This document shows, in pieces, positions 1 through 64,000 of a stretch of 64,000 nt of DNA (the stretch's first letter is position 1; each line of letters opens with the position of its first letter). Source of the DNA: an uncultured Rhodocyclaceae bacterium (GTDB lineage: Bacteria > Pseudomonadota > Gammaproteobacteria > Burkholderiales > Rhodocyclaceae). The translations under genes were made by a program, and so were the position numbers. Below the pieces are notes generated by a model. That model worked only from the letters and a program-made list of their open reading frames with translations, was not told the DNA's origin and did not search any database. Location: assembly GCA_907163225.1 (NCBI GenBank), contig OU015322.1, forward strand, positions 992,001 to 1,056,000, given 5' to 3'.

Positions 1-1
1 C

Positions 2-922
2 ATCTATTTCCGGCAACTGGCCGACATTTCGCCGATGGACATCCTGTCCAACCGCACCGCCTGGGCCTTCGTGTTCGTGACCGCACTGCTCACACTGCGC
101 CGACGCTGGGACAAGGTGACCTCCATGTTCCGCAACCCTCGTCATCTGGTTCGCCTGAGCATCGCGGCGCTGCTACTCGGCAGCAACTGGCTGGGTTTCC
201 TCTGGGCGCTCAACCAGCATCAAGTCGTCGCCGCCAGCCTCGGTTACTTCCTGACACCGCTGGTCAATGTGCTGCTTGCCCTGCTGGTACTAAAGGAAAA
301 GCTCAACCGCAAGGAATGGCTGGCCATCGCGCTGGCCGCGGCCGCAGTTTTCAACGAACTGTTCACCCTAGGCACGCTGCCCTGGATATCCCTCTTCCTA
401 GCCGGCACCTTCGGCCTCTATGGCCTGCTGCGCAAACAGGTGCCGGTCGATGCCATTTCCGGCCTGTGGCTGGAAACACTGGCCATGCTGCCCATCTGCC
501 TGATCTACACCGCTTGGCAAGTGGAAAACGGACACCATGTTTTTGGCCATTTTTCCGGGTTGACCGCAGGAAATGACCTTGGCGCCATGGTACCCGCCTT
601 GCTGATCGGCTCCGGCATCATGACCGCCGTGCCGCTGATGGCCTTCGCCGCCGCCACGCAACGCCTGGATCTGGCCACCGTCGGCATGCTGATGTACATC
701 AACCCGACCATGCAATTCCTGACCGCCATCTTCCTCTTCGACGAACCGCTGCAACCGGCCCGATTGGTCAGCTTTGCCCTGATCTGGCTAGGCCTGCTGA
801 TTTTCAGTTGGAGCATCTGGGAGAAGGTAAAAGGAAAGCAAAGCGTTGCTCCTTCCGCGCCCCTAGAATCAATGGCAGATCCCTCGGTCAACTCTGAAAG
901 CACCCCGGAAACAAAAACCTGA
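2..922 (+). CDS. rarD: RarD/EamA-type permease, 5' truncated by window edge
   Basis: Inner-membrane permease of the drug/metabolite transporter superfamily, RarD branch (the E. coli member is annotated chloramphenicol-sensitive protein; the true substrate is unknown). The frame is open to the window edge, and the residues before the first ATG at 35 (IYFRQLADISP) align with the RarD N-terminal region, so the real start lies outside the window. Typical RarD stretches are visible: GSNWLGFLWALNQHQ, ASLGYFLTPLVNVLL and a late YINPTMQFL. About eight to nine membrane segments remain, followed by a hydrophilic tail of about 35 residues. A dispersed repeat copy lies in frame at 550-570 and encodes FSGLTAG in a loop. 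The family assignment is firm; the function is inferred only. Confidence 0.85.
   Translation: MYFRQLADISPMDILSNRTAWAFVFVTALLTLRRRWDKVTSMFRNPRHLVRLSIAALLLGSNWLGFLWALNQHQVVAASLGYFLTPLVNVLLALLVLKEKLNRKEWLAIALAAAAVFNELFTLGTLPWISLFLAGTFGLYGLLRKQVPVDAISGLWLETLAMLPICLIYTAWQVENGHHVFGHFSGLTAGNDLGAMVPALLIGSGIMTAVPLMAFAAATQRLDLATVGMLMYINPTMQFLTAIFLFDEPLQPARLVSFALIWLGLLIFSWSIWEKVKGKQSVAPSAPLESMADPSVNSESTPETKT
550..570 (+). repeat. dispersed T-tract/GGTTGACCG motif, copy 1
   Basis: TTTTTCCGGGTTGACCGCAGG inside the rarD-like gene, read as FSGLTAG. One of about 13 copies in the window. Confidence 0.65.
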
Positions 923-965
923 AGGCCGTCCACCAGATTCGGCCGAGGCATACGAGTGCTTGACT

Positions 966-2159
966 TCAGCGCGCCTGCTCGAAGAGGCTGTCCACCTCCT
1001 TGGCCAGACTGGAGTTTGCCTCGCGTTCCTTTTGAATTTTCTGGCGATCCGCCTCTCGTTGAAGCGCTAGCGTTCGACGGTCCAACCGCGTACCAAACCC
1101 GGTTTCACCGCCAAAAATCCGGTCGAGCATTCGGTCGCCGAGTTCTTTCTTGAAGTGCCCGGCTTCCCAGTAGTAAGCAAGATGGGTTTTGTCGCCGCGC
1201 ACTGGAATCGGCTCAGAGGTTTCTGCGCTGAAGCCACTGAAATCGATGAGCTCGACCTTCATCCCTGCCTTGGCGTACTTATCGACGCTGGCAATGATTT
1301 CAGCCTTCCACTGCTCGAACACGCCCAGCAAACCAGCGCGATTCAACATCAGCAGAATTTCCGCATGATAGGGGTAGATGACAAGATGGACCGTGCTGCC
1401 CGCCGACTCAGCACCTTTCAGAAACGCTTCAAGTCCGGCAAAGTCTTCTGAAACCCCGCCCGTCTCGGGATGAATGCGTGGCGCCTTGCGCACCCAGCGC
1501 TTCAGGTTTTCCTCGGCACGCTGTCGAAAAAGGACGTAGTGTCCCGAATGCTCGACTTCGGGTACATAGTTACGTAACGGGTTGAAACCACGCTCCGTCA
1601 GTGTTGCGGGATATCGCGTTCGTTGAACGGCCAGCGTGGTCAGGGAATCATGGAGGCCAGTGATCGAAAAAGCGGTCTCGGCGAGCACGCTCAAGCCGAT
1701 TTTGGGTGCCGTACTGTCGAACGACTGCGCCTGTGCAGGCGATGCGCCGAGAAAATCGAAGAATTCAACGCCCAGAACGATTTCCTTCGGCGCACAGCCA
1801 GCCTGCTGGAGCCAGCCCAATTGTCGAACCGAATTGGTGATCGACGAACCGGGAATCGCATGATTGAAAGCCGTCAGCCCTAGCCGCTGGAAGACCGGGT
1901 GCTCAGGGTTCAGTCCGATCTCGGCGCGTGAATTGCCAAAAATGCCCACCTTGGGACACAAGCGACGCGCCGCCTGCCAGCGCGCGAGTTCCCGATGATG
2001 ATCAAGATAAGGCTTTGTTGCGTTGATGCCGGCAATGCGAGGTGAACCGAAAATTCCGAGCGGATCGACGAAAATATTGATGGCACCGCACAGACCGATG
2101 GTCCCAAGCAGTACTGCGAACATCCAGTACAAATAGCGATTTGGGGAATTTGCTGTCAT
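966..2159 (-). CDS. SGNH-hydrolase-like membrane-anchored partner of the MBOAT acyltransferase
   Basis: 397-residue protein with one N-terminal membrane anchor (about residues 10-30) and a large, probably periplasmic domain. GNSR at 75-78 resembles the block-I serine motif of SGNH hydrolases. A late D..H (323-326) and AGHF (332-335) could complete a catalytic site. The start codon overlaps the stop of the upstream MBOAT gene (TGATG at 2157-2161), so the two are translationally coupled. In alginate-type O-acetylation (AlgI with AlgJ/AlgX) an MBOAT channel hands acetyl groups to an SGNH protein, and the same division of labour is inferred here. The C-terminus is charged and helical (coiled-coil-like from about 355). 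The acceptor polymer is unknown; no polysaccharide biosynthesis genes lie beside it. Confidence 0.65.
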   Translation of the reverse strand: MTANSPNRYLYWMFAVLLGTIGLCGAINIFVDPLGIFGSPRIAGINATKPYLDHHRELARWQAARRLCPKVGIFGNSRAEIGLNPEHPVFQRLGLTAFNHAIPGSSITNSVRQLGWLQQAGCAPKEIVLGVEFFDFLGASPAQAQSFDSTAPKIGLSVLAETAFSITGLHDSLTTLAVQRTRYPATLTERGFNPLRNYVPEVEHSGHYVLFRQRAEENLKRWVRKAPRIHPETGGVSEDFAGLEAFLKGAESAGSTVHLVIYPYHAEILLMLNRAGLLGVFEQWKAEIIASVDKYAKAGMKVELIDFSGFSAETSEPIPVRGDKTHLAYYWEAGHFKKELGDRMLDRIFGGETGFGTRLDRRTLALQREADRQKIQKEREANSSLAKEVDSLFEQAR

Positions 2160-3703
2160 CAGAACTGGAAGTAAAGAAATTCGGTTGGGCGACTCAGCGC
2201 CAGAATACCCACCGCGAACAAAAAGCCCGCCATAGCCGCATGGCGCCGGTCAAACTGCCAGACCAATCCAGGCATTGACGCCGCTGACCGGGTTGCCTTA
2301 TCCCCGAGGGCAGGCTCATGCCGCGCCATGATTTCCTGGGTGTTGGGGCAGAAGAAGGCCACCAACGCGCCCAGAACAACCCATGACCAGGTTTCGATAA
2401 AAACGCTGCCACCACCAAGGAAGCTGCCCACGCCCAAGGACTGAAGAATGGGCCACAATCCGCCCAGACGGGAGGCGATGGATTCGGGGAGCGCCACGCC
2501 ATGAAGGCCAAGCATGCCGAACACGACACGGTGGGCCGAAGCGATATCCGGCGCGCGGAAATAGACCCACGCGAACACCACGCAGATGAAGGTCAGCGCT
2601 ACCCCGAGCAGTCGGGCAAGCCCTCGCGGCAGGTGCAGGGAGAATCTGCCACAAACCTCCTGCCAGGCGTGGTTGATGACCAGAAAAATGCCATGCAACG
2701 CGCCCCAGACGACAAAATTCAAACCGGCGCCATGCCACAGCCCGCCCAGCACCATGGTGGCCAGCAGGTTGAAATGGCGCCGCAAGGGGCCGTGCCGATT
2801 GCCTCCCAGCGGGATGTAGAGGTAGTCGCGCAGGAAGCGCGACAGGGTCATGTGCCAGCGGCGCCAGAATTCGCTGATATTGTGAGCTTTGTAGGGCGAG
2901 GCGAAATTCAGGGGCAGGCGGACACCGAACAGCCGCGACAGGCCAATGGCCATGTCGGAATACCCCGAAAAGTCGAAGTAGAGCTGAAAGGTGTAGGCCA
3001 AGGCGCCGCCCCATGCCGCCAAGAGCGACGGGTCGGCGGCCTGCGGCGCGAACAGCGGCGAAACGTAGCCGGCAAGGTTGTCTGCGATCAGCACCTTCTT
3101 GGCCAGGCCAATGGCAAAAATGGTCAGGCCGACGGCGATGTTGGACGGGTTGAGGCGGTAATTACGATCTTCGTCGAACTGCGGCATCATCTCCCGGTGA
3201 TGCAGCACCGGCCCGGCGATCAGGTGCGGAAAGTAGGTGACGAACAGGACGTAGTAGATGAAGCGGCATTCATTCACCTTGCCCGCGTAGGCATCGGCCA
3301 GAAAAGCGATCTGGGTGAAAGTGAAGAACGAGATGCCAATGGGCAGCAGGATGCCGAGCAGCGGCCACTCCGTGCCAATCAGCGCATTTGCGCTGGTGAG
3401 AAAAAAGTCTGCGTACTTGTAATAGGCCAGCAAGGCGAGGTTGATCGCGACGGCGCCGATCAGCGCGCGCTTTCCCTTCGGGCTGTTGGCGTTACGGGCG
3501 ATGTAGCCCCCCGCCAGATAGTTGGCACAAATCGAGCCGAGCAGCAGCGCCAGGTAGCGATAGTCCCACCAGGCGTAGAAGAACAGCGAGCAGGCAGCCA
3601 GCCAGGCAGCCCCGGAACCCTTGCCCCAGCGCCCGACCCAGAAAAAGCCTGCGAGTGTGACAGGCAGGTACACGAACAGGAAGGCATAGGAGTTAAACAG
3701 CAT
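2159..3703 (-). CDS. MBOAT family O-acyltransferase (AlgI-like)
   Basis: 514-residue polytopic inner-membrane protein of the membrane-bound O-acyltransferase family, AlgI/DltB type, which moves acyl groups (usually acetyl) across the membrane to extracytoplasmic polymers. Hallmarks seen are YFDFSGYSDMAIG (242-254), EFWRRWHMTLSRFLRDY (278-294) and GLWHGAG (321-327) with the putative catalytic His324. Length is normal for AlgI. First gene of a two-gene minus-strand operon with the SGNH-like protein. It starts at 3703 and is divergent from the spermidine-synthase-like gene. The MBOAT family is certain; acetyl as donor and the acceptor are inference. Confidence 0.85.
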   Translation of the reverse strand: MLFNSYAFLFVYLPVTLAGFFWVGRWGKGSGAAWLAACSLFFYAWWDYRYLALLLGSICANYLAGGYIARNANSPKGKRALIGAVAINLALLAYYKYADFFLTSANALIGTEWPLLGILLPIGISFFTFTQIAFLADAYAGKVNECRFIYYVLFVTYFPHLIAGPVLHHREMMPQFDEDRNYRLNPSNIAVGLTIFAIGLAKKVLIADNLAGYVSPLFAPQAADPSLLAAWGGALAYTFQLYFDFSGYSDMAIGLSRLFGVRLPLNFASPYKAHNISEFWRRWHMTLSRFLRDYLYIPLGGNRHGPLRRHFNLLATMVLGGLWHGAGLNFVVWGALHGIFLVINHAWQEVCGRFSLHLPRGLARLLGVALTFICVVFAWVYFRAPDIASAHRVVFGMLGLHGVALPESIASRLGGLWPILQSLGVGSFLGGGSVFIETWSWVVLGALVAFFCPNTQEIMARHEPALGDKATRSAASMPGLVWQFDRRHAAMAGFLFAVGILALSRPTEFLYFQF

Positions 3704-3873
3704 AGGGGACCAGAATATCTTGGAAAATCGCCGGGCATAATATTAACGGGACGGATGCACTCGCGGTGGATCAAAAACCCCCAGTTCGTGGCCAAATTGG
3801 CATTCGGCTAACATGAAGCGGCGGAAGCCCCAAGGAATGGGCTGCCCTCCCCGGCATGAGAGATAATCCCGCC

Positions 3874-5211
3874 ATGTCCCGTTTCCTGATCTACGCCATC
3901 GTCTTCATCGAAGGTTTCTGCTCGCTCGGTGCCGAAGTCATCGCCTTGCGCCGGTTGGTGCCGCACATTGGCAGTTCCATCGTTGTCACGGCGCCGACCA
4001 TCGGCTTCTTCCTGCTCGCGCTGGCGCTCGGTTATGCCTCGGGCGCCAGGGTTGCCGGCAATTACCTCGCCATCGTCGCCCGCAATTTTCTGATCGCCGC
4101 CGCCCTGGCCGGCATCGGGCTGGCCGGTGTCAGCGTGGACTGGATGTTCGCCCACCTGCAGCCGGTGCTCGTCGCCTACCTCGTCTTCATCGGCGGCGTG
4201 CTCTGCCCGCTGGCCTGGCTGCTCGGCCAGACCGTGCCGATCCTGACCAACCTGATGAAAGCCGAACGTACCGGCGAGGCGAGCGGCCTGGCGCTTTACT
4301 GGTCTACGCTTGGTTCCTTCCTCGGCTCGATCAGCCTGTCGCTACTCGTCATGCAATGGCTCGGCGTTTCCACCGCCGTTTTCGCCTGCGCGCTGGGCCT
4401 GCTCCTTGGCACGCTTTTGCTCGCCCAACGCGATTTCAAATTTTGGCTTTTTTTCGGGTTGACCGTGGGATCGGCCGCCGGTCTGAATTTGCAGCACAAC
4501 GTCACCGCCGATACGGCCTACGCCGAATACGTCGTCGGCGCTGCCGATCTGCCCGACCAGAAAGACCCGCGCGCCTTCTGGGTCAACAAGTCGGTCGCCT
4601 CGCTCATCGACGATTCCGAGCCGCCCAACTACACGCGCTACATCAGACACCTGCGGCAGATCCTGCTCGACGACCTCGGCTTCAAGGGCAAAGACATCCT
4701 CGTCCTCGGCGCCGGCGGCTTCACGCTGTCACACCGCGAACCGCTCAACCGCTACACCTACGTTGACATCGATCCGGCCATCCGTGACATCGCCGAAAAG
4801 CACTTCCTGCGCGAACCGGCCCGGGGCGAATTCATCGCCGACGACGCCCGTCGTTTCGTGGCGACCAGCGAACGCCGTTTCGACGCCGTTGTTGTCGACG
4901 TCTACAGTTCGCACACCTCGATCCCCAGCCACCTTGTCACCCGTGAATTCTGGGCCGGCACTCGCCGTGTGCTCAATCCGGATGGCGTGCTGCTCGCCAA
5001 CCTGATCCTCGACGGCAAGCTCGAAACGCCCTACGCCCGCAACCTGCTGGCCACCATCGACAGCGTTTTCGGCCGCTGCGCCGTCGACGTGCTGCACAAG
5101 GCAAAAACGCTGGCCAACGTCGAAGTCACTTGCTTTGCCAGCAGCCGACCGGGCGAAACGGGAATTTACATCGACGAGAAAAACCGGGCCGATCTCGACC
5201 GGGCGAGGTAA
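3874..5211 (+). CDS. membrane-anchored spermidine-synthase-like protein
   Basis: About 445 residues. The N-terminal half has six or so hydrophobic segments, starting with a stretch (EGFCSLGAEVIALRRLVP) typical of fused MFS/spermidine-synthase proteins. The C-terminal half is a class I SAM-fold domain with a glycine motif VLGAGGF, acidic YVDIDP and DVYSSH, as in polyamine aminopropyltransferases. Whether it makes polyamines is doubtful, since membrane-fused members are uncharacterised. An in-frame ATG at 3856 is an alternative start; 3874 gives a hydrophobic N-terminus typical of the family. Neither start has a strong ribosome binding site. A dispersed repeat copy lies inside at 4448-4469 (FFGLTVG), between the membrane and enzyme domains. 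Confidence 0.75.
   Translation: MSRFLIYAIVFIEGFCSLGAEVIALRRLVPHIGSSIVVTAPTIGFFLLALALGYASGARVAGNYLAIVARNFLIAAALAGIGLAGVSVDWMFAHLQPVLVAYLVFIGGVLCPLAWLLGQTVPILTNLMKAERTGEASGLALYWSTLGSFLGSISLSLLVMQWLGVSTAVFACALGLLLGTLLLAQRDFKFWLFFGLTVGSAAGLNLQHNVTADTAYAEYVVGAADLPDQKDPRAFWVNKSVASLIDDSEPPNYTRYIRHLRQILLDDLGFKGKDILVLGAGGFTLSHREPLNRYTYVDIDPAIRDIAEKHFLREPARGEFIADDARRFVATSERRFDAVVVDVYSSHTSIPSHLVTREFWAGTRRVLNPDGVLLANLILDGKLETPYARNLLATIDSVFGRCAVDVLHKAKTLANVEVTCFASSRPGETGIYIDEKNRADLDRAR
4448..4469 (+). repeat. dispersed T-tract/GGTTGACCG motif, copy 2
   Basis: Seven T then CGGGTTGACCGTGGG, at the last membrane segment of the spermidine-synthase-like gene (read as FFGLTVG). Confidence 0.7.
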
Positions 5212-5213
5212 AA

Positions 5214-5483
5214 CTAGGCGTCGCTGGTCGGCGCAGGCAACGCCGGCTTTGACTCATCCATCGGCGCCACCAGCGTTTTCCGCTGGCCGAGGCCGTTGCC
5301 GTGCCAGAACAGAACGAGCCAGATCAGTGATCCAAGCGGCAGCACCACGCCAACGCCGAAGAGCCCCATCTTGACCGAGCGCCCCCAGGTTGACCGGGCA
5401 GCGAACATCATTCCCGTTGCCTGCGGCAACTGGCGAACCAGGGTTGTATAGCCGCGCACCAGGGCGGCGGCGTTTTTTAACAT
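5214..5483 (-). CDS. small membrane protein of unknown function
   Basis: 89 residues with one clear hydrophobic segment (GVVLPLGSLIWLVLFW, about 45-60) and a Pro/Ala-rich tail. GAGGA lies about 11 bases before the ATG at 5483. It ends 2 bases from the stop of the convergent spermidine-synthase-like gene. I do not recognise a family. It could be a real small membrane protein; support comes from the ribosome binding site and the membrane segment only. Confidence 0.5.
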   Translation of the reverse strand: MLKNAAALVRGYTTLVRQLPQATGMMFAARSTWGRSVKMGLFGVGVVLPLGSLIWLVLFWHGNGLGQRKTLVAPMDESKPALPAPTSDA

Positions 5484-5572
5484 GATGTTTGAATCCTCGT
5501 CGAATGACGGGATTCTGCCGGCCTTACATTGCCGGCAGATGACCGGCCCGTGCTTTTCTCAAGGCAGCAGGG

Positions 5573-6190
5573 TCAGCGACGGCGCAGTCCCATGTGCATG
5601 GTAATCATGGCCGGAATCCGCTTGTCGAGATCCGAGCCTTTCTGGCAGCCGAACATCAGGTGCAGCAGGCCGCTTGTGAAGGCCCAGGTATCGCGCGCAG
5701 TGGCCTCCGGATCCAGGCCCAGGCGCAAGGCGCCCTTGTCCGCAGCCTTGCGGTAGAAGCGCTCCATTTTTTCGAGGAACTCGTAGGCCGGACGACCGGC
5801 CTCTTCCTGCACGGCGGCGAATTCATCGACGTATTCGCAGCGGGAAATCATGATCTCGAAGACCTCGCGCACCACCGGGCAATCGTCGAGCACGCGGAAA
5901 AATTCTTTCAGCGAGGCTTCGATGGCGTCGAGCGGATTCTCGAAGGCTTCGGAGAGCAGCAGCGAGTCGGTGCGCTCGACCATAGGCGCAAACACGTCCT
6001 CGCGCATGGCGAAAAACAACTCGGCCTTGTCCTTGAAATGCCAGTAAATCGCCCCGCGCGTAACGCCGGCTTCCTTGGCGATCTTTTCCAGCGTCGACCG
6101 GCTGACCCCGCATTCGTGGAACACGGCGCGTGCCGATTCGATGATGTCCTTGCGGGTTTTCTCCGCTTCTTCCTTGGTCTTCCGAACCAT
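5573..6190 (-). CDS. TetR/AcrR family repressor of the adjacent RND efflux operon
   Basis: 205-residue TetR-family regulator. The N-terminal helix-turn-helix reads LEKIAKEAGVTRGAIYWHF, very close to AcrR/TtgR/MexZ-type efflux repressors, followed by a helical ligand-binding domain. An upstream in-frame ATG at 6214 exists, but the ATG at 6190 is preceded by GGGAGAGAG at good spacing and is preferred. The gene is divergent from the efflux operon; an AcrR-like 24-base operator (6272-6295) sits between them over the efflux promoter. The inferred role is repression of the pump genes and probably of itself, relieved by a pump substrate. Confidence 0.88.
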   Translation of the reverse strand: MVRKTKEEAEKTRKDIIESARAVFHECGVSRSTLEKIAKEAGVTRGAIYWHFKDKAELFFAMREDVFAPMVERTDSLLLSEAFENPLDAIEASLKEFFRVLDDCPVVREVFEIMISRCEYVDEFAAVQEEAGRPAYEFLEKMERFYRKAADKGALRLGLDPEATARDTWAFTSGLLHLMFGCQKGSDLDKRIPAMITMHMGLRRR

Positions 6191-6269
6191 TTTGTCTCTC
6201 TCCCGGCCTGGCAATTTTTCGGCGTGGCCGTTGTCAATGGTAAGCCATCAAATCCCACACTGAAAATAT

Positions 6270-6297
6270 TTTACATACATTCGTGTTTGTATATAAT
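6270..6297 (+). promoter_or_regulatory. sigma-70 promoter of the RND efflux operon
   Basis: TTTACA (6270-6275), a 16-base spacer and a perfect TATAAT (6292-6297), 31 bases upstream of the adaptor-protein ATG at 6329. The spacer is filled by the repressor operator. Confidence 0.75.
6272..6295 (+). promoter_or_regulatory. AcrR-type operator
   Basis: The interrupted dyad TACATACATT-CGTG-TTTGTATATA spans 24 bases and resembles the E. coli acrAB operator bound by AcrR (as I recall it, with about 20 of 24 positions the same). It covers the spacer and much of the -10 of the efflux promoter, so bound repressor would block RNA polymerase. Confidence 0.75.
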
Positions 6298-6328
6298 AGC
6301 GCAAACCTTTCGAAAATTGGAGTCCCCG

Positions 6329-7507
6329 ATGAATTCCGCAACCCTGCCGCAGCGCACCGCACTCTCCATCCTTGTTGGCGCAACCCTGCTTGGCAGCGCC
6401 CTGCTCGCCGGCTGCTCCGACAGCAAGCCGGCTGGCGCGCCGCCCATGGGGCCTATGCCGGTCACCGTGCTGGAAATGCAGCCACAGAAGGTGCCGTCGT
6501 CTATCGAGGTCATGGCACAAACCGAAGGCGCCCGTGAAACCGAAGTGCGCGCCCGCGTCGGCGGCATTCTGCTCAAGCGCCTCTACCAGGAAGGCGAGAC
6601 GGTCAAGGCCGGCCAGCCGCTGTTCCAGATCGACCGTTCCAGCTATGAAATTGCGCTGGCTGAAGCCAAGGCCAGGGCCGAGCAGACCCGCCGCGAAATG
6701 AACCGCCTGAAAGGCCTGATCGAAGCCAAGGCGATCAGTCAGAAGGAATACGACGATGCTTCGTCCAGCAATGCCATCGCCCAGACTGCGCTGCGTCAGG
6801 CCGAACTGAATTTGTCGTGGACGACCGTCACCGCCCCGGTTAGCGGCACGACCGGTCGCGCCGTCAAATCGGAAGGCAATCTGGTTACTGTGGGTTCCGA
6901 CAGTCTGCTCACCTCGGTCTATCAGAGCAATCCGATCTGGGTTCGCTTCAGCCTCGGTGACGGTGATCTGGCCAAGCTGGCTGGCGGTCGTGCCAGCAAA
7001 AACAACATCACCGGCGTTGAGCTGATTTTGGGCAATGGCACGGTCTATCCCAAGACCGGCAAGCTCAATTTCCTGGCCAGCAACATCGACACGACGCTCG
7101 GCACCCAGGCCTTGCGCGCCGAATTCGATAACAGCGACAACCAGTTGCTGCCCGGCCAGTTCGTCCGCATCCGCCTGCTCACCGGCGAACGTGACGGCGT
7201 TTTCCTGGTGCCGCAATCGGCGGTCATCCAGTCCGAACAAGGCACGCTGGTCATGCTGGCGGGCGAAGGTGACAAGGTTGCACCGCGCCCGGTTCAGGCC
7301 GGTGAATGGCGTGGCAAGGACTGGGTAATCCTCGGCGGCCTGAAAGCTGGCGACAAGGTCATCGTGGACAACCTGATCAAGCTGCGCCCCGGCGCCCCGG
7401 TTGCCCCACACGGCCCGGGCGAAAAGCCGGGCGGCCCAGCTCCCGCCAAGGAAGGCGCGGCAGCACCGGGCAAGGAAGCTGCACCGGCCCCGGCCAAGCA
7501 GGGTTAA
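6329..7507 (+). CDS. RND efflux periplasmic adaptor lipoprotein (AcrA/MexA-like)
   Basis: 392-residue membrane-fusion protein linking the inner-membrane RND pump to the outer-membrane channel. The signal peptide ends in the lipobox LLAGC. Next come a barrel-sandwich/lipoyl half (VRARVGGILLKRLYQEGETVKAGQPLFQID), a helical hairpin and the second half (TAPVSGTTGRAVKSEGNLV). The C-terminal tail is Pro/Ala/Lys-rich. The open frame continues upstream over the repressor gene, but the ATG at 6329 has GGAG six to seven bases before it and follows the promoter. First gene of a three-gene efflux operon. Confidence 0.92.
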   Translation: MNSATLPQRTALSILVGATLLGSALLAGCSDSKPAGAPPMGPMPVTVLEMQPQKVPSSIEVMAQTEGARETEVRARVGGILLKRLYQEGETVKAGQPLFQIDRSSYEIALAEAKARAEQTRREMNRLKGLIEAKAISQKEYDDASSSNAIAQTALRQAELNLSWTTVTAPVSGTTGRAVKSEGNLVTVGSDSLLTSVYQSNPIWVRFSLGDGDLAKLAGGRASKNNITGVELILGNGTVYPKTGKLNFLASNIDTTLGTQALRAEFDNSDNQLLPGQFVRIRLLTGERDGVFLVPQSAVIQSEQGTLVMLAGEGDKVAPRPVQAGEWRGKDWVILGGLKAGDKVIVDNLIKLRPGAPVAPHGPGEKPGGPAPAKEGAAAPGKEAAPAPAKQG

Positions 7508-7516
7508 GGAGCCGCC

Positions 7517-10500
7517 ATGTCAAAATTCTTCATCAACCGGCCGATCTTCGCGTCGGTCATCTCGATCATCATCGTCATTGCCGGGCTGGTTGCCTCGCAG
7601 GTACTGCCGATTGCGCAGTACCCGCAGATCGCCCCGCCGACGGTGCTGATTACTGCCACCTACCCGGGCGCTTCGGCTGACACGCTGGCCAAGACGGTTG
7701 CTGCGCCGATCGAAGAGCAGTTGAACGGGGTCGAAAACCTGTCCTACTTCACTTCGTCTGCCGCCGCCAACGGCGTAGTCACCATCACGGCAACCTTCGA
7801 TGTCGGCACAAATGTCGACATCGCTGCGGTCAACGTCAATAATCGGGTAAAAGCGGCAGAACCGCGCTTGCCGGCTGAAGTGCGGACCAACGGCGTGATC
7901 GTTCAGAAGCGCTCCAACGACATCCTGCAGGTCGTCGCGCTGGAGTCCGAAAAGGGCAAATACAGCACTCTTTACCTGTCCAACTACGCAAGTCTGAACA
8001 TCGCCGACGAGTTGAAGCGGGTCAAGGGCGTCGGCGACGTGACCATTTTCGGCGCCCAGGACTACTCGATGCGGGTGTGGCTGAAGCCTGACCGCATGGC
8101 GCAGCTGGGCCTGACGACCAACGACATTTCGACCGCGATCAGGGCGCAGAATGCCCAGAATGCGGCCGGCAAGATCGGCCAGGAACCATCCGCGGGCGAC
8201 CAGCAGCTGGTCTACACGGTGACAGCCAAGGGCCGCCTGCTGACGCCGGAGGAGTTCGGCAACATCGTCATCCGCGCCAGCGGTCCGAACGGCATCCTGC
8301 GTTTGCAGGACGTCGCCCGCATTGAACTCGGCGCCTACAGCTACGAGCAGAGCGTGACACTGGACGGCCAGCCGACCATCGCCATGGGCGTTTTCCTGCA
8401 GACTGGCGCCAACGCGCTGGAAGTGGCGGAAAAAGTGCGCCAAAAAATGGAGGAGTTGAAGAAGAAAATGCCGGAAGGCATGGGCTACGTCATCCCCTTC
8501 GACACCACGCGTTTCGTCTCCGCCTCGATCAATGAAGTGGTGAAGACGCTGATCGAAGCGATGATCCTGGTGCTGGCAGTCGTCTATATTTTCCTGCAAA
8601 GCTGGCGCGCCACCCTGATTCCGATGGTCGCCGTGCCTATTTCGCTGATCGGCACCTTTGCCGGCCTGTGGTTGTTCGGTTTCTCGATCAACACGCTGAC
8701 GCTGTTCGCCATGGTTCTGGCCATCGGTATCGTCGTCGATGACGCGATCGTCGTCCTCGAAAACGTCGAGCGCCTGATGGCCGAAGAGAAATTGTCGCCG
8801 CGCGATGCCGCCATCAAGGCCATGCAGCAGGTTCAGGGCGCGCTGGTCGCGATCGTGCTCGTGCTGTGTGCCGTATTCGTGCCGGTCGCCTTTCTCGGCG
8901 GCATTGCCGGCCAGCTGTACAAACAGTTCGCCGTCACCGTGGCGGTCGCCGTTGTGCTCTCCGGTGTTGTCGCCCTGACCCTGACGCCGGCCCTGTGTGC
9001 CCTGCTGCTCAAGGCGCAGCATACCGAGCACAAGCTGTTCCGGCCATTCAACCGCCTGTTCGAGCGCTTTACCAACTCCTACACCGCGACGGTTGGTCTG
9101 ACCTTGAAGCACGGCATCATCGGCGGCATTATTTTTGCGCTGGTGATCGGCATCACGGTCTTCTTCTTCCGTACCCTGCCGGGCAGTTTCGTCCCGGCGG
9201 AAGACCAGGGCTACCTGATTTCCGCCCTGATGCTGCCGGACGGCGCGACCTTGAAGCGGACGGCGACGACCGGCGAGAACATGCGCCAGATGCTGAGCCG
9301 TGATGAGGCGGTCAAGCACACCTTCGTCGTCTCCGGCTTCGACCTGATCGGCGGCGGCAGCAAGCCGAATGCCGGCACCATCTTCATTCCGCTCAAGGAC
9401 TGGAGCGAGCGCACGGCCAAGGCGCAGGATCTGGCCGGCAAATTTATGGGCATGGGCATGATGCAGGCGGACGGCATGGCGCTCGTTTTCAACCCGCCGC
9501 CGATCATGGGCCTGGGCTCCGCCGGCGGCTTCGAGGTGTATTTGCAGAACCGCGTCGATGGGGATACCAAAAAGCTGAACGAGGTCACCCAGCAATTCAT
9601 CGGCGAACTGCAGAAGCGTCCCGAATTCACCCGGATCAGCACCTTCTTCCGCCCGACCGTGCCGCAACTGTTTGTCGAAGTCGACGAGCAGAAAGCCCTG
9701 TCGCTCGGCATCCCGCTCGCCCATATTTACGAAACGCTGCAGAGCACGATGGGCGCGCTCTACGTCAATGACTTCAACAAATCCGGCCGGGTTTATCGCG
9801 TCCAGTTGCAGGCGGAAGCCAACTACCGGATGAAGCCGGAAGATCTCGGCAAGGTCTATGTCCGCAGCTCGACAACCAGCGCCATGATTCCGCTTTCCGC
9901 CATCAGCAAGGTGAAAACCGTGGTCGGGCCGGAACAGGTCGAGCGCTTCAACGGCTTCGTCGCAGCCAAGGTAATGGGCGACAGCAAGCCGGGCATCAGC
10001 TCGGGTGACGCCATCAAGATCGTTGAAGAAGTCGCCGCCGCCAACCTGCCCAGCGGCTACGAAATCGCCTGGACCGGCCAGGCCTTTCAGGAAAAACGCA
10101 GCTCCGGCTCGTCGATGCAGGCCTTCGTTTTCGCCATCATCATGGTCTTCCTGATTCTCGCCGCCCAGTATGAAAAATGGTCGCTGCCGGTCGCCGTCAT
10201 CATGGCCGTGCCCTTTGCACTGATGGGCGCCCTTACGGCCATCTGGCTGCGCGGCATGCCGAACGACATCTACTTCCAGATCGGCCTCGTCGTGCTCATT
10301 GGCCTGGCGTCGAAAAACGCCATCCTGATCGTCGAATTCGCCGCCCAGAAGGTCGACGAAGGCATGAGCGTCGTCGATGCGGCGCTCGAAGCTGCCCGCC
10401 TGCGCCTGCGCCCCATCATCATGACCTCGCTCGCCTTCGTGCTCGGCGTCTTCCCGCTCGTCAAGGCGACCGGCGCTGGCGCCGCAGCCCGCCAGTCGAT

Positions 10501-10630
10501 GGGTACCGGCGTTTTCGCCGGGATGCTCGCGGCGACTTTCATCGCCACCATATTCATCCCGCTCTTCTTCATGTGGCTGCAGAAGCGGCCGGCCGGCATC
10601 AAGCACGCCGCCCAGACGGAGGAAAACTAA
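7517..10630 (+). CDS. RND efflux pump, HAE1 family (AcrB/MexB-like)
   Basis: 1037-residue proton-driven multidrug exporter of the inner membrane. It starts with FFINRPIFASVISIIIVIAG as in AcrB and has the proton-relay residues: VDDAIVVLENVER in TM4 (paired Asp) and ASKNAILIVEFA in TM10 (Lys). Two large periplasmic loops and twelve membrane segments are as expected, and the length is normal. The ATG follows the adaptor stop by 9 bases, with GGAG upstream. It forms a tripartite pump with its neighbours; hydrophobic antibiotics, dyes or solvents are the usual substrates (inference). Confidence 0.95.
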   Translation: MSKFFINRPIFASVISIIIVIAGLVASQVLPIAQYPQIAPPTVLITATYPGASADTLAKTVAAPIEEQLNGVENLSYFTSSAAANGVVTITATFDVGTNVDIAAVNVNNRVKAAEPRLPAEVRTNGVIVQKRSNDILQVVALESEKGKYSTLYLSNYASLNIADELKRVKGVGDVTIFGAQDYSMRVWLKPDRMAQLGLTTNDISTAIRAQNAQNAAGKIGQEPSAGDQQLVYTVTAKGRLLTPEEFGNIVIRASGPNGILRLQDVARIELGAYSYEQSVTLDGQPTIAMGVFLQTGANALEVAEKVRQKMEELKKKMPEGMGYVIPFDTTRFVSASINEVVKTLIEAMILVLAVVYIFLQSWRATLIPMVAVPISLIGTFAGLWLFGFSINTLTLFAMVLAIGIVVDDAIVVLENVERLMAEEKLSPRDAAIKAMQQVQGALVAIVLVLCAVFVPVAFLGGIAGQLYKQFAVTVAVAVVLSGVVALTLTPALCALLLKAQHTEHKLFRPFNRLFERFTNSYTATVGLTLKHGIIGGIIFALVIGITVFFFRTLPGSFVPAEDQGYLISALMLPDGATLKRTATTGENMRQMLSRDEAVKHTFVVSGFDLIGGGSKPNAGTIFIPLKDWSERTAKAQDLAGKFMGMGMMQADGMALVFNPPPIMGLGSAGGFEVYLQNRVDGDTKKLNEVTQQFIGELQKRPEFTRISTFFRPTVPQLFVEVDEQKALSLGIPLAHIYETLQSTMGALYVNDFNKSGRVYRVQLQAEANYRMKPEDLGKVYVRSSTTSAMIPLSAISKVKTVVGPEQVERFNGFVAAKVMGDSKPGISSGDAIKIVEEVAAANLPSGYEIAWTGQAFQEKRSSGSSMQAFVFAIIMVFLILAAQYEKWSLPVAVIMAVPFALMGALTAIWLRGMPNDIYFQIGLVVLIGLASKNAILIVEFAAQKVDEGMSVVDAALEAARLRLRPIIMTSLAFVLGVFPLVKATGAGAAARQSMGTGVFAGMLAATFIATIFIPLFFMWLQKRPAGIKHAAQTEEN

Positions 10631-10631
10631 G

Positions 10632-12044
10632 ATGTATTGCCTGCCACCGAAACATTTCAAAATTCGCCTGATTTTGGCGTTGACCGCAGCATTCGCCCTG
10701 AGCGGCTGCGCCGTTGGCCCCGACTACGTCCGCCCGGCATCAAGCCTGCCGGAAGCGGCGCCGACCGTTGCCAAGGCTGAAGTACCGGTCAATCCGACCT
10801 GGTGGACGCTGTTCGGCGACGCCAACCTCAACGCGCTGGTCGAGCAGACGTTGGCCGCCAACCAGGATCTGCAAGCCGCTATCGCCCGCCTCGAAGCGGC
10901 CGAAGCAGCGGCCCGCGAAGCCGGCGCCGACACCCTCCCACGCATCGGTCTGGAAGCCAGCACCGGGCGCAGCCAGACCAGCGGCGAAACCTTCAATGGT
11001 CGCAAACAAGGCGGCGCCACCTACAACAACAACCGCGCCGCGCTGACCCTGAGCTACGAGCTCGACCTCTGGGGCCGCATCCGGCGCAGCAACGAAGCCG
11101 CCCGCGCCGATGCACTGGCCAGCCGCTTCGGCCGTGACAGCCTGCGCCTGACGCTGGCCGGCCAGGTCGCCAACGAGTACCTCAACCTGCGCAGCCTGGA
11201 CGGCCAGATCGACGTCACGGCGCAAACGCTGGACTCACGCAAGCAGGCGCTCAAGATCGTCCAGGCTCGCGCCAATGCCGGCACCGCTTCCGGCCTCGAA
11301 CTGGCCCAGGCCGAAAGCGCCCTGAACGGCGCCCAGGCCCAGTGGCACCAGCTGCAACGCCAGCGCGCCCTGTCCGAAAGCCAGATCGGCCTGCTCAGCG
11401 GCCAGCCCGGCCTGAAGATCGGCGCCACTGGCCTCGACAAACTGCCGCTGCCGCCCACGCCGCCGGCCGGCCTGCCCTCGGCCCTGCTCGAAGCCCGCCC
11501 GGACATCCGCCAGGCCGAGGAAAAACTGGTTGCCGCGAATGCCCGCATCGGCGTCGCCAAGGCCGCTTACTACCCGACGATCAGCCTGACCGGCGTGCTC
11601 GGCAGCGAAAGCATGGCGCTTTCCAACCTGTTCTCCGGCGGCGCCGGCATCTGGTCGGCTGCCGCCGGCCTGGCCATGCCGATTTTCGACGCCGGCCGCA
11701 CCGGCGCCCGGGTCGATCAGGCCAGCGCCGTCCAGAAGGAAGCCCTGGCCAATTACCGCAAAACCGTGCAAACCGCCTTCAAGGAAGTCAACGACGCCAT
11801 CGTCGGCCTGCGCGAATACAGCGAGGAAGAAGCGGCATTCTCGGCCCAGGTCGGCGCCTCGCAAAAGGCGCTCGATCTCGCACAGAAGCGCTACGAGTCG
11901 GGCTACTCCGGCTACATGGACATGCTCGACGCCCAGCGCACGTTGAACAGCGCGCAGTTGCAATACCTGGCCAGCCGCAAAAATCGGCTGGGCGCTGCGG
12001 TCGATCTGTTCAAGGCGCTCGGCGGCGGCTGGGTCGCCGGCTAA
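10632..12044 (+). CDS. outer-membrane efflux channel lipoprotein (OprM/NodT family)
   Basis: 470-residue outer-membrane factor that forms the exit duct of the tripartite pump. The signal peptide ends at the lipobox LSGC, followed by CAVGPDYVRP, typical of NodT-family members. Two repeats of long helices and beta strands follow, as in TolC/OprM. GGAGG precedes the ATG, one base after the pump gene's stop. A copy of the dispersed repeat (10672-10689) lies in the signal-peptide region (LALTAA). Last gene of the operon, followed by a bidirectional terminator. Confidence 0.92.
   Translation: MYCLPPKHFKIRLILALTAAFALSGCAVGPDYVRPASSLPEAAPTVAKAEVPVNPTWWTLFGDANLNALVEQTLAANQDLQAAIARLEAAEAAAREAGADTLPRIGLEASTGRSQTSGETFNGRKQGGATYNNNRAALTLSYELDLWGRIRRSNEAARADALASRFGRDSLRLTLAGQVANEYLNLRSLDGQIDVTAQTLDSRKQALKIVQARANAGTASGLELAQAESALNGAQAQWHQLQRQRALSESQIGLLSGQPGLKIGATGLDKLPLPPTPPAGLPSALLEARPDIRQAEEKLVAANARIGVAKAAYYPTISLTGVLGSESMALSNLFSGGAGIWSAAAGLAMPIFDAGRTGARVDQASAVQKEALANYRKTVQTAFKEVNDAIVGLREYSEEEAAFSAQVGASQKALDLAQKRYESGYSGYMDMLDAQRTLNSAQLQYLASRKNRLGAAVDLFKALGGGWVAG
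10672..10689 (+). repeat. dispersed T-tract/GTTGACCG motif, copy 3 (weak)
   Basis: TTTTGGCGTTGACCGCAG in the signal-peptide codons of the outer-membrane channel. Upstream bases TTCAAAATTCG resemble those before other copies. Confidence 0.5.
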
Positions 12045-12083
12045 GGCGCCCAACCCCACGACCAAAGAGGCAACAACTGGGCC

Positions 12084-12102
12084 CCACGGTCAACCGGAAA
12101 AA
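12084..12102 (-). repeat. dispersed T-tract/GGTTGACCG motif, copy 4
   Basis: On the minus strand reads TTTTTCCGGTTGACCGTGG. It is intergenic, between the efflux operon stop and the terminator hairpin. Confidence 0.75.
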
Positions 12103-12114
12103 TCGGCTAAAAAC

Positions 12115-12150
12115 AAAATCGGGGCGCTCCGCAAGGTTCGCCCCGATTTT
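12115..12150. terminator. bidirectional terminator between efflux operon and rlmB
   Basis: Stem AAAATCGGGGCG/CGCCCCGATTTT with a 12-base loop. The A/T ends give a U-tract on both strands, so it can end both convergent transcripts. Confidence 0.85.
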
Positions 12151-12152
12151 TA

Positions 12153-12884
12153 TCAACCCAGACGCCGACGCGCCTCGAACAGGCAGACGCCTGCCGCCAC
12201 CGAAACGTTCAGGCTCTCGACCGAGCCGTGCATCGGAATCCTGACCAGCTGGTCGCAATTCTCCCGGGTCAGGCGACGCATGCCCTCGCCTTCGGCGCCG
12301 AGCACCCAGGCCGTCGCTTTCGGCCATTCGGCGGCATACAGATCGCTCTCCGCCTCGCCGGCCGTACCGACCACCCAGATCTCGCGTTCCTGCAACTCAC
12401 GCAGCGTCCGCGCCAGGTTGGTGACCATAACGTAAGGCATCGTTTCCGCCGCACCGCAGGCGGTCTTCGCCGCCACATCGGTCAGGCCGACGGCGCGATC
12501 CTTCGGCGCAATCACAGCATGAACGCCGGCCGCATCAGCGACGCGCAGGCAGGCGCCGAGATTGCGCGGGTCGGTGATGCCGTCGAGCACGAGCAGGAAA
12601 GCCGGCTCTTCAAGCGTATCAAGCACGTCATCGAGGTGCGCCAGCTTGCGGTCACCTTCGATCAGCGCGACAACGCCCTGATGCCTGGCGCCCGGCGCCA
12701 TTCCGTCGAGCCGCTTGCCATCGGCACCGATCACCTTGATGCCCTGCAATTCGGCATGGGCCAGCAGGTCGCGGGCGCGCGCATCGTGGCGCGAAGGGTC
12801 AAAAACGATTTCCTTGACCGATTCCGGGTCGTGACGAAGTTTGGCGGTAACGGCATGAAAGCCGTAGATCAGGCGGGAAGACAT
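12153..12884 (-). CDS. rlmB: 23S rRNA (guanosine-2'-O-)-methyltransferase RlmB
   Basis: 243-residue SPOUT-class methyltransferase that 2'-O-methylates G2251 in the peptidyl-transferase loop of 23S rRNA. An N-terminal substrate-binding domain ([12 protein letters not shown]) is followed by the TrmH-like knot: [27 protein letters not shown] region, [10 protein letters not shown] and [22 protein letters not shown] region. Length is normal. Convergent with the efflux operon and separated from it by the terminator at 12115. Confidence 0.93.
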
Positions 12885-12974
12885 GGCTGCTTTCTTGATT
12901 CTGGAGCGCGGATTTTACCGCGCCAGTGGCAGCAGCCGGAAACGGCCTTGATGCGAAGAGGTCTCAGTGACCTG

Positions 12975-13538
12975 TCACAAGCCCTTGAGCAGTGAGTCTT
13001 CGCGAGAAATCCAGCGCGACAGCAGAAGATCGTGCAGCGCAATGTGATTAGTCACCCAGCGGGTCAGCAGGCGATCAAGTTCGCGAATTCGCGACACGAC
13101 ATGATGCGGATCGAGCGAGGAAACAATCTCCTGAACCGCCAGTGAAATCGCCGCATGATCCTCCATGTGCGCTTCGCAGACATCGCGATCAACCATCAAC
13201 AGCAAGGAATCACGCATGACGGTTTCTTCTGTCTTGAAGTGGTCGAGGATGAAGGCAAAAACGTCACCCAGCAATCCAACCAATTCGGCTTCACAACGCG
13301 TCTGCACCAGCTCGCCACAACCTCGGCAATCGTGCATGCCATGATGATCGATACACACTTTGCGCAGATTTGCGATGGCAGCGATCAGGAAGCGATGCTC
13401 GAAATCAATCAGCTTGTGGCCGGTAACCAACTCCGGCGGCAACTCGCCAGTCGCCGACCAATGGGCGGTAATATCCGATAGCGCACCAGCAGAAGCACCG
13501 CTCTGAAAAGGGTTGGAAACCACCCACTGTTGCGTCAT
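12975..13538 (-). CDS. bacteriohemerythrin-like oxygen-binding protein with Cys-rich insert
   Basis: 187-residue four-helix hemerythrin domain. Candidate iron ligands are spread as expected: GHKLIDFEH, DHFKTEE, HMEDH and HIALHD. Such proteins bind O2 or sense it through a di-iron site. Between the first two helices is an insert containing HDCRGCGELVQTRC, which adds three cysteines. An upstream in-frame ATG at 13622 exists; the ATG at 13538 (MTQQWVV) gives a normal N-terminus. It is divergent from the HDOD gene. The hemerythrin call is firm; signalling, storage or delivery to an oxidase cannot be told from sequence. Confidence 0.8.
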   Translation of the reverse strand: MTQQWVVSNPFQSGASAGALSDITAHWSATGELPPELVTGHKLIDFEHRFLIAAIANLRKVCIDHHGMHDCRGCGELVQTRCEAELVGLLGDVFAFILDHFKTEETVMRDSLLLMVDRDVCEAHMEDHAAISLAVQEIVSSLDPHHVVSRIRELDRLLTRWVTNHIALHDLLLSRWISREDSLLKGL

Positions 13539-13660
13539 CTCAATTCCGTAAGTATCTGGCCGTGATATTTTACAGCCACAGATTGAGACAATGACAACGC
13601 AATTGTGAAGTTTGGTAAGCATCGCAATTCACAATTCATCAAATCGACGGAAGGAAAAAC

Positions 13661-14527
13661 TTGCTTTCTGACAACCAGAAACGTTGGGGGGTGGATCAGT
13701 GGGCAGCCTACCTGAGTAGCCGTGATTTGCCCTGCATGCCGCGCTCCAAAACACGCCTGCTCGAATTGGAGACAGAAGAAGGCGAGCGACTCGCAGCCCG
13801 CGATCTGGCCGACATTGCTGCAGCCGATCCCTTTCTTTGCCTGCACCTGCTGCGAGAAGCGGAAAGCCATCGTGCCCAACGATTGGGACATGAAACCACT
13901 AATCCGCTGGGGGCCGTCATGCAGCTCGGCACAGACAGCGTCCACAAATTGCTGGTCGACAGTGCGGAAACCAACGAGTCCAACCACGGCCTCGCCGAAT
14001 GCGAAGCCCGCGCCCACCTTGCCAGTCGACTAGCCCTGCGCTGGGGCGCCGCACGCGCCGACATTTCGCCGGACGAAATCGCCATGGCTGCATTGCTCTC
14101 TGAAATCGGCGAACTGCTGCTCTGGTCTTTTGCCGAAGAATTGCCACTGGCCGCACTCGAAGCCCTGCACGCTGGCCGCGCCCCTCGTTCGCTTCAGGCT
14201 CAGGTTGATACCTGCGGTTTCCGCTTCAAGGATTTAACGCTCAAGTGCGCCCAGATCTGGCACCTGCCGCCTTTGCTGACGCAGCTGATCCGCGGCATCG
14301 ACAACACCCGTGCAAACCTCTCACGCCTGTGCACCGACACGGCCCGTCACCTAACCACAGGCGGCCCCGACGATCCCGCACTACCCTCGGACATCGCCGA
14401 AGCCAAGCACATCATCCCCAGTGCGTCGCTGGAATGGCTGACCGAGCAACTCCCCGGGCTCAACGACGAGCAAGTAGCCCGTATCGCACTCAAGGCGGCG
14501 GATCTCATGGACCCGAGCCACCATTGA
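13661..14527 (+). CDS. HDOD-domain protein, TTG start
   Basis: 288 residues matching the HDOD domain, a catalytically silent HD-related module common in signalling proteins. MPRSKTRLLEL, ADPFLCLHLLREAES and AVMQLGTDSVHKLLVD correspond to the usual helices (about 25-110), with MAALLSEIGELLLWSF (145-160) in the later half and no HD metal site. The open frame starts at a TTG preceded by GGAAGG at good spacing; no ATG lies close. Divergent from the hemerythrin gene. Its partner is unknown. Confidence 0.72.
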   Translation: MLSDNQKRWGVDQWAAYLSSRDLPCMPRSKTRLLELETEEGERLAARDLADIAAADPFLCLHLLREAESHRAQRLGHETTNPLGAVMQLGTDSVHKLLVDSAETNESNHGLAECEARAHLASRLALRWGAARADISPDEIAMAALLSEIGELLLWSFAEELPLAALEALHAGRAPRSLQAQVDTCGFRFKDLTLKCAQIWHLPPLLTQLIRGIDNTRANLSRLCTDTARHLTTGGPDDPALPSDIAEAKHIIPSASLEWLTEQLPGLNDEQVARIALKAADLMDPSHH

Positions 14528-14569
14528 GCGCGAGTCCTTCAATTCAAAAGCAGTTTCTACCAGACAGGA

Positions 14570-17023
14570 TCAGCGCTTTTTGGGCGCAGCCTTGCGTACC
14601 GGCTTGACTACGCCGCTCTTGCTCCGCGGCGCTGAACGCTTCTTCGCTGCCGGCTTGGGGGCCGACTTGGCTGAAAGTTTGGCCGATTTCTTAGCAGATG
14701 GCTTGGACGCCGCCGCCTTTACCTTGGTAGCCCTCGGCTTGGCGGCCGGCACCTTCTCCACAACAGCCTTTGCCGACACAGCCTTGACGACAGGTCGCTT
14801 GCTTGCTACCGCGTTGGGCAGGGTTTTAGGGCCGGCGTAGGCTTTGTTGCTACCGGCCAGGACAAAATCTATCCGGTTCGACTCAAGGTCGGCCCGCACC
14901 AGCTTGACCCGCACCCGGTCACCAAGACGGAAGCGCTGACCGGTTCGCTCTCCCAGCATCTGATGCTTGATGTTGTCGAACTGAAAGTAATCGGCTCCCA
15001 GTTCGGAAACATGCACCAGGCCTTCGATGTACACCGTGTCGAGCGCGACAAAAATACCGAAGGCCGTGACCGCTGAAATCGTTCCGTCGAACTCCTCGCC
15101 GATACGTTCCTTCATGAAGAAGGTCTTTAGCCAATTTTCCACATCACGCGTCGCTTCATCAGCCCGCCGCTCTGTGCTTGAACATTGCAGACCGACATCG
15201 TCCCAAGCCCGGTCGGGCGTATAAATTTCGCCAGCCAGTACCGCCTTGATGGCGCGATGTACCAGCAAATCGGGATAACGCCGAATCGGCGACGTGAAGT
15301 GGGTGTAATGTTCGTAGGCCAAGCCGAAGTGGCCGACGTTGTCCGGGCTGTACATCGCCTGGCGCAGCGAGCGCAACATAACCGTTTGCAGCAACTGGAA
15401 GTCAGGCCGCAGCTTGACCTTCTCAAGCAGGATGGAAAAGTCCTTGGCCCGAGGGTCATCGCCGCCACCCAACGCGAGGCCAAACTCACCGAGGAAGGCG
15501 CGCAGGTTGGCCAACTTCTCTTCAGACGGCGCAGCGTGCACGCGATACAGACAGGTCTGCTTGTGCTCGGCGAGAAAATCGGATGCACAGACGTTTGCGG
15601 CCAGCATGCATTCTTCGATGATCCGGTGCGCATCATTACGCACCACCGGCACGATGTTTTCAATCTTGCCCTGCTCATTGAACAGCATTTGGGTTTCGGT
15701 TGTCTCGAAATCGATTGCCCCGCGCTGCCCGCGTGCCTTGTGCAAGGCAGCAAACAACTTGTAGAGGTTCTGCACATGCGGCAAGACGCTGCGGTGGACG
15801 TCAGTTTCCGGCTCTTTTTCACCGGACAGCCACGACCAGACCAGGTTGTAGGTCAGCCTGGCGTGCGACTTGAAGACCGCCGGGTAAAAGCGGTATTTGC
15901 CAATCTTGCCCGTCGAACTGATCTCCATGTCACACACCATGGCCATGCGTTCAACATCCGGATTCAACGAACAGATACCGTTGGACAGCTTTTCCGGCAG
16001 CATGGGGATCACCCGGCGCGGGAAATAGACCGAATTGCCGCGCTCCACCGCCTCGCGATCAAGCGCCATGCCCGGTTTGACGTAGTGCGACACATCGGCA
16101 ATCGCCACAATCAGACGCCAGCCACGACCTTTTTTCTCGCAATACACGGCGTCGTCGAAGTCACGCGCCGTCTCGCCGTCAATGGTGACCAAGGCCACCT
16201 CACGCAAATCCTCACGGCCCTTGAGATCAGCCTTCGTTACCTTGTCCGGCAGAGCCTTGTTTTCATCAAGCGCAGATTTCGAGAACTCGAAGGGTAAATC
16301 ATGCTTGCGCAAGGCAATCTCGATTTCCATCCCGGGATCGGCATAATTTCCCAGCACCTCTATGATCTTGCCGATCGGCTGCGAAAACTTGCTTGGCTGC
16401 TCGATGATCTCGACCATTACCACCTGACCCGACTGCGGCTTTATTTTCGCCTTTGGCTGCGGCGGCACCAGGATGTCCTGCGAAATTCGCTTGTTCTCAG
16501 CCGCCACGACGACAACGCCATGTTCAACAAACACGCGACCGACAATCCGCGTATTAACCCGCTCGGTAACCTCGACAATCCCACCCTCCGGGCGGCCTTT
16601 GCGGTCGATGCCGGTCACGCGTACCAGCGCCCGGTCGCCGTGGAGAACTTTCCCCATCTGGTGTTGATCAAGGAAAATGTCAGCACTGCCGTCGTCAGGT
16701 ACCAGGAACCCGTAACCATCAGGATGCCCCTGAACACGTCCGGCCGTCAGGCTGGCCCGCTCGGGCAGAATGTAAGCTCCCTTCCGATTTCGCATCAACT
16801 GGCCTTCACGCTCCATGGCGCCTAGGCGGCGCTGGAACATGTCGCGTTCGCTGTTGGCGATATCCAGCAGCTCCGTCAGTTCGCCAAACTCAACGGGTCG
16901 CCCTTCCTCAGTCAGCACCTGGGAAACATATTCACGGGACGGCAGTGGAAATTCATAGCGAGCCAGCTCGCGCTCAAAGAAGGGATCGGCACGACGTATT
17001 TTTGATAGTTTTTTTCTTGACAT
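14570..17023 (-). CDS. rnr: ribonuclease R
   Basis: 817-residue 3'-5' exoribonuclease of the RNB family that degrades structured RNA. In order: N-terminal helix-turn-helix, two cold-shock/OB domains, the RNB catalytic domain with ARDFDDAVYCEK and IADVSHYVKPG, an S1 domain (FDGTISAVTAFGIFV), then a Lys/Ala/Pro-rich basic tail of about 85 residues. The frame extends upstream through the tRNA gene, but the ATG at 17023 starts the usual MSRKK...DPFFERE N-terminus and is chosen. The start codon overlaps the -35 box of the divergent tRNA-Leu promoter. The basic tail is longer than in E. coli RNase R. Confidence 0.93.
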   Translation of the reverse strand: MSRKKLSKIRRADPFFERELARYEFPLPSREYVSQVLTEEGRPVEFGELTELLDIANSERDMFQRRLGAMEREGQLMRNRKGAYILPERASLTAGRVQGHPDGYGFLVPDDGSADIFLDQHQMGKVLHGDRALVRVTGIDRKGRPEGGIVEVTERVNTRIVGRVFVEHGVVVVAAENKRISQDILVPPQPKAKIKPQSGQVVMVEIIEQPSKFSQPIGKIIEVLGNYADPGMEIEIALRKHDLPFEFSKSALDENKALPDKVTKADLKGREDLREVALVTIDGETARDFDDAVYCEKKGRGWRLIVAIADVSHYVKPGMALDREAVERGNSVYFPRRVIPMLPEKLSNGICSLNPDVERMAMVCDMEISSTGKIGKYRFYPAVFKSHARLTYNLVWSWLSGEKEPETDVHRSVLPHVQNLYKLFAALHKARGQRGAIDFETTETQMLFNEQGKIENIVPVVRNDAHRIIEECMLAANVCASDFLAEHKQTCLYRVHAAPSEEKLANLRAFLGEFGLALGGGDDPRAKDFSILLEKVKLRPDFQLLQTVMLRSLRQAMYSPDNVGHFGLAYEHYTHFTSPIRRYPDLLVHRAIKAVLAGEIYTPDRAWDDVGLQCSSTERRADEATRDVENWLKTFFMKERIGEEFDGTISAVTAFGIFVALDTVYIEGLVHVSELGADYFQFDNIKHQMLGERTGQRFRLGDRVRVKLVRADLESNRIDFVLAGSNKAYAGPKTLPNAVASKRPVVKAVSAKAVVEKVPAAKPRATKVKAAASKPSAKKSAKLSAKSAPKPAAKKRSAPRSKSGVVKPVRKAAPKKR

Positions 17024-17044
17024 CAATTGTTCTTTCTCTATAAT
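17017..17044 (+). promoter_or_regulatory. consensus sigma-70 promoter for tRNA-Leu
   Basis: Perfect TTGACA (17017-17022), a 16-base spacer and perfect TATAAT (17039-17044), 19 bases before the tRNA. The -35 box overlaps the start codon (17021-17023) of divergent rnr. Confidence 0.9.
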
Positions 17045-17063
17045 GGCGGCTCTTCGCACCTGT

Positions 17064-17148
<85 letters not shown>

Positions 17149-17161
17149 GCGATTTTGATAG

Positions 17162-17189
17162 AAGGCCTTGTTAAAACGAGGCCTTTTTT
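17162..17189 (+). terminator. terminator after tRNA-Leu
   Basis: Nine-pair stem AAGGCCTTG/CGAGGCCTT with loop TTAAAA, followed by a run of T. Confidence 0.9.
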
Positions 17190-17377
17190 CATTTCTGCCG
17201 CCGGGATTGGCCGCCGATCAACGCGATCCGCACGCCAAACAGCGTTTATTGTCTCATAGCAGGCACCTGGCCGTCCCGCTGAAACAATTCCTAACATTTT
17301 AGAGCGGCGCACCTGTCATCGCTTGGCTGGCACCCCGCGTTATTCGGTTTGTCCCAACGACGAATACGAGTCGAATC

Positions 17378-17734
17378 ATGAAAAAACTTTCTGCGCTCCT
17401 GATTGCCACCACGCTGGCCCTGACCACCGCGACCTCCGCCCAAGCGGAATGGGGTCACCACGGCGGCCACCACCGCCACGGACACGGGCACCACTACCGC
17501 GGCGGTAGTGGTGGCTGGGTCGGCCCTGCTGCCGTACTTGCCATCACCGGACTTGCCATCGGTGCTGCCGTGGCCTCGCAACAGACCTATGCCCCGGCAC
17601 CGGTCTATAGTGCGCCCCCCCGCCCAATGCCTGTAGCCGACTATGGCACCTGGTATTACTGCGGTTCGTCTGGCCAATACTATCCTTACACCAACGCCTG
17701 CCCAGAAGGCTGGCAGGCTGTACCGGCCCGCTAA
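17378..17734 (+). CDS. small secreted His/Gly-rich protein
   Basis: 118 residues. A signal peptide (MKKLSALLIATTLALTTATS, cleavage after AQA) is followed by a His/Gly-rich stretch (HHGGHHRHGHGHHYRGG), a hydrophobic segment (about 48-65), a Pro/Ala/Tyr linker and a C-terminal motif YYCGSSGQYYPYTNACPEGW with two cysteines. The C-terminal motif recurs in small exported proteins of proteobacteria whose function is not known to me. The His stretch could bind metal (speculative). The stretch 17190-17377 before it shows no gene or clear promoter. Confidence 0.7.
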   Translation: MKKLSALLIATTLALTTATSAQAEWGHHGGHHRHGHGHHYRGGSGGWVGPAAVLAITGLAIGAAVASQQTYAPAPVYSAPPRPMPVADYGTWYYCGSSGQYYPYTNACPEGWQAVPAR

Positions 17735-17741
17735 AAATGAA

Positions 17742-17762
17742 AACGGGCCCAAAAGGCCCGTT
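17742..17762 (-). terminator. purA: terminator of the ndk-to-purA block
   Basis: Stem AACGGGCC/GGCCCGTT. On the minus strand it is followed by TTCATTTTT, so it ends transcription from purA. Its right arm runs into a partial copy of the dispersed motif. Confidence 0.75.
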
Positions 17763-17771
17763 GACCGCAGG
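17757..17771 (+). repeat. partial dispersed motif, copy 13 (no T-tract)
   Basis: CCCGTTGACCGCAGG, identical over 15 bases to the core of copy 9. The T-tract is missing and the hairpin of the purA terminator takes its place. Confidence 0.4.
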
Positions 17772-17785
17772 ACTCCGGCGTTAGC

Positions 17786-19096
17786 CTAATTGTTGAACGG
17801 GTGTTGCTTGAGAATGGTTTCATCGCGCTCTGGACCGGTCGACACAATGGCGATCGGCACTTCGCAGAGCACTTCGAGGCGATCCAGGTAGGCGCGCGCC
17901 TCAGCGGGCAGGTCTTCCCAGCGCTTCACCCCAAAAGTGGTGGCACTCCAGCCCGGCATCGTTTCGTAGATCGGCTCACAGCGCGCAACTTCGTCCGCAC
18001 CGATGGGCAACAGATCAATGACTTTCCCGTCAAGCTTATAGCCTGTGCAGATATTCAGCTCCTTCAGGCCATCGAGGACATCCAGCTTGGTAATGCACAA
18101 ACCGGTGAGGCCGTTGATTCGACCCGAGCGACGCAGCGCAGCAGCATCGAACCAGCCACAACGTCGCTTACGACCAGTAACTGTGCCGAACTCGCGGCCG
18201 ACCTGCGACATCTGGTAACCCGGCACGCCCTCTGTCTCGATATCCAACTCGCTGGGGAACGGGCCACCACCGACGCGGGTACAGTAGGCCTTGGTAATGC
18301 CCAGAACATAATGGAGCATGCCAGGGCCGATGCCCGAACCAGCAGAAGCCTGACCAGCAACACAATTGGAGGAGGTTACGAATGGATAGGTACCATGATC
18401 GATATCTAGGAGGGTGCCTTGGGCACCTTCAAACAGCAAGTTGGCACCCGCCTTGTTGGCTGCGTACAGGGCGGCAGAAACGTCGGTAACCAGCGGCTTG
18501 ATCTGTTCGGCGTCGGCCATCGCTTGGTCGTAGACCCCTTGGAAATCAATTGCTGGCGCCTTGAAATACTGAGTCAGCACGAAGTTGTGATACTCCAGCA
18601 CTTCTTTAAGTTTCTCGGCAAACCGCTCCGGATGGAAAAGGTCATAGACACGAAGACCTCGACGCGAAACCTTGTCTTCGTAGGTGGGGCCGATACCCTT
18701 GCCGGTGGTACCAATTTTCTTGTCTTCAGCCTTGACGCCTTCGCGCGCCTTATCGATGGCTGAGTGGTACGGCAGAATCAAGGGACATCCCGGACTAATC
18801 TTGAGGCGCGAACGGACATCAATACCGCCTTTTTCCAGTTCGGCAATTTCCGACAGCAAGTGATGGATATCCAGCACGACGCCGTTGCCGATATAGCATT
18901 CGACACCATCGCGCACGATGCCAGAAGGCACTAGATTAAGCTTGTAAACCTGTTCACCGACCACCAGCGTATGACCGGCGTTATGGCCGCCCTGGAAGCG
19001 AACCACACCTTTGGCGTGATCGGTGAGCCAGTCGACTATCTTGCCCTTACCTTCGTCGCCCCACTGAGTACCCACCACGATGACATTCTTTGCCAT
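17786..19096 (-). CDS. purA: adenylosuccinate synthetase
   Basis: 436-residue enzyme joining IMP and aspartate with GTP, the first committed step to AMP. The N-terminus [18 protein letters not shown] carries the GDEGKGK P-loop; [17 protein letters not shown] and TRVGGGPFP follow. The open frame extends upstream, but the ATG at 19096 has GAGGA nine bases before it and begins MAKNVIVVG. It starts 4 bases after the hisZ stop, as in many betaproteobacteria. Confidence 0.97.
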
Positions 19097-19100
19097 TTTC

Positions 19101-20255
19101 TTAATCCTCTTGTATTGCTTCAATAATCCAGTGTTCACCAACCTGCGCCAGCTTGCGGTCGCAAAACGGACCTTCGCATGCGGTTTCCCCCGGCAACAAC
19201 TGGACGACAACTTCGCCCTGCTCACGCAGGGTGCCAATATGTCTGGAGAGACCAATATCCTGTCCGGCATGCGGCGCCAGGATCGCACCATTTAAATTGC
19301 CGGCGGGCACCAAATGCGCCACTTCACGCAGATCCATCGAAAACCCGGTAGCCGGGCGCGCCCGGCCAAAGGCTTTGCCGGCACCGTCATAACGGCCGCC
19401 CATGGCAATTGCCGCTGGATACCCGGTGCAATAGGCAGCGAACACCACGCCATTGTGATAGTGGTAGCCACGAAGATCCGACAGATCAATTGAGAACGGC
19501 AAATCAGGAGCACTGGCCAATAGTTGACGCAAACCGTTCAATGCAGAGGAAATTGCAGGCAAGTCCGGCAACTCTGCTGCTGCACGCTCAAGAACTTCGG
19601 CTCCACCATAAAGTTGAGGTAAGCGGTGGAGTGCCTCGCGGAAAGGGGACGGAACAATTGCGCAAGCATCTTCCAACCCCGGAACGTCCTTGGCTTGCAA
19701 GAGATTCAGAACGGTTTCTTCAGCATCTTGGGGCAAGCCGGCAGCTTCTGCCAGTGCGCGAAAAATACCAACGTGACCAAGGTCAATACGACTGACAGGG
19801 AGTTTGATCTTTTCGAAAGCACCTGCCATCAGACGAATGACATCAAGATCAGCTTCGATCCCAACATAGCCGTAAAGCTCAGCACCTATCTGTACAGGTT
19901 CGCGGCCAGCTGAAATAGTGGCTGGCAGCGTATGCAGCACGCTACCGCAATAGCACAATCGAGTGACACCTTGATGGTTGAGCAGATGTGCATCGATGCG
20001 CGCTGCCTGCGGCGTCATGTCAGCACGAACCCCCATCGTCCGCCCTGAAAGCTGGTCGACCAGCTTAAAGGTCCGTAATTTAAGATCCTGCCCGGCGCCA
20101 GTCAGCAATGACTCCAGATATTCGAGCATTGGCGGCATAACCATTTCGTATCCGCGGCAACGGAAGTGGTCAAGGATAGCTCGGCGCAGACTTTCGATAC
20201 GAGCAGCTTCAGCTGGCAACGCATCGGCAAGATATTCAGGTAACAACCAGTTCAT
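19101..20255 (-). CDS. hisZ: ATP phosphoribosyltransferase regulatory subunit
   Basis: 384-residue paralogue of histidyl-tRNA synthetase that partners the short HisG to start histidine biosynthesis. The class II core is visible ([23 protein letters not shown]) but the tRNA-anticodon domain is missing, and the true hisS lies 7 kb away in the same block. No hisG lies beside it. The start overlaps the upstream small gene by 4 bases (ATGA). It sits between hflC and purA, a conserved betaproteobacterial arrangement. Confidence 0.93.
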
Positions 20256-20437
20256 GAGAAAAACATCAGAAGGATCAAGCCAATCAGCATCGAGGTCAAA
20301 CCAACGAAACGAATCTGCCCGTCCGAAAATTGAATGAGGCGGCGAAAGGTTTCACGCCAAGCCGCCGGTGCGATAAATGGCATAAGGCCTTCGAGCACAA
20401 GCATCAGCGCGAAAGCGATAAGCAAAGTCGAGGTCAT
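20252..20437 (-). CDS. DUF2065 family small membrane protein
   Basis: 61-residue protein with two membrane segments ([20 protein letters not shown] and [17 protein letters not shown]), matching the DUF2065/YjeT family, which sits downstream of hflC in many proteobacteria. Function unknown. Overlaps hflC and hisZ by 4 bases on each side. Confidence 0.85.
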
Positions 20438-21321
20438 TTACCTTTGTCATTTCCACGCCCGGCATTCTTCATATACTTGAAGAACTCGGAATTCGGCTCA
20501 ACGACCAAAACATCACTTCTGCTCTTGAAACTGCCACGATAAGCCTCAAGACTGCGATAAAACGAATAGAACTCGGGATTCTGGCCGAAAGCCTGAGCGT
20601 AGGTATTAGTGGCCTTTGCATCGCCCTCACCCTTGATCTTCTGCGATTCGCTATACGCTTCGGCGACGATAATTTCACGCTGGCGATCAGCGTCAGCACG
20701 AATTTTTTCAGCCTCAGCAGAACCTTCGGAACGCAACTCGTTGGCAACCCGCTTGCGCTCTGCCTCCATGCGACGATAGACCGCTTCGCTAACCTCGGTC
20801 GGAAGTTCTACTCGCTTCAGGCGGACGTCAACGATCTGTACGCCAATCTTGCGTGCGTCGGTGTCGGCCTTCTCGCGCATCTGGTTCATGATCTTTTCGC
20901 GCTCACCGGAAACAACGTCATGGACTGTGCGTTTACCGAATTCTTCGCGTAAACCGGCGTTGACCGTCTGATTCAGACGCGTTTTGGCTCGCGACTCATC
21001 GCCCCCTACCGAGATATAGTAAAGTTGCGGATCAACAATGCGCCATTTGATGTAAGAGTCGACCAGGACGTTCTTCTTTTCGGACGTAATAAAACGCTCA
21101 GGCTCATTGTTATCGAGCGTAATGATGCGCTTTTCGAAGTAGCGCACATTCTGGACCATTGGAATTTTGAAGTAGAGGCCCGGCTCGCTGATCGCCCGCT
21201 TAACCTCACCCAACTGGAAAACCACGGCGTACTGACGCTGGTCTACAGTAAAAATTGACATGGCCAAAATGACCAAAACACTGGCGACAACAGCCCCCAA
21301 CAGATTGATACGCGGACTCAT
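20434..21321 (-). CDS. hflC: HflC, SPFH/prohibitin protein of the FtsH regulator complex
   Basis: 295-residue membrane protein with one N-terminal anchor and an SPFH/band-7 domain. With HflK it forms a periplasmic cage around the FtsH protease and tempers its activity. TVDQRQYAVVFQLGEVKRAI follows the anchor, and a long helical region rich in Glu/Arg/Ala lies toward the C-terminus. The ATG at 21321 overlaps the hflK stop by one base (TGATG). Confidence 0.95.
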   Translation of the reverse strand: MSPRINLLGAVVASVLVILAMSIFTVDQRQYAVVFQLGEVKRAISEPGLYFKIPMVQNVRYFEKRIITLDNNEPERFITSEKKNVLVDSYIKWRIVDPQLYYISVGGDESRAKTRLNQTVNAGLREEFGKRTVHDVVSGEREKIMNQMREKADTDARKIGVQIVDVRLKRVELPTEVSEAVYRRMEAERKRVANELRSEGSAEAEKIRADADRQREIIVAEAYSESQKIKGEGDAKATNTYAQAFGQNPEFYSFYRSLEAYRGSFKSRSDVLVVEPNSEFFKYMKNAGRGNDKGK

Positions 21322-22631
21322 CAACGTCCCTCCCGATCACGCGAACGCAGCGAACCATCGCGCGAATTTCCAGAATACGAACCTCCACCCACCTTCGGCG
21401 CACTCTCAAGCTGCGGCGGGGCATCGGAAGACAGCGGCGCAGTCGCCTTTGCGGTAGAGGGGGCCACCGAAGCTTCCGGTGCTGACTGTGCAGCAGTTGC
21501 CGCGCTCGTAGCCTGCATCAACTTGTCGAGAGGCAGATATAGCAAATTGCCCTGCCCCTTGGCATCGACCATAACCTTGCTGGTATTGGCATATATTTGC
21601 TGCATAGTTTCAAGATACATCCGCTGACGAGTAACCTCGGGAGCCTTCGCGTACTCGGTAAGCACCTGTTTGAAGCGAGATGCATCCCCCTCAGCCGAGG
21701 ATATAACGCGCTGTTTGTAGCCGTTGGCCTCTTCAAGCAGGCGCGCTGCAGTACCCTTGGCCTTAGGAATCACGTCATTGGCGTAGGCCTGACCTTCATT
21801 CTTTTGACGCTCGCGATCCTGCCCCGCCTTGACCGCATCATCAAACGCCGCCTGCACCTGCTCAGGAGGCTGAGCGTTCTGCATTGTCACCTTGGAAATC
21901 ATGATACCGCTCTGGTAGCGATCAAGAATATCCTGCATCAGTTTGGCGGCCTGGGTGGCGATTTGCTCTCGCCCCTCGTAAAGTACAAAGTCCATCTTGC
22001 TCTTACCGACAATCTCGCGAACCGCTGTTTCAGCAGCACCCATCACCGCTTCATCTGTTGAACGATTGTTGAACAGATATTCAACCGGATCCTTGAGAAT
22101 GTACTGGACAGCAAACTGAATATTTACGATGTTCTCGTCATCAGTCAGCATCAGCGCTTCCTTGAGCACCTTATTACGCTCACTGCCGCGGTAGCCAATT
22201 TCAATGGTACGAACACCCGTTAAATTGACCAACTCGTGCGACTGGATCGGATAAGGAAGGCGCCAGCGCAGTCCAGGATCCGTGGCCTCTTTGAAGCTCC
22301 CAAACTGCAGCACCAGGCCACGCTGCGAAGCATCCACAATATAGAAGCCAGACGCTAGCCAGACAACGGCCGCCAACGCGACAAGAAACCCAACGCCACC
22401 GCCGATAAATTTGGGATTGAAATCGATATTCGGCATGCGGGGACCATCGCCACCACCATTTCCGCCGCCTCCACCCTTTTTGCCGAAAATGCTGTTCAAT
22501 TTCTGATTGAAGTCGCGCCAGAGCTCTTCTAGATCAGGTGGGCCATCGTTAGGACGGCGAGGGCCATTGCCAGTGGGCTTATCTCCGTCATTACCACCGC
22601 GGTTGCCCCACTGGGGGTCGTTGAGCGACAT
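21321..22631 (-). CDS. hflK: HflK, SPFH/prohibitin protein of the FtsH regulator complex
   Basis: 436-residue partner of HflC. An N-terminal Gly-rich cytoplasmic segment (GKKGGGGGNGGGDGP) precedes one membrane helix (about 80-100), the SPFH domain (ASQRGLVLQFGSFKEATDPG) and a Ser/Ala/Pro-rich tail. An upstream in-frame ATG at 22697 would overlap hflX; the ATG at 22631 (MSLNDPQWGN) is the usual family start. It is 37 bases downstream of hflX. Confidence 0.94.
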   Translation of the reverse strand: MSLNDPQWGNRGGNDGDKPTGNGPRRPNDGPPDLEELWRDFNQKLNSIFGKKGGGGGNGGGDGPRMPNIDFNPKFIGGGVGFLVALAAVVWLASGFYIVDASQRGLVLQFGSFKEATDPGLRWRLPYPIQSHELVNLTGVRTIEIGYRGSERNKVLKEALMLTDDENIVNIQFAVQYILKDPVEYLFNNRSTDEAVMGAAETAVREIVGKSKMDFVLYEGREQIATQAAKLMQDILDRYQSGIMISKVTMQNAQPPEQVQAAFDDAVKAGQDRERQKNEGQAYANDVIPKAKGTAARLLEEANGYKQRVISSAEGDASRFKQVLTEYAKAPEVTRQRMYLETMQQIYANTSKVMVDAKGQGNLLYLPLDKLMQATSAATAAQSAPEASVAPSTAKATAPLSSDAPPQLESAPKVGGGSYSGNSRDGSLRSRDREGR

Positions 22632-22668
22632 AAAAATACCTAAGGTCGGAATCATGGATATCGGGGAT

Positions 22669-23823
22669 TCAGTTGATGTAGTCGTGTTGTGCTTCATTTT
22701 CAGCCTCAGCTACCGCCTTTTGACGGGCTTCGGCTTTGGCTCGGGCATATTCGGCCAAGGATTCACGCAGCAAATCCAAGCCTTCTCCAGTCCGCGCACT
22801 AACTCGAACGCGCGCGATATTACCATACTCCCCCCGCTCGACACCCGGCTGGGCATCAGTGAGGTCTATCTTGTTCCAAGCGATAACCTGCCTGACCTTA
22901 TCAGCATCAATTTCTCTTAGCACTTTATTGACTTCGTCAATTTGCTCATCACGGGCATGGCTTGCGCTATCCACAACATGTAGCAGTAAATCTGCGTGAG
23001 TTGCAACTTCCAGGGTGGCATGGAAGGCATCGACCAACGAGTGAGGCAAGGCACGAATAAAACCGACTGTATCTGAAATCACCATGTTGCCCGCCCCCTC
23101 AATCCATAGTTTTCGAGAGGTTGTATCAAGCGTAGCAAATAACTGATCTGCCTCGTAGACGCCGGCATGAGTAAGCGAATTAAACAATGTCGACTTGCCG
23201 GCGTTGGTGTACCCAACCAGAGAAATATTCAGAACATCACCCCGCATTCGCGCCTTGCGCTGCACGCCACGCTGCCGAGAAAGCTTTTGAAGTCGATCCT
23301 TCAGCAACTTGACGCGATTTCCGAGCAGGCGACGATCAGTCTCAAGTTGCTTTTCACCTGGACCCCGCATGCCGATACCGCCACGCTGCCGCTCCAAGTG
23401 AGTCCAACCTCGAACCAGCCGTGTTGACAAATGCTCCAATTGAGCCAGTTCGACCTGCAATTTTCCCTCTGCACTGGAGGCCCGCAAGGCAAATATGTCA
23501 AGAATCAGACTGGTTCGATCAATTACCCGGCACTTGATGGCGCGCTCAAGATTCCGCTCCTGCGCTGGCGATAGCTCATGGTTGAAAATAACGAGATCCG
23601 CATCGCCGGCCGCAACCATCGCGCCGATCTCATCAACCTTGCCTTTTCCGGCGTAGGTCTTGGGGTCAGGGCTTTGCCGCTTGCCAAAAACTTCAGCGAC
23701 AACCACGCCTCCGGCGGAATCAGCTAGAAGACGAACCTCTTCCAGCTGATCTTCAAGATCGGGTTGACCAAAATCCAGCTGAACGATCACCGCACGTTCA
23801 CCGGCGGCGGGTCGTTCAATCAT
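22669..23823 (-). CDS. hflX: ribosome-associated GTPase HflX
   Basis: 384-residue GTPase that splits stalled ribosomes under stress. The N-terminal HflX domain precedes the G domain with G1 GYTNAGKST, switch II DTVGFIRALPHSLV and NKID. The frame opens earlier (23859), but the ATG at 23823 has AGGAAAAGG just upstream and is preferred. It lies between hfq and hflK, the classical order. Confidence 0.95.
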   Translation of the reverse strand: MIERPAAGERAVIVQLDFGQPDLEDQLEEVRLLADSAGGVVVAEVFGKRQSPDPKTYAGKGKVDEIGAMVAAGDADLVIFNHELSPAQERNLERAIKCRVIDRTSLILDIFALRASSAEGKLQVELAQLEHLSTRLVRGWTHLERQRGGIGMRGPGEKQLETDRRLLGNRVKLLKDRLQKLSRQRGVQRKARMRGDVLNISLVGYTNAGKSTLFNSLTHAGVYEADQLFATLDTTSRKLWIEGAGNMVISDTVGFIRALPHSLVDAFHATLEVATHADLLLHVVDSASHARDEQIDEVNKVLREIDADKVRQVIAWNKIDLTDAQPGVERGEYGNIARVRVSARTGEGLDLLRESLAEYARAKAEARQKAVAEAENEAQHDYIN

Positions 23824-23886
23824 GGCCTTTTCCTGGAGAGAGAAGAACGCCCCCACCAAATCGGTGGGACGCTTGACCGGAGTCGA

Positions 23887-24123
23887 TTATTCGGCAGCCT
23901 GTTCCTGCTGGAGGTTGACCGGGCGAGCCGGAACCACCGTGGAGATGGCGTGTTTATAGACCATCTGGGTAACCGTATTCTTTAGTAGTACGACGTACTG
24001 ATCAAACGATTCAACCTGGCCCTGCAGTTTGATCCCGTTTACCAGGTAAATTGAGACGGGAACGTGCTCGCGACGAAGAGCGTTGAGGAAGGGGTCTTGT
24101 AAAAGTTGCCCTTTGTTACTCAT
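23887..24123 (-). CDS. hfq: RNA chaperone Hfq
   Basis: 78-residue Sm-like hexamer that matches small RNAs with mRNAs. The Sm1 region ([20 protein letters not shown]) and Sm2 motif (YKHAIST) are intact. The C-terminal tail is very short (about 10 residues past the Sm core), as in other betaproteobacteria. Upstream 24124-24202 is an 80-base gap after der that may hold its own promoter; no clear box seen. Confidence 0.98.
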
Positions 24124-24202
24124 GGTGGGGACTCCATGTAATTGTTATGAGGGTCCTAATGTACCCAAATTTATAAAGTGCTGCCAAAGATTTTGCAGTT
24201 TA

Positions 24203-25531
24203 TTACTTGTCTTTGTCGGCAAACGGATTTTTCGCTGTGACGCACTGAATGCGCAAGGGAGTTCCTTGTAATTTGAACGCTTCGCGGAAGGTGTGTTCAA
24301 GGAAGCGTCGGTAGCTGTCGGTAATCTTATCTACCGCATTGCCATGAATAACGATGATCGGGGGGTTCGACCCACCTTGATGTGCGTAGCGCGGCTTGGG
24401 CCTGAACAGGCCATGCTTTGCTGGCGCCTGTTTGGCGACCGCATCAATCAGGACACGGGTCAGGCGCGGCGTAGTCATCTTGGACATCGCCGCCGCATAA
24501 GCGGTATCAACAGAGCGGAAAGTCGCTTCCAGTCCAATATTGTCGCGCGCCGAAATAAAATGGAACTTGGCAAAGTTAAGGAATTGCAGCTTGCGCTGAA
24601 GAATCTGACGCGTCTGCTCTCTGGTGTAGGAATCCAGGCCGTCCCATTTGTTGACCGCAACAACCAAAGCGCGGCCGGACTGAACGATAAAATCTGCGAT
24701 GTGGGCATCCTGGTCAGAAACATCTGCCTGTGCATCCACCATCAGAATGACGACGTTTGCATCCTCAATAGCCTGCAGCGTCTTTACCACCGAAAATTTC
24801 TCGATGGTCTCAAAGACTTTTCCACGCTTGCGCATGCCAGCGGTATCGACAAGTACATACTTTCTGCCGCCCCGCTCAAAATCGATCTCGATCGAGTCTC
24901 GCGTTGTTCCGGGCGCGTCGAAGGCGATAACGCGCTCTTCACCCAGAAGTGTGTTGATCAATGTGGACTTGCCCACATTCGGACGCCCGACGATGGCAAC
25001 CCGGATTGCATCGGAGTGCCATTCATCTTCCTCTGGCTCAGCAAAGCCTTCAAGTGCCAATTCGACGAGGCCGCGCACACCTTCGCCATGAGCGGCAGAG
25101 ATAGCGTAGGGCTCGCCCAGACCAAGTTCGTGGAACTCAGCCTCGACCATGCCGGCATTCATGCCCTCCGCCTTGTTGACCGCAACAATGACCGGGCAAT
25201 CGATGCGACGCAACTTGTTGGCGATTTCCTTGTCGTGCGGCGTTAACCCAGTGCGGCCATCAACCACAAAAATAACGGCATCCGCCTCGGCAATCGCCTG
25301 TTCGGTCTGGCGAGCCATTTCGTGCAGGATGCCATCCTTGACCAAAGGCTCAAAACCGCCGGTATCAACGACCAGATGCGGTTTCTTTCCCAGTTTTCCG
25401 TGACCGTAGTGACGGTCACGGGTTAGACCTGGCATATCGGCAACAATCGCATCACGGGACTTGGTCAGCCGGTTGAAAAGGGTCGATTTACCGACATTGG
25501 GCCGGCCGATCAAAACAACGGTAGGTTTCAT
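24203..25531 (-). CDS. der: ribosome assembly GTPase Der (EngA)
   Basis: 442-residue double-GTPase needed for 50S assembly. Two tandem G domains each start with GRPNVGKST (residues 8-16 and about 183-191), each with its NKxD motif (AVNKAEG; AVNKWDG), followed by a KH-like C-terminal domain ending in a basic stretch. Normal length. The start overlaps the bamB stop by 4 bases. Confidence 0.97.
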
Positions 25532-26688
25532 TGCGCCTCGATTGCGCTCAAGTAGCCGCCGGAGGTCTGAACCAGAACAGCGGTGCCCAGCATCTGAAGT
25601 GGCGCGCGAACCGGCGTACCATCAGTTTTTTGGCGTGCGGCAAAACTGCCATCTTCACGGGAAATAAAGTGAATGATGCCTTCCGCATCAGCCACCGTAA
25701 CCAGCCCACGATGCACTATCGGTGCAGAGAGGCGGCGGTTTTTTAGTTTGTCTTGTTTCCAAAGGCTGCTGCCCGACTGGCGATCCAGCGCGTAGACAAC
25801 CCCCTTGTCATCGGAAACGAAGACATACCTGCTGTCCATGGTCAAGCCGGCAACCGAAGACAGATCTCGCGACCACGTCATCGCTCCGCCCTGCCCCATA
25901 TCAAAGCACGCAACGCGCCCCTGGAAAGCCACGGCACATATCTGGCGACCGTCAACCACCGGTGATGCAACGATATCTGCAACTCGGTCAAGCTCCGTCG
26001 CTCCCTTGGGCAACGCGACCGCCCCCTCCCAGACCGGCGCACCATTTTGCACCGACAAGGCAACCAATTTGCCACCGGGATAACCAACAAATATATAGCG
26101 ATCGGCGAATACCGGCACGCCTGAGCCACGCACCGACAGCGGCGGCGTAGAGCGCTGGTAAACCCATTTTTTGCCACCGTCGCCTGAATCAAGCAAGTGA
26201 ACGCGGTTATCTCCGCTTTTTACAGCGACACCATCATCACCAACGACTGGCGCGGCTAGCACCTCGCTGGAAACCTTGGCCTGCCATAGTGCTTTGCCAT
26301 TTTCAACAGAGAACGCGAGGACATCACCCTTGGCAGTAGCAACGACGACCAAACGGCCGTTCGCACCAACGCCCGCAGATAGTGGTTGGCCCGCGTTAAT
26401 CTTCCAGACGACTTTCCCATTCTCCAAACTGGTGACCGTACCATCCCGACTAGCCACATAAACGGTGTTTCCAACTACGGCCGGCATAAAGCTGTAGTCG
26501 CCAGCCTTGCCAACATTGGCTGACCACGCGGTACGAATATCGGCGGTTGCGGTCAACGGTGCCAAAGGCGCCATTTTGGGCGCAGAACTGGAAAACGGGT
26601 TGACGGCATCTATCGCATCGGAAACCGTCGCACACCCGCCGACTAACAAGCCGGCAGCGGCGAAAAGTGCAGCTAGTTGGCGCGACAT
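25528..26688 (-). CDS. bamB: BamB, outer-membrane beta-barrel assembly lipoprotein
   Basis: 386-residue eight-bladed propeller lipoprotein of the BAM complex. The signal peptide ends in the lipobox VGGC. Repeated blades of the type V.V.S.DG.V.ALD...G. are visible ([39 protein letters not shown]). The ATG at 26688 overlaps the upstream stop by one base; a TTG directly before it is not needed. It sits between a YfgM-like gene and der, the conserved proteobacterial order. Confidence 0.95.
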
Positions 26689-27326
26689 CAAGCGACCTCA
26701 CCCAACGCATCAAGTTTTTGCTGCAGGAGTTCGCGAGCGGCCCCCTGCTTACCCGTCATTTTCTCCAGCGCAGCCTTGTAGGCCAGACGCGCGTCGGGCT
26801 TTTTGCCCTGAGCCGTCAATACGTCGCCTTTCAATTCATGAAAGCGCGCGTCGAATACCGGTGCATGAGCGGCATCCAGCTGCTTGAGCGCTTCATCGTA
26901 AGCCTGTGAATCGAGTTGAATAGCTGCCAAACGCAGACGGGCCAGATCCTTGATCTCATCCTTGCCATTTTCAGCCACCCAGGCAAGTTGGGTCGTGGCC
27001 GTCTTAAGATCACCGGCGTCAAACGATTGCTTTGCTGCCAGCATCGCACCCAGGGATGCATAGCTGGTGCTGCCAAATTTTTCGGCGAGCTCACCTGCAG
27101 CAGCCTTAACTTTCTGCGCATCACCAGCTGACGCAGCTTGTTCCAACACGCCATAAATGGCCGATGCCTTGGCCGACTGGCCACTTTGATACCAATTCCA
27201 ACCCTGCCAACCGATCACCGCCAGTGACCCAGCCACAATCACGCCGGTTACGAGGTTGCCGTACATCTTCCACCAGGTTTTCAGGGTATCAAGCTGTTCC
27301 TGTTCTTCGAGGTCGTAATGCGCCAT
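26688..27326 (-). CDS. YfgM-like TPR membrane protein
   Basis: 212 residues with a short cytoplasmic N-terminus (DLEEQEQLDTLKTWWKMYGN), one membrane helix (about 25-44) and a periplasmic TPR-like helical domain, as in YfgM (TPR_21 family), which associates with the PpiD chaperone and the Sec translocon. Its place between hisS and bamB matches the E. coli yfgM locus. Confidence 0.87.
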   Translation of the reverse strand: MAHYDLEEQEQLDTLKTWWKMYGNLVTGVIVAGSLAVIGWQGWNWYQSGQSAKASAIYGVLEQAASAGDAQKVKAAAGELAEKFGSTSYASLGAMLAAKQSFDAGDLKTATTQLAWVAENGKDEIKDLARLRLAAIQLDSQAYDEALKQLDAAHAPVFDARFHELKGDVLTAQGKKPDARLAYKAALEKMTGKQGAARELLQQKLDALGEVA

Positions 27327-27331
27327 GCTGC

Positions 27332-28621
27332 TTATTCCTCTTCGTCCAAATCAATAAATTGGTCGATGATGGCTTCAGCCAGATCATCGACTTTTAGTTT
27401 ACGTTGCTCCATGCCTTCTTCGCGCAGAGACTTTAGCTGCGCTTCGCCGTTTGACGCTTCATCATCGCCAATAATGACGGCAAAAGTGGCCCCACTTCCA
27501 TCGGCCTTTTTCATTTGCGACTTGAAACTGCCGCCGCCGCAGTGCAGGAGGACATCGATACCCTGATCGCGCAAACCTTCGGCAACACGGAACGCGAGGC
27601 GGGAAGCTTCAGTGCCTTGATGCACGATATACACGTCAGGCGCCGGCGCAGCGGGCTCACCACCCGATTCCTTGATCAGCGCTATCAATCTTTCGATGCC
27701 CATGGCGAAACCGCAGGCCGGTGTTGATTTTCCACCCAACTGCTCAACCAGACCGTCGTAACGCCCACCAGCACAGACAGTACCCTGGGCGCCCAGCTTG
27801 TCTGTTACCCACTCGAAGACAGTCAGGTTGTAGTAGTCAAGGCCGCGAACCAGGCGCGGATTGATCTTGAACGGGATACCCGCGTCGCGCAGTACGCGCT
27901 GTACGCCTTCGAAGTGAGCGAGTGATTCAGCTCCGAGATAGTCGATGAGCTTTGGTGCCGCGCCGCACAGATCCTGCATAGCCGGATTTTTAGTGTCAAG
28001 AATACGCAACGGATTGCTGTACAAGCGACGTTTGGCTTCATCGTCAAGCAGTTCGGCATGCTCTTCAAAATAGGCGATCAGCGCAGCACGATGCTGGGCA
28101 CGCTCCTCTGGCTGGCCGAGACTATTGAGTTGCAGTTCAATGCCATCCAGGCCGAGGTCGTTCCACAGGCGGGCGCCCATCAAAATCATTTCGGCATCGA
28201 TGTCCGGGCCAGTCATGCCAAAGGATTCGACGCCAACCTGATGAAACTGGCGGTAACGACCTTTTTGAGGGCGCTCGTGACGGAACATCTGACCAATATA
28301 GTAGAGGCGCTGGGTCTGCCGGGCGGCCAGATTGTGTTCGATAACGGCGCGCACGCAGCCGGCCGTTCCCTCAGGGCGCAGAGTCAAGGCCTCGCCGTTC
28401 AGGCCATCGATGAAGGAATACATTTCCTTTTCGACGATGTCGGTCACTTCACCGATGGCGCGCTTGAACAGCGGCGTCGGCTCGACGATGGGCATGCGGA
28501 TGGGCCGGTAGCCGTAGCCCTTCAGCCACGAGCGGATAGTGTCCTCGAACAGTTCCCAGAATGACGCTTCGTCGGGCAGGATGTCGTTCATCCCACGCAC
28601 GGCTTGCAGTGTTTGACTCAT
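27332..28621 (-). CDS. hisS: histidyl-tRNA synthetase
   Basis: 429-residue class II synthetase charging tRNA-His. Motif 2 ([16 protein letters not shown]), the histidine-binding [15 protein letters not shown] and motif 3 (GFAMGIERL) are present, with the C-terminal anticodon-binding domain. The start overlaps the ispG stop by 4 bases. Confidence 0.98.
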
Positions 28622-29847
28622 GCTTGCAGTTTTTTCTTGTAGGTGCGCTCGACATAGCGCTCGATTATTTGCTTGAATTCATCGGCAATATTGTCACCCT
28701 TCAGGGTGACAGTTTTCTCGCCATCTTCGTATACCGGGGCAGATGGCGCTTCGCCCGTGCCCGGCAAGGAAATACCAATATTGGCGTGCTTAGACTCACC
28801 CGGCCCATTGACGATACAGCCCATGACGGCCAGCGTCATGTTCTCGGCACCATCGTAATGCAGCTTCCACTCAGGCATCTTGGCCCGCACGAAATCCTGC
28901 ACCTGCCCAGCCAGTTCCTGGAAGAAAGTGCTGGTCGTCCGGCCGCAACCGGGACAAGCCGCGACCATAGGCGTGAAAGCGCGCAGGCCCATGGTCTGCA
29001 GGATTTCCTGGGCGACAATGACCTCCTGGCTACGCGAACCGCCCGGTTCCGGCGTCAGGGAAATGCGGATGGTGTCGCCGATGCCTTCCTGGAGCAAAAC
29101 GGACAATGCAGCGGTCGACGCGACGATACCCTTGGAACCCATACCAGCCTCGGTCAGGCCGAGATGCAGGGCGTAATCGGCACGCTTCGACAATTCACGG
29201 TAAATGGCGATCAGATCCTGCACGCTGGAAACTTTGCAGGAGAGGATAATTTTTTCGCCGGCCAGACCGACCTCTTCGGCCTTGGCTGCAGATTCCAGCG
29301 CCGACGTGACCATCGCGTGGCGCATGATCTCTGTCGCATCCAAAGGCTGCGGTCGACGGGAATTTTCGTCCATTATTCGAGCCAGCACTTCCTGGTCGAG
29401 GCTGCCCCAATTGACGCCGATACGTACCGGCTTGTCGTATTTGCAGGCCAGCTCAACCATCTGGGCAAACTGTTCGTCTTTCTTTTTGCCGAAACCGACG
29501 TTGCCCGGATTGATCCGGTACTTGGCCAGCGCCTCGGCACACGCCGGGTGCTCGGTCAGCAAGCGGTGCCCGTTATAGTGAAAATCACCGATCAGCGGCA
29601 CATTGCAATTCATCCGGTCAAGATGCTCGCGGATTTTCGGGACTGCCGCCGCCGCTTCCAGCGTGTTTACCGTGATGCGAACCAGCTCCGAACCGGCCCG
29701 CGCCAACTCTGCAGTTTGCACCGCGGTGGCCAGATAGTCGGCCGTATCAGTATTCGTCATCGACTGGATGACGGTCGGGGCATTTCCGCCCAGCGTCACG
29801 TGGCCGACAAGGCAGGATCGGGTCAAGCGTTTTGCAACCGCGCTCAC
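28618..29847 (-). CDS. ispG: 4-hydroxy-3-methylbut-2-en-1-yl diphosphate synthase (IspG)
   Basis: 409-residue Fe-S enzyme of the MEP isoprenoid pathway converting MEcPP to HMBPP. The N-terminal TIM-barrel part is followed by the cluster-binding cysteines CPGCGR and [10 protein letters not shown]. The start codon is GTG (29847), 3 bases after the rodZ stop. The large-insert bacterial form is the usual length. Confidence 0.96.
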
Positions 29848-29850
29848 GAT

Positions 29851-30777
29851 TTACTCCAAAACCAGGCGGGCGACATCACCGCGCGTATGCGGTGCCAAGT
29901 CGACGGCCTCGCCATGCCAGAACACACGGACACCCGGCGCATAGCCAATCTTTACCGACAATGGCCCCTGCCCGGAAAGCGTCTGTTCGGTGCCGGCCGT
30001 CAGTTTCTGGGCGAAAACAACTTTATTGTCACGATCACGCACCTCCAGCCACGAGTCCTTATCAAACAGGAAACGCATCTGCGGAGCGATTGCGACCGTG
30101 GCAGCGGAGGCTTCTTTTACATCGGGATTCGCGCCTGGTGACGACGATGGAACCGCCGGTGCAACAGACAGTTCAGCCGGCGTCAATACCTGCGGATTCA
30201 TGATTTGCTGCGGCGTTGCGCCTGGCGGGAAAACAGGTTCGGGAGCCTGTGTTAACGGCGCCGGCACAACAGCATCCGCCTCCTTGCGAGCCAGCGAATC
30301 GAGCAATGTCTGCGTACTGTCGCGCAAGGACGACAGATTCCCTGCCATTAGAAAATAGGCCAATGCGGCAAGCACAACGAAGCCCCCACCCAGCAGGACT
30401 ACCAGCTTACTGCGCTGAGAAACGGCGCTACCCGTGTGGGGCATTTCGGCCGGCGGCATTTCGGAGACCGTCAGGCTATTGGCCGGCTTTTCCAGGACTT
30501 GATCGAGTTGCGCCATCAGCGGCACCGAATCGATCTGCATCAGCCGAGCATAGTTCCTGACAAAACCGCGGATGAAGGTATTGCCTGGCAGCCCCTTCCA
30601 GTCGCCGCCCTCGAGCGCCTCAACCTGACGTTGCCCAAGCTTGAGTGTCTGGGCGATGTCGGCAAGCTCAAGTCCGCGAGCCTCACGCGCCAGCCGCAGT
30701 TGCTCACCAACGGGCGTCCCGGTAAAAGTCATCGCTGCCTCAACAACGATATCGTGGGTATTGACCTGCTCATTCAT
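29851..30777 (-). CDS. rodZ: RodZ, cytoskeletal/cell-shape protein
   Basis: 308-residue bitopic membrane protein linking MreB to the elongation machinery. An N-terminal Xre-like helix-turn-helix (LRLAREARGLELADIAQTLK) is followed by FIRGFVRNYARLM, one membrane helix (LVVLLGGGFVVLAALAYFLM), a Pro/Ala-rich linker and a C-terminal beta domain (DUF4115; DSWLEVRDRDNKVVFAQ). It lies between pilW and ispG, as in many beta- and gammaproteobacteria. Confidence 0.94.
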   Translation of the reverse strand: MNEQVNTHDIVVEAAMTFTGTPVGEQLRLAREARGLELADIAQTLKLGQRQVEALEGGDWKGLPGNTFIRGFVRNYARLMQIDSVPLMAQLDQVLEKPANSLTVSEMPPAEMPHTGSAVSQRSKLVVLLGGGFVVLAALAYFLMAGNLSSLRDSTQTLLDSLARKEADAVVPAPLTQAPEPVFPPGATPQQIMNPQVLTPAELSVAPAVPSSSPGANPDVKEASAATVAIAPQMRFLFDKDSWLEVRDRDNKVVFAQKLTAGTEQTLSGQGPLSVKIGYAPGVRVFWHGEAVDLAPHTRGDVARLVLE

Positions 30778-31574
30778 TCAAAATTGCCCTTTAGGAATTC
30801 CTGATACTCCTGCGACGTAGGATACCGGCCGCGCAGTTGCGATGCATAGCCACTCTCTGCCGCACGATTGCCCTGCTTGCGTTCTAGCCTCAACCCTAGC
30901 CACAGCGCCTCAGCCGTTGGCGGCTCCATCAATTTCAGCGCATCGGTCAGATAAACTCGAGATTCATCAACAATGCCGCGCTGGTAAAACAACTTGGCGA
31001 GTTGCAGGCGGGCATTTACTGCGCCATCCCGCGACAATTGCAGCGCCTTCAACAAATAATTTTGCGCACCATCAAGATCACCAGCCTTCAACGCACAGGT
31101 ACCGGCGTTGGTGTAGGCACGATCCGGCGTCTCATACAAGGAGCTCTTCAGCGCATTGAGAAAATACGCGATGGATTGGCGCTCCTTGCCTGTTTCGCAG
31201 AGATACCAGCCATAGTTGTTATTGACGTCGGGGTCGTTCGGCGCAATATCCAGAGCCCGACGAAAATCCTCCTCAGCCTTGCCGTACTCCTTCAAGGATG
31301 CGTACACCAGACCGCGCACGCTGTAGGCGGGAAAATAATTTGCATCAGCACTCAGCGCGATACGCAGCTCATCCAGTGCAACGCCGGGATTCCCTGCCTG
31401 AAAGTACATGGATCCGAGCTCAGTATGAACCTTGGCTCGATTGCGCGGATCGGTCACGCTCTTGGACTGGCCGGTTGCGGAGGGATTGAAGTCGTATTCG
31501 GCCAGAGCGGAGCCAGCACAGAGCACGCCCAAACATAGCGCCGAGATGAGTCCTGGCAGCGAAAACAGGTTCAC
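30774..31574 (-). CDS. pilW: type IV pilus biogenesis TPR protein PilW (PilF-like)
   Basis: 266-residue TPR protein needed in other bacteria for secretin (PilQ) assembly and pilus stability. About six TPR units are visible ([40 protein letters not shown]). The GTG start overlaps the rlmN stop. The N-terminus is a signal peptide with likely cleavage after SALA. No standard lipobox is seen, whereas P. aeruginosa PilF is a lipoprotein. Confidence 0.9.
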
Positions 31575-32665
31575 GATCTTGCCTCCACAATGGAAATCAC
31601 ACGCCCGGCAGTGCGCTTTGTCTTGTCTTTGACCTGCCCGGCCAACTGACCGCAGGCCGCATCGATATCGTCACCGCGCGTCTTTCGTGTCGTCGTGACG
31701 ATGCCGGCCTGCATCAGGACATCGGCAAAGCGCCGCACCCGCTCGGCCGGAGAACGCCTGAACGGCGAGCCGGGGAATGGATTGAACGGAATCAGGTTGA
31801 ACTTGCAATGAACCGACTTGACCAGTGCCAGCAGTTCGCGGGCATGGGCATCGGAATCATTGATGCCGTCGAGCATGATGTACTCGAAGGTAATGAAATC
31901 GCGCGGTGCCTTGTCCAGATAACGCTGGCAGGCGGCCATCAGCTCTTTCAGTGGGTATTTCTGGTTGATCGGCACGATCTCGTCGCGCAGCTTGTCATTG
32001 GGCGCGTGCAGCGAGACAGCCAGGGCAACCGGGCACTCGTCGCCCAGACGATCCATGACCGGCACCAAGCCCGACGTGGACACGGTGACGCGGCGGCGCG
32101 ACAAACCGTAGGCGTTGTCGTCGAGCATCAGCTTCAAGGCGGCAACAGAATTTTCAAAATTGGCGAGCGGCTCGCCCATGCCCATCAGCACAACGTTGGA
32201 AATAACCCGTTGATCGCCGTGGACAGCACCGAGTGCGTGATTGGCCTGCCAGAGCTGGCCGATGATTTCCGCCACCGTCAGGTTGCGGTTGAAGCCCTGC
32301 TTGCCGGTCGAACAGAAAGCGCAATCAAGGGCGCAGCCAGCTTGCGTGGAGATGCACAGCGTACCGCGGTCGTCTTCGGGAATGAACACCGTTTCGACGG
32401 CATTGCCGTTGCCAACATCGATCAGAAACTTGCGCGTGCCATCGTCCGACAGCTTGTCGGAGACGATGGCCGGCGGTGCCACGACCGCTTTCGCCTTGAG
32501 CTTCTCGCGAAGGCTCTTGGCGATGTCGGTCATGGCATCGAAGTCCGCCACGCCGGAACGATGGATCCAGCGCAAGACCTGCTTGGCGCGGAAGGGCTTT
32601 TCGCCCTGCTCGGCAAACCAGGCAGTCAGGCTTTCGCCATCGAAATCCAGCAGATTGACGGTCAT
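31571..32665 (-). CDS. rlmN: dual-specificity RNA methyltransferase RlmN
   Basis: 364-residue radical-SAM enzyme methylating C2 of A2503 in 23S rRNA and A37 in some tRNAs. The cluster motif CALDCAFC is followed by [25 protein letters not shown] and the mechanistic C-terminal cysteine region ([13 protein letters not shown]) are present. Ten bases downstream of ndk. Confidence 0.97.
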
Positions 32666-32675
32666 TCAGCTTCGA

Positions 32676-33104
32676 TCAACGGCCAGAATAAACGTTGAGG
32701 CCCGGGAAGAAGAACGCAACTTCAACAGCGGCGGTTTCCGGTGCGTCAGAGCCGTGCACAGCGTTGGCATCGATGGACTCAGCGAAATCAGCGCGGATGG
32801 TGCCCGGCGCGGCTTCTTTCGGGTTGGTGGCACCCATTAGTTCGCGGTTCTTGGCGATGGCGTTTTCGCCTTCGAGCACTTGAACCATGACCGGACCGGA
32901 GGTCATGAAGGAAACCAGATCCTTGAAGAACGGACGGGCCTTGTGCACGGCGTAGAACTGGCCGGCTTCCTGCTCCGACAACCAGACCATCTTGGAGGCA
33001 ACGATCTTCAGACCGTTGGTTTCAAAACGGGAGTAAATCTTGCCAATGACATTCTTGGCGACTGCATCGGGTTTGATGATAGAGAGGGCGAGTTCGATAG
33101 CCAT
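32676..33104 (-). CDS. ndk: nucleoside diphosphate kinase
   Basis: 142-residue enzyme balancing NTP pools by phosphohistidine transfer. IKPDAVAKN opens the domain, and the active-site histidine lies in NAVHGSD. CGGAG precedes the ATG at 33104. First gene of the long minus-strand block; a possible -10 TAAAAT lies about 50 bases upstream on the minus strand, without a clear -35. Confidence 0.97.
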
Positions 33105-33175
33105 TTAATTGCTCCGCAAAAGCTAGTTAGTTGAAAAACGGGCAATTTTAACAGATTCAGAACAGAACGCCCGCT

Positions 33176-33862
33176 TCACTGCGCAGGCTGCGTTCCACCT
33201 TCGGCCGCGTTCAACGGCTCGCGCAGCAGTGCGAAATTCCGCGGCGCCACGTATTGCAACAGCTCCTTGCCCTCGCCATCGACCACGACGTCGAGTCCCT
33301 TTTCCGGATAGAGCAGGTGCACCCGCTTTTCAGATACCGCCAGACGTTCGCCTGGCTGCCCGAAGCGCTGAATAACGGTCGCTTCATCGAGATTGACCGT
33401 TGGAATGACGCTGATCGCCTTGATCGGCATCTTTTCAACGGTGGCCAGATCGTCCGGATGCAGCGTGATCTTGCGCGTCATACTGTCCATGTGTTTCGCC
33501 TTCAGGGCTCTTTCGCGCATTTGCGAAATTGCCCCATTTTCGGCGTCGACCGTAACAACCACCTTGGCCAGCACGAAACCAAGCGCAAGTTGCGAATAAT
33601 AGCCTTCGATCAAGCCCGTTTCATTGGGTTCGGCGATGATCGCAAGATCGATCTCGCCACCCAGTTTTTGCCGAACATCAGCCAGCGTACTGAGGCCCGG
33701 CTTTAGCCCGAAAACCGTGCTGCCCCCGCTGCCATCCAGCTCGATCTGCCACGGCAGGTTGGCATTTGGATCGACACCCGGAGACTGGCTGCCGATTGGC
33801 ACGACGAAGGGAATGATCACGATAACGACGATCAGGGCAAGAATGGCGCAAACGAATTTCAT
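33176..33862 (-). CDS. membrane-anchored protein of unknown function
   Basis: 228 residues: an N-terminal signal anchor (KFVCAILALIVVIVIIPFVV), a Gly/Pro linker and a soluble domain. The segment STVFGLKPGLSTLADVRQKLG resembles the helix-loop start of BamE/SmpA-like or periplasmic small alpha/beta domains. A second similar unit (VNLDEATVIQRFGQPGERLA) appears near residue 180, so it may be two repeats of that fold. The frame is open upstream to 34057, but the ATG at 33862 gives the signal anchor. I cannot name it. Confidence 0.7.
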   Translation of the reverse strand: MKFVCAILALIVVIVIIPFVVPIGSQSPGVDPNANLPWQIELDGSGGSTVFGLKPGLSTLADVRQKLGGEIDLAIIAEPNETGLIEGYYSQLALGFVLAKVVVTVDAENGAISQMRERALKAKHMDSMTRKITLHPDDLATVEKMPIKAISVIPTVNLDEATVIQRFGQPGERLAVSEKRVHLLYPEKGLDVVVDGEGKELLQYVAPRNFALLREPLNAAEGGTQPAQ

Positions 33863-33980
33863 GGGCAAGCCGGCAAAAATTGACGGCTGATTGTGACACA
33901 TCGGCGGCCAGATCCACCCCGCCGCGCTCGGTACGCATTGAAGCGCGCCAAAGTTGGGGCTACTGACCTGGAGTCGCAAT

Positions 33981-34000
33981 GCCGAAAATGGATTTTCGGC
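33981..34000 (+). terminator. terminator-like hairpin joined to repeat copy 5
   Basis: Perfect 9-bp stem GCCGAAAAT/ATTTTCGGC with a GG loop, followed on the plus strand by CTTTTTT. No plus-strand gene precedes it. The T-run is at the same time the T-tract of the dispersed motif. Confidence 0.6.
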
Positions 34001-34001
34001 C

Positions 34002-34021
34002 TTTTTTCCGGTTGACCGTAG
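34002..34021 (+). repeat. dispersed T-tract/GGTTGACCG motif, copy 5
   Basis: TTTTTTCCGGTTGACCGTAG, an intergenic copy and one of the best matches to the consensus, directly after a hairpin. Confidence 0.8.
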
Positions 34022-34062
34022 AAGCTGCCTTGGTTGCCACGATAGAGCCCCCTTCAAACGAG

Positions 34063-34084
34063 AACCCCGGCCAGGGCCGGGGTT
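34063..34084. terminator. terminator of the dctPQM operon
   Basis: Stem AACCCCGGCC/GGCCGGGGTT about 27 bases beyond the dctM stop. The T-run is better on the plus strand, so termination of dctM is likely but not perfect. Confidence 0.6.
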
Positions 34085-34110
34085 TTATTGCTTTCCTACG
34101 GGATGAATTC

Positions 34111-35394
34111 TTACAACATGCCCAGTTGCCGCGGCAGCCACAGCGACAGGCCAGGCCAGTAAGTCACGACAATCAGGAAGCCAAGCATGGACAGGAGCCA
34201 TGGCCAGACAGCAACAGTCAGCTCGGTGATACCCATCTTGGTAATGCCCGATGCGACATACAAATTGAGACCAACCGGCGGGTGGCACATGCCGACTTCC
34301 ATGTTGACCACCATGATGATCCCGAAATGAACCGGATCAATCCCCAGCCTGATGGCGACCGGGAAGAGAATAGGCGCAAAGATCAGCACGATCGACGATG
34401 GCTCCATGAAGTTGCCGGCGAGCAGCAGCAGCACGTTGCACATCAGCAGGAAGGTGATGACCCCAAGACCATTGCCCATCATCCAGTCAGCCAGCGACTG
34501 CGGGATGTTCTCGTTGGTCATGATGAAGGAGAACAACACGGCGTTGGTGATGATGTAGAGCAGCATCGCCGACATGTTGGCCGAGTTGAGCAGCACCTTC
34601 GGCACGTCCTTGAAACCGAGATCCTTGTAGATGAAAACGGCACAAATAAAGGCGTAGACCGCAGACATCGCCGCCGCCTCTGTCGGCGTGAAGATACCGG
34701 AATATATACCGCCCATCACAACGACGATCAGCAACAACCCCCAGACCGACGCACGGAAAGCTTTCCAGCGCTCGCCCCAGGTCGCCTTCGGTTGCCGCGG
34801 GTAGTTGAATTTCTTGGCCCGATACCAGGTCACGCCGCCCAGCGTTGCCGCCAGGGCCAGACCGGGCAGGACGCCAGCCATGAAAAGTGCGCCGACCGAG
34901 GTATTGGTCGCCACCGAGTACATGACCATGACGATGGACGGCGGAATCAGGATGCCGAGCGCGCCCGAAGTCGCGATCACGCCAGCCCCGAACTTGTTCG
35001 GAAAGCCCGCCTTGACCATGGCCGGGAGCAGGATGGAACCGATGGCCACCACCGTCGCCGGGCTGGAACCGGACACCGCCGCAAACAGCGCACAGGCCAG
35101 CACGCCAGCCAGACCGAGGCCACCGTACCAGTGGCCAACCATCGACGTGGCGAAATTGATCATCCGTTTCGCCACCCCGCCATGGGTCAGGAAGTTGCCG
35201 GCGAGAATGAAGAACGGGATGGCCATGATCTCGAACTTCTCGATACCGGTGAACAACTTGAGGGCGACGGATTCGAGCGGCACTTGCGTCATCGTAAAGA
35301 GGAAGGTCAGTACCGTCAGGCCGAGCGAAATCGAGATCGGCATTCCGGTCAGCATGAGCACGGCCAACAGGCCGAAAATCACCAGAGCGTTCAT
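34111..35394 (-). CDS. dctM: TRAP transporter large permease (DctM)
   Basis: 427-residue, roughly 12-segment membrane subunit that carries substrate in the DctPQM secondary transporter. Typical DctM stretches are seen: GVAKRMINFATSMVGH, LFAAVSGSSPATVVAIGSI and ALGILIPPSIVMVMYSV. The start overlaps dctQ by 4 bases. C4-dicarboxylates (succinate, malate, fumarate) are the likely substrate, because dctA and dctSR lie next door. Confidence 0.95.
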   Translation of the reverse strand: MNALVIFGLLAVLMLTGMPISISLGLTVLTFLFTMTQVPLESVALKLFTGIEKFEIMAIPFFILAGNFLTHGGVAKRMINFATSMVGHWYGGLGLAGVLACALFAAVSGSSPATVVAIGSILLPAMVKAGFPNKFGAGVIATSGALGILIPPSIVMVMYSVATNTSVGALFMAGVLPGLALAATLGGVTWYRAKKFNYPRQPKATWGERWKAFRASVWGLLLIVVVMGGIYSGIFTPTEAAAMSAVYAFICAVFIYKDLGFKDVPKVLLNSANMSAMLLYIITNAVLFSFIMTNENIPQSLADWMMGNGLGVITFLLMCNVLLLLAGNFMEPSSIVLIFAPILFPVAIRLGIDPVHFGIIMVVNMEVGMCHPPVGLNLYVASGITKMGITELTVAVWPWLLSMLGFLIVVTYWPGLSLWLPRQLGML

Positions 35395-36170
35395 TGCTGA
35401 TCTCCTTCCGAATCGTTGCTGGCACGACGTTGAGCCGCCCTGCGTTCAACGTCTGCGCTCGCCTCATCGTGACGACGCTCGCCGCCACTGCGACGATCCC
35501 CGACCATCGAATGCTTCAAGTCATGCATGTGCAAGTTGTCATCCATGCCATAAAGATTGACGTCGACCGGCGGCGTCACATCCTCAAGACCATCGACATG
35601 GCCATGGTCGTGATGAGGCAACTCACCTGTTTTCAGAAAGCCCCAAGTCACTTGCAGGAAGCGGAAGCACATCAGCGACGAACCGAGCGGAATGGCGCTG
35701 TAAACAATCCAGGTCGGCCATTCCAGATCAGGCGTCGTCGGACCTTCGTAGTTGTCGCCGGTGTCGATGCCGAAGAATTTGAAAATGGCGTAATGCGCCC
35801 CGTTCTCCCAGACGAAGTGCGCCCCCAGCGTAGCTACGACGCCCGTAAACAAGGCCCCGGCCAGCAGGCCAAACACAATGGCCTTGCCGCGCGTGCTGTC
35901 ATCCAGGCGATTGATCAGCACGTCAACGCCGACGTGAATGCCGGTCCGCACGCCATAGGCCGCGCCGAACTTGGCCATCCAGACAAACATGATGATGCAG
36001 AGCTCCTGAGCCCAGCCGAAATCCAGCGTCAGCAGCCAGTCCTGCAGACCGGGAATAGCCTGCCCGGCCAGGTAGCGATGCATGACGGAGACGAAAATAA
36101 TAAGTGTGGCCGCTCCCATCAGGAAAGTGACCAGCAACTCTTCAAGGTGATTCAACGCCTTGTTGATCAT
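35391..36170 (-). CDS. dctQ: TRAP transporter small permease (DctQ) with long hydrophilic tail
   Basis: 259-residue four-helix subunit of the TRAP transporter (LLVTFLMGAATLIIFVSVMHR; FGWAQELCIIMFVWMAKFGAA). Usual DctQ proteins are about 160-220 residues. Here the last 70 or so are hydrophilic and His/Asp-rich (HHDHGHVDGLED; LHMHDLKHSM), then Arg/Glu-rich. GGGGGAA precedes the ATG at 36170. The tail may bind metal or simply be disordered. Confidence 0.92.
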   Translation of the reverse strand: MINKALNHLEELLVTFLMGAATLIIFVSVMHRYLAGQAIPGLQDWLLTLDFGWAQELCIIMFVWMAKFGAAYGVRTGIHVGVDVLINRLDDSTRGKAIVFGLLAGALFTGVVATLGAHFVWENGAHYAIFKFFGIDTGDNYEGPTTPDLEWPTWIVYSAIPLGSSLMCFRFLQVTWGFLKTGELPHHDHGHVDGLEDVTPPVDVNLYGMDDNLHMHDLKHSMVGDRRSGGERRHDEASADVERRAAQRRASNDSEGDQQ

Positions 36171-36189
36171 GACGAGTTCCCCCGTTGTG

Positions 36190-36213
36190 ACGCAGGGGCC
36201 GTAACCCCTGCGT
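36190..36213. promoter_or_regulatory. intercistronic hairpin between dctP and dctQ
   Basis: Perfect 9-bp stem ACGCAGGGG/CCCCTGCGT with a 6-base loop in the 60-base gap. No U-run follows. Such hairpins commonly protect the upstream mRNA so that the binding protein is made in excess over the permeases. Confidence 0.65.
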
Positions 36214-36230
36214 TCATGTTGCAGCTGCAG

Positions 36231-37235
36231 TTAGAGGCTATCCGGCTTGAAGCCGATATCCTTGTAAACTGCTTGGATAACTTCCTTGCCAACCCGGCCC
36301 TCCATCTTCTGATGAACCGGCACCAGCGCCTTCTTGAAAGCCAGACGCTCTTCCTTGGTCGGCACATAAACGGTGGTCTTGCCGCTCTTCTTCACCGCCT
36401 CCAGTGCGCTGTCGTTTTCAACCTTGGCGATCTGGTTGGCGTAACGGGTCGCCTGCTCCATGGCATCGTCCAGCTGCGCGCGAACGTCGGCCGGCAGAGC
36501 GTCCCAGAACTTCTTGTTAACAATGACGGCATAGCCGAGATAACCATGCTCGGTCAGCGTCAGATGCTTCTGCACCTCGTGCATTTTCTGGGTGTAGAGA
36601 TTGGAAATGGGGTTCTCGGTACCGTCGACCACGCCCGTTTGCAGCGCCTGATAGACCTCCGAGAAAGCCATGACCTGCGGCAGTCCGCCGAGTGCGCGAA
36701 TTTCCTCTTCAAGTACCTTGGACGACTGGATGCGCAGCTTCTTGCCCTTGAGGTCAGCCGGCGTCTTGATCGGCGTATTCAGCGAGAAGGATTTGAAGCC
36801 GTTGTCCCAGTAGCCCAGCCCACGAATCCCCTTGGGTTCCAGCTTGGCCAGCAATTGCTTGCCGACAGCTCCGTTGGTTACTTTGCGCAGGCCGTCGTAG
36901 TCGCTGAAGATGAACGGCAGGTCGAATACTTCGAATTCCTTGACGCCAAGCGGGCCGAACTTGGCCAGCGATGGCGCCAGCATCTGGACAGCGCCCAATT
37001 GCAGCGCTTCCATTTCTTCCTTGTCCTTGTAGAGCGTCGAGTTGGCATAGACCTCGACCTTGACCTTGCCCTTGGTCAGCTCGCCGGCCTTCTTGGCGAA
37101 CATTTCGGCCGCCTTGCCTTTCGGCGTGTCAGCCGCCACCACGTGGCTGAACTTGATGACGATGGGGGCCTGAGCATAGGAAGCCAGGGACAGAGTACCG
37201 GCGAACAGGGCAATCAACAGCTTGGATACTTTCAT
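36231..37235 (-). CDS. dctP: TRAP transporter substrate-binding protein (DctP)
   Basis: 334-residue periplasmic binding protein. The signal peptide MKVSKLLIALFAGTLSLASY ends AQA. The mature part has KFSHVVAADTPKGKAAEMFA and the conserved arginine region LRIQSSKVLEEEIRALGGLPQ that contacts the substrate carboxylate, then VDGTENPISN. The ATG at 37235 has GGAGGAGAG five bases upstream and is preferred over 37250. First gene of dctPQM; a TGTGGA dyad lies 84 bases upstream. Confidence 0.95.
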   Translation of the reverse strand: MKVSKLLIALFAGTLSLASYAQAPIVIKFSHVVAADTPKGKAAEMFAKKAGELTKGKVKVEVYANSTLYKDKEEMEALQLGAVQMLAPSLAKFGPLGVKEFEVFDLPFIFSDYDGLRKVTNGAVGKQLLAKLEPKGIRGLGYWDNGFKSFSLNTPIKTPADLKGKKLRIQSSKVLEEEIRALGGLPQVMAFSEVYQALQTGVVDGTENPISNLYTQKMHEVQKHLTLTEHGYLGYAVIVNKKFWDALPADVRAQLDDAMEQATRYANQIAKVENDSALEAVKKSGKTTVYVPTKEERLAFKKALVPVHQKMEGRVGKEVIQAVYKDIGFKPDSL

Positions 37236-37318
37236 TATTCTCTCCTCCAAAAATGGGGTCGCAATATTTTTAATTGCAACTGAGTGAAATTATTTATCAA
37301 TGCGAAATCCGCGCGTAT

Positions 37319-37332
37319 TGTGGATTTCCACA
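37319..37332. promoter_or_regulatory. putative DctR-binding dyad upstream of dctP
   Basis: TGTGGATTTCCACA, a perfect 6+6 inverted repeat. The same motif appears twice before dctA/dctS. It lies about 40 bases upstream of AT-rich DNA that could hold the dctP -10. Confidence 0.55.
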
Positions 37333-37347
37333 TACGATAGACGAAAA

Positions 37348-37373
37348 AAACCGCCGGACCAGCCGGCGGTTTT
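37348..37373 (-). terminator. terminator of dctA
   Basis: Stem AAACCGCCGG/CCGGCGGTTT with loop ACCAG. On the minus strand a run of seven T follows. Confidence 0.9.
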
Positions 37374-37397
37374 GCGAAATAAAATGACAATTACAAA

Positions 37398-38747
37398 TCA
37401 ATGATGCTCGACGATTGGCCGCGGCACATGGGGAATGATCACCTCCGGTGCGTCGTCCAGAACCAGTTCCGGGTTATTTGCCTCGTCGGCGGTTTCATTG
37501 TTGAGGACGGCATTCATCCGCTCGACATCGAGCGCCTTGCACCACTTGGCAACGACCAGTGTGGCCACGCTGTTGCCGATGAAGTTGGTCAGCGCCCGGG
37601 CTTCGGACATGAAACGGTCGATACCGAGAATCAGCGCCAGGCCGGCGACCGGCACGGTACCGACAGCCGAAAGTGTAGCCGCCAGCACGATGAAGCCTGA
37701 ACCGGTTACGCCGGCAGCGCCCTTCGATGTGAGCAACAGGATGACCAGTAGCGTGATCTGCTGCCCGATATCCATCGGCGTATTGGTCGCCTGTGCAATG
37801 AACACGGCAGCCATGGTCAGGTAGATCGAGGTGCCATCCAGATTGAACGAGTAACCAGTAGGGACGACCAGACCGACCACCGATTTCTGAGCGCCGGCAT
37901 TCTCCATCTTGGCCATCAGGCGCGGCAGGGCTGATTCCGAAGATGAGGTGCCGAGCACCAGGAACAGCTCTTCCTTGATGTACTTGATCAATTTTATGAT
38001 GGAAAAGCCGTGGACCGCAGCAATGCTGCCGAGCACACCCAAAATGAAAATCACGCAGGTCAGGTAGAAGGCACCCATCAGGCTGGCCAGTTGCGTCAGG
38101 CTGCCTACACCATGCTTGCCGATGGTGTAGGCCATCGCACCGAAAGCGCCGATCGGGGCAACCTTCATGATCACGCCGACGATACCGAACAGCACGTGCG
38201 ACAGCTTTTCGATCAGTTCAAACACCGGCTTGCCGCGCTCGCCGAAAGCATGCATCGCATAGCCGAAGAGGATGGAGAAGAACAGCACTTGCAGCATGTC
38301 GCCCTTGGCAAAGGCATCGACGACGCTGGTCGGGATGATGTTGAGCAGGAAGTCCGTCGTCGACTGCATTTTGCCCGGCTCGGCGTACTTGGCGATACCC
38401 TTGGTGTCGAGTGTCGAGACGTCGACATTCATTCCAACTCCTGGCTGCCAGACATTGACGACGATCAGGCCGATAATCAGCGCGATCGTGCTTACCACTT
38501 CAAAGTAGAGCACTGCCAGGCCACCGGTCTTGCCGACCTTCTTCATGTCTTCCATGCCGGCGATGCCGACGACGATGGTGCAGAAGATGATCGGGGCAAT
38601 GATCATCTTGATCAGCTTGATGAACCCATCTCCCAGCGGCTTCATCGCTGCGCCAGTTTCTGGATAGAAATGCCCGAGTGACACGCCGATGATGATGGCG
38701 ACGATCACCTGAAAATAGAGACTCTTGAATATCGTTGTTTTGGCCAT
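37398..38747 (-). CDS. dctA: C4-dicarboxylate:cation symporter DctA
   Basis: 449-residue DAACS-family transporter importing succinate, fumarate and malate. Signature parts: the serine-rich [13 protein letters not shown], the substrate-site [12 protein letters not shown] and [13 protein letters not shown]. The C-terminal tail is acidic and ends VEHH. The frame extends upstream, but the ATG at 38747 ([13 protein letters not shown]) has AGGAGG about 10 bases before it. Divergent from the dctS/dctR sensor genes, with two TGTGG boxes between. Confidence 0.96.
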
Positions 38748-38831
38748 GGGATTTGTGCTCCTCCTCGAATGCGTACGCCGGAAAGTCCGGGAACGGTTCG
38801 CAGTATTCCCAAAGGAACAGGTACAAACTAT

Positions 38832-38861
38832 TGTGGATATCCGAGTTGTGGAAAGCCACAA
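38832..38861. promoter_or_regulatory. two putative DctR boxes between dctA and dctS
   Basis: A half-conserved box TGTGGATATCC at 38832-38842 and a full dyad TTGTGGAAAGCCACAA at 38846-38861, spaced 15 bases start to start. Both match the dyad upstream of dctP. Confidence 0.55.
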
Positions 38862-38899
38862 TGACCCGGACGGAAATAACGTGGTGTACCATTTTGCCC

Positions 38900-40885
38900 A
38901 TGAGTGTCGCCCTCCCGATCCCCTCCGGCAGTTCGCGCCGGCTGCGCTGGCTGCTCGCCTTACCCAAGCTGGGCATCGTGCTGCTGCTGGTCGCCCTGCT
39001 TTCGCTGCTCTGGCTGCTCCACCGCAACGAAGCCGAAGAGGAACGCTCGGCCCTGATCAAGGATGTTCTGTGGCTGGAGCAGAACCTTCGCTTCCACCTG
39101 AACGGCAACGAAGAGCAGTTGCAGCAATTGGCACTCGAAATGGCCGATCTGCCCGGCCGCCAGAAATTGTTCCGGCTGCGCGCCGAACACATGCTCAAGA
39201 ACTCACCGGATATTGCGCAAATTCTCTGGCTCGACACCAAGCGCCAAGTATTAGACGCCCTGCCGACATCCCACCTCCCGGAAAGCGACATTGAGGCATT
39301 CGGCCCGCCAGTGACCGCCAAAGCTTTTGAACTGGCGAGCCGCCTCGGCAATCGGCAATACAGCGAACCGTTCTTTCTCGAAGGCAATCGTGCCTTTGTC
39401 GAAATGCTCGTCCCCATATTCAGCGAGCGCCGCATAACAGGCATGCTGGCAGTGATTTATCCGCTGGACACCCTGCTGGCGAATCAAGTGCCTTGGTGGT
39501 TCACCGAGAAATACAAGGTCGAAATCATCGATGACAACGATCTTCAGTACGCCACAAAAACCCGAATCCTCGGCAACAGCGACCTGCGCTACGAAATCCC
39601 CTTCGATCCACCAGGTTCGGGACTGCTACTGCGCATCACCAGCTACCACAGCCCGGACAATACCCTCCAGCGCCTGCTCATCGCCGCCATTCTGATGCTC
39701 GCCGCCGGCGTTTTCTGGAGCCTCTGGCTGGTTCGCGACCTGATGAAAAAGCGCAGCCAAGCCGAAGAAGCACTGCGCGCCGAACACGCCTTCCGGGCCG
39801 CCATGGAGGACTCCCTTACCGTCGGCATGCGCGCCCGCGATCTCCAGGGGCGCGTCATCTATGTCAACCCGGCATTCTGCAGCATGACCGGATTCAGCGC
39901 GACCGAACTGGTCGACAAGGCGCCGCCCATGCCCTACTGGGCACCGGAGCAACTGGAAGAAACCTATGCCATGCACCAGACCGTACTGGCGGGTGAAGCG
40001 CCGCTTGACGGCTTTGAAATCACCTTCATGCGCAAGAACGGCGAACGGTTCCAGGCGCTCGTCTATGAAGCCAAGCTGATCGACGGCAACGGCAAGCACA
40101 CTGGCTGGATGGCCTCGATTCTCGACATCACCGAACGCAAGCGCACCGAAGAATTGGCCCGCCAGCAGCAGGAGCAACTGCAATTCACCTCCCGCCTGGT
40201 CACCATGGGTGAAATGGCCTCGACGCTCGCCCACGAACTGAACCAGCCACTTGCCGCCATCGCGAGCTACAACACCGGCTGCCTGAATCTCCTGGGCAGC
40301 GGCAACGCGACGCCGCAAGATATTCAACCAGCATTGGAAAAAATTGGCGTACAGGCCCAGCGTGCCGGCAAGATCATCCGCCGCGTCCATGATTTTGTCC
40401 GCAAGAGCGAGCCCAAACGAGCCCCCTGCCTGCTTGGCGAAGTCATCGAGGACTGCCTCGGATTCGTTGAAGCAGAGGCCCGCAAACGTCACGTCAGAAT
40501 TGAATGCGAGATCCCGCCGCTACCGCCCATCCCGGCCGACCGGCTGATGCTGGAGCAAGTCCTGCTCAACCTGATCCGCAACGGCATGGAAGCGATGACC
40601 GGCATGCCTGAAGCCTATCGCCTCCTTCGTATCAGCGTCATTGCCGACAACAACGAACTCATTCTCGATGTAACCGACTGCGGTAGCGGCATCTCACCGG
40701 AAAGTCGCGACAAGCTATTCACTGCGTTTTTCACCACCAAACCTGATGGCATGGGTATCGGTCTCTCAATCTGCCGATCCATTGTCGAATTTCATCGCGG
40801 CCGCCTGTGGGCCGAAGACAACCCCAATTCGCCAACCGGAAGCGGTACGATATTCCGCTTCACCTTGCCCCTGGAAGCCACATGA
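38900..40885 (+). CDS. dctS: DctS-like C4-dicarboxylate sensor histidine kinase
   Basis: About 661 residues: an N-terminal membrane helix ([16 protein letters not shown]), a periplasmic Cache-like sensor region, a second membrane helix (about 255-275), a PAS domain ([20 protein letters not shown]), HisKA with the phospho-acceptor in [12 protein letters not shown] and HATPase_c ([23 protein letters not shown]). The organisation matches Rhodobacter DctS, which senses external dicarboxylates. The start is uncertain: the ATG at 38861 has GGAAAG before it, but would put the TGTGG dyad directly on the start codon. Overlaps dctR by 4 bases. Confidence 0.88.
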
Positions 40886-41478
40886 CCACGCCATTAGCCC
40901 ATTTGGTCGATGATGACGAAGCCATTCGCGATGCACTCTCCTGGCTCCTGAAGTCCAGAGGAGTTCCCTGCGCCACTTACGAATCGGCCGAATGTTTCCT
41001 GGCAGCCTGGAACAAGCAGATGTCCGGTTGCATCGTTCTCGACATGCGCATGTCCGGCATGAGCGGCCTCGACTGCTTCGACGAACTGCGCACCCGCGAA
41101 TCGAAGCTCCCGGTTATTTTTCTGACTGGCCACGGTGATGTGCCCCTGGCGGTCGCCACGTTGAAAAAAGGCGCCTTTGATTTTTTCGAAAAGCCATTAA
41201 ATGACAATGCCTTGGCCACCCGAATCGAAGAAGCCATGGTGCTGGACGCCAATCAACGCGCCACCAATGCCACGGTCGACTCGGTAAAAGCCCGAATTTC
41301 AACATTAACCACCCGCGAGCGGCAGATCATGGAACTCGTCCTGCTCGGCAAATTCAACAAAGTCATCGCCGACGAACTGAACATCAGCATGCGCACTGTC
41401 GAAGTACACCGGGCCAACCTTTTCGACAAAATGCAGGTCAAGACGGCAGTCGAGTTGGCCAATCTGCTCAAACCCTGA
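40882..41478 (+). CDS. dctR: DctR-like FixJ-family response regulator
   Basis: 198-residue two-domain regulator: a receiver with the acidic pair LVDDDE, phospho-acceptor in VLDMRMSG and the conserved Lys in EKPLND, then a LuxR-type helix-turn-helix (LTTRERQIMELVLLGKFNKV; MRTVEVHRANLFDKM). Translation is coupled to dctS by ATGA. In Rhodobacter capsulatus DctSR activates dctPQM; here dctPQM, dctA and the shared dyads are all within 4 kb, so activation of both transporters is the inferred role. Confidence 0.9.
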   Translation: MTTPLAHLVDDDEAIRDALSWLLKSRGVPCATYESAECFLAAWNKQMSGCIVLDMRMSGMSGLDCFDELRTRESKLPVIFLTGHGDVPLAVATLKKGAFDFFEKPLNDNALATRIEEAMVLDANQRATNATVDSVKARISTLTTRERQIMELVLLGKFNKVIADELNISMRTVEVHRANLFDKMQVKTAVELANLLKP

Positions 41479-41585
41479 CGCCGATACTTCCCACCCGCAT
41501 CTTTTTTCGCTAGCATCACGCCATCTACCTGTCGCCACTCCGGCGCAATATTCCTTATTCGTTTCACCCACCCCCTGAGGCAACC

Positions 41586-41912
41586 ATGAGCGAGCACATC
41601 CATTACGTAACCGACGACACATTTGAAGCGGAAGTGCTGCAATCGCAGCAACCCGTTCTCGTCGACTACTGGGCCGAATGGTGCGGCCCCTGCAAGATGA
41701 TTGCTCCGATCCTTGACGAAGTCGCCAACGAATACGCCGGCAAGCTAAAGGTCGCCAAGGTTAACATCGACGACAACCAGGCAACTCCGGCAAAGTATGG
41801 CATCCGTGGCATTCCGACCCTGATGATCTTCAAGAACGGTAACATCGAAGCAACCAAGGTTGGCGCGCTGTCCAAGTCCCAACTCGCTGCCTTTATTGAC
41901 AGCAACCTGTAA
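41586..41912 (+). CDS. trxA: thioredoxin 1
   Basis: 108-residue disulfide reductase with the active site WCGPCK, preceding VDYWAEW and the cis-proline region GIRGIPTLM. General cytoplasmic thiol reductant. Located directly upstream of rho, as in many proteobacteria. Confidence 0.97.
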
Positions 41913-41928
41913 TCTCCGTAGTCTCCCG

Positions 41929-41957
41929 GCCTGAAGGTGCGCACCGCGCCTTCAGGC
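41929..41957 (+). other. hairpin after trxA
   Basis: Stem GCCTGAAGG/CCTTCAGGC with an 11-base loop and no T-run. It may stabilise trxA mRNA or form part of the 155-base rho leader. Confidence 0.5.
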
Positions 41958-42067
41958 AGACGCGACAGGCAAGCTGTCCGGCGTCATTCCCCTCCCCAAG
42001 ATCTCCGTATCTACGCCCTGGCCTCCGGGCAATCGCCCTTGCTCTATCCGGCGCCACACACTCCCAC

Positions 42068-43327
42068 ATGCAACTTTCCGAACTAAAAACACTACACGTC
42101 AGCAAACTGCTCGACATGGCCACCGAACTGGTCATCGAAAACGCCAACCGCATGCGCAAGATGGAGTTGATCTACGCCATCCTGAAAGCCAAGGCGAAGA
42201 ACGGCGAAACCATCTACGGTGACGGCACGCTGGAAGTCCTGTCGGACGGCTTCGGGTTCCTCCGCTCCGCCGATACCTCTTACCTCGCCAACCCGGACGA
42301 CATCTACGTTTCCCCGTCGCAGGTTCGCCGCTTCAACCTGCGCACCGGCGACACCGTCGAAGGTGAAATCCGCACACCTAAGGATGGCGAACGCTACGTC
42401 GCACTGACCAAACTTGATCGCATCAATGGTTTCCCACCGGAAGCCAACAAGAACAAGATCATGTTCGAGAACCTGACGCCGCTGCATCCGACGCGTCACC
42501 TCAAGCTCGAACGCGACATCAAGTCGGAAGAAAACATCACCAGCCGCGTCATCGACATGATCGCGCCGATCGGCTGTGGCCAGCGCGGCCTGCTCGTCGC
42601 CCCGCCCAAGACCGGCAAGACCGTGATGCTGCAGAACATCGCCCACGCCATCACGGCCAACCATCCGGAAGTGACCCTTATCGTCCTGCTCATCGACGAG
42701 CGCCCGGAAGAAGTTACCGAAATGACCCGCACCGTCAAGGGCGAGGTCGTTGCCTCAACCTTCGACGAGCCAGCATCCCGCCACGTCGCAGTAGCAGAAA
42801 TGGTTATCGAAAAGGCCAAGCGACTGGTTGAGCACAAGAAGGATGTCGTCATCCTGCTTGACTCGATCACTCGCCTCGCCCGCGCCTACAACACGGTGCA
42901 ACCTGCCTCCGGCAAGGTACTGACCGGTGGCGTCGACGCGAATGCCCTGCAGAAACCCAAACGTTTCTTTGGCGCTGCTCGCAACATTGAAGAAGGCGGT
43001 TCGCTGACCATTCTGGCCACGGCACTGATCGACACAGGCTCGCGAATGGATGAAGTGATCTACGAAGAATTCAAGGGTACCGGCAACTCGGAAATCCACC
43101 TCGACCGTCGCATGGCCGAGAAGCGGATGTACCCGGCCGTCAACGTCAATCGCTCTGGCACGCGCCGCGAAGAGCTGCTGCTCAAGCCGGATGTCCTGCA
43201 GAAAATGTGGGTCCTGCGCAAGCTCTGCTACCCGATGGACGACCTCGAAGCGATGGAGTTCCTGCTCGACAAGGTCAAATCCACCAAGGGCAACCAGGAG
43301 TTCTTCGACGCAATGCGTCGAGGCTAA
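42068..43327 (+). CDS. rho: transcription termination factor Rho
   Basis: 419-residue hexameric RNA helicase. The N-terminal domain ([13 protein letters not shown]) is followed by the RNA-binding cold-shock-like fold ([18 protein letters not shown]), Walker A PPKTGKT, Walker B VVILLDSI and the Q/R loops. Length is standard. The 155-base leader after trxA is C-rich toward its 3' end, which fits the known autoregulation of rho in other bacteria (inference). Confidence 0.98.
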
Positions 43328-43419
43328 TCATAGATATTGCAAGCACGTCAATATTCAACGATAATCACTTGCTTCCCAGATCGGCCACATCCGCCGGTCG
43401 CTCGTTTAAAGGACAAAAG

Positions 43420-43644
43420 ATGAAAGCCGATATCCACCCGAATTACAAAGAAGTGCAAGTCACCTGCTCCTGCGGCAGCACCTTCACGACCCGTTCAACC
43501 ATGGCCAAGGACAGCTTCCATGTTGAAGTCTGCTCCCTCTGCCACCCGTTCTACACCGGCAAGCAAAAGATTGTCGACACCGCTGGTCGCGTTGAGCGCT
43601 TCAACCAGAAATTCGGCGCCATGCGCGGCAAAGCTGCAGCCTGA
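43420..43644 (+). CDS. rpmE: 50S ribosomal protein L31
   Basis: 74 residues. Zinc-binding (C+) form with cysteines in VTCSCGSTF and [19 protein letters not shown] precedes the ATG at 43420. The frame also runs upstream into rho, which is not coding. Followed by a strong terminator. Confidence 0.97.
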
Positions 43645-43663
43645 TCGGTTTGAATTGCGGTAT

Positions 43664-43690
43664 AAAAGGCAGCCTGATGGCTGCCTTTTT
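43664..43690 (+). terminator. terminator after rpmE
   Basis: 11-bp stem AAAAGGCAGCC/GGCTGCCTTTT with loop TGAT, ending in a T-run. Confidence 0.92.
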
Positions 43691-43704
43691 CATTTCTGGC
43701 GAAA

Positions 43705-45327
43705 ATGCCTGATTTACTTGCACTGATTCGTCGCGGCATTCGCCTTCCGCCTTCCGGCTGGATGCTGGCGGCCATGCTTGCCTTCTATGTGCTGGCCGGC
43801 CTCTTTGGTCGCGACCCGTGGAAGGGCGAAGACGCCATCCACATCGGCACTGCCTGGCACATGCTGCACTACGGTGACTGGCTCTCCCCCGATCTCGCCA
43901 GCCGTGCCTTTCACGAGCCACCGCTCTATTACTGGAGTGCGGCCATCACCGGAAAATTGTTCGGCTGGCTGCTCCCTGCGCACGAGGCCATTCGCCTGGC
44001 CAGCGGCATCTGGGTCACGCTGGCGTTGATGGGCCTGTATTACGCCACCCGTGAACTCTATGGTGAGGAAAACGCGGCTGCCGGGCCACTGTTGCTGGCC
44101 GGTTGCGCCGGACTGCTCTTCCACGCCCACGATGCACAGCCCATGCTGATTGCTGTCGCAGCCTACAGCGGAACCCTGGGTGCGCTTGCTGCAATCGGTC
44201 GCAAACCCCGACTGACAGGCGTTATTTATGGGCTGTCGGTAGCCGCCTGCCTGCTTGGCACGGGTATCGCCCCGACCCTGCCACTACTCGCCATTGCGCC
44301 CGTCGCCTGGTGGCTATCGCTCGATCGACCAAAAACATTTCAGACACTGCTCATCGGCCTTGCTTTGGCGACTGTCCTGATCCTGCCCTGGCCATTGCTG
44401 CTCCTCAATTTGGAACCGGCACGCTTCCACGGCTGGTTAGCCACTGAACTGGCGCCGCTGAAGACACCGTTCTCCATCGCTGGCGGGGGTAGCTTCCTGA
44501 TCATGCTGCCGTGGTTCGCCTTCCCCGCTTTTCCGCTGGCGGCATGGACACTATGGATCAGGCGCAAGGACATCAAGGCCCCCGAGCAATTGCTGCCGCT
44601 GCTTTTCCTGCTCATAACGCTGCTCATGCTGGCCTGGGCCTTTCGCCCTCGGCAAATACCGGCCCTGCTGCTGTTGCCGCCGCTAGCACTTCTGGCAGCC
44701 CCTGGGGCACTGGCTTTACGGCGAGGCGCTGCCAGTGCATTTGACTGGTTTGCGATGTCGACCCTGAGTTTTTTTGTTGGCATTGTCTGGCTGGGCTGGT
44801 CGGCGATGGTGCTCGGCTGGCCCGAAAAAATGGCGCAGCGGGCAGTGGTTTTACGGCCCGGCTTCGTTGCCCAATTTGATCTGTTGGCGCTCACCATAGG
44901 TTTGGTCGCCACTGCGTGGTGGGCCTGGCTCATTTTCACCGCGCCACGCTCCCCTTACCGTAGCCTGACGCACTGGACGCTGGGTTTCACGACACTCTGG
45001 CTGCTCGCCGCCACACTGGTCATGCCGTGGTTCGATTTCAACAAATCCTACCGCCCGGTTGCCCAGGCTATCGCCAAGGCATTGCCGCCCGACCACGGCT
45101 GCCTGGCGGAGCGCGGCTTGAACGAAACGCAGCTCGCCTCGCTTTCCTATTTTGTCGCCATCGAGCCTGTTGCTGAAACATCCAAGGCCGGACAAGCCTG
45201 CGACTGGTTACTGGTCGTTGGCGATACTCGCCGCGAGCTGGCTGCGCCGAACGGCCGCTGGACGAAGATATGGGAAGGCAATCGCCCCGGCGACCGCAAG
45301 GAAACTTTCCGCCTTTTGCGGCGTTAA
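43705..45327 (+). CDS. GT-C family glycosyltransferase (ArnT/PMT-like)
   Basis: 540-residue polytopic protein. The first periplasmic loop has DPWKGEDAIHIGTAWHML and HEPPLYYW, the GT-C fold's acidic site and the PPLYYW signature of ArnT/PMT-type enzymes that use polyprenyl-phosphate sugars. About ten to twelve membrane segments follow, then a short soluble C-terminal domain. The acceptor could be lipid A, protein or another glycan; no partner genes are adjacent. Starts 15 bases after the rpmE terminator. Confidence 0.8.
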   Translation: MPDLLALIRRGIRLPPSGWMLAAMLAFYVLAGLFGRDPWKGEDAIHIGTAWHMLHYGDWLSPDLASRAFHEPPLYYWSAAITGKLFGWLLPAHEAIRLASGIWVTLALMGLYYATRELYGEENAAAGPLLLAGCAGLLFHAHDAQPMLIAVAAYSGTLGALAAIGRKPRLTGVIYGLSVAACLLGTGIAPTLPLLAIAPVAWWLSLDRPKTFQTLLIGLALATVLILPWPLLLLNLEPARFHGWLATELAPLKTPFSIAGGGSFLIMLPWFAFPAFPLAAWTLWIRRKDIKAPEQLLPLLFLLITLLMLAWAFRPRQIPALLLLPPLALLAAPGALALRRGAASAFDWFAMSTLSFFVGIVWLGWSAMVLGWPEKMAQRAVVLRPGFVAQFDLLALTIGLVATAWWAWLIFTAPRSPYRSLTHWTLGFTTLWLLAATLVMPWFDFNKSYRPVAQAIAKALPPDHGCLAERGLNETQLASLSYFVAIEPVAETSKAGQACDWLLVVGDTRRELAAPNGRWTKIWEGNRPGDRKETFRLLRR

Positions 45328-45340
45328 TTAGATCCTGCAC

Positions 45341-45366
45341 CAAAAACAAGGCCCCCGAAGGGGCCT
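45341..45366 (-). terminator. terminator of orn
   Basis: Stem AGGCCCC/GGGGCCT with loop CGAA. On the minus strand TTGTTTTTG follows, so it serves orn. Confidence 0.8.
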
Positions 45367-45410
45367 GAAATCTGCAGAAGGCGCCGCGCGCGCCGGTAAA
45401 GCAATCGTCC

Positions 45411-45956
45411 TTAGCCCTTCAGGAAGTGCTCGCGGTAATACTTCATTTCATCGATTGACTCGTAGATATCGGCCAGCGCGGTGTGCTTGCTCTTCTTTTT
45501 GAAACCTTTGTAAATCTCCGGCTGCCAGCGCTTGCACAGCTCTTTCAGCGTGCTGACATCGAGATTCCGGTAGTGAAAAAAGGTTTCCAGCGTCGGCATG
45601 TAGCGCGCCATGAAGCGGCGATCCTGACCGATGGAGTTCCCGCACATCGGCGAGTGGCCGGCCAGCGAGTATTTTTTGAGGAAATCCAGCGCCTGCGCTT
45701 CGACGGCGGCCTCGTCCATCACGGAAGCCTTGACCTTGTCGATCAGGCCGGAACGTCCGTGCGTTTTCTGGTTCCAATCATCCATGCCGGCAAGGGTTTC
45801 GTCGGACTGATGAACGACCCAGGCCGGTGACTCGGCGACCATCTCCAGTTCGGAATTGGTGACGACCATCGCCATTTCGATGATGCGATCGCCGTCCGGG
45901 TTCAAACCGGTCATTTCCATGTCCAGCCAGACGAGGTTGTTTGCATTGCCTGCCAT
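45411..45956 (-). CDS. orn: oligoribonuclease
   Basis: 181-residue DEDDh 3'-5' exonuclease that clears 2-5 nt RNA and pGpG. The ExoI motif [20 protein letters not shown], Exo[17 protein letters not shown] and ExoIII with [11 protein letters not shown] are intact. Divergent from the M48 protease. Relevant to the HD-GYP neighbour, since Orn degrades the pGpG left by c-di-GMP hydrolysis. Confidence 0.97.
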
Positions 45957-46012
45957 ATAATTGCCCGAATCCTTGAAAACCGCGATTTTCGCACAGCTTT
46001 GGCCCCATATCC

Positions 46013-47263
46013 GTGACCTCCGATTTCACTTCAGTTTTTCTCGCTTTTTTCTTGTTGACCGTAGCAATCCGGCTTTGGCTGAAATGGCGTCACATCGGTT
46101 TCATCTTGGCGCATCGCGACGCTGTGCCGGCCGATTTTGCCCAAAGCATCGCCCTCCAGGCCCATCAAAAAGCCGCCGATTACACGGTCGACCGTTGCAA
46201 GATCGCTGTTCTCAACATCGGCATCGAAGCGGCGATATTGCTGGCCTTTACACTGGGCGGCGGCCTCTCGGCACTGCATGAATTCTGGTCGGTACGGCTC
46301 GAAGGCCTCGGCTACGGCCTGGCGATGATTTTCAGCGTGATGACAATCTCCGGCCTGATTGACCTGCCGCTGTCGCTGTACAAACAATTCGTCATCGAGG
46401 CCCGTCACGGTTTCAACCGGATGACGCTTGGCCTGTTCTTCTCCGACCTGATCAAGCAAACCCTGCTCGGCCTCGCCATCGGCGCCCCGGTCATCGCCGC
46501 CGTACTCTGGCTGATGGGCGCCATGGGCCAGAACTGGTGGCTTTACGTCTGGCTGTTCTGGAGCGCCTTCAACCTGCTGATCATGTTCGTGTACCCGACC
46601 TGGATCGCGCCGCTTTTCAACAAATTCTCGCCACTTGAAGATGGCGAAATGAAATCGCGCATCGAAGCCCTGCTCACCCGTTGTGGCTTCCGCTCCTCCG
46701 GCCTCTTCGTCATGGACGGCTCGAAGCGCTCCAGCCACGGCAACGCCTACTTCACCGGCTTCGGCAACAACAAGCGCATCGTGTTTTTCGACACCCTGCT
46801 CTCCCGCCTTGCCCCGCCCGAAATCGAGGCCGTGCTGGCGCATGAACTCGGCCACTTCCGCAAAAAGCATGTCGTCAAGCACATGGTTTTGATGTTTGCC
46901 GGCTCGCTCGCCTTTCTCTGGCTGCTCGGCCAGTTGATCGATGCCCCTTGGTTCTACGCCGGCCTTGGTGTCTCGGCGCAAAGCACCGTGCTGGCGCTGA
47001 CTCTCTTCTTCCTCGTCATGCCCGTCTTCACCTTTCCCTTCAGCCCGCTGATGAGCTACCTGTCGCGCCGGCACGAATTTGAAGCCGATGCCTATGCCGC
47101 CGAGCATGCCCAAGCTGCCGACCTCGTTCGCGCCCTGGTCAAGCTCTATCAGGACAATGCATCGACGCTGACCCCCGACCCGCTGCACTCACTGTTCCAC
47201 GACTCGCACCCACCGGCCGCCCAACGCATCGCCCACCTGCAACTGCTGGGCAAGCCGGCATGA
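46013..47263 (+). CDS. M48 family zinc metalloprotease (Ste24/CAAX-protease-like)
   Basis: 416-residue polytopic membrane protease. The zinc site [11 protein letters not shown] (about residue 276) and the third ligand in [12 protein letters not shown] (about 355) are intact; seven or so membrane helices match Ste24. The role in bacteria is probably membrane protein quality control. The first membrane segment ([15 protein letters not shown]) is encoded across a copy of the dispersed motif (46045-46064). Divergent from orn; upstream of rsgA, a conserved betaproteobacterial order. Confidence 0.9.
46045..46064 (+). repeat. dispersed T-tract/GTTGACCG motif, copy 6
   Basis: TTTTTTCTTGTTGACCGTAG in the first membrane helix of the M48 protease (read as FFLLTVA), with a further T-tract 10 bases upstream. 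Confidence 0.65.
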
Positions 47264-47316
47264 ACCAGCCAGCGGCAATCTCGCCCGACCTGACCCAGCA
47301 ACCCAAGGACTGAATC

Positions 47317-48183
47317 ATGGAAGGTCGCGTAATCGCCGCCCACGGCCGTCAATACGTCGTCGAACTCAGCGACGGTTCCCGCCTGCCCTGTTTTCCGCGC
47401 GGCAAGAAAAGTGACATCGCCTGCGGTGACCGCGTCGATATCAAGCAAACCTCGGACGATCAAGGCGTCATCGAAGCCATCCAGCCACGCAGCAGCCTGC
47501 TCTATCGCTCCAACGAAATCCGCCAGAAACTGATCGCCGCCAACGTCGATCAGCTGCTTATCGTCGTCGCCACCGAGCCGGCCTTTTCCGACGAACTGAT
47601 CGCCCGGGCCCTCGTCGCAGCGGAAAGCGAGGAAATCGAACCGCTGATCATCCTCAATAAATGCGACCTCGCCGACAAGCTGCCGGCCGCCCGTCAGCGC
47701 CTCGCTGTACTCGCCGGGCTCGGTTATCGCGTGCTTGAACTCTCCGCCCTTGAACACGCTGAAGACCTGCGTCCCCACCTCGCCAACCAGACCAGCGTGC
47801 TGGTCGGCCAGTCCGGCATGGGCAAATCAACGCTGGTTAATGCGCTGATACCGGAAGCCAAAGCCGCCACCCGCGAAATATCGCTGGCGCTCGACTCCGG
47901 CAAGCACACCACCACGCACGCCACGCTCTACCACCTCGATGCCGACAGTCATCTGATCGACTCGCCCGGCCTGCAGGAATTCGGCCTCGGCCACCTCGAC
48001 CGGCACGAAATCGAAAACGCCTTTCCGGAATTCCGTCCTTACCTGGGCCAATGCCGCTTCCGCGACTGCCACCACAACCGCGAGCCGGACTGCGCACTGA
48101 TTGCTGCGGTCAACGCGGAAAAAATCGATAAAACGAGATTTTCAACCTATCACCGCATTACCGGAACCCAGCGCGCCGGCTAA
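47317..48183 (+). CDS. rsgA: small-subunit ribosome biogenesis GTPase RsgA
   Basis: 288-residue circularly permuted GTPase releasing RbfA from maturing 30S subunits. An OB fold (1-70) is followed by G4 NKCD, then G1 GQSGMGKST and G3 DSPG, then the zinc finger CRFRDCHHNREPDC. Normal length. A minus-strand copy of the dispersed motif overlaps the C-terminal codons (AAVNAEKID). Starts 53 bases after the M48 gene. Confidence 0.96.
   Translation: MEGRVIAAHGRQYVVELSDGSRLPCFPRGKKSDIACGDRVDIKQTSDDQGVIEAIQPRSSLLYRSNEIRQKLIAANVDQLLIVVATEPAFSDELIARALVAAESEEIEPLIILNKCDLADKLPAARQRLAVLAGLGYRVLELSALEHAEDLRPHLANQTSVLVGQSGMGKSTLVNALIPEAKAATREISLALDSGKHTTTHATLYHLDADSHLIDSPGLQEFGLGHLDRHEIENAFPEFRPYLGQCRFRDCHHNREPDCALIAAVNAEKIDKTRFSTYHRITGTQRAG
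48104..48124 (-). repeat. dispersed T-tract/GTTGACCG motif, copy 7
   Basis: Minus strand: TTTTTTCCGCGTTGACCGCAG, at the 3' end of rsgA. Confidence 0.6.
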
Positions 48184-48294
48184 GTTTGTTAAACGGCAAC
48201 GTCCATTTCCACGGGTTTTCCACGATAGCTATTTTCCTCGCAGAAGGTGATAATTCTGAGAAAATTACTATAGCTTGGCGCCTGGAGAGAGCAA

Positions 48295-49380
48295 ATGGGT
48301 GCAAACCCGCCGACCATCCTGATTGTGGACGACACCCCTGAGAACCTGACCGTCCTTGGCGAATTGTTGCAACCCACCTACCGCGTACGTGCCGCGAACT
48401 CCGGTCGCCGCGCGCTGCAAATAGCCCTGACCAGCCCGACGCCCGACCTCATCCTGCTCGATGTCATGATGCCGGATATGGATGGCTATGATGTACTCGC
48501 CGAATTGCGCGCCGCACCCGCCACCCAAAAAATCCCGGTCATTTTCGTCACGGCCATGGATAGCACTGACGATGAAGAACACGGACTGGATCAGGGCGCG
48601 GTCGACTACATCACCAAGCCTATCCGCCCCAGCATCGTGCTTGCCCGCATTCGCACCCAGCTCGAACTCAAGCAGGCTCGCGACATTCTCAGTGACCAGA
48701 ACAGCTATCTGGAATCCGAAGTGGCGCGCCGCATGCGCGAAAACCAACTGATTCAGGAAGTCAGCATTCACGCCCTGGCGCGCCTGGCCGAAACGCGTGA
48801 CCCGGAAACCGGCAAGCACCTGCGCCGCACCCAGGAATACGTGCTGACGCTGGCCAGGGGCCTCCAGAAAAATCCACGCTTCGCCCACTATCTCGACGAA
48901 CGAACCATCAACGCCCTGGCGCAATCCGCCCCGCTGCACGACATCGGCAAAGTCGGCATTCCCGACCACATACTCCTCAAGCCCGGCAAGCTGACGCCAG
49001 ACGAATGGGAAATCATGAAAACCCATGCGGCACTGGGCAGTAACGCCATTGCTCAAGCCGAAGCCGATGCCGAAAAGCCGGTGGAATTTCTCGCCATCGC
49101 CAAGCTGATTGCCCACTCCCACCACGAAAAATGGGATGGCAGCGGCTACCCGGACGGTCTGGCCGGCGACGCCATTCCCATTGCCGCGCGCCTGATGGCA
49201 CTGGCTGACGTATTCGACGCCCTGACCTGCAAACGGGTTTACAAAGAGGCGTTCTCCTTCGAGCGGGCCTACAGCATCATCGTCGAAGGCAGTGGCAGGC
49301 ATTTCGACCCGGATGTCGTCGAATCCTTCGTTCGGGATTTCGAAACCTTTGTGGCCATTGCCAAAACCTATGCTGAATAA
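48295..49380 (+). CDS. response regulator with HD-GYP c-di-GMP phosphodiesterase domain
   Basis: 361 residues: receiver domain (ILIVDDTPENL; phospho-acceptor in LILLDVMMPDMDGYD; KPIRP), a coiled linker, then an HD-GYP domain with HDIGKVGIPDHILLKPG and the full HHEKWDGSGYPDGL. All metal-binding elements and the GYP triplet are present, so an active c-di-GMP hydrolase is likely. GGAGAG precedes the ATG. First gene of a three-gene signalling operon; the hybrid kinases downstream could phosphorylate it. Confidence 0.92.
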   Translation: MGANPPTILIVDDTPENLTVLGELLQPTYRVRAANSGRRALQIALTSPTPDLILLDVMMPDMDGYDVLAELRAAPATQKIPVIFVTAMDSTDDEEHGLDQGAVDYITKPIRPSIVLARIRTQLELKQARDILSDQNSYLESEVARRMRENQLIQEVSIHALARLAETRDPETGKHLRRTQEYVLTLARGLQKNPRFAHYLDERTINALAQSAPLHDIGKVGIPDHILLKPGKLTPDEWEIMKTHAALGSNAIAQAEADAEKPVEFLAIAKLIAHSHHEKWDGSGYPDGLAGDAIPIAARLMALADVFDALTCKRVYKEAFSFERAYSIIVEGSGRHFDPDVVESFVRDFETFVAIAKTYAE

Positions 49381-49383
49381 TTG

Positions 49384-52300
49384 ATGAACAGCCCCACCCA
49401 GCGAAAACAATCAAGGGAAATGCACCGGGCGATCGCCCAGGTCGTACTCCCCTACGTCGCCCTCGCTGGACTATGGATTTTGATTTCCGATCAGCTGGTT
49501 GAATATTTCATCGCAGATTCTGCCGCTCGGATAAGGGTCAGCATGATCAAGGGCTGGCTGTTCATTGCGGCCACCGCCGCACTACTTTCTGCCCTGCTCT
49601 ATCGGCTTTTGCATGAGAATCTGGCGCGCCGGGACGCGGCCGAAGCAGCACAGGCGGTACTCTCCCAAGAGCGCGCGCAATTGCGAACGCTCTTCAACAC
49701 CATTCCCGACCTGATCTGGCTAAAAAATACTGACGGCATTTACCTGAGCTGCAATCGGCGCTTCGAGCAACTTTTCGGGGCGACCGAGGCCGATATCCGC
49801 GGCAAATCCGATTTTGATTTCGTCGCTTCCCAACAGGCCGAATTTTTTCGCGCCAACGACCAAGCCGCGCTGGCAGCCGATGAACCGTGCAGCAACGAGG
49901 AATGGGTCACTTTTGCCAGTGATGGCCACCGCGAATTGCTGCACACCATCAAGGCGCCGATGCGTGACAGCACCGGCCAGTTGATCGGTGTCATCGGTAT
50001 CGGGCGAAATATTACGCAGGCCCACGAACTGCAGGAGCGCTTCGCAGTTGCCTTCCACGGCAGCCCGGCCGGCATTTCGCTGACCACCGTGGACGATGGC
50101 ACTTTTATCGACATCAACCCACGCTACCAACAGCTCCTCGGCTGGAACAGGGAGGATCTGATCGGCAACAGCTCGATTGATCGTGGCTTGTGGATCAGCA
50201 GCGAGGCTCGTGATGCCTGGCGCGACAAACTGAAGAAAGCCGGGCAGCTGCAGGACTATCAGACCGAGTGGAGAAGAAGCGACGGCACACCGATCCAGAT
50301 CAGTCTCTCGGCGGAAGTCATTCACCTTAGTGGCCAGCCTTATGTTTTGGCCTTTGTCGTCGACATTTCCGAGCGCCATCGGGTGTTGAAGCAGATTCAC
50401 CAGCTGCAGGAACGCCTCGCCATTGCTTTCCGGGCCGCCCCCGTTGCCGCCTGCATTACCCGCATGAGCGACGGCATGGTGGTTGAAACCAATGAGCGAA
50501 TGCTCAACGAGTTTGGCTGGACACGCGACGAATTAATTGGCAAGACAACGCTTGAGGCCGGCTTGTGGGGGAGTGCCGAAGATCGCGTCAAGATGATCGA
50601 ATTGCTTCAGCGCGACGGCCGAGTCAACAATTTCCCCAGCGTGGGCGTTGGTCATGATGGGCGGCTACGGGAAATCAGCCTTTCAGCCGATGTTGTACAA
50701 ATGGACGATGTGCCGCATCTGGTTGTTTTCGTTGTCGACATCTCCGAGCGCAAAGCAGCTGAAAGAGCGCTGGCTGAACGAGAAGAGGTTTATCGCAGCA
50801 TTGTCAGCAACGCTGCGGACGGTGTTTGCCTGGTGGACCCGGAAACGCTGGAATTTGTTGAAATCAACGATGCCGGGCTGCGTGATCTCGGCTACACCCG
50901 CGAAGAGTTCTCAGGTACAAGCCTGGCTGACATTCAGGCGACGCTGACCGAGCATGAAATCCAGGTCAAATTGAACAGTATCGTGGCCGAAGGCGGAGCG
51001 ATTTTCGAGAACCAGCACAGGCGGAAGGATGGCAGCATCCAGATCGCTCGCATCGCTGCGGTGGTCGTTGCTGTCGGCGGCAAACGATTGGTCAGCGGCA
51101 TTTGGCAGGACATCACGGAAGCCAAGCAGACCGCCGCAGAATTGCTGCAGTATCGCAATCACCTCGAAGAACTGGTCACCGCCCGCACGGCCGAACTGGG
51201 CGCCGCCAAGGATGCCGCGGAACAAGCCAGTCGGGCAAAAAGCGCCTTTCTGGCCAACATGAGTCATGAAATCCGCACGCCGATGAATGCCATCATCGGC
51301 CTCACCCACCTGGCCGAGCACCACACGCAGAATAGCGAGCAACTGGATCGCCTGCGCAAAGTAGCCGATGCCGCGCACCACTTGCTGTCGATCATCAACC
51401 AGATTCTCGATATCTCAAAAATCGAAGCCGGCAAACTGGAACTTATCCCGGTTGATTTTCAGCTCTCCCGCATTCTCGACAACACCAGCGAACTGGTACT
51501 CGATCACCTCCAGTCGCGCGGCCTCCAGTTTCATCAAGAAATCGATCCGGCGCTGCCCCCCATCCTGCATGGCGACCCCTTGCGGATTGGCCAGATTCTG
51601 CTCAACTATCTCTCCAACGCCGCAAAATTCACGGAGAGCGGCAGCATTTCCATCACGGTCAGCCTGGTTTTGGCCGAAGAAGAATCCCTGCTCGTCCGCT
51701 TTGCCGTGACCGACACCGGCATCGGCATTGCCCCCGAACATCAGGGCCGCCTGTTCAATGCCTTCGAGCAGGCGGACAACTCGACCACTCGGCGCTTCGG
51801 CGGCACCGGCCTGGGGTTGGCCATCGCCCAGCGTCTGGCCCGATTGATGGGCGGAGACACTGGGCTTATCAGCCAGCCAGGCCAAGGCAGCACATTCTGG
51901 TTTACCGCCCGCCTGCAAGCCGGCACATCGGTACCGGAAGAATCGACAACGCACATCTCGGCCGATCAAGCCGAAGAACTGCTGAACCAGACCCATATCC
52001 AAGCCCGCGTTCTGCTGGCTGAAGACAATCCGATCAACCAGGAAGTTGCCCTCGAACTGCTGCGCGGCATTGGTCTGCAAGTCGATCTTGCGGTCAACGG
52101 CAAAAAAGCCGTAAAAATGGCCGCAGAAAAGCCTTACAACCTGATCCTGATGGACGTCCAGATGCCGGTCATGGACGGTCTCACCGCCAGCCGCCTGATA
52201 CGCCAAAGCGAATCCGGGAGACTGATTCCGATTCTGGCGATGACGGCCAATGCCTTTGGCGAGGATCGCCAGCGCTGTCTCGATGCGGGCATGAACGACC

Positions 52301-52827
52301 ATATCGCCAAGCCGGTAGATCCGGGCAGCCTCTACGCCACCCTGATCAAATGGCTGACGCCGTCCCGGATCGAAGCCGGCACCAACTACATCGCTCCCCG
52401 CCCCGCCCCTCGCCAGCAGGCATCGTCGGAAACACTCGCCACAGAGACGATGACAGCCCTGCAGCGCGTTCCCGGACTGGATTACGAACGCGGTCTGCAA
52501 GCCCTGCGCGGCAAACTCCCCAGCTACTTGCGTCTGCTCGGCGTTTTCCTTGCCTCGCACGGCGAAGATGCCCTGAAAATAGACGCGGCACTGGCTGGCG
52601 GCAATATCAAGGCCGCCGAACAGATTGCGCACGCCCTGAAAGGCGTCTCCGGAACCCTCTGCCTGACAGGTATCTACGAAGCAGCCCGGGCGCTGAACGA
52701 TGCCTTGCGCCGTTCAGCCGCCGCACCGGAAATTTCCGGCCTGCAGAACGCACTCGCCAGCCAGATGCAGGAGACCAGCAAGCACCTGGCCCCGATCATC
52801 GCGACCATTCCGAGCTCCCCATGTTGA
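49384..52827 (+). CDS. multi-PAS hybrid sensor histidine kinase with receiver and Hpt
   Basis: 1147 residues. Two N-terminal membrane helices (about 15-35 and 48-70) with a very short periplasmic loop; four PAS domains (about 90-205, 210-335, 340-455, 460-580); HisKA with [13 protein letters not shown] (about 625); HATPase_c ([15 protein letters not shown]); a receiver ([24 protein letters not shown], about 920); and an Hpt domain with HALKGVSG (about 1082). All phosphorelay residues are present. Starts 4 bases after the HD-GYP gene and overlaps the next kinase by 7 bases. The signal is unknown. Confidence 0.9.
52087..52107 (-). repeat. possible dispersed motif, copy 8
   Basis: Minus strand: TTTTTTGCCGTTGACCGCAAG, inside the receiver domain of the first hybrid kinase. 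It encodes AVNGKKA, a common receiver sequence, so it may be coincidence. Confidence 0.4.
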
Positions 52828-55800
52828 ACGCCAGCCCGATGACCACACTCCGCGAGATCATGACCAGCGAAGTCCGCAGCCTGCCCCCGCACGCAACGCT
52901 CCGGGAAGCCGCCAGCCTGATGGCCAGTGAACACATTTCCAGCCTAGTGGTCATGAGCGACAGCAAAGCGCAAGGCATCCTCACCGAAAGCAACGTCCTC
53001 CGTGCCCTGCATATCGGCCAGCCAAGAGACATTCGGCTTGATGCCATCATGTCGCAACCGCTCATCACCGCTTCGGCGGAACTCGATCTGCTGAGCGCAC
53101 GAAAGCTGGTAGAAAAACATGGCATCCGGCACCTGGTGGTCACTTCCCCGTCGGGCGTGGTCGAGGGTATCGTCAGCGACACCGATTTCCGCATGCACCT
53201 CGGCACCGCCGCGTTCCGCCATCTGCAAACGATGGAAGGCATCATGGATCGCAAGATTCCCCAGTTGTCACCGCGTGCGACGCTGGGCGAAGCGATTGCC
53301 AGCATGCTCAAGCACGCGGCCGATTACCTGATCGTCTGCGACGAGGAAAGGCCGCTCGGCATCATCACGGAGCGCGACATACCGCGCCTGATCAATACCT
53401 TCCAGCAGCCGCAAGATGCGCTCCTGCAGGCAGCCATGAGCACCCCCCTGCGCAGCGTCAATGTCGACGCGCCGGTGACCGTGGCGCTGGAATTGATGAA
53501 TCGCTTTCGCCTGCGCCACATGGCGGTTCTCGGCGACGATGGTCGGGTCGTTGGTGTAGTCAGCCAGCGTCGCCTATTCGAGCAACTGGCGCTGGAACGA
53601 CTGGAAAACGCCCTGCTGCAAGCCCAGCAGGAGCGCGACCGCCTGCGCCTGGAAACCCAGCTGCAACTGGCCCTGGACATTGGCGGCGCCGGCAGTTGGG
53701 AACACTTCCATGACGACGACCGCCAGATAATCAGCCGGGGGCTGCTCACCCTGCTTGGCTGGAAGCCAGACGAAGCACCAAGCACGCGGGCCGAATGGAT
53801 AGCCCGGATTCATCCGGACGACCGGCATTTGCTAAATGCGCAGCCCATCGCAAGCTCGGCAGACCCTGCGGTCAACGGGAAAAACGGGCGAAATTCAGGA
53901 TTTCAGGTTATCGAGTACCGCATCCGTCACAGCGACGGACACTGGCTCTGGGTCGAGGACCGTTGTTGCGTCACCGAAAGCAAGCCTGACGGCAGCCCCA
54001 AAATCACCGAAGGCATCCTCAACGACATCAGCGAACGCCGCAACGCCCGCCATGAAATCACCCGTCAAAACCGTGCGCTACGGCTGATGAGCGGCATCGG
54101 TCAGGCGCTCGTCCGCCACACCAACGTCAATGAAATGCTGGCCGAGGTTTGCACCGTCGCCGTTGAAATCGGCGGCTATCAGATGGCCTGGGTTGGAGAG
54201 GCCTCACATGGCGCGGGAAAGCCGGTCGTCCCGATCGCCGCATCCGGATTTACCGGGGCTTTTCTGAGTAATCTCAACGTTTCCTGGGCTGATGTACCAA
54301 ACGGCCAAGGGCCAACTGGCCGCGCTATCCGCTCCGGCGTGCCGGCAGTCATTCGTAACATCGAGAACGATCCGTCTTTCGAACCCTGGCGCTTGGCGGC
54401 ACAAGCCCTCGGCTATCGCTCATCAATTGCGCTACCACTCAGGGCGGACGGGCAGATCCTCGGGGCGCTCAGCCTCTACTCCGCAAAGCTCGACCCCTTC
54501 GACGACGACGAACTCGCGCTGCTCGACAACCTGTCGGGTGAACTCGGCCTTGGCCTGAGCATGCAACGCTCCCGCCAAACGCTGGCCCAGAGCGAAGACA
54601 TGCTGCTCCAGGCACAACGCCTGGCCCGGCTCGGACACTTCACATTCGAGGCGGCGACCGACCAATTGTCCAGCTCGCCGACCCTTGGCGAGATTTTCGG
54701 CTATCCACCCGGCGAAGTCCTCAACACCGAGGGCTGGCGGCAATTGATTCACCCGGAAGACAGGGAACGGATGAGTGAATACGCGCGTGATCACGTCTTC
54801 CGCAAAGGCCAGGCCTTCGACAACGAATATCGCGTCATCCGCCGCAACGACGGCCAGGAACGCTGGATACACACGGTCGGCCAACTGGTTTTCGGCAACG
54901 ACGGCCGGGTCAGCCGCCTGTTCGGCACCAGCCAGGACATCACCGAGCGCAAGCTGTTCGAGCAGCGCCTGAGCCAGAGCGAAGCAGACCTCAAGGAAGC
55001 GCAGGCCGTCGCCCACTTCGGCAGCTGGACGCTGGATATCCTGAACGACGACCTGAAATGGAGCGACGAAGTCTTCAATATCTTCGGGCAAAACAAAGAT
55101 CAACCGTTGAGGCTGGCCAGTTTCGTCGAACGCATCCATCCCGATGACCGCGAACGCGTCCTGACCGACTGGACGGCCGCCCTCGCCGGCCAGCCCTACG
55201 ACAGCGAACATCGCATCTTCGCTGGGAAGCAGGTGCGCTGGGTGCGCGAGCGAGCCAACGTCCGCTTCGACCAGTCCGGCCGCCCCATTTTCGCCGTCGG
55301 TTCGGTGCAGGACATCACCGAACGGCGAGAATCCGAAGAGCAATTGCGCAAGCTGTCGCTGGCCATCGAACAGTCGCCGCACAGCATCGTCATTACCAAT
55401 ACCCGCGCTGAAATCGAGTATGTCAACGAGGCCTTTGTCCTCAACACCGGCTATGACCGCAATGAGGTCATCGGGGCCAACCCGCGCATGATGAGCTCCC
55501 ACAGGATTCCGGCCGAAACCTATATCGACATGTGGGCAACCCTTGATCGGGGAGAAACCTGGCGTGGGGAATTCATCAACCAGCGCAAGGATGGCACCAT
55601 CTTCAACGAGTTTGCGATCATTTCGCCGGTCCGCCAGGCAGATGGGCTGATCACGCACTATCTGGCCATCAAGGAAGACATTACCGAGAAAAAGCGCATT
55701 CAGTCCGAGCTGGACAACTATCGCCACCATCTGGAAGTGGTCGTTGCCAAGCGCACGGAGGAGTTGATTCTGGCCAAGGACGAGGCCGAGTCGGCCAGCC

Positions 55801-57560
55801 GTGCCAAAAGTTCGTTCCTGGCGAACATGAGCCACGAAATCCGGACACCGATGAATGCCATCATCGGCCTCACTCACCTGGCCCGGCGCAATGCCGGCAG
55901 CCCGGAGCAGAACGAGCGCCTGGGCAAGGTCGCCGATGCGGCGCAACACCTGATGAGCATCATCAACGACGTCCTCGACATTTCGAAAATCGAAGCCGAC
56001 AAGCTACAGCTCGAACACACCAGTTTTTCGCTTGCCCGCATCTGCGCCAGCGCCTGCGAGCTGGTTGCGCCGCGCGCCGAAGCCAAGCATCTGCCCATTA
56101 CCTGCGAGCTGGACCCTGCACTACCGGCGATGCTGCTCGGCGACCCGCTACGCGTCCAGCAGATCCTGCTCAATTTCCTGTCTAATGCCATCAAATTTAC
56201 CGAGCACGGCGTCATTGGCCTCACGGCCAGGCTGGTGGAACAAGCTGCCGGACAAGCCACCATCCGCTGCGAAGTTGCCGACACCGGCATCGGTATTGTC
56301 CCCGCGGAAATGGAAAGGCTTTTCTTCCCCTTTGAACAAGGTGACGCCTCGACCACCCGACGCTATGGCGGCACCGGTCTCGGCCTTGCCATCAGCCGCC
56401 GCCTGGCCGAAGCAATGCACGGAGAAGTCGGGGTCGACAGCCAGCCAGGCCGGGGTAGCACCTTCTGGTTTACCGCCCGCCTGACCCTGTCCTCATCCAA
56501 CGAGCAGCAGCAAGCATCCACCAGCCCGACCGCCACCCACCTGAACGGCGCGTCCATTCTGCTGGCGGAGGACAATGCCATCAACGCCGAAGTCGCCTGC
56601 GACCTGCTCGAGCATGCCGGCCTGGCGGTTGACCTCGCCAACAACGGCCGCGAAGCGCTCGACATGGCCCGCCGCCGCCATTACGACCTGGTCCTGATGG
56701 ACATGCAAATGCCGGTGATGGACGGGCTCGAAGCCACCCGGCAAATCCGCAGACTGCCAGGCTGGGAGAAGATCCCCATCCTGGCAATGACGGCGAACGC
56801 TTTCGACGAGGATCGAGATATCTGTCTGTCGGCCGGCATGAATGATCATGTTGCCAAACCTGTCTCCCCCGACATTCTCTACGCCGCGCTGATCCGCTGG
56901 CTGCCGGCCAAACCGGTTACCCCGGCCCAGCCCGGCAAGAATGACGTGAGATCGATGCTGGCGGGCGTCATTGGCCTGGATAGCCAGCTAGGCCTTAAAT
57001 CGGTGCTTGGCAAGATGGAGAGTTACCTGCGCCTGCTCAACAAATTTGCCGAAACCCACGGCGACGATTTTTCACTCATCCGCAGCAGTCTCGCCGCCGG
57101 CAAGCACGACGAAGCATTGCGCCTCGCCCATACCCTGAAAGGGGTTGCCGCCACCCTCGGTGCAGTCCTCATACAAGGAATCGCGGCAGAGCTGGAAACG
57201 GCCATCAAGGAAAACTGGGAAATTGCTGCCATCGAACCGCTGATCGAACTTGCCGAGAATGCCTACGCCTCCTTGCACGAGCAGCTGGCCGGTATCACCC
57301 CCGCCCCGCAGGCTGCGGAGTCGGTGCTTGATGTGACCGTCGCGGCGGAATTGCTCAAACGACTTCGGCGCGAACTGCAACAAGGCGAAATCAGCGTGCA
57401 GGACGTGGTACGTCAGCACGCGACGACCCTGAAGCAAGTGCTGGGCGGAGATCACCGGAAATTCGAGGAACTCGTCGCAGACTTTAATTTCGAGGAAGCT
57501 CTGGCTTTGCTAAACACACCGCAGAGCGCCCGGCAGGCAGCCGGAAAAGCGCCGGATTAG
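52821..57560 (+). CDS. giant hybrid histidine kinase with four CBS motifs, PAS/GAF, receiver and Hpt
   Basis: About 1579 residues with no membrane segment seen. Four CBS motifs (two Bateman pairs, residues 7-260; [80 protein letters not shown]) are followed by a PAS domain, a GAF domain (about 415-580), three more PAS domains, HisKA ([13 protein letters not shown], about 1003), HATPase_c, a receiver ([24 protein letters not shown], about 1292) and Hpt (HTLKGVAA, about 1435). CBS pairs usually bind adenine nucleotides, so the kinase may read cell energy state. Its kinase core is clearly paralogous to that of the preceding gene. The ATG at 52821 overlaps that gene's stop; the open frame is much longer but the upstream part is not coding. 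Confidence 0.9.
53865..53884 (-). repeat. dispersed T-tract/GTTGACCG motif, copy 9
   Basis: Minus strand: TTTTTCCCGTTGACCGCAGG, in a PAS-domain loop of the CBS kinase ([11 protein letters not shown], an apparent insertion). Confidence 0.7.
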
Positions 57561-58846
57561 CCCAACCAGCGCGCCACACCGAGACCGGCCGCCCGGCCGC
57601 TGGCCAGGCAGGCGGTCAGCAGATAGCCACCGGTCGGTGCTTCCCAGTCGAGCATCTCACCGGCAGCAAAAACGCCGGGCTGCTGCCTGAGCATCAGGTT
57701 TTCGTCCAGCCCTTCGAAAGCAATGCCGCCAGCTGTGCTGATCGCTTCGTCCAGCGGCCGTGGCGCGATGACGGACAATGGCAGCGACTTGATTGCGGCA
57801 GCCAGGCTGGCTGCGGTGGCCAATGTTTCGGGCGGGCAAAATTCGCGCAGTAAACCCGCTTTTACGCCGTCGATGCCAGCGTGCCGCCGCAGATGGTTGG
57901 CCAGCGAATCGCGGCCGCGCGGCCGGGACAGGTCAGTCGTCAGTTTTTCCAAGCTGCGGCCGGGCGCCAGATCAAGGCTCAGCACGGCGCTGCCGTCACG
58001 GGCCAGTGCGTCGCGCAAGGGGGCGGACAGGGCGTAAATCAGGCCGCCTTCTACGCCCTTCGCGGAAATATTGAATTCACCCTTTTTTTCCGGTTGACCG
58101 CAGCCGGAAGGCGACGAGGCATCGGGCTCACGAAGTCCTGGGGCACTGCATCTGGCCGCCACTGCCTTGACCGGGGCGCCGGCAAATCGCTCGCTGAAAT
58201 ACGGGCTCCAGGCCACATCAAACCCGCAGTTGGCCGGCTTCAACGGCGAAACGGGTACGCCCCGCTCGCGCAGCAGCGGCACCCACGCCCCATCCGAGCC
58301 AAGCCGGGCCCAACTGCCGCCCCCCAGCGCCAGAATGACGGCGTCCGCCGCAACGTCGATTTCCCCGTTGGGAGTGGCAAAACGCAGGCCGCCCTGGGCC
58401 GTCCACCCCAGCCAACGGTGCCGCACGTGAAACTGCACGCCTTGGCCGCGCAGGCGATGCAGCCAGGCGCGCAGCAGCGGTGCAGCTTTCATTTCCTTGG
58501 GAAAAACCCGACCGGAGGTGCCGACGAAGGTATCAATCCCCAGCCCGTGTATCCATGCGCGCAGCTGATCCGGCCCGAAGGTCTCGACCAGCGGCCCGAG
58601 CTGCCCAGCCCGCTCGCCGTAGCGGCCGATGAAATCAGCCAACGGCTCCGAGTGGGTAATATTCATGCCGCCTTTGCCGGCCATCAAAAACTTGCGGCCG
58701 ACGGAAGGCATGGCTTCGAAAATTTCGATTTTTTTCCGGTTGACCGTGGGGGTGCAGCCAGTCGCGGTGGCCAAGGCTTCAGCCAGCACTTCCGCCGCCA
58801 TCAAACCGGCTGGCCCGCCACCGATAATGGCTACGCGCTGGGTCAT
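57557..58846 (-). CDS. BaiN/HI0933-type NAD(P)/FAD-dependent oxidoreductase
   Basis: 429-residue flavoprotein of the HI0933/YhiN family (TIGR03862-like). The dinucleotide-binding [29 protein letters not shown] and a C-terminal [15 protein letters not shown] flavin motif are present. Substrate unknown. Two in-frame stretches look inserted relative to the family: [12 protein letters not shown] near residue 35 and [12 protein letters not shown] near residue 255. Both are encoded by copies of the dispersed DNA motif. Its stop codon overlaps that of the convergent hybrid kinase; its start overlaps the transglutaminase gene by 4 bases. Confidence 0.85.
58083..58103 (+). repeat. dispersed T-tract/GGTTGACCG motif, copy 10
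   Basis: Seven T then CCGGTTGACCGCAG, inside the flavoprotein gene; read on the minus strand as GQPEKKGE. Confidence 0.8.
58729..58749 (+). repeat. dispersed T-tract/GGTTGACCG motif, copy 11
   Basis: Seven T then CCGGTTGACCGTGG, in the same flavoprotein gene; read on the minus strand as TVNRKKI. The frame differs from copy 10. Confidence 0.8.
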
Positions 58847-59865
58847 TTCTTGCCGGCGGCGTCCGGTTTGAGTTCCGGCTTCACTTTCGGGTTGGCATCC
58901 GGCTCCTCGGGCGCAGCGTCCGGCTCGGCGAGCACTTCTTCCAGAAATCCCTCGGGAATATCTTCCTCGTCGAGCGGTACAACGGTCACGGCGACTTCAG
59001 GTTCGGTACCGCCGCCGCCGAGAATGATGCCGCGCAACGGTGAAATATCCGAGAAGTCACGGCCGAAGGCGAGCGTGATGTGCTCGGTGTCCGGCAACAG
59101 GTCGTTGGTCGGATCAAAATCCACCCAGTCGAAATCACTGCCCGGCGCATAGACCGAAACCCAGGCGTGCGAGGCGTCGGCACCGATCAGGCGAGGCTTG
59201 CCCGGGGGTGGCCGGGTGAGCAGGTAGCCGCTGGCGTAGCGAGCAGCCAGACCCATAGCGCGCAGGCAGGCGATCATCAGATGCGCGAAGTCCTGACAGA
59301 CGCCGCGCTTGTTTTCGAGCACTTCAAGCACCGGCGTCGAGACGGTGGTGGCTTCGGGATCGAAGGTGAATTCGCGGAAAATCTTGGCCATCAAAGCCTG
59401 CGCGCCAACCAGCACCGGCGTATCCGGCGGAAAGCAGTCGGCGGCATAGTTGGCCAGCTCGTGCTTGATGCGCACGTGCGGACTTTCGAACAGGAAGCGC
59501 GTGGCGTCCAGGTCCTCAGGCAAGGGGTCGGTCGAGTCGTAGGCCAGCCGATCGCGCAGCACCTCCCAGGGCAGGGATTTTTCGAGATTCTTCGGCAGGT
59601 GCGGCATCACCGAGACGCTCATCACAGACCGGATGAACAGCATTTCGTGCGGCGCATGAAAGGCTACCCAGGTTACCGGATTGCCAAAAGGATCGCGACC
59701 GTCCCGCCGCCAGGTCGGTTCCGGTTTGATCTCGATACGCTGCTCTTCAACCTGTTGCCAGTCGAGAATGCGCGGCGAGAGGTGAAGTTGCTGCTGCGAC
59801 AAGGACACGGGGCTGCCGTAGTCGTAGCGCGTTTCGTGCAGCACGCTGTAGCGAACGGGTTCCAT
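58843..59865 (-). CDS. transglutaminase-like cysteine protease-fold protein
   Basis: 340 residues. An N-terminal beta region (YSVLHETRYDYGSPVSLSQQ) typical of bacterial transglutaminase-like proteins precedes the core with the Cys in RGVCQDFAHL, His in DASHAWVS and Asp in WVDFDPTND. The C-terminus is an acidic/Pro-rich tail. The ATG at 59865 follows the ATP-grasp gene's stop by two bases; a TTG at 59871 is an alternative. It is part of a conserved cluster with the ATP-grasp/alpha-E and DUF2126 genes, predicted in the literature to make or process a peptide-like product. Confidence 0.88.
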   Translation of the reverse strand: MEPVRYSVLHETRYDYGSPVSLSQQQLHLSPRILDWQQVEEQRIEIKPEPTWRRDGRDPFGNPVTWVAFHAPHEMLFIRSVMSVSVMPHLPKNLEKSLPWEVLRDRLAYDSTDPLPEDLDATRFLFESPHVRIKHELANYAADCFPPDTPVLVGAQALMAKIFREFTFDPEATTVSTPVLEVLENKRGVCQDFAHLMIACLRAMGLAARYASGYLLTRPPPGKPRLIGADASHAWVSVYAPGSDFDWVDFDPTNDLLPDTEHITLAFGRDFSDISPLRGIILGGGGTEPEVAVTVVPLDEEDIPEGFLEEVLAEPDAAPEEPDANPKVKPELKPDAAGKK

Positions 59866-59867
59866 GG

Positions 59868-62387
59868 TCAAACTGCCATCGTCTGCCGGCTGACATCGCC
59901 GACATGGGTGAAGTAGCGCATGCCGAGCGACGCAGAAAGTTGATCTGCGGCGTCATTGAGGCCCTGCAACAAGTCGGCCAGTGCCTCGCAGTGCACGCAG
60001 TCGCGGGCACTGTCGAACTGGATGTTCTCCAGGCGGGCGAGATCGAAGCTGCGCAGACGTTCAAGCGCACCACCCAGATCCCCCTCGAAATCGGCCCCCA
60101 GCTCGCGCGCCATGCGTTCGAGGTAACGCCCAAGCACGCTGGCCTGGAAAACCACGCCGTGCGGATTGCTGTCATCGAACACCAGCAGGTCAACAACCGG
60201 CAGCAGTTCCGGCTGCCGCGAATAGCGCGAGCGGTAGGTAATGATTGAGTCGGACAATTCCAGCAACCATTCGAGCGAACCGGGGCCACGCGTGGACGGC
60301 ATGCGCAGGAAGTGGGCGACGCTCATGGCCAGAAAGGAGAGTCGCTCCAGGCGCCGGCCGATAATCAGGAAACGCCAGCCATCGTCGCGCGTCATGTTGT
60401 CCATCGCGAAACCGGTCAGCGACGATGAAACGCCGAGCACGCGGTCGAGGAAGGCAATCGCCTCGGTCAGCGTCGGGTGCACCTTGAGTGCCGCCTGCTG
60501 GTCGCGCTGCAGGCGGTTCAGGGAATGCCAGTGATCGAGCGAGAGGCGTTCGCGGACATGCGTTGCCGACCACATCAGCGAGCGAATATTGCCGGCCAGG
60601 CTACCCGGCTGCTCGGGATCGTAGATCGCCTCGAGCAACTCGTGTTCGCTGCCCTCCCTGATCTCCGTGTCCTCGCCCAACTCGGGCAGAACGCCCAGGT
60701 GACGGGCCAGTTCCATGGCAGCGACAACGACATTCGTCTTTTGCCCGCCACCGACGACGACGCGTGACAAGGCGACGCGCAGCATGCGCGCGCTGTCGTC
60801 GAAACGTTCGGAATAGCGGCCAAGCCAGAACAGGTTTTCGACCACACGCGAACTGAGATTGGCGCCGGCCCGCACCAGATCGCGCACGCCGACCGAGGGC
60901 TTGAGCATCGAGAACTGGCTGACCGGGCCATTGGTCAGCACCCAGGCATCCTTCGAGGCGCCACCGCGCTGCATCGAAATAATCCGGGTGCTGGCCCCGG
61001 TGGTCACTCGTGCCAGACCGCCCGGCATGACCGAGTAGCCGTCCGGCGTGGTAACGGCGTAGGCGCGCAGGCCGACCGGACGAGCCAGCAGGCGGCGCTC
61101 GTGCGCCCGGCTCCAGGTGGGGGCCTGGGAGAGGTTGATCATTTCCTGGGCGACGTAGGCATGCGGCCGGGCTTCGATGCGGCGCAGCAGGTCGGCACGG
61201 GCCTCACCCTTCAATTCGTTGCCAAAAACCGGATCCATCATTTGCGTCGGGTAGGCCGGCTTGATGACCAGATCGTCGAAGTTTTTCTTGACGAATTCGA
61301 GAGCCGGTTTTTCGCCGCACCACCAGGTCGCCACCGAGGGCATGGCCAGCTCTTCGCCCAGCAGATGCCGACAGATGGCCGGCAGGAAACCCATCAGGGC
61401 ACCGGAGGCGAGCAGGCCGCTACCCAGCGCGTTGGCGATGACAACCCGCCCGGCACGGGCCACGTTGACCAGACCGGGAATGCCCAGTGCCGATTCGCCG
61501 CGCAGTTCGAGCGGGTCGCAATAGGCGTCATCCTGGCGGCGCAAGATGACGTGCACGCGCTTGAGGCCACGCAGGGTTTTCAGGTAAACCGTGTCGCCGC
61601 GTACCGTCAGATCCTGGCCTTCGACCAGCGGAAAACCGAGGTAGCGGGCGAGGTAGGCGTGTTCGAAATAGGTTTCGTTGTACGGCCCCGGGGTGAGCAG
61701 GACCATGTGCGGCTGCTCGTCGCCCTCGACCGGGGCCAGCGCGCTCAGGCCGTCAAGTTGGTCACGGAAGAAGTCGGCGATGTGCTGAACGCGCAGGTCG
61801 CGGAACATTTCGGGAAAAACGCGCGAGACGACCAGCCGGTTTTCCAGCGCGTACCCGGCCCCGGAAGGCGCTTGCGTGCGGTCGGCGATGACCCACCAGC
61901 GGCCGTTCGGCGAACGGGCCAGATCGACGGCGTAGTTGTGCAGCCAGACGCCGCCCGGCGGCTTGACGCCCCGGCACGGCCACAGGTAGCCGTGCTGGCC
62001 GTAGACCAGCGCTGGCGGCAACAAGCCCTCGGCGAGCAAGGTCTGATCACCGTAGAGATCGGCCAGCATGGCGTTGAGCACGGTGGCGCGCTGGGCGACG
62101 GCAGCCGACACTTCAGCCCATTCGTCGGGCGGGATGATCAGCGGCAGCGGGTCAAGCGCCCACGGCCGGTCGGCACCGTTGGGGTCAGCGTAAACATTGT
62201 AGGTGACGCCGTTTTCCTGAATCCGCTGCTCGGCAAAATCGAGACGGCGGCGCATTTCCTCTGGCGCCAGCCCATCGAGATGATTGAGAAACGGCTCCCA
62301 GTGCGGGCGTACGTCCCCTTTGGCCGTCAGCATTTCATCGTAGCGGCGGGGACTGTTGGGGTAAATCGTCAGGAGCGTGCGAGCCAT
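59868..62387 (-). CDS. circularly permuted ATP-grasp / alpha-E domain fusion protein
   Basis: 839 residues joining two usually separate proteins. Residues about 1-500 are the circularly permuted ATP-grasp type 2 domain (DUF404/DUF407; AVDLARSPNGRWWVIADRTQ, LVEGQDLTVRGDTVYLKT, SLGIPGLVNVARAG-like). Residues about 510-830 are the all-helical alpha-E domain (DUF403; LSSRVVENLFWLGRYSERFD). ATP-grasp enzymes form amide bonds through acyl-phosphates, so peptide ligation is the predicted activity; the product is unknown. The start at 62387 follows a terminator separating it from the DUF2126 gene. Confidence 0.9.
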   Translation of the reverse strand: MARTLLTIYPNSPRRYDEMLTAKGDVRPHWEPFLNHLDGLAPEEMRRRLDFAEQRIQENGVTYNVYADPNGADRPWALDPLPLIIPPDEWAEVSAAVAQRATVLNAMLADLYGDQTLLAEGLLPPALVYGQHGYLWPCRGVKPPGGVWLHNYAVDLARSPNGRWWVIADRTQAPSGAGYALENRLVVSRVFPEMFRDLRVQHIADFFRDQLDGLSALAPVEGDEQPHMVLLTPGPYNETYFEHAYLARYLGFPLVEGQDLTVRGDTVYLKTLRGLKRVHVILRRQDDAYCDPLELRGESALGIPGLVNVARAGRVVIANALGSGLLASGALMGFLPAICRHLLGEELAMPSVATWWCGEKPALEFVKKNFDDLVIKPAYPTQMMDPVFGNELKGEARADLLRRIEARPHAYVAQEMINLSQAPTWSRAHERRLLARPVGLRAYAVTTPDGYSVMPGGLARVTTGASTRIISMQRGGASKDAWVLTNGPVSQFSMLKPSVGVRDLVRAGANLSSRVVENLFWLGRYSERFDDSARMLRVALSRVVVGGGQKTNVVVAAMELARHLGVLPELGEDTEIREGSEHELLEAIYDPEQPGSLAGNIRSLMWSATHVRERLSLDHWHSLNRLQRDQQAALKVHPTLTEAIAFLDRVLGVSSSLTGFAMDNMTRDDGWRFLIIGRRLERLSFLAMSVAHFLRMPSTRGPGSLEWLLELSDSIITYRSRYSRQPELLPVVDLLVFDDSNPHGVVFQASVLGRYLERMARELGADFEGDLGGALERLRSFDLARLENIQFDSARDCVHCEALADLLQGLNDAADQLSASLGMRYFTHVGDVSRQTMAV

Positions 62388-62406
62388 TTATAGTTTTTAC
62401 CAGCTA

Positions 62407-62430
62407 AAACAGGCCGTTTCCGGCCTGTTT
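62407..62430 (-). terminator. terminator after the DUF2126 gene
   Basis: 9-bp stem AAACAGGCC/GGCCTGTTT with loop GTTTCC and a short U-run on the minus strand. Repeat copy 12 abuts it. Confidence 0.7.
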
Positions 62431-62446
62431 CTGCGGTCAACCCGAA
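62431..62446 (-). repeat. dispersed GGTTGACCG motif, copy 12
   Basis: Minus strand: AATTCGGGTTGACCGCAG core, with AT-rich rather than pure T DNA upstream. Intergenic, directly beside a terminator hairpin. Confidence 0.6.
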
Positions 62447-62453
62447 TTTTTGA

Positions 62454-64000
62454 TTAAAACCGCCGCAAGTCTAGCGTAAACGGGTGCTCGGCGCTGATCT
62501 CCGGCGCCCTGACCTGCATCTTGCCCGGCGTGTGGCCAAAGCGGAAGAAGCGGGCGAGACGACGACTTTCAGCCTCGAAGGCATTGACCGGGAAGGTATC
62601 GAAACTGCGCCCGCCCGGATGCGCGACATGGTACTGGCAACCGCCCAGCGAACGCTGCATCCAGGTATCGACGATGTCGAAAACCAGCGGCGCATGGACG
62701 CCAATGGTCGGATGCAGGCAGGATGCCGGTTGCCAGGCGCGGTAGCGCACGCCGGCGACGAATTCGCCGTTGGTACCGGTGTTCTGCAGCGGCACCGGAA
62801 CGCCATTGCAGGTCAGCACGTAACGGTCGGGCGCCATGCCCTTGATGCGGACCTGGACGCGCTCGACCGAGGAGTCGACGTAGCGCACCGTGCCGCCACC
62901 GCCGCCCTCCTCACCCATGACGTGCCAGGGCTCGAGTGCATGGCGCAGTTCGAACTCCATGCCCTTGACGGCGAAATCGCCATATTTCGGGAAACGGAAT
63001 TCGAAGTGCGGGGCGAACCATTCGGCCTTGAAGGCGAAGCCGGCTTCGGCCATTTCCTGCATGACGTCCTTGAAATCCTGCTCGGCGTAGAACGGCAGCA
63101 TGAAGCGGTCGTGCAGCTCGGTGCCCCAGCGCGCCAGGCGGGCCGGCTCGTAAGGCTGCTCCCAGAAACGGGCGATCATGGCGCGCAACAGCAATTGCTG
63201 GGCGAGCGACATGCGGGCATGCGGCGGCATTTCGAAGGCGCGCAACTCAAGCAGGCCAAGGCGACCGGTCGGGCCGTCCGGTGAGTAGAGCTTGTCGATG
63301 CAGAACTCGGAACGGTGAGTGTTGCCGGTGACGTCGGTGAGCAGGTTGCGCAGGATGCGGTCGATCAGCCATGGCTGAACAACGCCGCCCGGCTGCGGAA
63401 TCTGCTTGAAGGCGATTTCGAGCTCGTAGAGGCTGTCGTTGCGTGCCTCATCGACGCGCGGCGCCTGACTGGTCGGGCCGATGAACAGGCCGGAGAACAG
63501 GTAGGACAGGCTCGGATGATTGTGCCAGTAGGCGATCAGGCTCTTGAGCAGATCGGGGCGACGGAGGAAAGGCGAATCGTTGGGCGTGGCGCCGCCGAGG
63601 ACGAAGTGGTTGCCGCCGCCGGTGCCGGTGTGGCGCCCGTCGACCATGAACTTTTCAGTAGTCAGGCGCGAGTAGTGGGCCGCCTCGTAGAGGTGGGTGG
63701 TCTGGTCGACCAGCTGGTCCCAGCTACGTGCCGGATGGACATTGACCTCGATGACGCCGGGGTCGGGCGTGACGCTGAAATGCGTCAGGCGCGGGTCGGA
63801 CGGTGGCGTATAGCCTTCCATAATGACCGGCATCTTCATCTCTTCGGCCGTTGCTTCAACGGCGGCAACGATTTCCAGATAATCGTCGAGCTTTTCGGTT
63901 GGCGGCATGAAGACGTAGAGCCGGCCGTTGCGCGGCTCGGCGCACATGGCCATGCGAGTGATCCAGCCGGCCGATTCCTTGAAGCGCGGCATGGTGTCGG
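62454..64000 (-). CDS. DUF2126 protein, C-terminal part (truncated by window edge)
   Basis: At least 513 residues of the C-terminal DUF2126 region; the frame stays open to the window edge, so the gene continues. Full-length family members are about 1100 residues with an N-terminal transglutaminase domain, which would lie outside. Visible stretches include [33 protein letters not shown] and [20 protein letters not shown], typical of the family. The domain has a glutamine-synthetase-like or carboxylate-amine ligase-like look (inference). Works with the downstream ATP-grasp and transglutaminase genes. Confidence 0.88.

What the first reader, a model, noticed from the sequence alone, without database searches (positions are those of the whole stretch)
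550..62446. A dispersed, directional ~20-35 base motif scattered through genes and gaps
Seen: about 12 copies of TTTTTCCGGTTGACCGYRG (allowing one to three changes) at 550, 4448, 10672, 12084(-), 34002, 46045, 48104(-), 52087(-), 53865(-), 58083, 58729 and 62431(-), plus a T-less copy at 17757. The core CGGTTGACCG is itself a dyad (CGGT-TG-ACCG), but the T-tract gives direction. Many copies share further upstream bases of the type TTCAAAATTTCG, giving A/T tracts at roughly one-turn spacing. The 8-mer GTTGACCG alone would be expected about twice in 64 kb on both strands. Copies inside genes are read as FFxLTV, VNxKK or QPEKK, so conservation is at the DNA level. Known parallels: DNA-uptake sequences of Neisseria and Pasteurellaceae (core plus A/T tracts) or binding sites of a nucleoid or segregation protein. 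I do not know of this motif being described.
Basis: partly seen in the sequence, partly recalled or inferred. Interest (0 to 1): 0.8.

Follow-up and report, generated by a model that had tools for sequence, protein, structure and literature searches.

The report
Probable DNA uptake signal in Azonexus
Many bacteria of the genus Azonexus (Dechloromonas) carry hundreds of copies of a short directional DNA word that differs in 'dialect' between species, most likely a self-recognition tag for taking up DNA of their own kind, a device so far known in only two other bacterial families.

Summary
All 13 named positions hold GTTGACCG. The genome has 675 matches to TTTTTCCGGTTGACCGYRG at ≤3 mismatches, against 5 for the reversed pattern. 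The full site is about 35 bp: A/T tract, G/C spacer, T tract, core, the tracts 11 bp apart. It is confined to one genus (GTDB Azonexus, including Dechloromonas): 41 of 76 genomes bear it, 32 do not, 3 are intermediate; in 194 genomes of 67 other genera no count exceeds 12. The core comes in at least four dialects around GACCG, while the tract geometry stays put. Copies are strand-neutral, spread over the chromosome, frequent inside genes, mostly gap-free against relatives lacking them, and absent from one 34-kb island. Best explanation: a DNA uptake sequence for natural transformation, laid out like the Pasteurellaceae USS but with another core, apparently of independent origin. Uptake is untested and the receptor unknown: the ComP-like pilin does not track the motif; another pilin does, with exceptions.

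The parts
534..571 (+). motif copy, in gene 35-922
   Evidence: core at 559, 2 mismatches
4433..4470 (+). motif copy, in gene 3856-5211
   Evidence: core at 4458, 1 mismatch
10654..10691 (+). motif copy with both A/T tracts but divergent bases next to the core; near the start of ORF 10632-12044
   Evidence: core at 10679; misses the 3-mismatch cut-off
12082..12119 (-). motif copy, core outside crudely called genes
   Evidence: core at 12087, 0 mismatches
33986..34023 (+). motif copy near the start of ORF 33979-35400
   Evidence: core at 34011, 0 mismatches
46029..46066 (+). motif copy, in the M48 peptidase ORF 46013-47263
   Evidence: core at 46054, 2 mismatches
48102..48139 (-). motif copy, near the 3' end of the RsgA-like gene 47317-48183
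   Evidence: core at 48107, 3 mismatches
52086..52123 (-). motif copy, in a histidine-kinase ORF (49381-52827)
   Evidence: core at 52091, 3 mismatches
53864..53901 (-). motif copy, in a histidine-kinase ORF (52350-57560)
   Evidence: core at 53869, 1 mismatch
58068..58105 (+). motif copy, in the HI0933-like gene 57557-58846
   Evidence: core at 58093, 0 mismatches; the core or a copy with one change stands at the same place in all 10 aligned relatives rich in this form and in none of the other 19
58714..58751 (+). motif copy, in the same HI0933-like gene
   Evidence: core at 58739, 0 mismatches; core or one-change copy in all 10 aligned relatives rich in this form; GACCGTAGC forms in G029 and G277, TACCGTAGC in G289; core words without T tract in G014, G259, G260
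62429..62466 (-). motif copy, core between genes 59868-62387 and 62454-63992
   Evidence: core at 62434; misses the cut-off but has both A/T tracts
17757..17775 (+). doubtful: core without T tract, beside a hairpin-like repeat (AACGGGCC-CAAAA-GGCCCGTT)
   Evidence: core at 17760; not counted as a site

Best explanation
It is the genomic form of a DNA uptake sequence: a roughly 35-bp directional protein-recognition site carried in hundreds of copies because cells of this lineage, when naturally competent, preferentially bind and import DNA that contains it. Inferred mechanism: a pilus-associated receptor reads the core (GACCG plus dialect-specific flanking bases) while the two A/T tracts, one helical turn apart, let the DNA bend for entry. 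DNA with good sites is taken up and recombined more often, so sites build up by point mutation plus biased import (molecular drive), on either strand, in genes and gaps, but not in freshly arrived foreign DNA. When the receptor's preference shifts, a new dialect accumulates; when the preference or competence is lost, sites decay. Shown here: the motif, its abundance, geometry, confinement to one genus, dialects, strand neutrality and largely gap-free turnover. Inferred: uptake bias, receptor, direction of evolution.
For: 675 copies against 5 in the reversed control. In 76 genus genomes a dialect-blind pattern (A/T tract + GACCGYR) splits them: 41 with about 4.5 to 34 times the reversed control, 32 with 0.4 to 2.2 times, 3 between. 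None of 194 genomes of 67 other genera of the family exceeds 12 matches to the window's form, none of 24 genomes of other families exceeds 8. K-mer counts in samples of 20 genus genomes show dialects GTTGACCGYR; GTYGACCGCA; GTCGACCGTG; GACCGTAGCATT. In all 13 bearing samples A/T peaks at -20..-15 (0.71-0.87), dips at -14..-10 (0.18-0.38) and is higher again at -9..-4 (0.46-0.94). 10085 against 10138 copies on the two strands over 42 genomes. 10 of 16 compared core places align without gap to a relative. Zero copies in a 33.7-kb island of 51.5% G+C in a motif-rich genome (5.4 expected at that genome's mean rate, P 0.005). ComEC is found in 71 of 76 genomes and all 51 of high quality, though in pieces in a few; 16 prepilin-type matches and a minor-pilin operon in the window's genome. 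Same layout, substitution origin and intragenic presence as the Haemophilus USS.
Against: No uptake or transformation experiment is known to me for any Azonexus/Dechloromonas (one search listed two papers, unrelated by title and abstract). Density is about 1 per 5 kb, against about 1 per kb in Haemophilus and Neisseria. In three genomes of the window's form only 1 opposite-strand pair within 100 bp was found, 2.2 expected, whereas DUS and USS often pair at terminators. The ComP_DUS-family pilin does not track the motif (Spearman -0.16, n=70). comEC is interrupted in a motif-rich genome (G002) and appears whole in several without the motif, so this competence gene does not predict the motif. 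The proximal tract is weak (0.46-0.65) in the GTYGACCGCA group. Only one island was examined in a motif-rich genome. A nucleoid-binding protein with evolving specificity would also give dialects.
Confidence: 0.77

Rival explanations
1. Binding site of a nucleoid-associated or chromosome-organising protein whose specificity has drifted between species.
For: A/T tracts one turn apart suit a bending protein; copies in all 20 sampled 20-kb windows, with variance below the mean though not significantly so (2.38 against 4.2, P 0.07).
Against: Near-complete presence or absence among relatives (sister pair L120/L117) is odd for an architectural site; absence from an integrated island is not expected if the site merely organises the chromosome; no strand pattern.
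Confidence: 0.1
2. Recombination or segregation signal read directionally (Chi, KOPS, matS-like).
For: Asymmetric motif in hundreds of copies.
Against: Strand use is even: 351:324, 10085:10138 over 42 genomes, 52:42 by local GC skew; not confined to any sampled region; far longer than Chi or KOPS (recalled).
Confidence: 0.04
3. A short mobile or amplifying repeat (MITE, REP-like) copied around the genome.
For: Many near-identical copies.
Against: Many copies are inside genes; 10 of the 16 core places compared between relatives align without any gap, the strongly gapped ones being two palindromic sites that lie between ORFs; flanks beyond about 25 bp upstream and 13 bp downstream show little conservation; dialects change base by base in a fixed frame.
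Confidence: 0.03
4. Regulatory or terminator element of a regulon.
For: 43 of 94 sampled sites are not wholly inside crudely called genes although these cover about 86% of the sequence; some cores abut hairpin-like repeats (window 17760; L112 near 18640); palindromic cores give pair excesses in two other dialects (6 against 0.76 in G206, 5 against 0.92 in G281).
Against: Hundreds of copies, many deep inside unrelated genes on either strand; no pair excess in the window's form.
Confidence: 0.04

Closest known systems
Pasteurellaceae uptake signal sequence (USS; Haemophilus type AAGTGCGGT, Actinobacillus type ACAAGCGGT)
   Same: Directional core plus two A/T segments on one side, spaced about one helical turn apart (12 positions in the Haemophilus type, 11 here); many copies; arises by substitution; core variants per subclade.
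   Different: Core differs (GACCG centre; reverse complement CGGTC; only CGG is shared in all dialects with the USS inner core GCGG); seven bases, not two, lie between CGGT and the first tract (the two is from the recalled USS consensus); about five times sparser; betaproteobacterial host.
Neisseriaceae DNA uptake sequence (DUS) and its eight dialects
   Same: Dialects inside one lineage around a short invariant core; some relatives lack any; copies in genes and gaps.
   Different: DUS is a continuous motif of up to about 13 bases without flanking A/T tracts and has no evident sequence likeness; its receptor family ComP_DUS is present here but does not track the motif.
FimT / ComP / PpdA(ComN) DNA-binding minor pilins
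   Same: Prepilin-type proteins present in the genome, one matching PF16732 ComP_DUS at 1.5e-13. FimT and ComN as DNA binders: seen in search listings and passages.
   Different: In the three loci of the window's dialect with full-length matches (L091-L093) PilE is 39-41% and FimT 28-31% identical to the window genome's while IleRS is 94-96%, so they are poor candidates for a shared specificity.

Membership tests
DNA uptake sequences in general | short motif far over-represented in the genome | tested here: met
   675 against 5 reversed
DNA uptake sequences in general | both strands, no replication bias, dispersed | tested here: met
   (dispersal tested on 464 kb of 3.46 Mb)
DNA uptake sequences in general | arises by substitution, not insertion | tested here: met
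   10 of 16 core places gap-free between relatives (in one of the ten the core is kept in both), 4 belong to two palindromic intergenic sites with many gaps, 2 have four gap positions each; orthologous segments include short gaps in variable stretches
DNA uptake sequences in general | depleted in foreign DNA | tested here: inconclusive
   0 copies in one 33.7-kb island (5.4 expected); 2 viral stretches with exact matches, which may be no fewer or more than chance and says little because the share of Azonexus viruses in the collection is unknown
DNA uptake sequences in general | host is naturally competent | not testable with these tools
   ComEC and pilins present; DprA, ComEA, PilQ not searched
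DNA uptake sequences in general | preferential uptake of motif-bearing DNA | not testable with these tools
   needs an uptake assay
Pasteurellaceae USS | core AAGTGCGGT or ACAAGCGGT | tested here: not met
   cores found are GTYGACCGYR and GACCGTAGCA
Pasteurellaceae USS | two A/T segments on one side at about one-turn spacing | tested here: met
   the proximal one is weak in one dialect group
Neisseriaceae DUS | continuous motif around GCCGTCTGAA with CTG core | tested here: not met
   no such word among the top enriched 10-mers listed for samples of 20 genus genomes
Neisseriaceae DUS | ComP receptor tracking the dialect | tested here: not met
   ComP_DUS in 70 of 76 genomes irrespective of motif; score against motif Spearman -0.16

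The most novel reading that the evidence does not exclude
A third, independently evolved system of self-DNA recognition in bacteria, with the USS-like bent-DNA layout reached by convergence in a betaproteobacterium, at least four dialects and repeated gains or losses inside a single genus, read not by ComP or FimT but by an uncharacterised, distantly GspG-like pilin (window's genome C1:2899666-2900343, minus strand).
Probability: 0.27. Interest if true: 0.95.

Novelty: new variant of a known kind. Interest (0 to 1): 0.86.

Why it matters
[quoted passage not shown] A third lineage would show that uptake specificity evolves repeatedly. A genus in which related species carry different dialects, or none, would let long-open questions be tested directly: why uptake sequences exist, how receptor and sequence change together, whether dialects isolate species, and what the A/T tracts do. 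The hosts are environmental bacteria, convenient for experiments.

Tried and rejected
ComP_DUS pilin as receptor: unsupported, since it is found in 70 of 76 genomes and its score does not follow the motif. PilE and FimT of the minor-pilin operon: 28-41% identical between species of one dialect in the three full-length comparisons. Distantly GspG-like pilin (best NCBIfam match GspG, 35.7 bits, under the cut-off of 88.85): similarity to the window genome's protein follows the motif (Spearman 0.61, n=76; a kinship proxy does not follow this pilin, 0.05, n=60); ≥200 bits in 36 of 41 bearing and 9 of 32 non-bearing genomes. But independent pairs on the tree are too few to test it, the complete bearing genome G030 has no clear orthologue, and 9 non-bearing genomes score as high as bearing ones. 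Of the other 4 bearing genomes under 200 bits, two give split matches (G012, G279), one lies at a contig edge (G286) and one has no hit in a 74%-complete assembly (G021). Kept as a lead only. In one search a second pilin of the same gene region showed no such pattern (41-51% in bearing, 44-50% in non-bearing genomes).

comEC state as predictor of motif loss: rejected (split or damaged matches occur in both groups). Inverted pairs: no excess in the window's form; excess in two other dialects, where the core itself is palindromic. Over-even spacing: trend only (P 0.07). Viral contigs: 2 stretches with exact matches; not used as evidence, because chance may give as many in a collection of that size. 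The 5-kb query found no near match among plasmids, which tests nothing about the motif. The species tree is a quick tree of IspH, LspA and RibF from 39 genus genomes plus 4 outgroups; one mapped genome (L094) was left out for lack of data, genomes without a named LspA locus were not in it, and many forks are unsupported. IleRS was not used because it is of two types. Genome names were matched to handles by equal counts and, for three, equal contig lengths (G257, G014, G029). Literature searches, open-licence PMC only; no listing named an uptake sequence in Rhodocyclales, but only titles and starts of abstracts were seen for most, and searches returned nothing. Three papers searched by word for Dechloromonas had none. 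One search returned 510 papers holding one of the core strings; 10 were listed, unrelated by title.
Full report
OBSERVATION. In the window 10 matches at ≤3 mismatches stand against 0.09 expected. In the single-contig genome (3,463,890 bp; window = 992,001-1,056,000) there are 351 + 324 matches, and 4 + 1 for the same pattern read backwards. The listing of places is cut, so positions were studied in 20 stretches of 20 kb plus the window (464 kb).

ANATOMY. Taking GTTGACCG in that sample and looking outside the core (144 copies; 107 with YR after the core in the 20 stretches), A/T content is 0.84 at -20..-15, 0.23 at -14..-10, 0.81 at -9..-4, and 0.37, near background, at -30..-26. Downstream the consensus is about YRG(C/G)A. 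GTTGACCG has the highest excess (by z) among 8-mers seen at least 20 times in the sample: 145 on both strands against 30 under a second-order model. The motif is therefore a directional site of about 35 bp with two A/T tracts 11 bp apart.

WHERE IT OCCURS. Among 60 relatives only the genus is enriched; 24 genomes of other families have 0-8. Of 199 family genomes, the 194 of other genera have 0-12. The species of the window itself was not identified. A dialect-blind pattern, A/T5-N17-GACCGYR, gives in 76 genus genomes: 41 with ratios of about 4.5-34 to the reversed control, 32 with 0.4-2.2, 3 with 2.5-3.0.

DIALECTS. Samples of 80-100 kb from 19 more genus genomes were counted. Without a preset word, enriched 10-mers show: GTTGACCGYR (G000, G279, G264); GTYGACCGCA (G030, G008, G010, G121, G281; G020 with ACAG after it); GTCGACCGTG with A/T on both sides (G206, below unrelated repeats in the ranking); GACCGTAGCATT, in which the bases before GACCG are free (G029, G277). 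G014 shows GACCGCAGCA only when words starting with GACCG are listed. Nothing comparable was seen in G257, G261, G035, G171, G283, G018; G005 is marginal. In all 13 bearing samples the distal tract, G/C spacer and proximal tract sit at the same distances, though the proximal tract is weak in the GTYGACCGCA group (0.46-0.65). A changing core on a fixed frame points to one evolving receptor (inference).

TURNOVER. In a 5-kb orthologous region aligned for 30 genomes, the sites at window 58085 and 58731, or copies with one change, stand at the same place in all 11 genomes rich in this form (the window's included). At 58085 none of the other 19 has the core; at 58731 two have GACCGTAGC forms with T tracts and a third has TACCGTAGC (G029, G277, G289, the first two sampled as bearers of that dialect), and G014, G259 and G260 have core words without T tract. 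The rest have other coding sequence there, with some short gaps in variable stretches of the protein. In two pairs of relatives (83% and 80% identical over the aligned parts) of which one bears the motif, 10 of 16 core places align without gap, one of these keeping the core in both; the strongly gapped ones are two palindromic sites, each between converging ORFs. So copies arise and decay largely by substitution.

DISTRIBUTION. Every one of 20 windows of 20 kb has 1-7 copies (mean 4.2, variance 2.4; the under-dispersion is not significant, P 0.07). There is no clear leading-strand preference (52:42 by local GC skew), and over 42 genomes 10085 against 10138 copies on the two strands. In 464 kb, 51 of 94 sites lie wholly in crudely called genes, more often antisense (32) than sense (19) and in preferred frames; synonymous shuffling leaves 5-10. 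In G002 a 33.7-kb island of 51.5% G+C has none, against 5.4 expected. An exact scan of viral contigs found 2 stretches, which I do not count for or against. In three genomes of the window's form one opposite-strand pair within 100 bp was found against 2.2 expected; G206 and G281 have more pairs than expected because their core is itself palindromic.

MACHINERY. ComEC is detected in 71 of 76 genus genomes and in all 51 good ones, sometimes in pieces. The window's genome has 16 prepilin-type matches, including a minor-pilin operon beside ispH-lspA-ileS with a PF16732 (ComP_DUS) member. That family does not follow the motif, and PilE and FimT of the operon vary strongly between species of one dialect. 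A distantly GspG-like pilin (C1:2899666-2900343, minus strand) is more similar to the window genome's copy in bearing than in non-bearing genomes: in 14 genomes 51-79% (9 bearing) against 35-42% (5 non-bearing), although G035 and G171 are close kin by the 5-kb region; in 76 genomes Spearman 0.61. Against it: G030 bears the motif without a clear orthologue, 9 of 32 non-bearing genomes score ≥200 bits, and the tree gives too few independent pairs. It is a lead, not a result.

PHYLOGENY. On a quick tree of 39 genus genomes, eight genomes rich in the window's form make one supported clade; but G034 (256 matches at ≤2 mismatches) and G269 (204) also hold many matches to it and lie elsewhere on the tree. 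Presence/absence needs at least 6 changes (3 forced by well-supported branches), against 10.5 when shuffled. A supported sister pair (A. fungiphilus, G031, 456 hits, control 17; D. aromatica HJP_bin19, G258, 52 hits, control 28) differs, so the state can change fast.

COMPARISON. The layout (core plus two A/T segments on one side about one turn apart, substitution origin, subclade-specific cores) is that of the Pasteurellaceae USS (PMC1626085 and PMC7811141, passages). Dialects within one lineage around a short invariant centre recall the Neisseriaceae DUS (PMC3630211, passages). Intragenic orientation bias of uptake sequences is reported in PMC2346458 (abstract). Neither known core is met. 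PMC12616744 (passages) names these two families as the only ones known. Differences: lower density and no pair excess in the window's form.

VERDICT. The motif, its dialects and its confinement to one genus are established computationally. Function as an uptake sequence is the best reading (0.77) and awaits a simple experiment.

Noticed in passing
G002 C33:109608-143311 (L288-L290); G283 C1:2218693-2251157 (L291-L293): comEC is split by an island of about 33 kb and 51.5-52.5% G+C in two species. In G002 the first sizeable ORF after the break is a large serine recombinase, with a Type ISP restriction enzyme, a CHAT-domain protein, a PolB-like protein and a UmuC-like polymerase inside. The G283 island was not annotated.
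   Followed up: partly
G259 C1:1477440-1553888; G260 C1:3758684-3825189: Perfect or near-perfect copies of the window's form cluster in one part of two otherwise motif-poor genomes, as if imported from a motif-rich species.
   Followed up: partly
L067:19435-19875, L063, L061 and orthologues in L091-L093: Minor pilins PilE, FimT and PilW are about 26-41% identical between species whose IleRS is 94-96% identical.
   Followed up: partly
ileS in L091-L139 and L166: IleRS occurs in two types in the genus (about 70% or over 80% identical to the window genome's), suggesting replacement.
   Followed up: no
L112 near 18670, L120 near 18710: Palindromic cores with A/T tracts on both sides, usable from either direction, between converging ORFs and behind a hairpin followed by T run.
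   Followed up: partly
G206 samples L076-L080; G029 samples L228-L231: Other strongly over-represented words: GTAGCGGGTA and TCCGGGGCTT in G206, AAGGCTGAGAA in G029; probably tandem or other repeats.
   Followed up: no
G035 C1:1959178-1959913; G008 C10:856383-856889: comEC matches come in two overlapping pieces in different frames (G035, non-bearing) or hold a stop codon (G008, motif-bearing).
   Followed up: no
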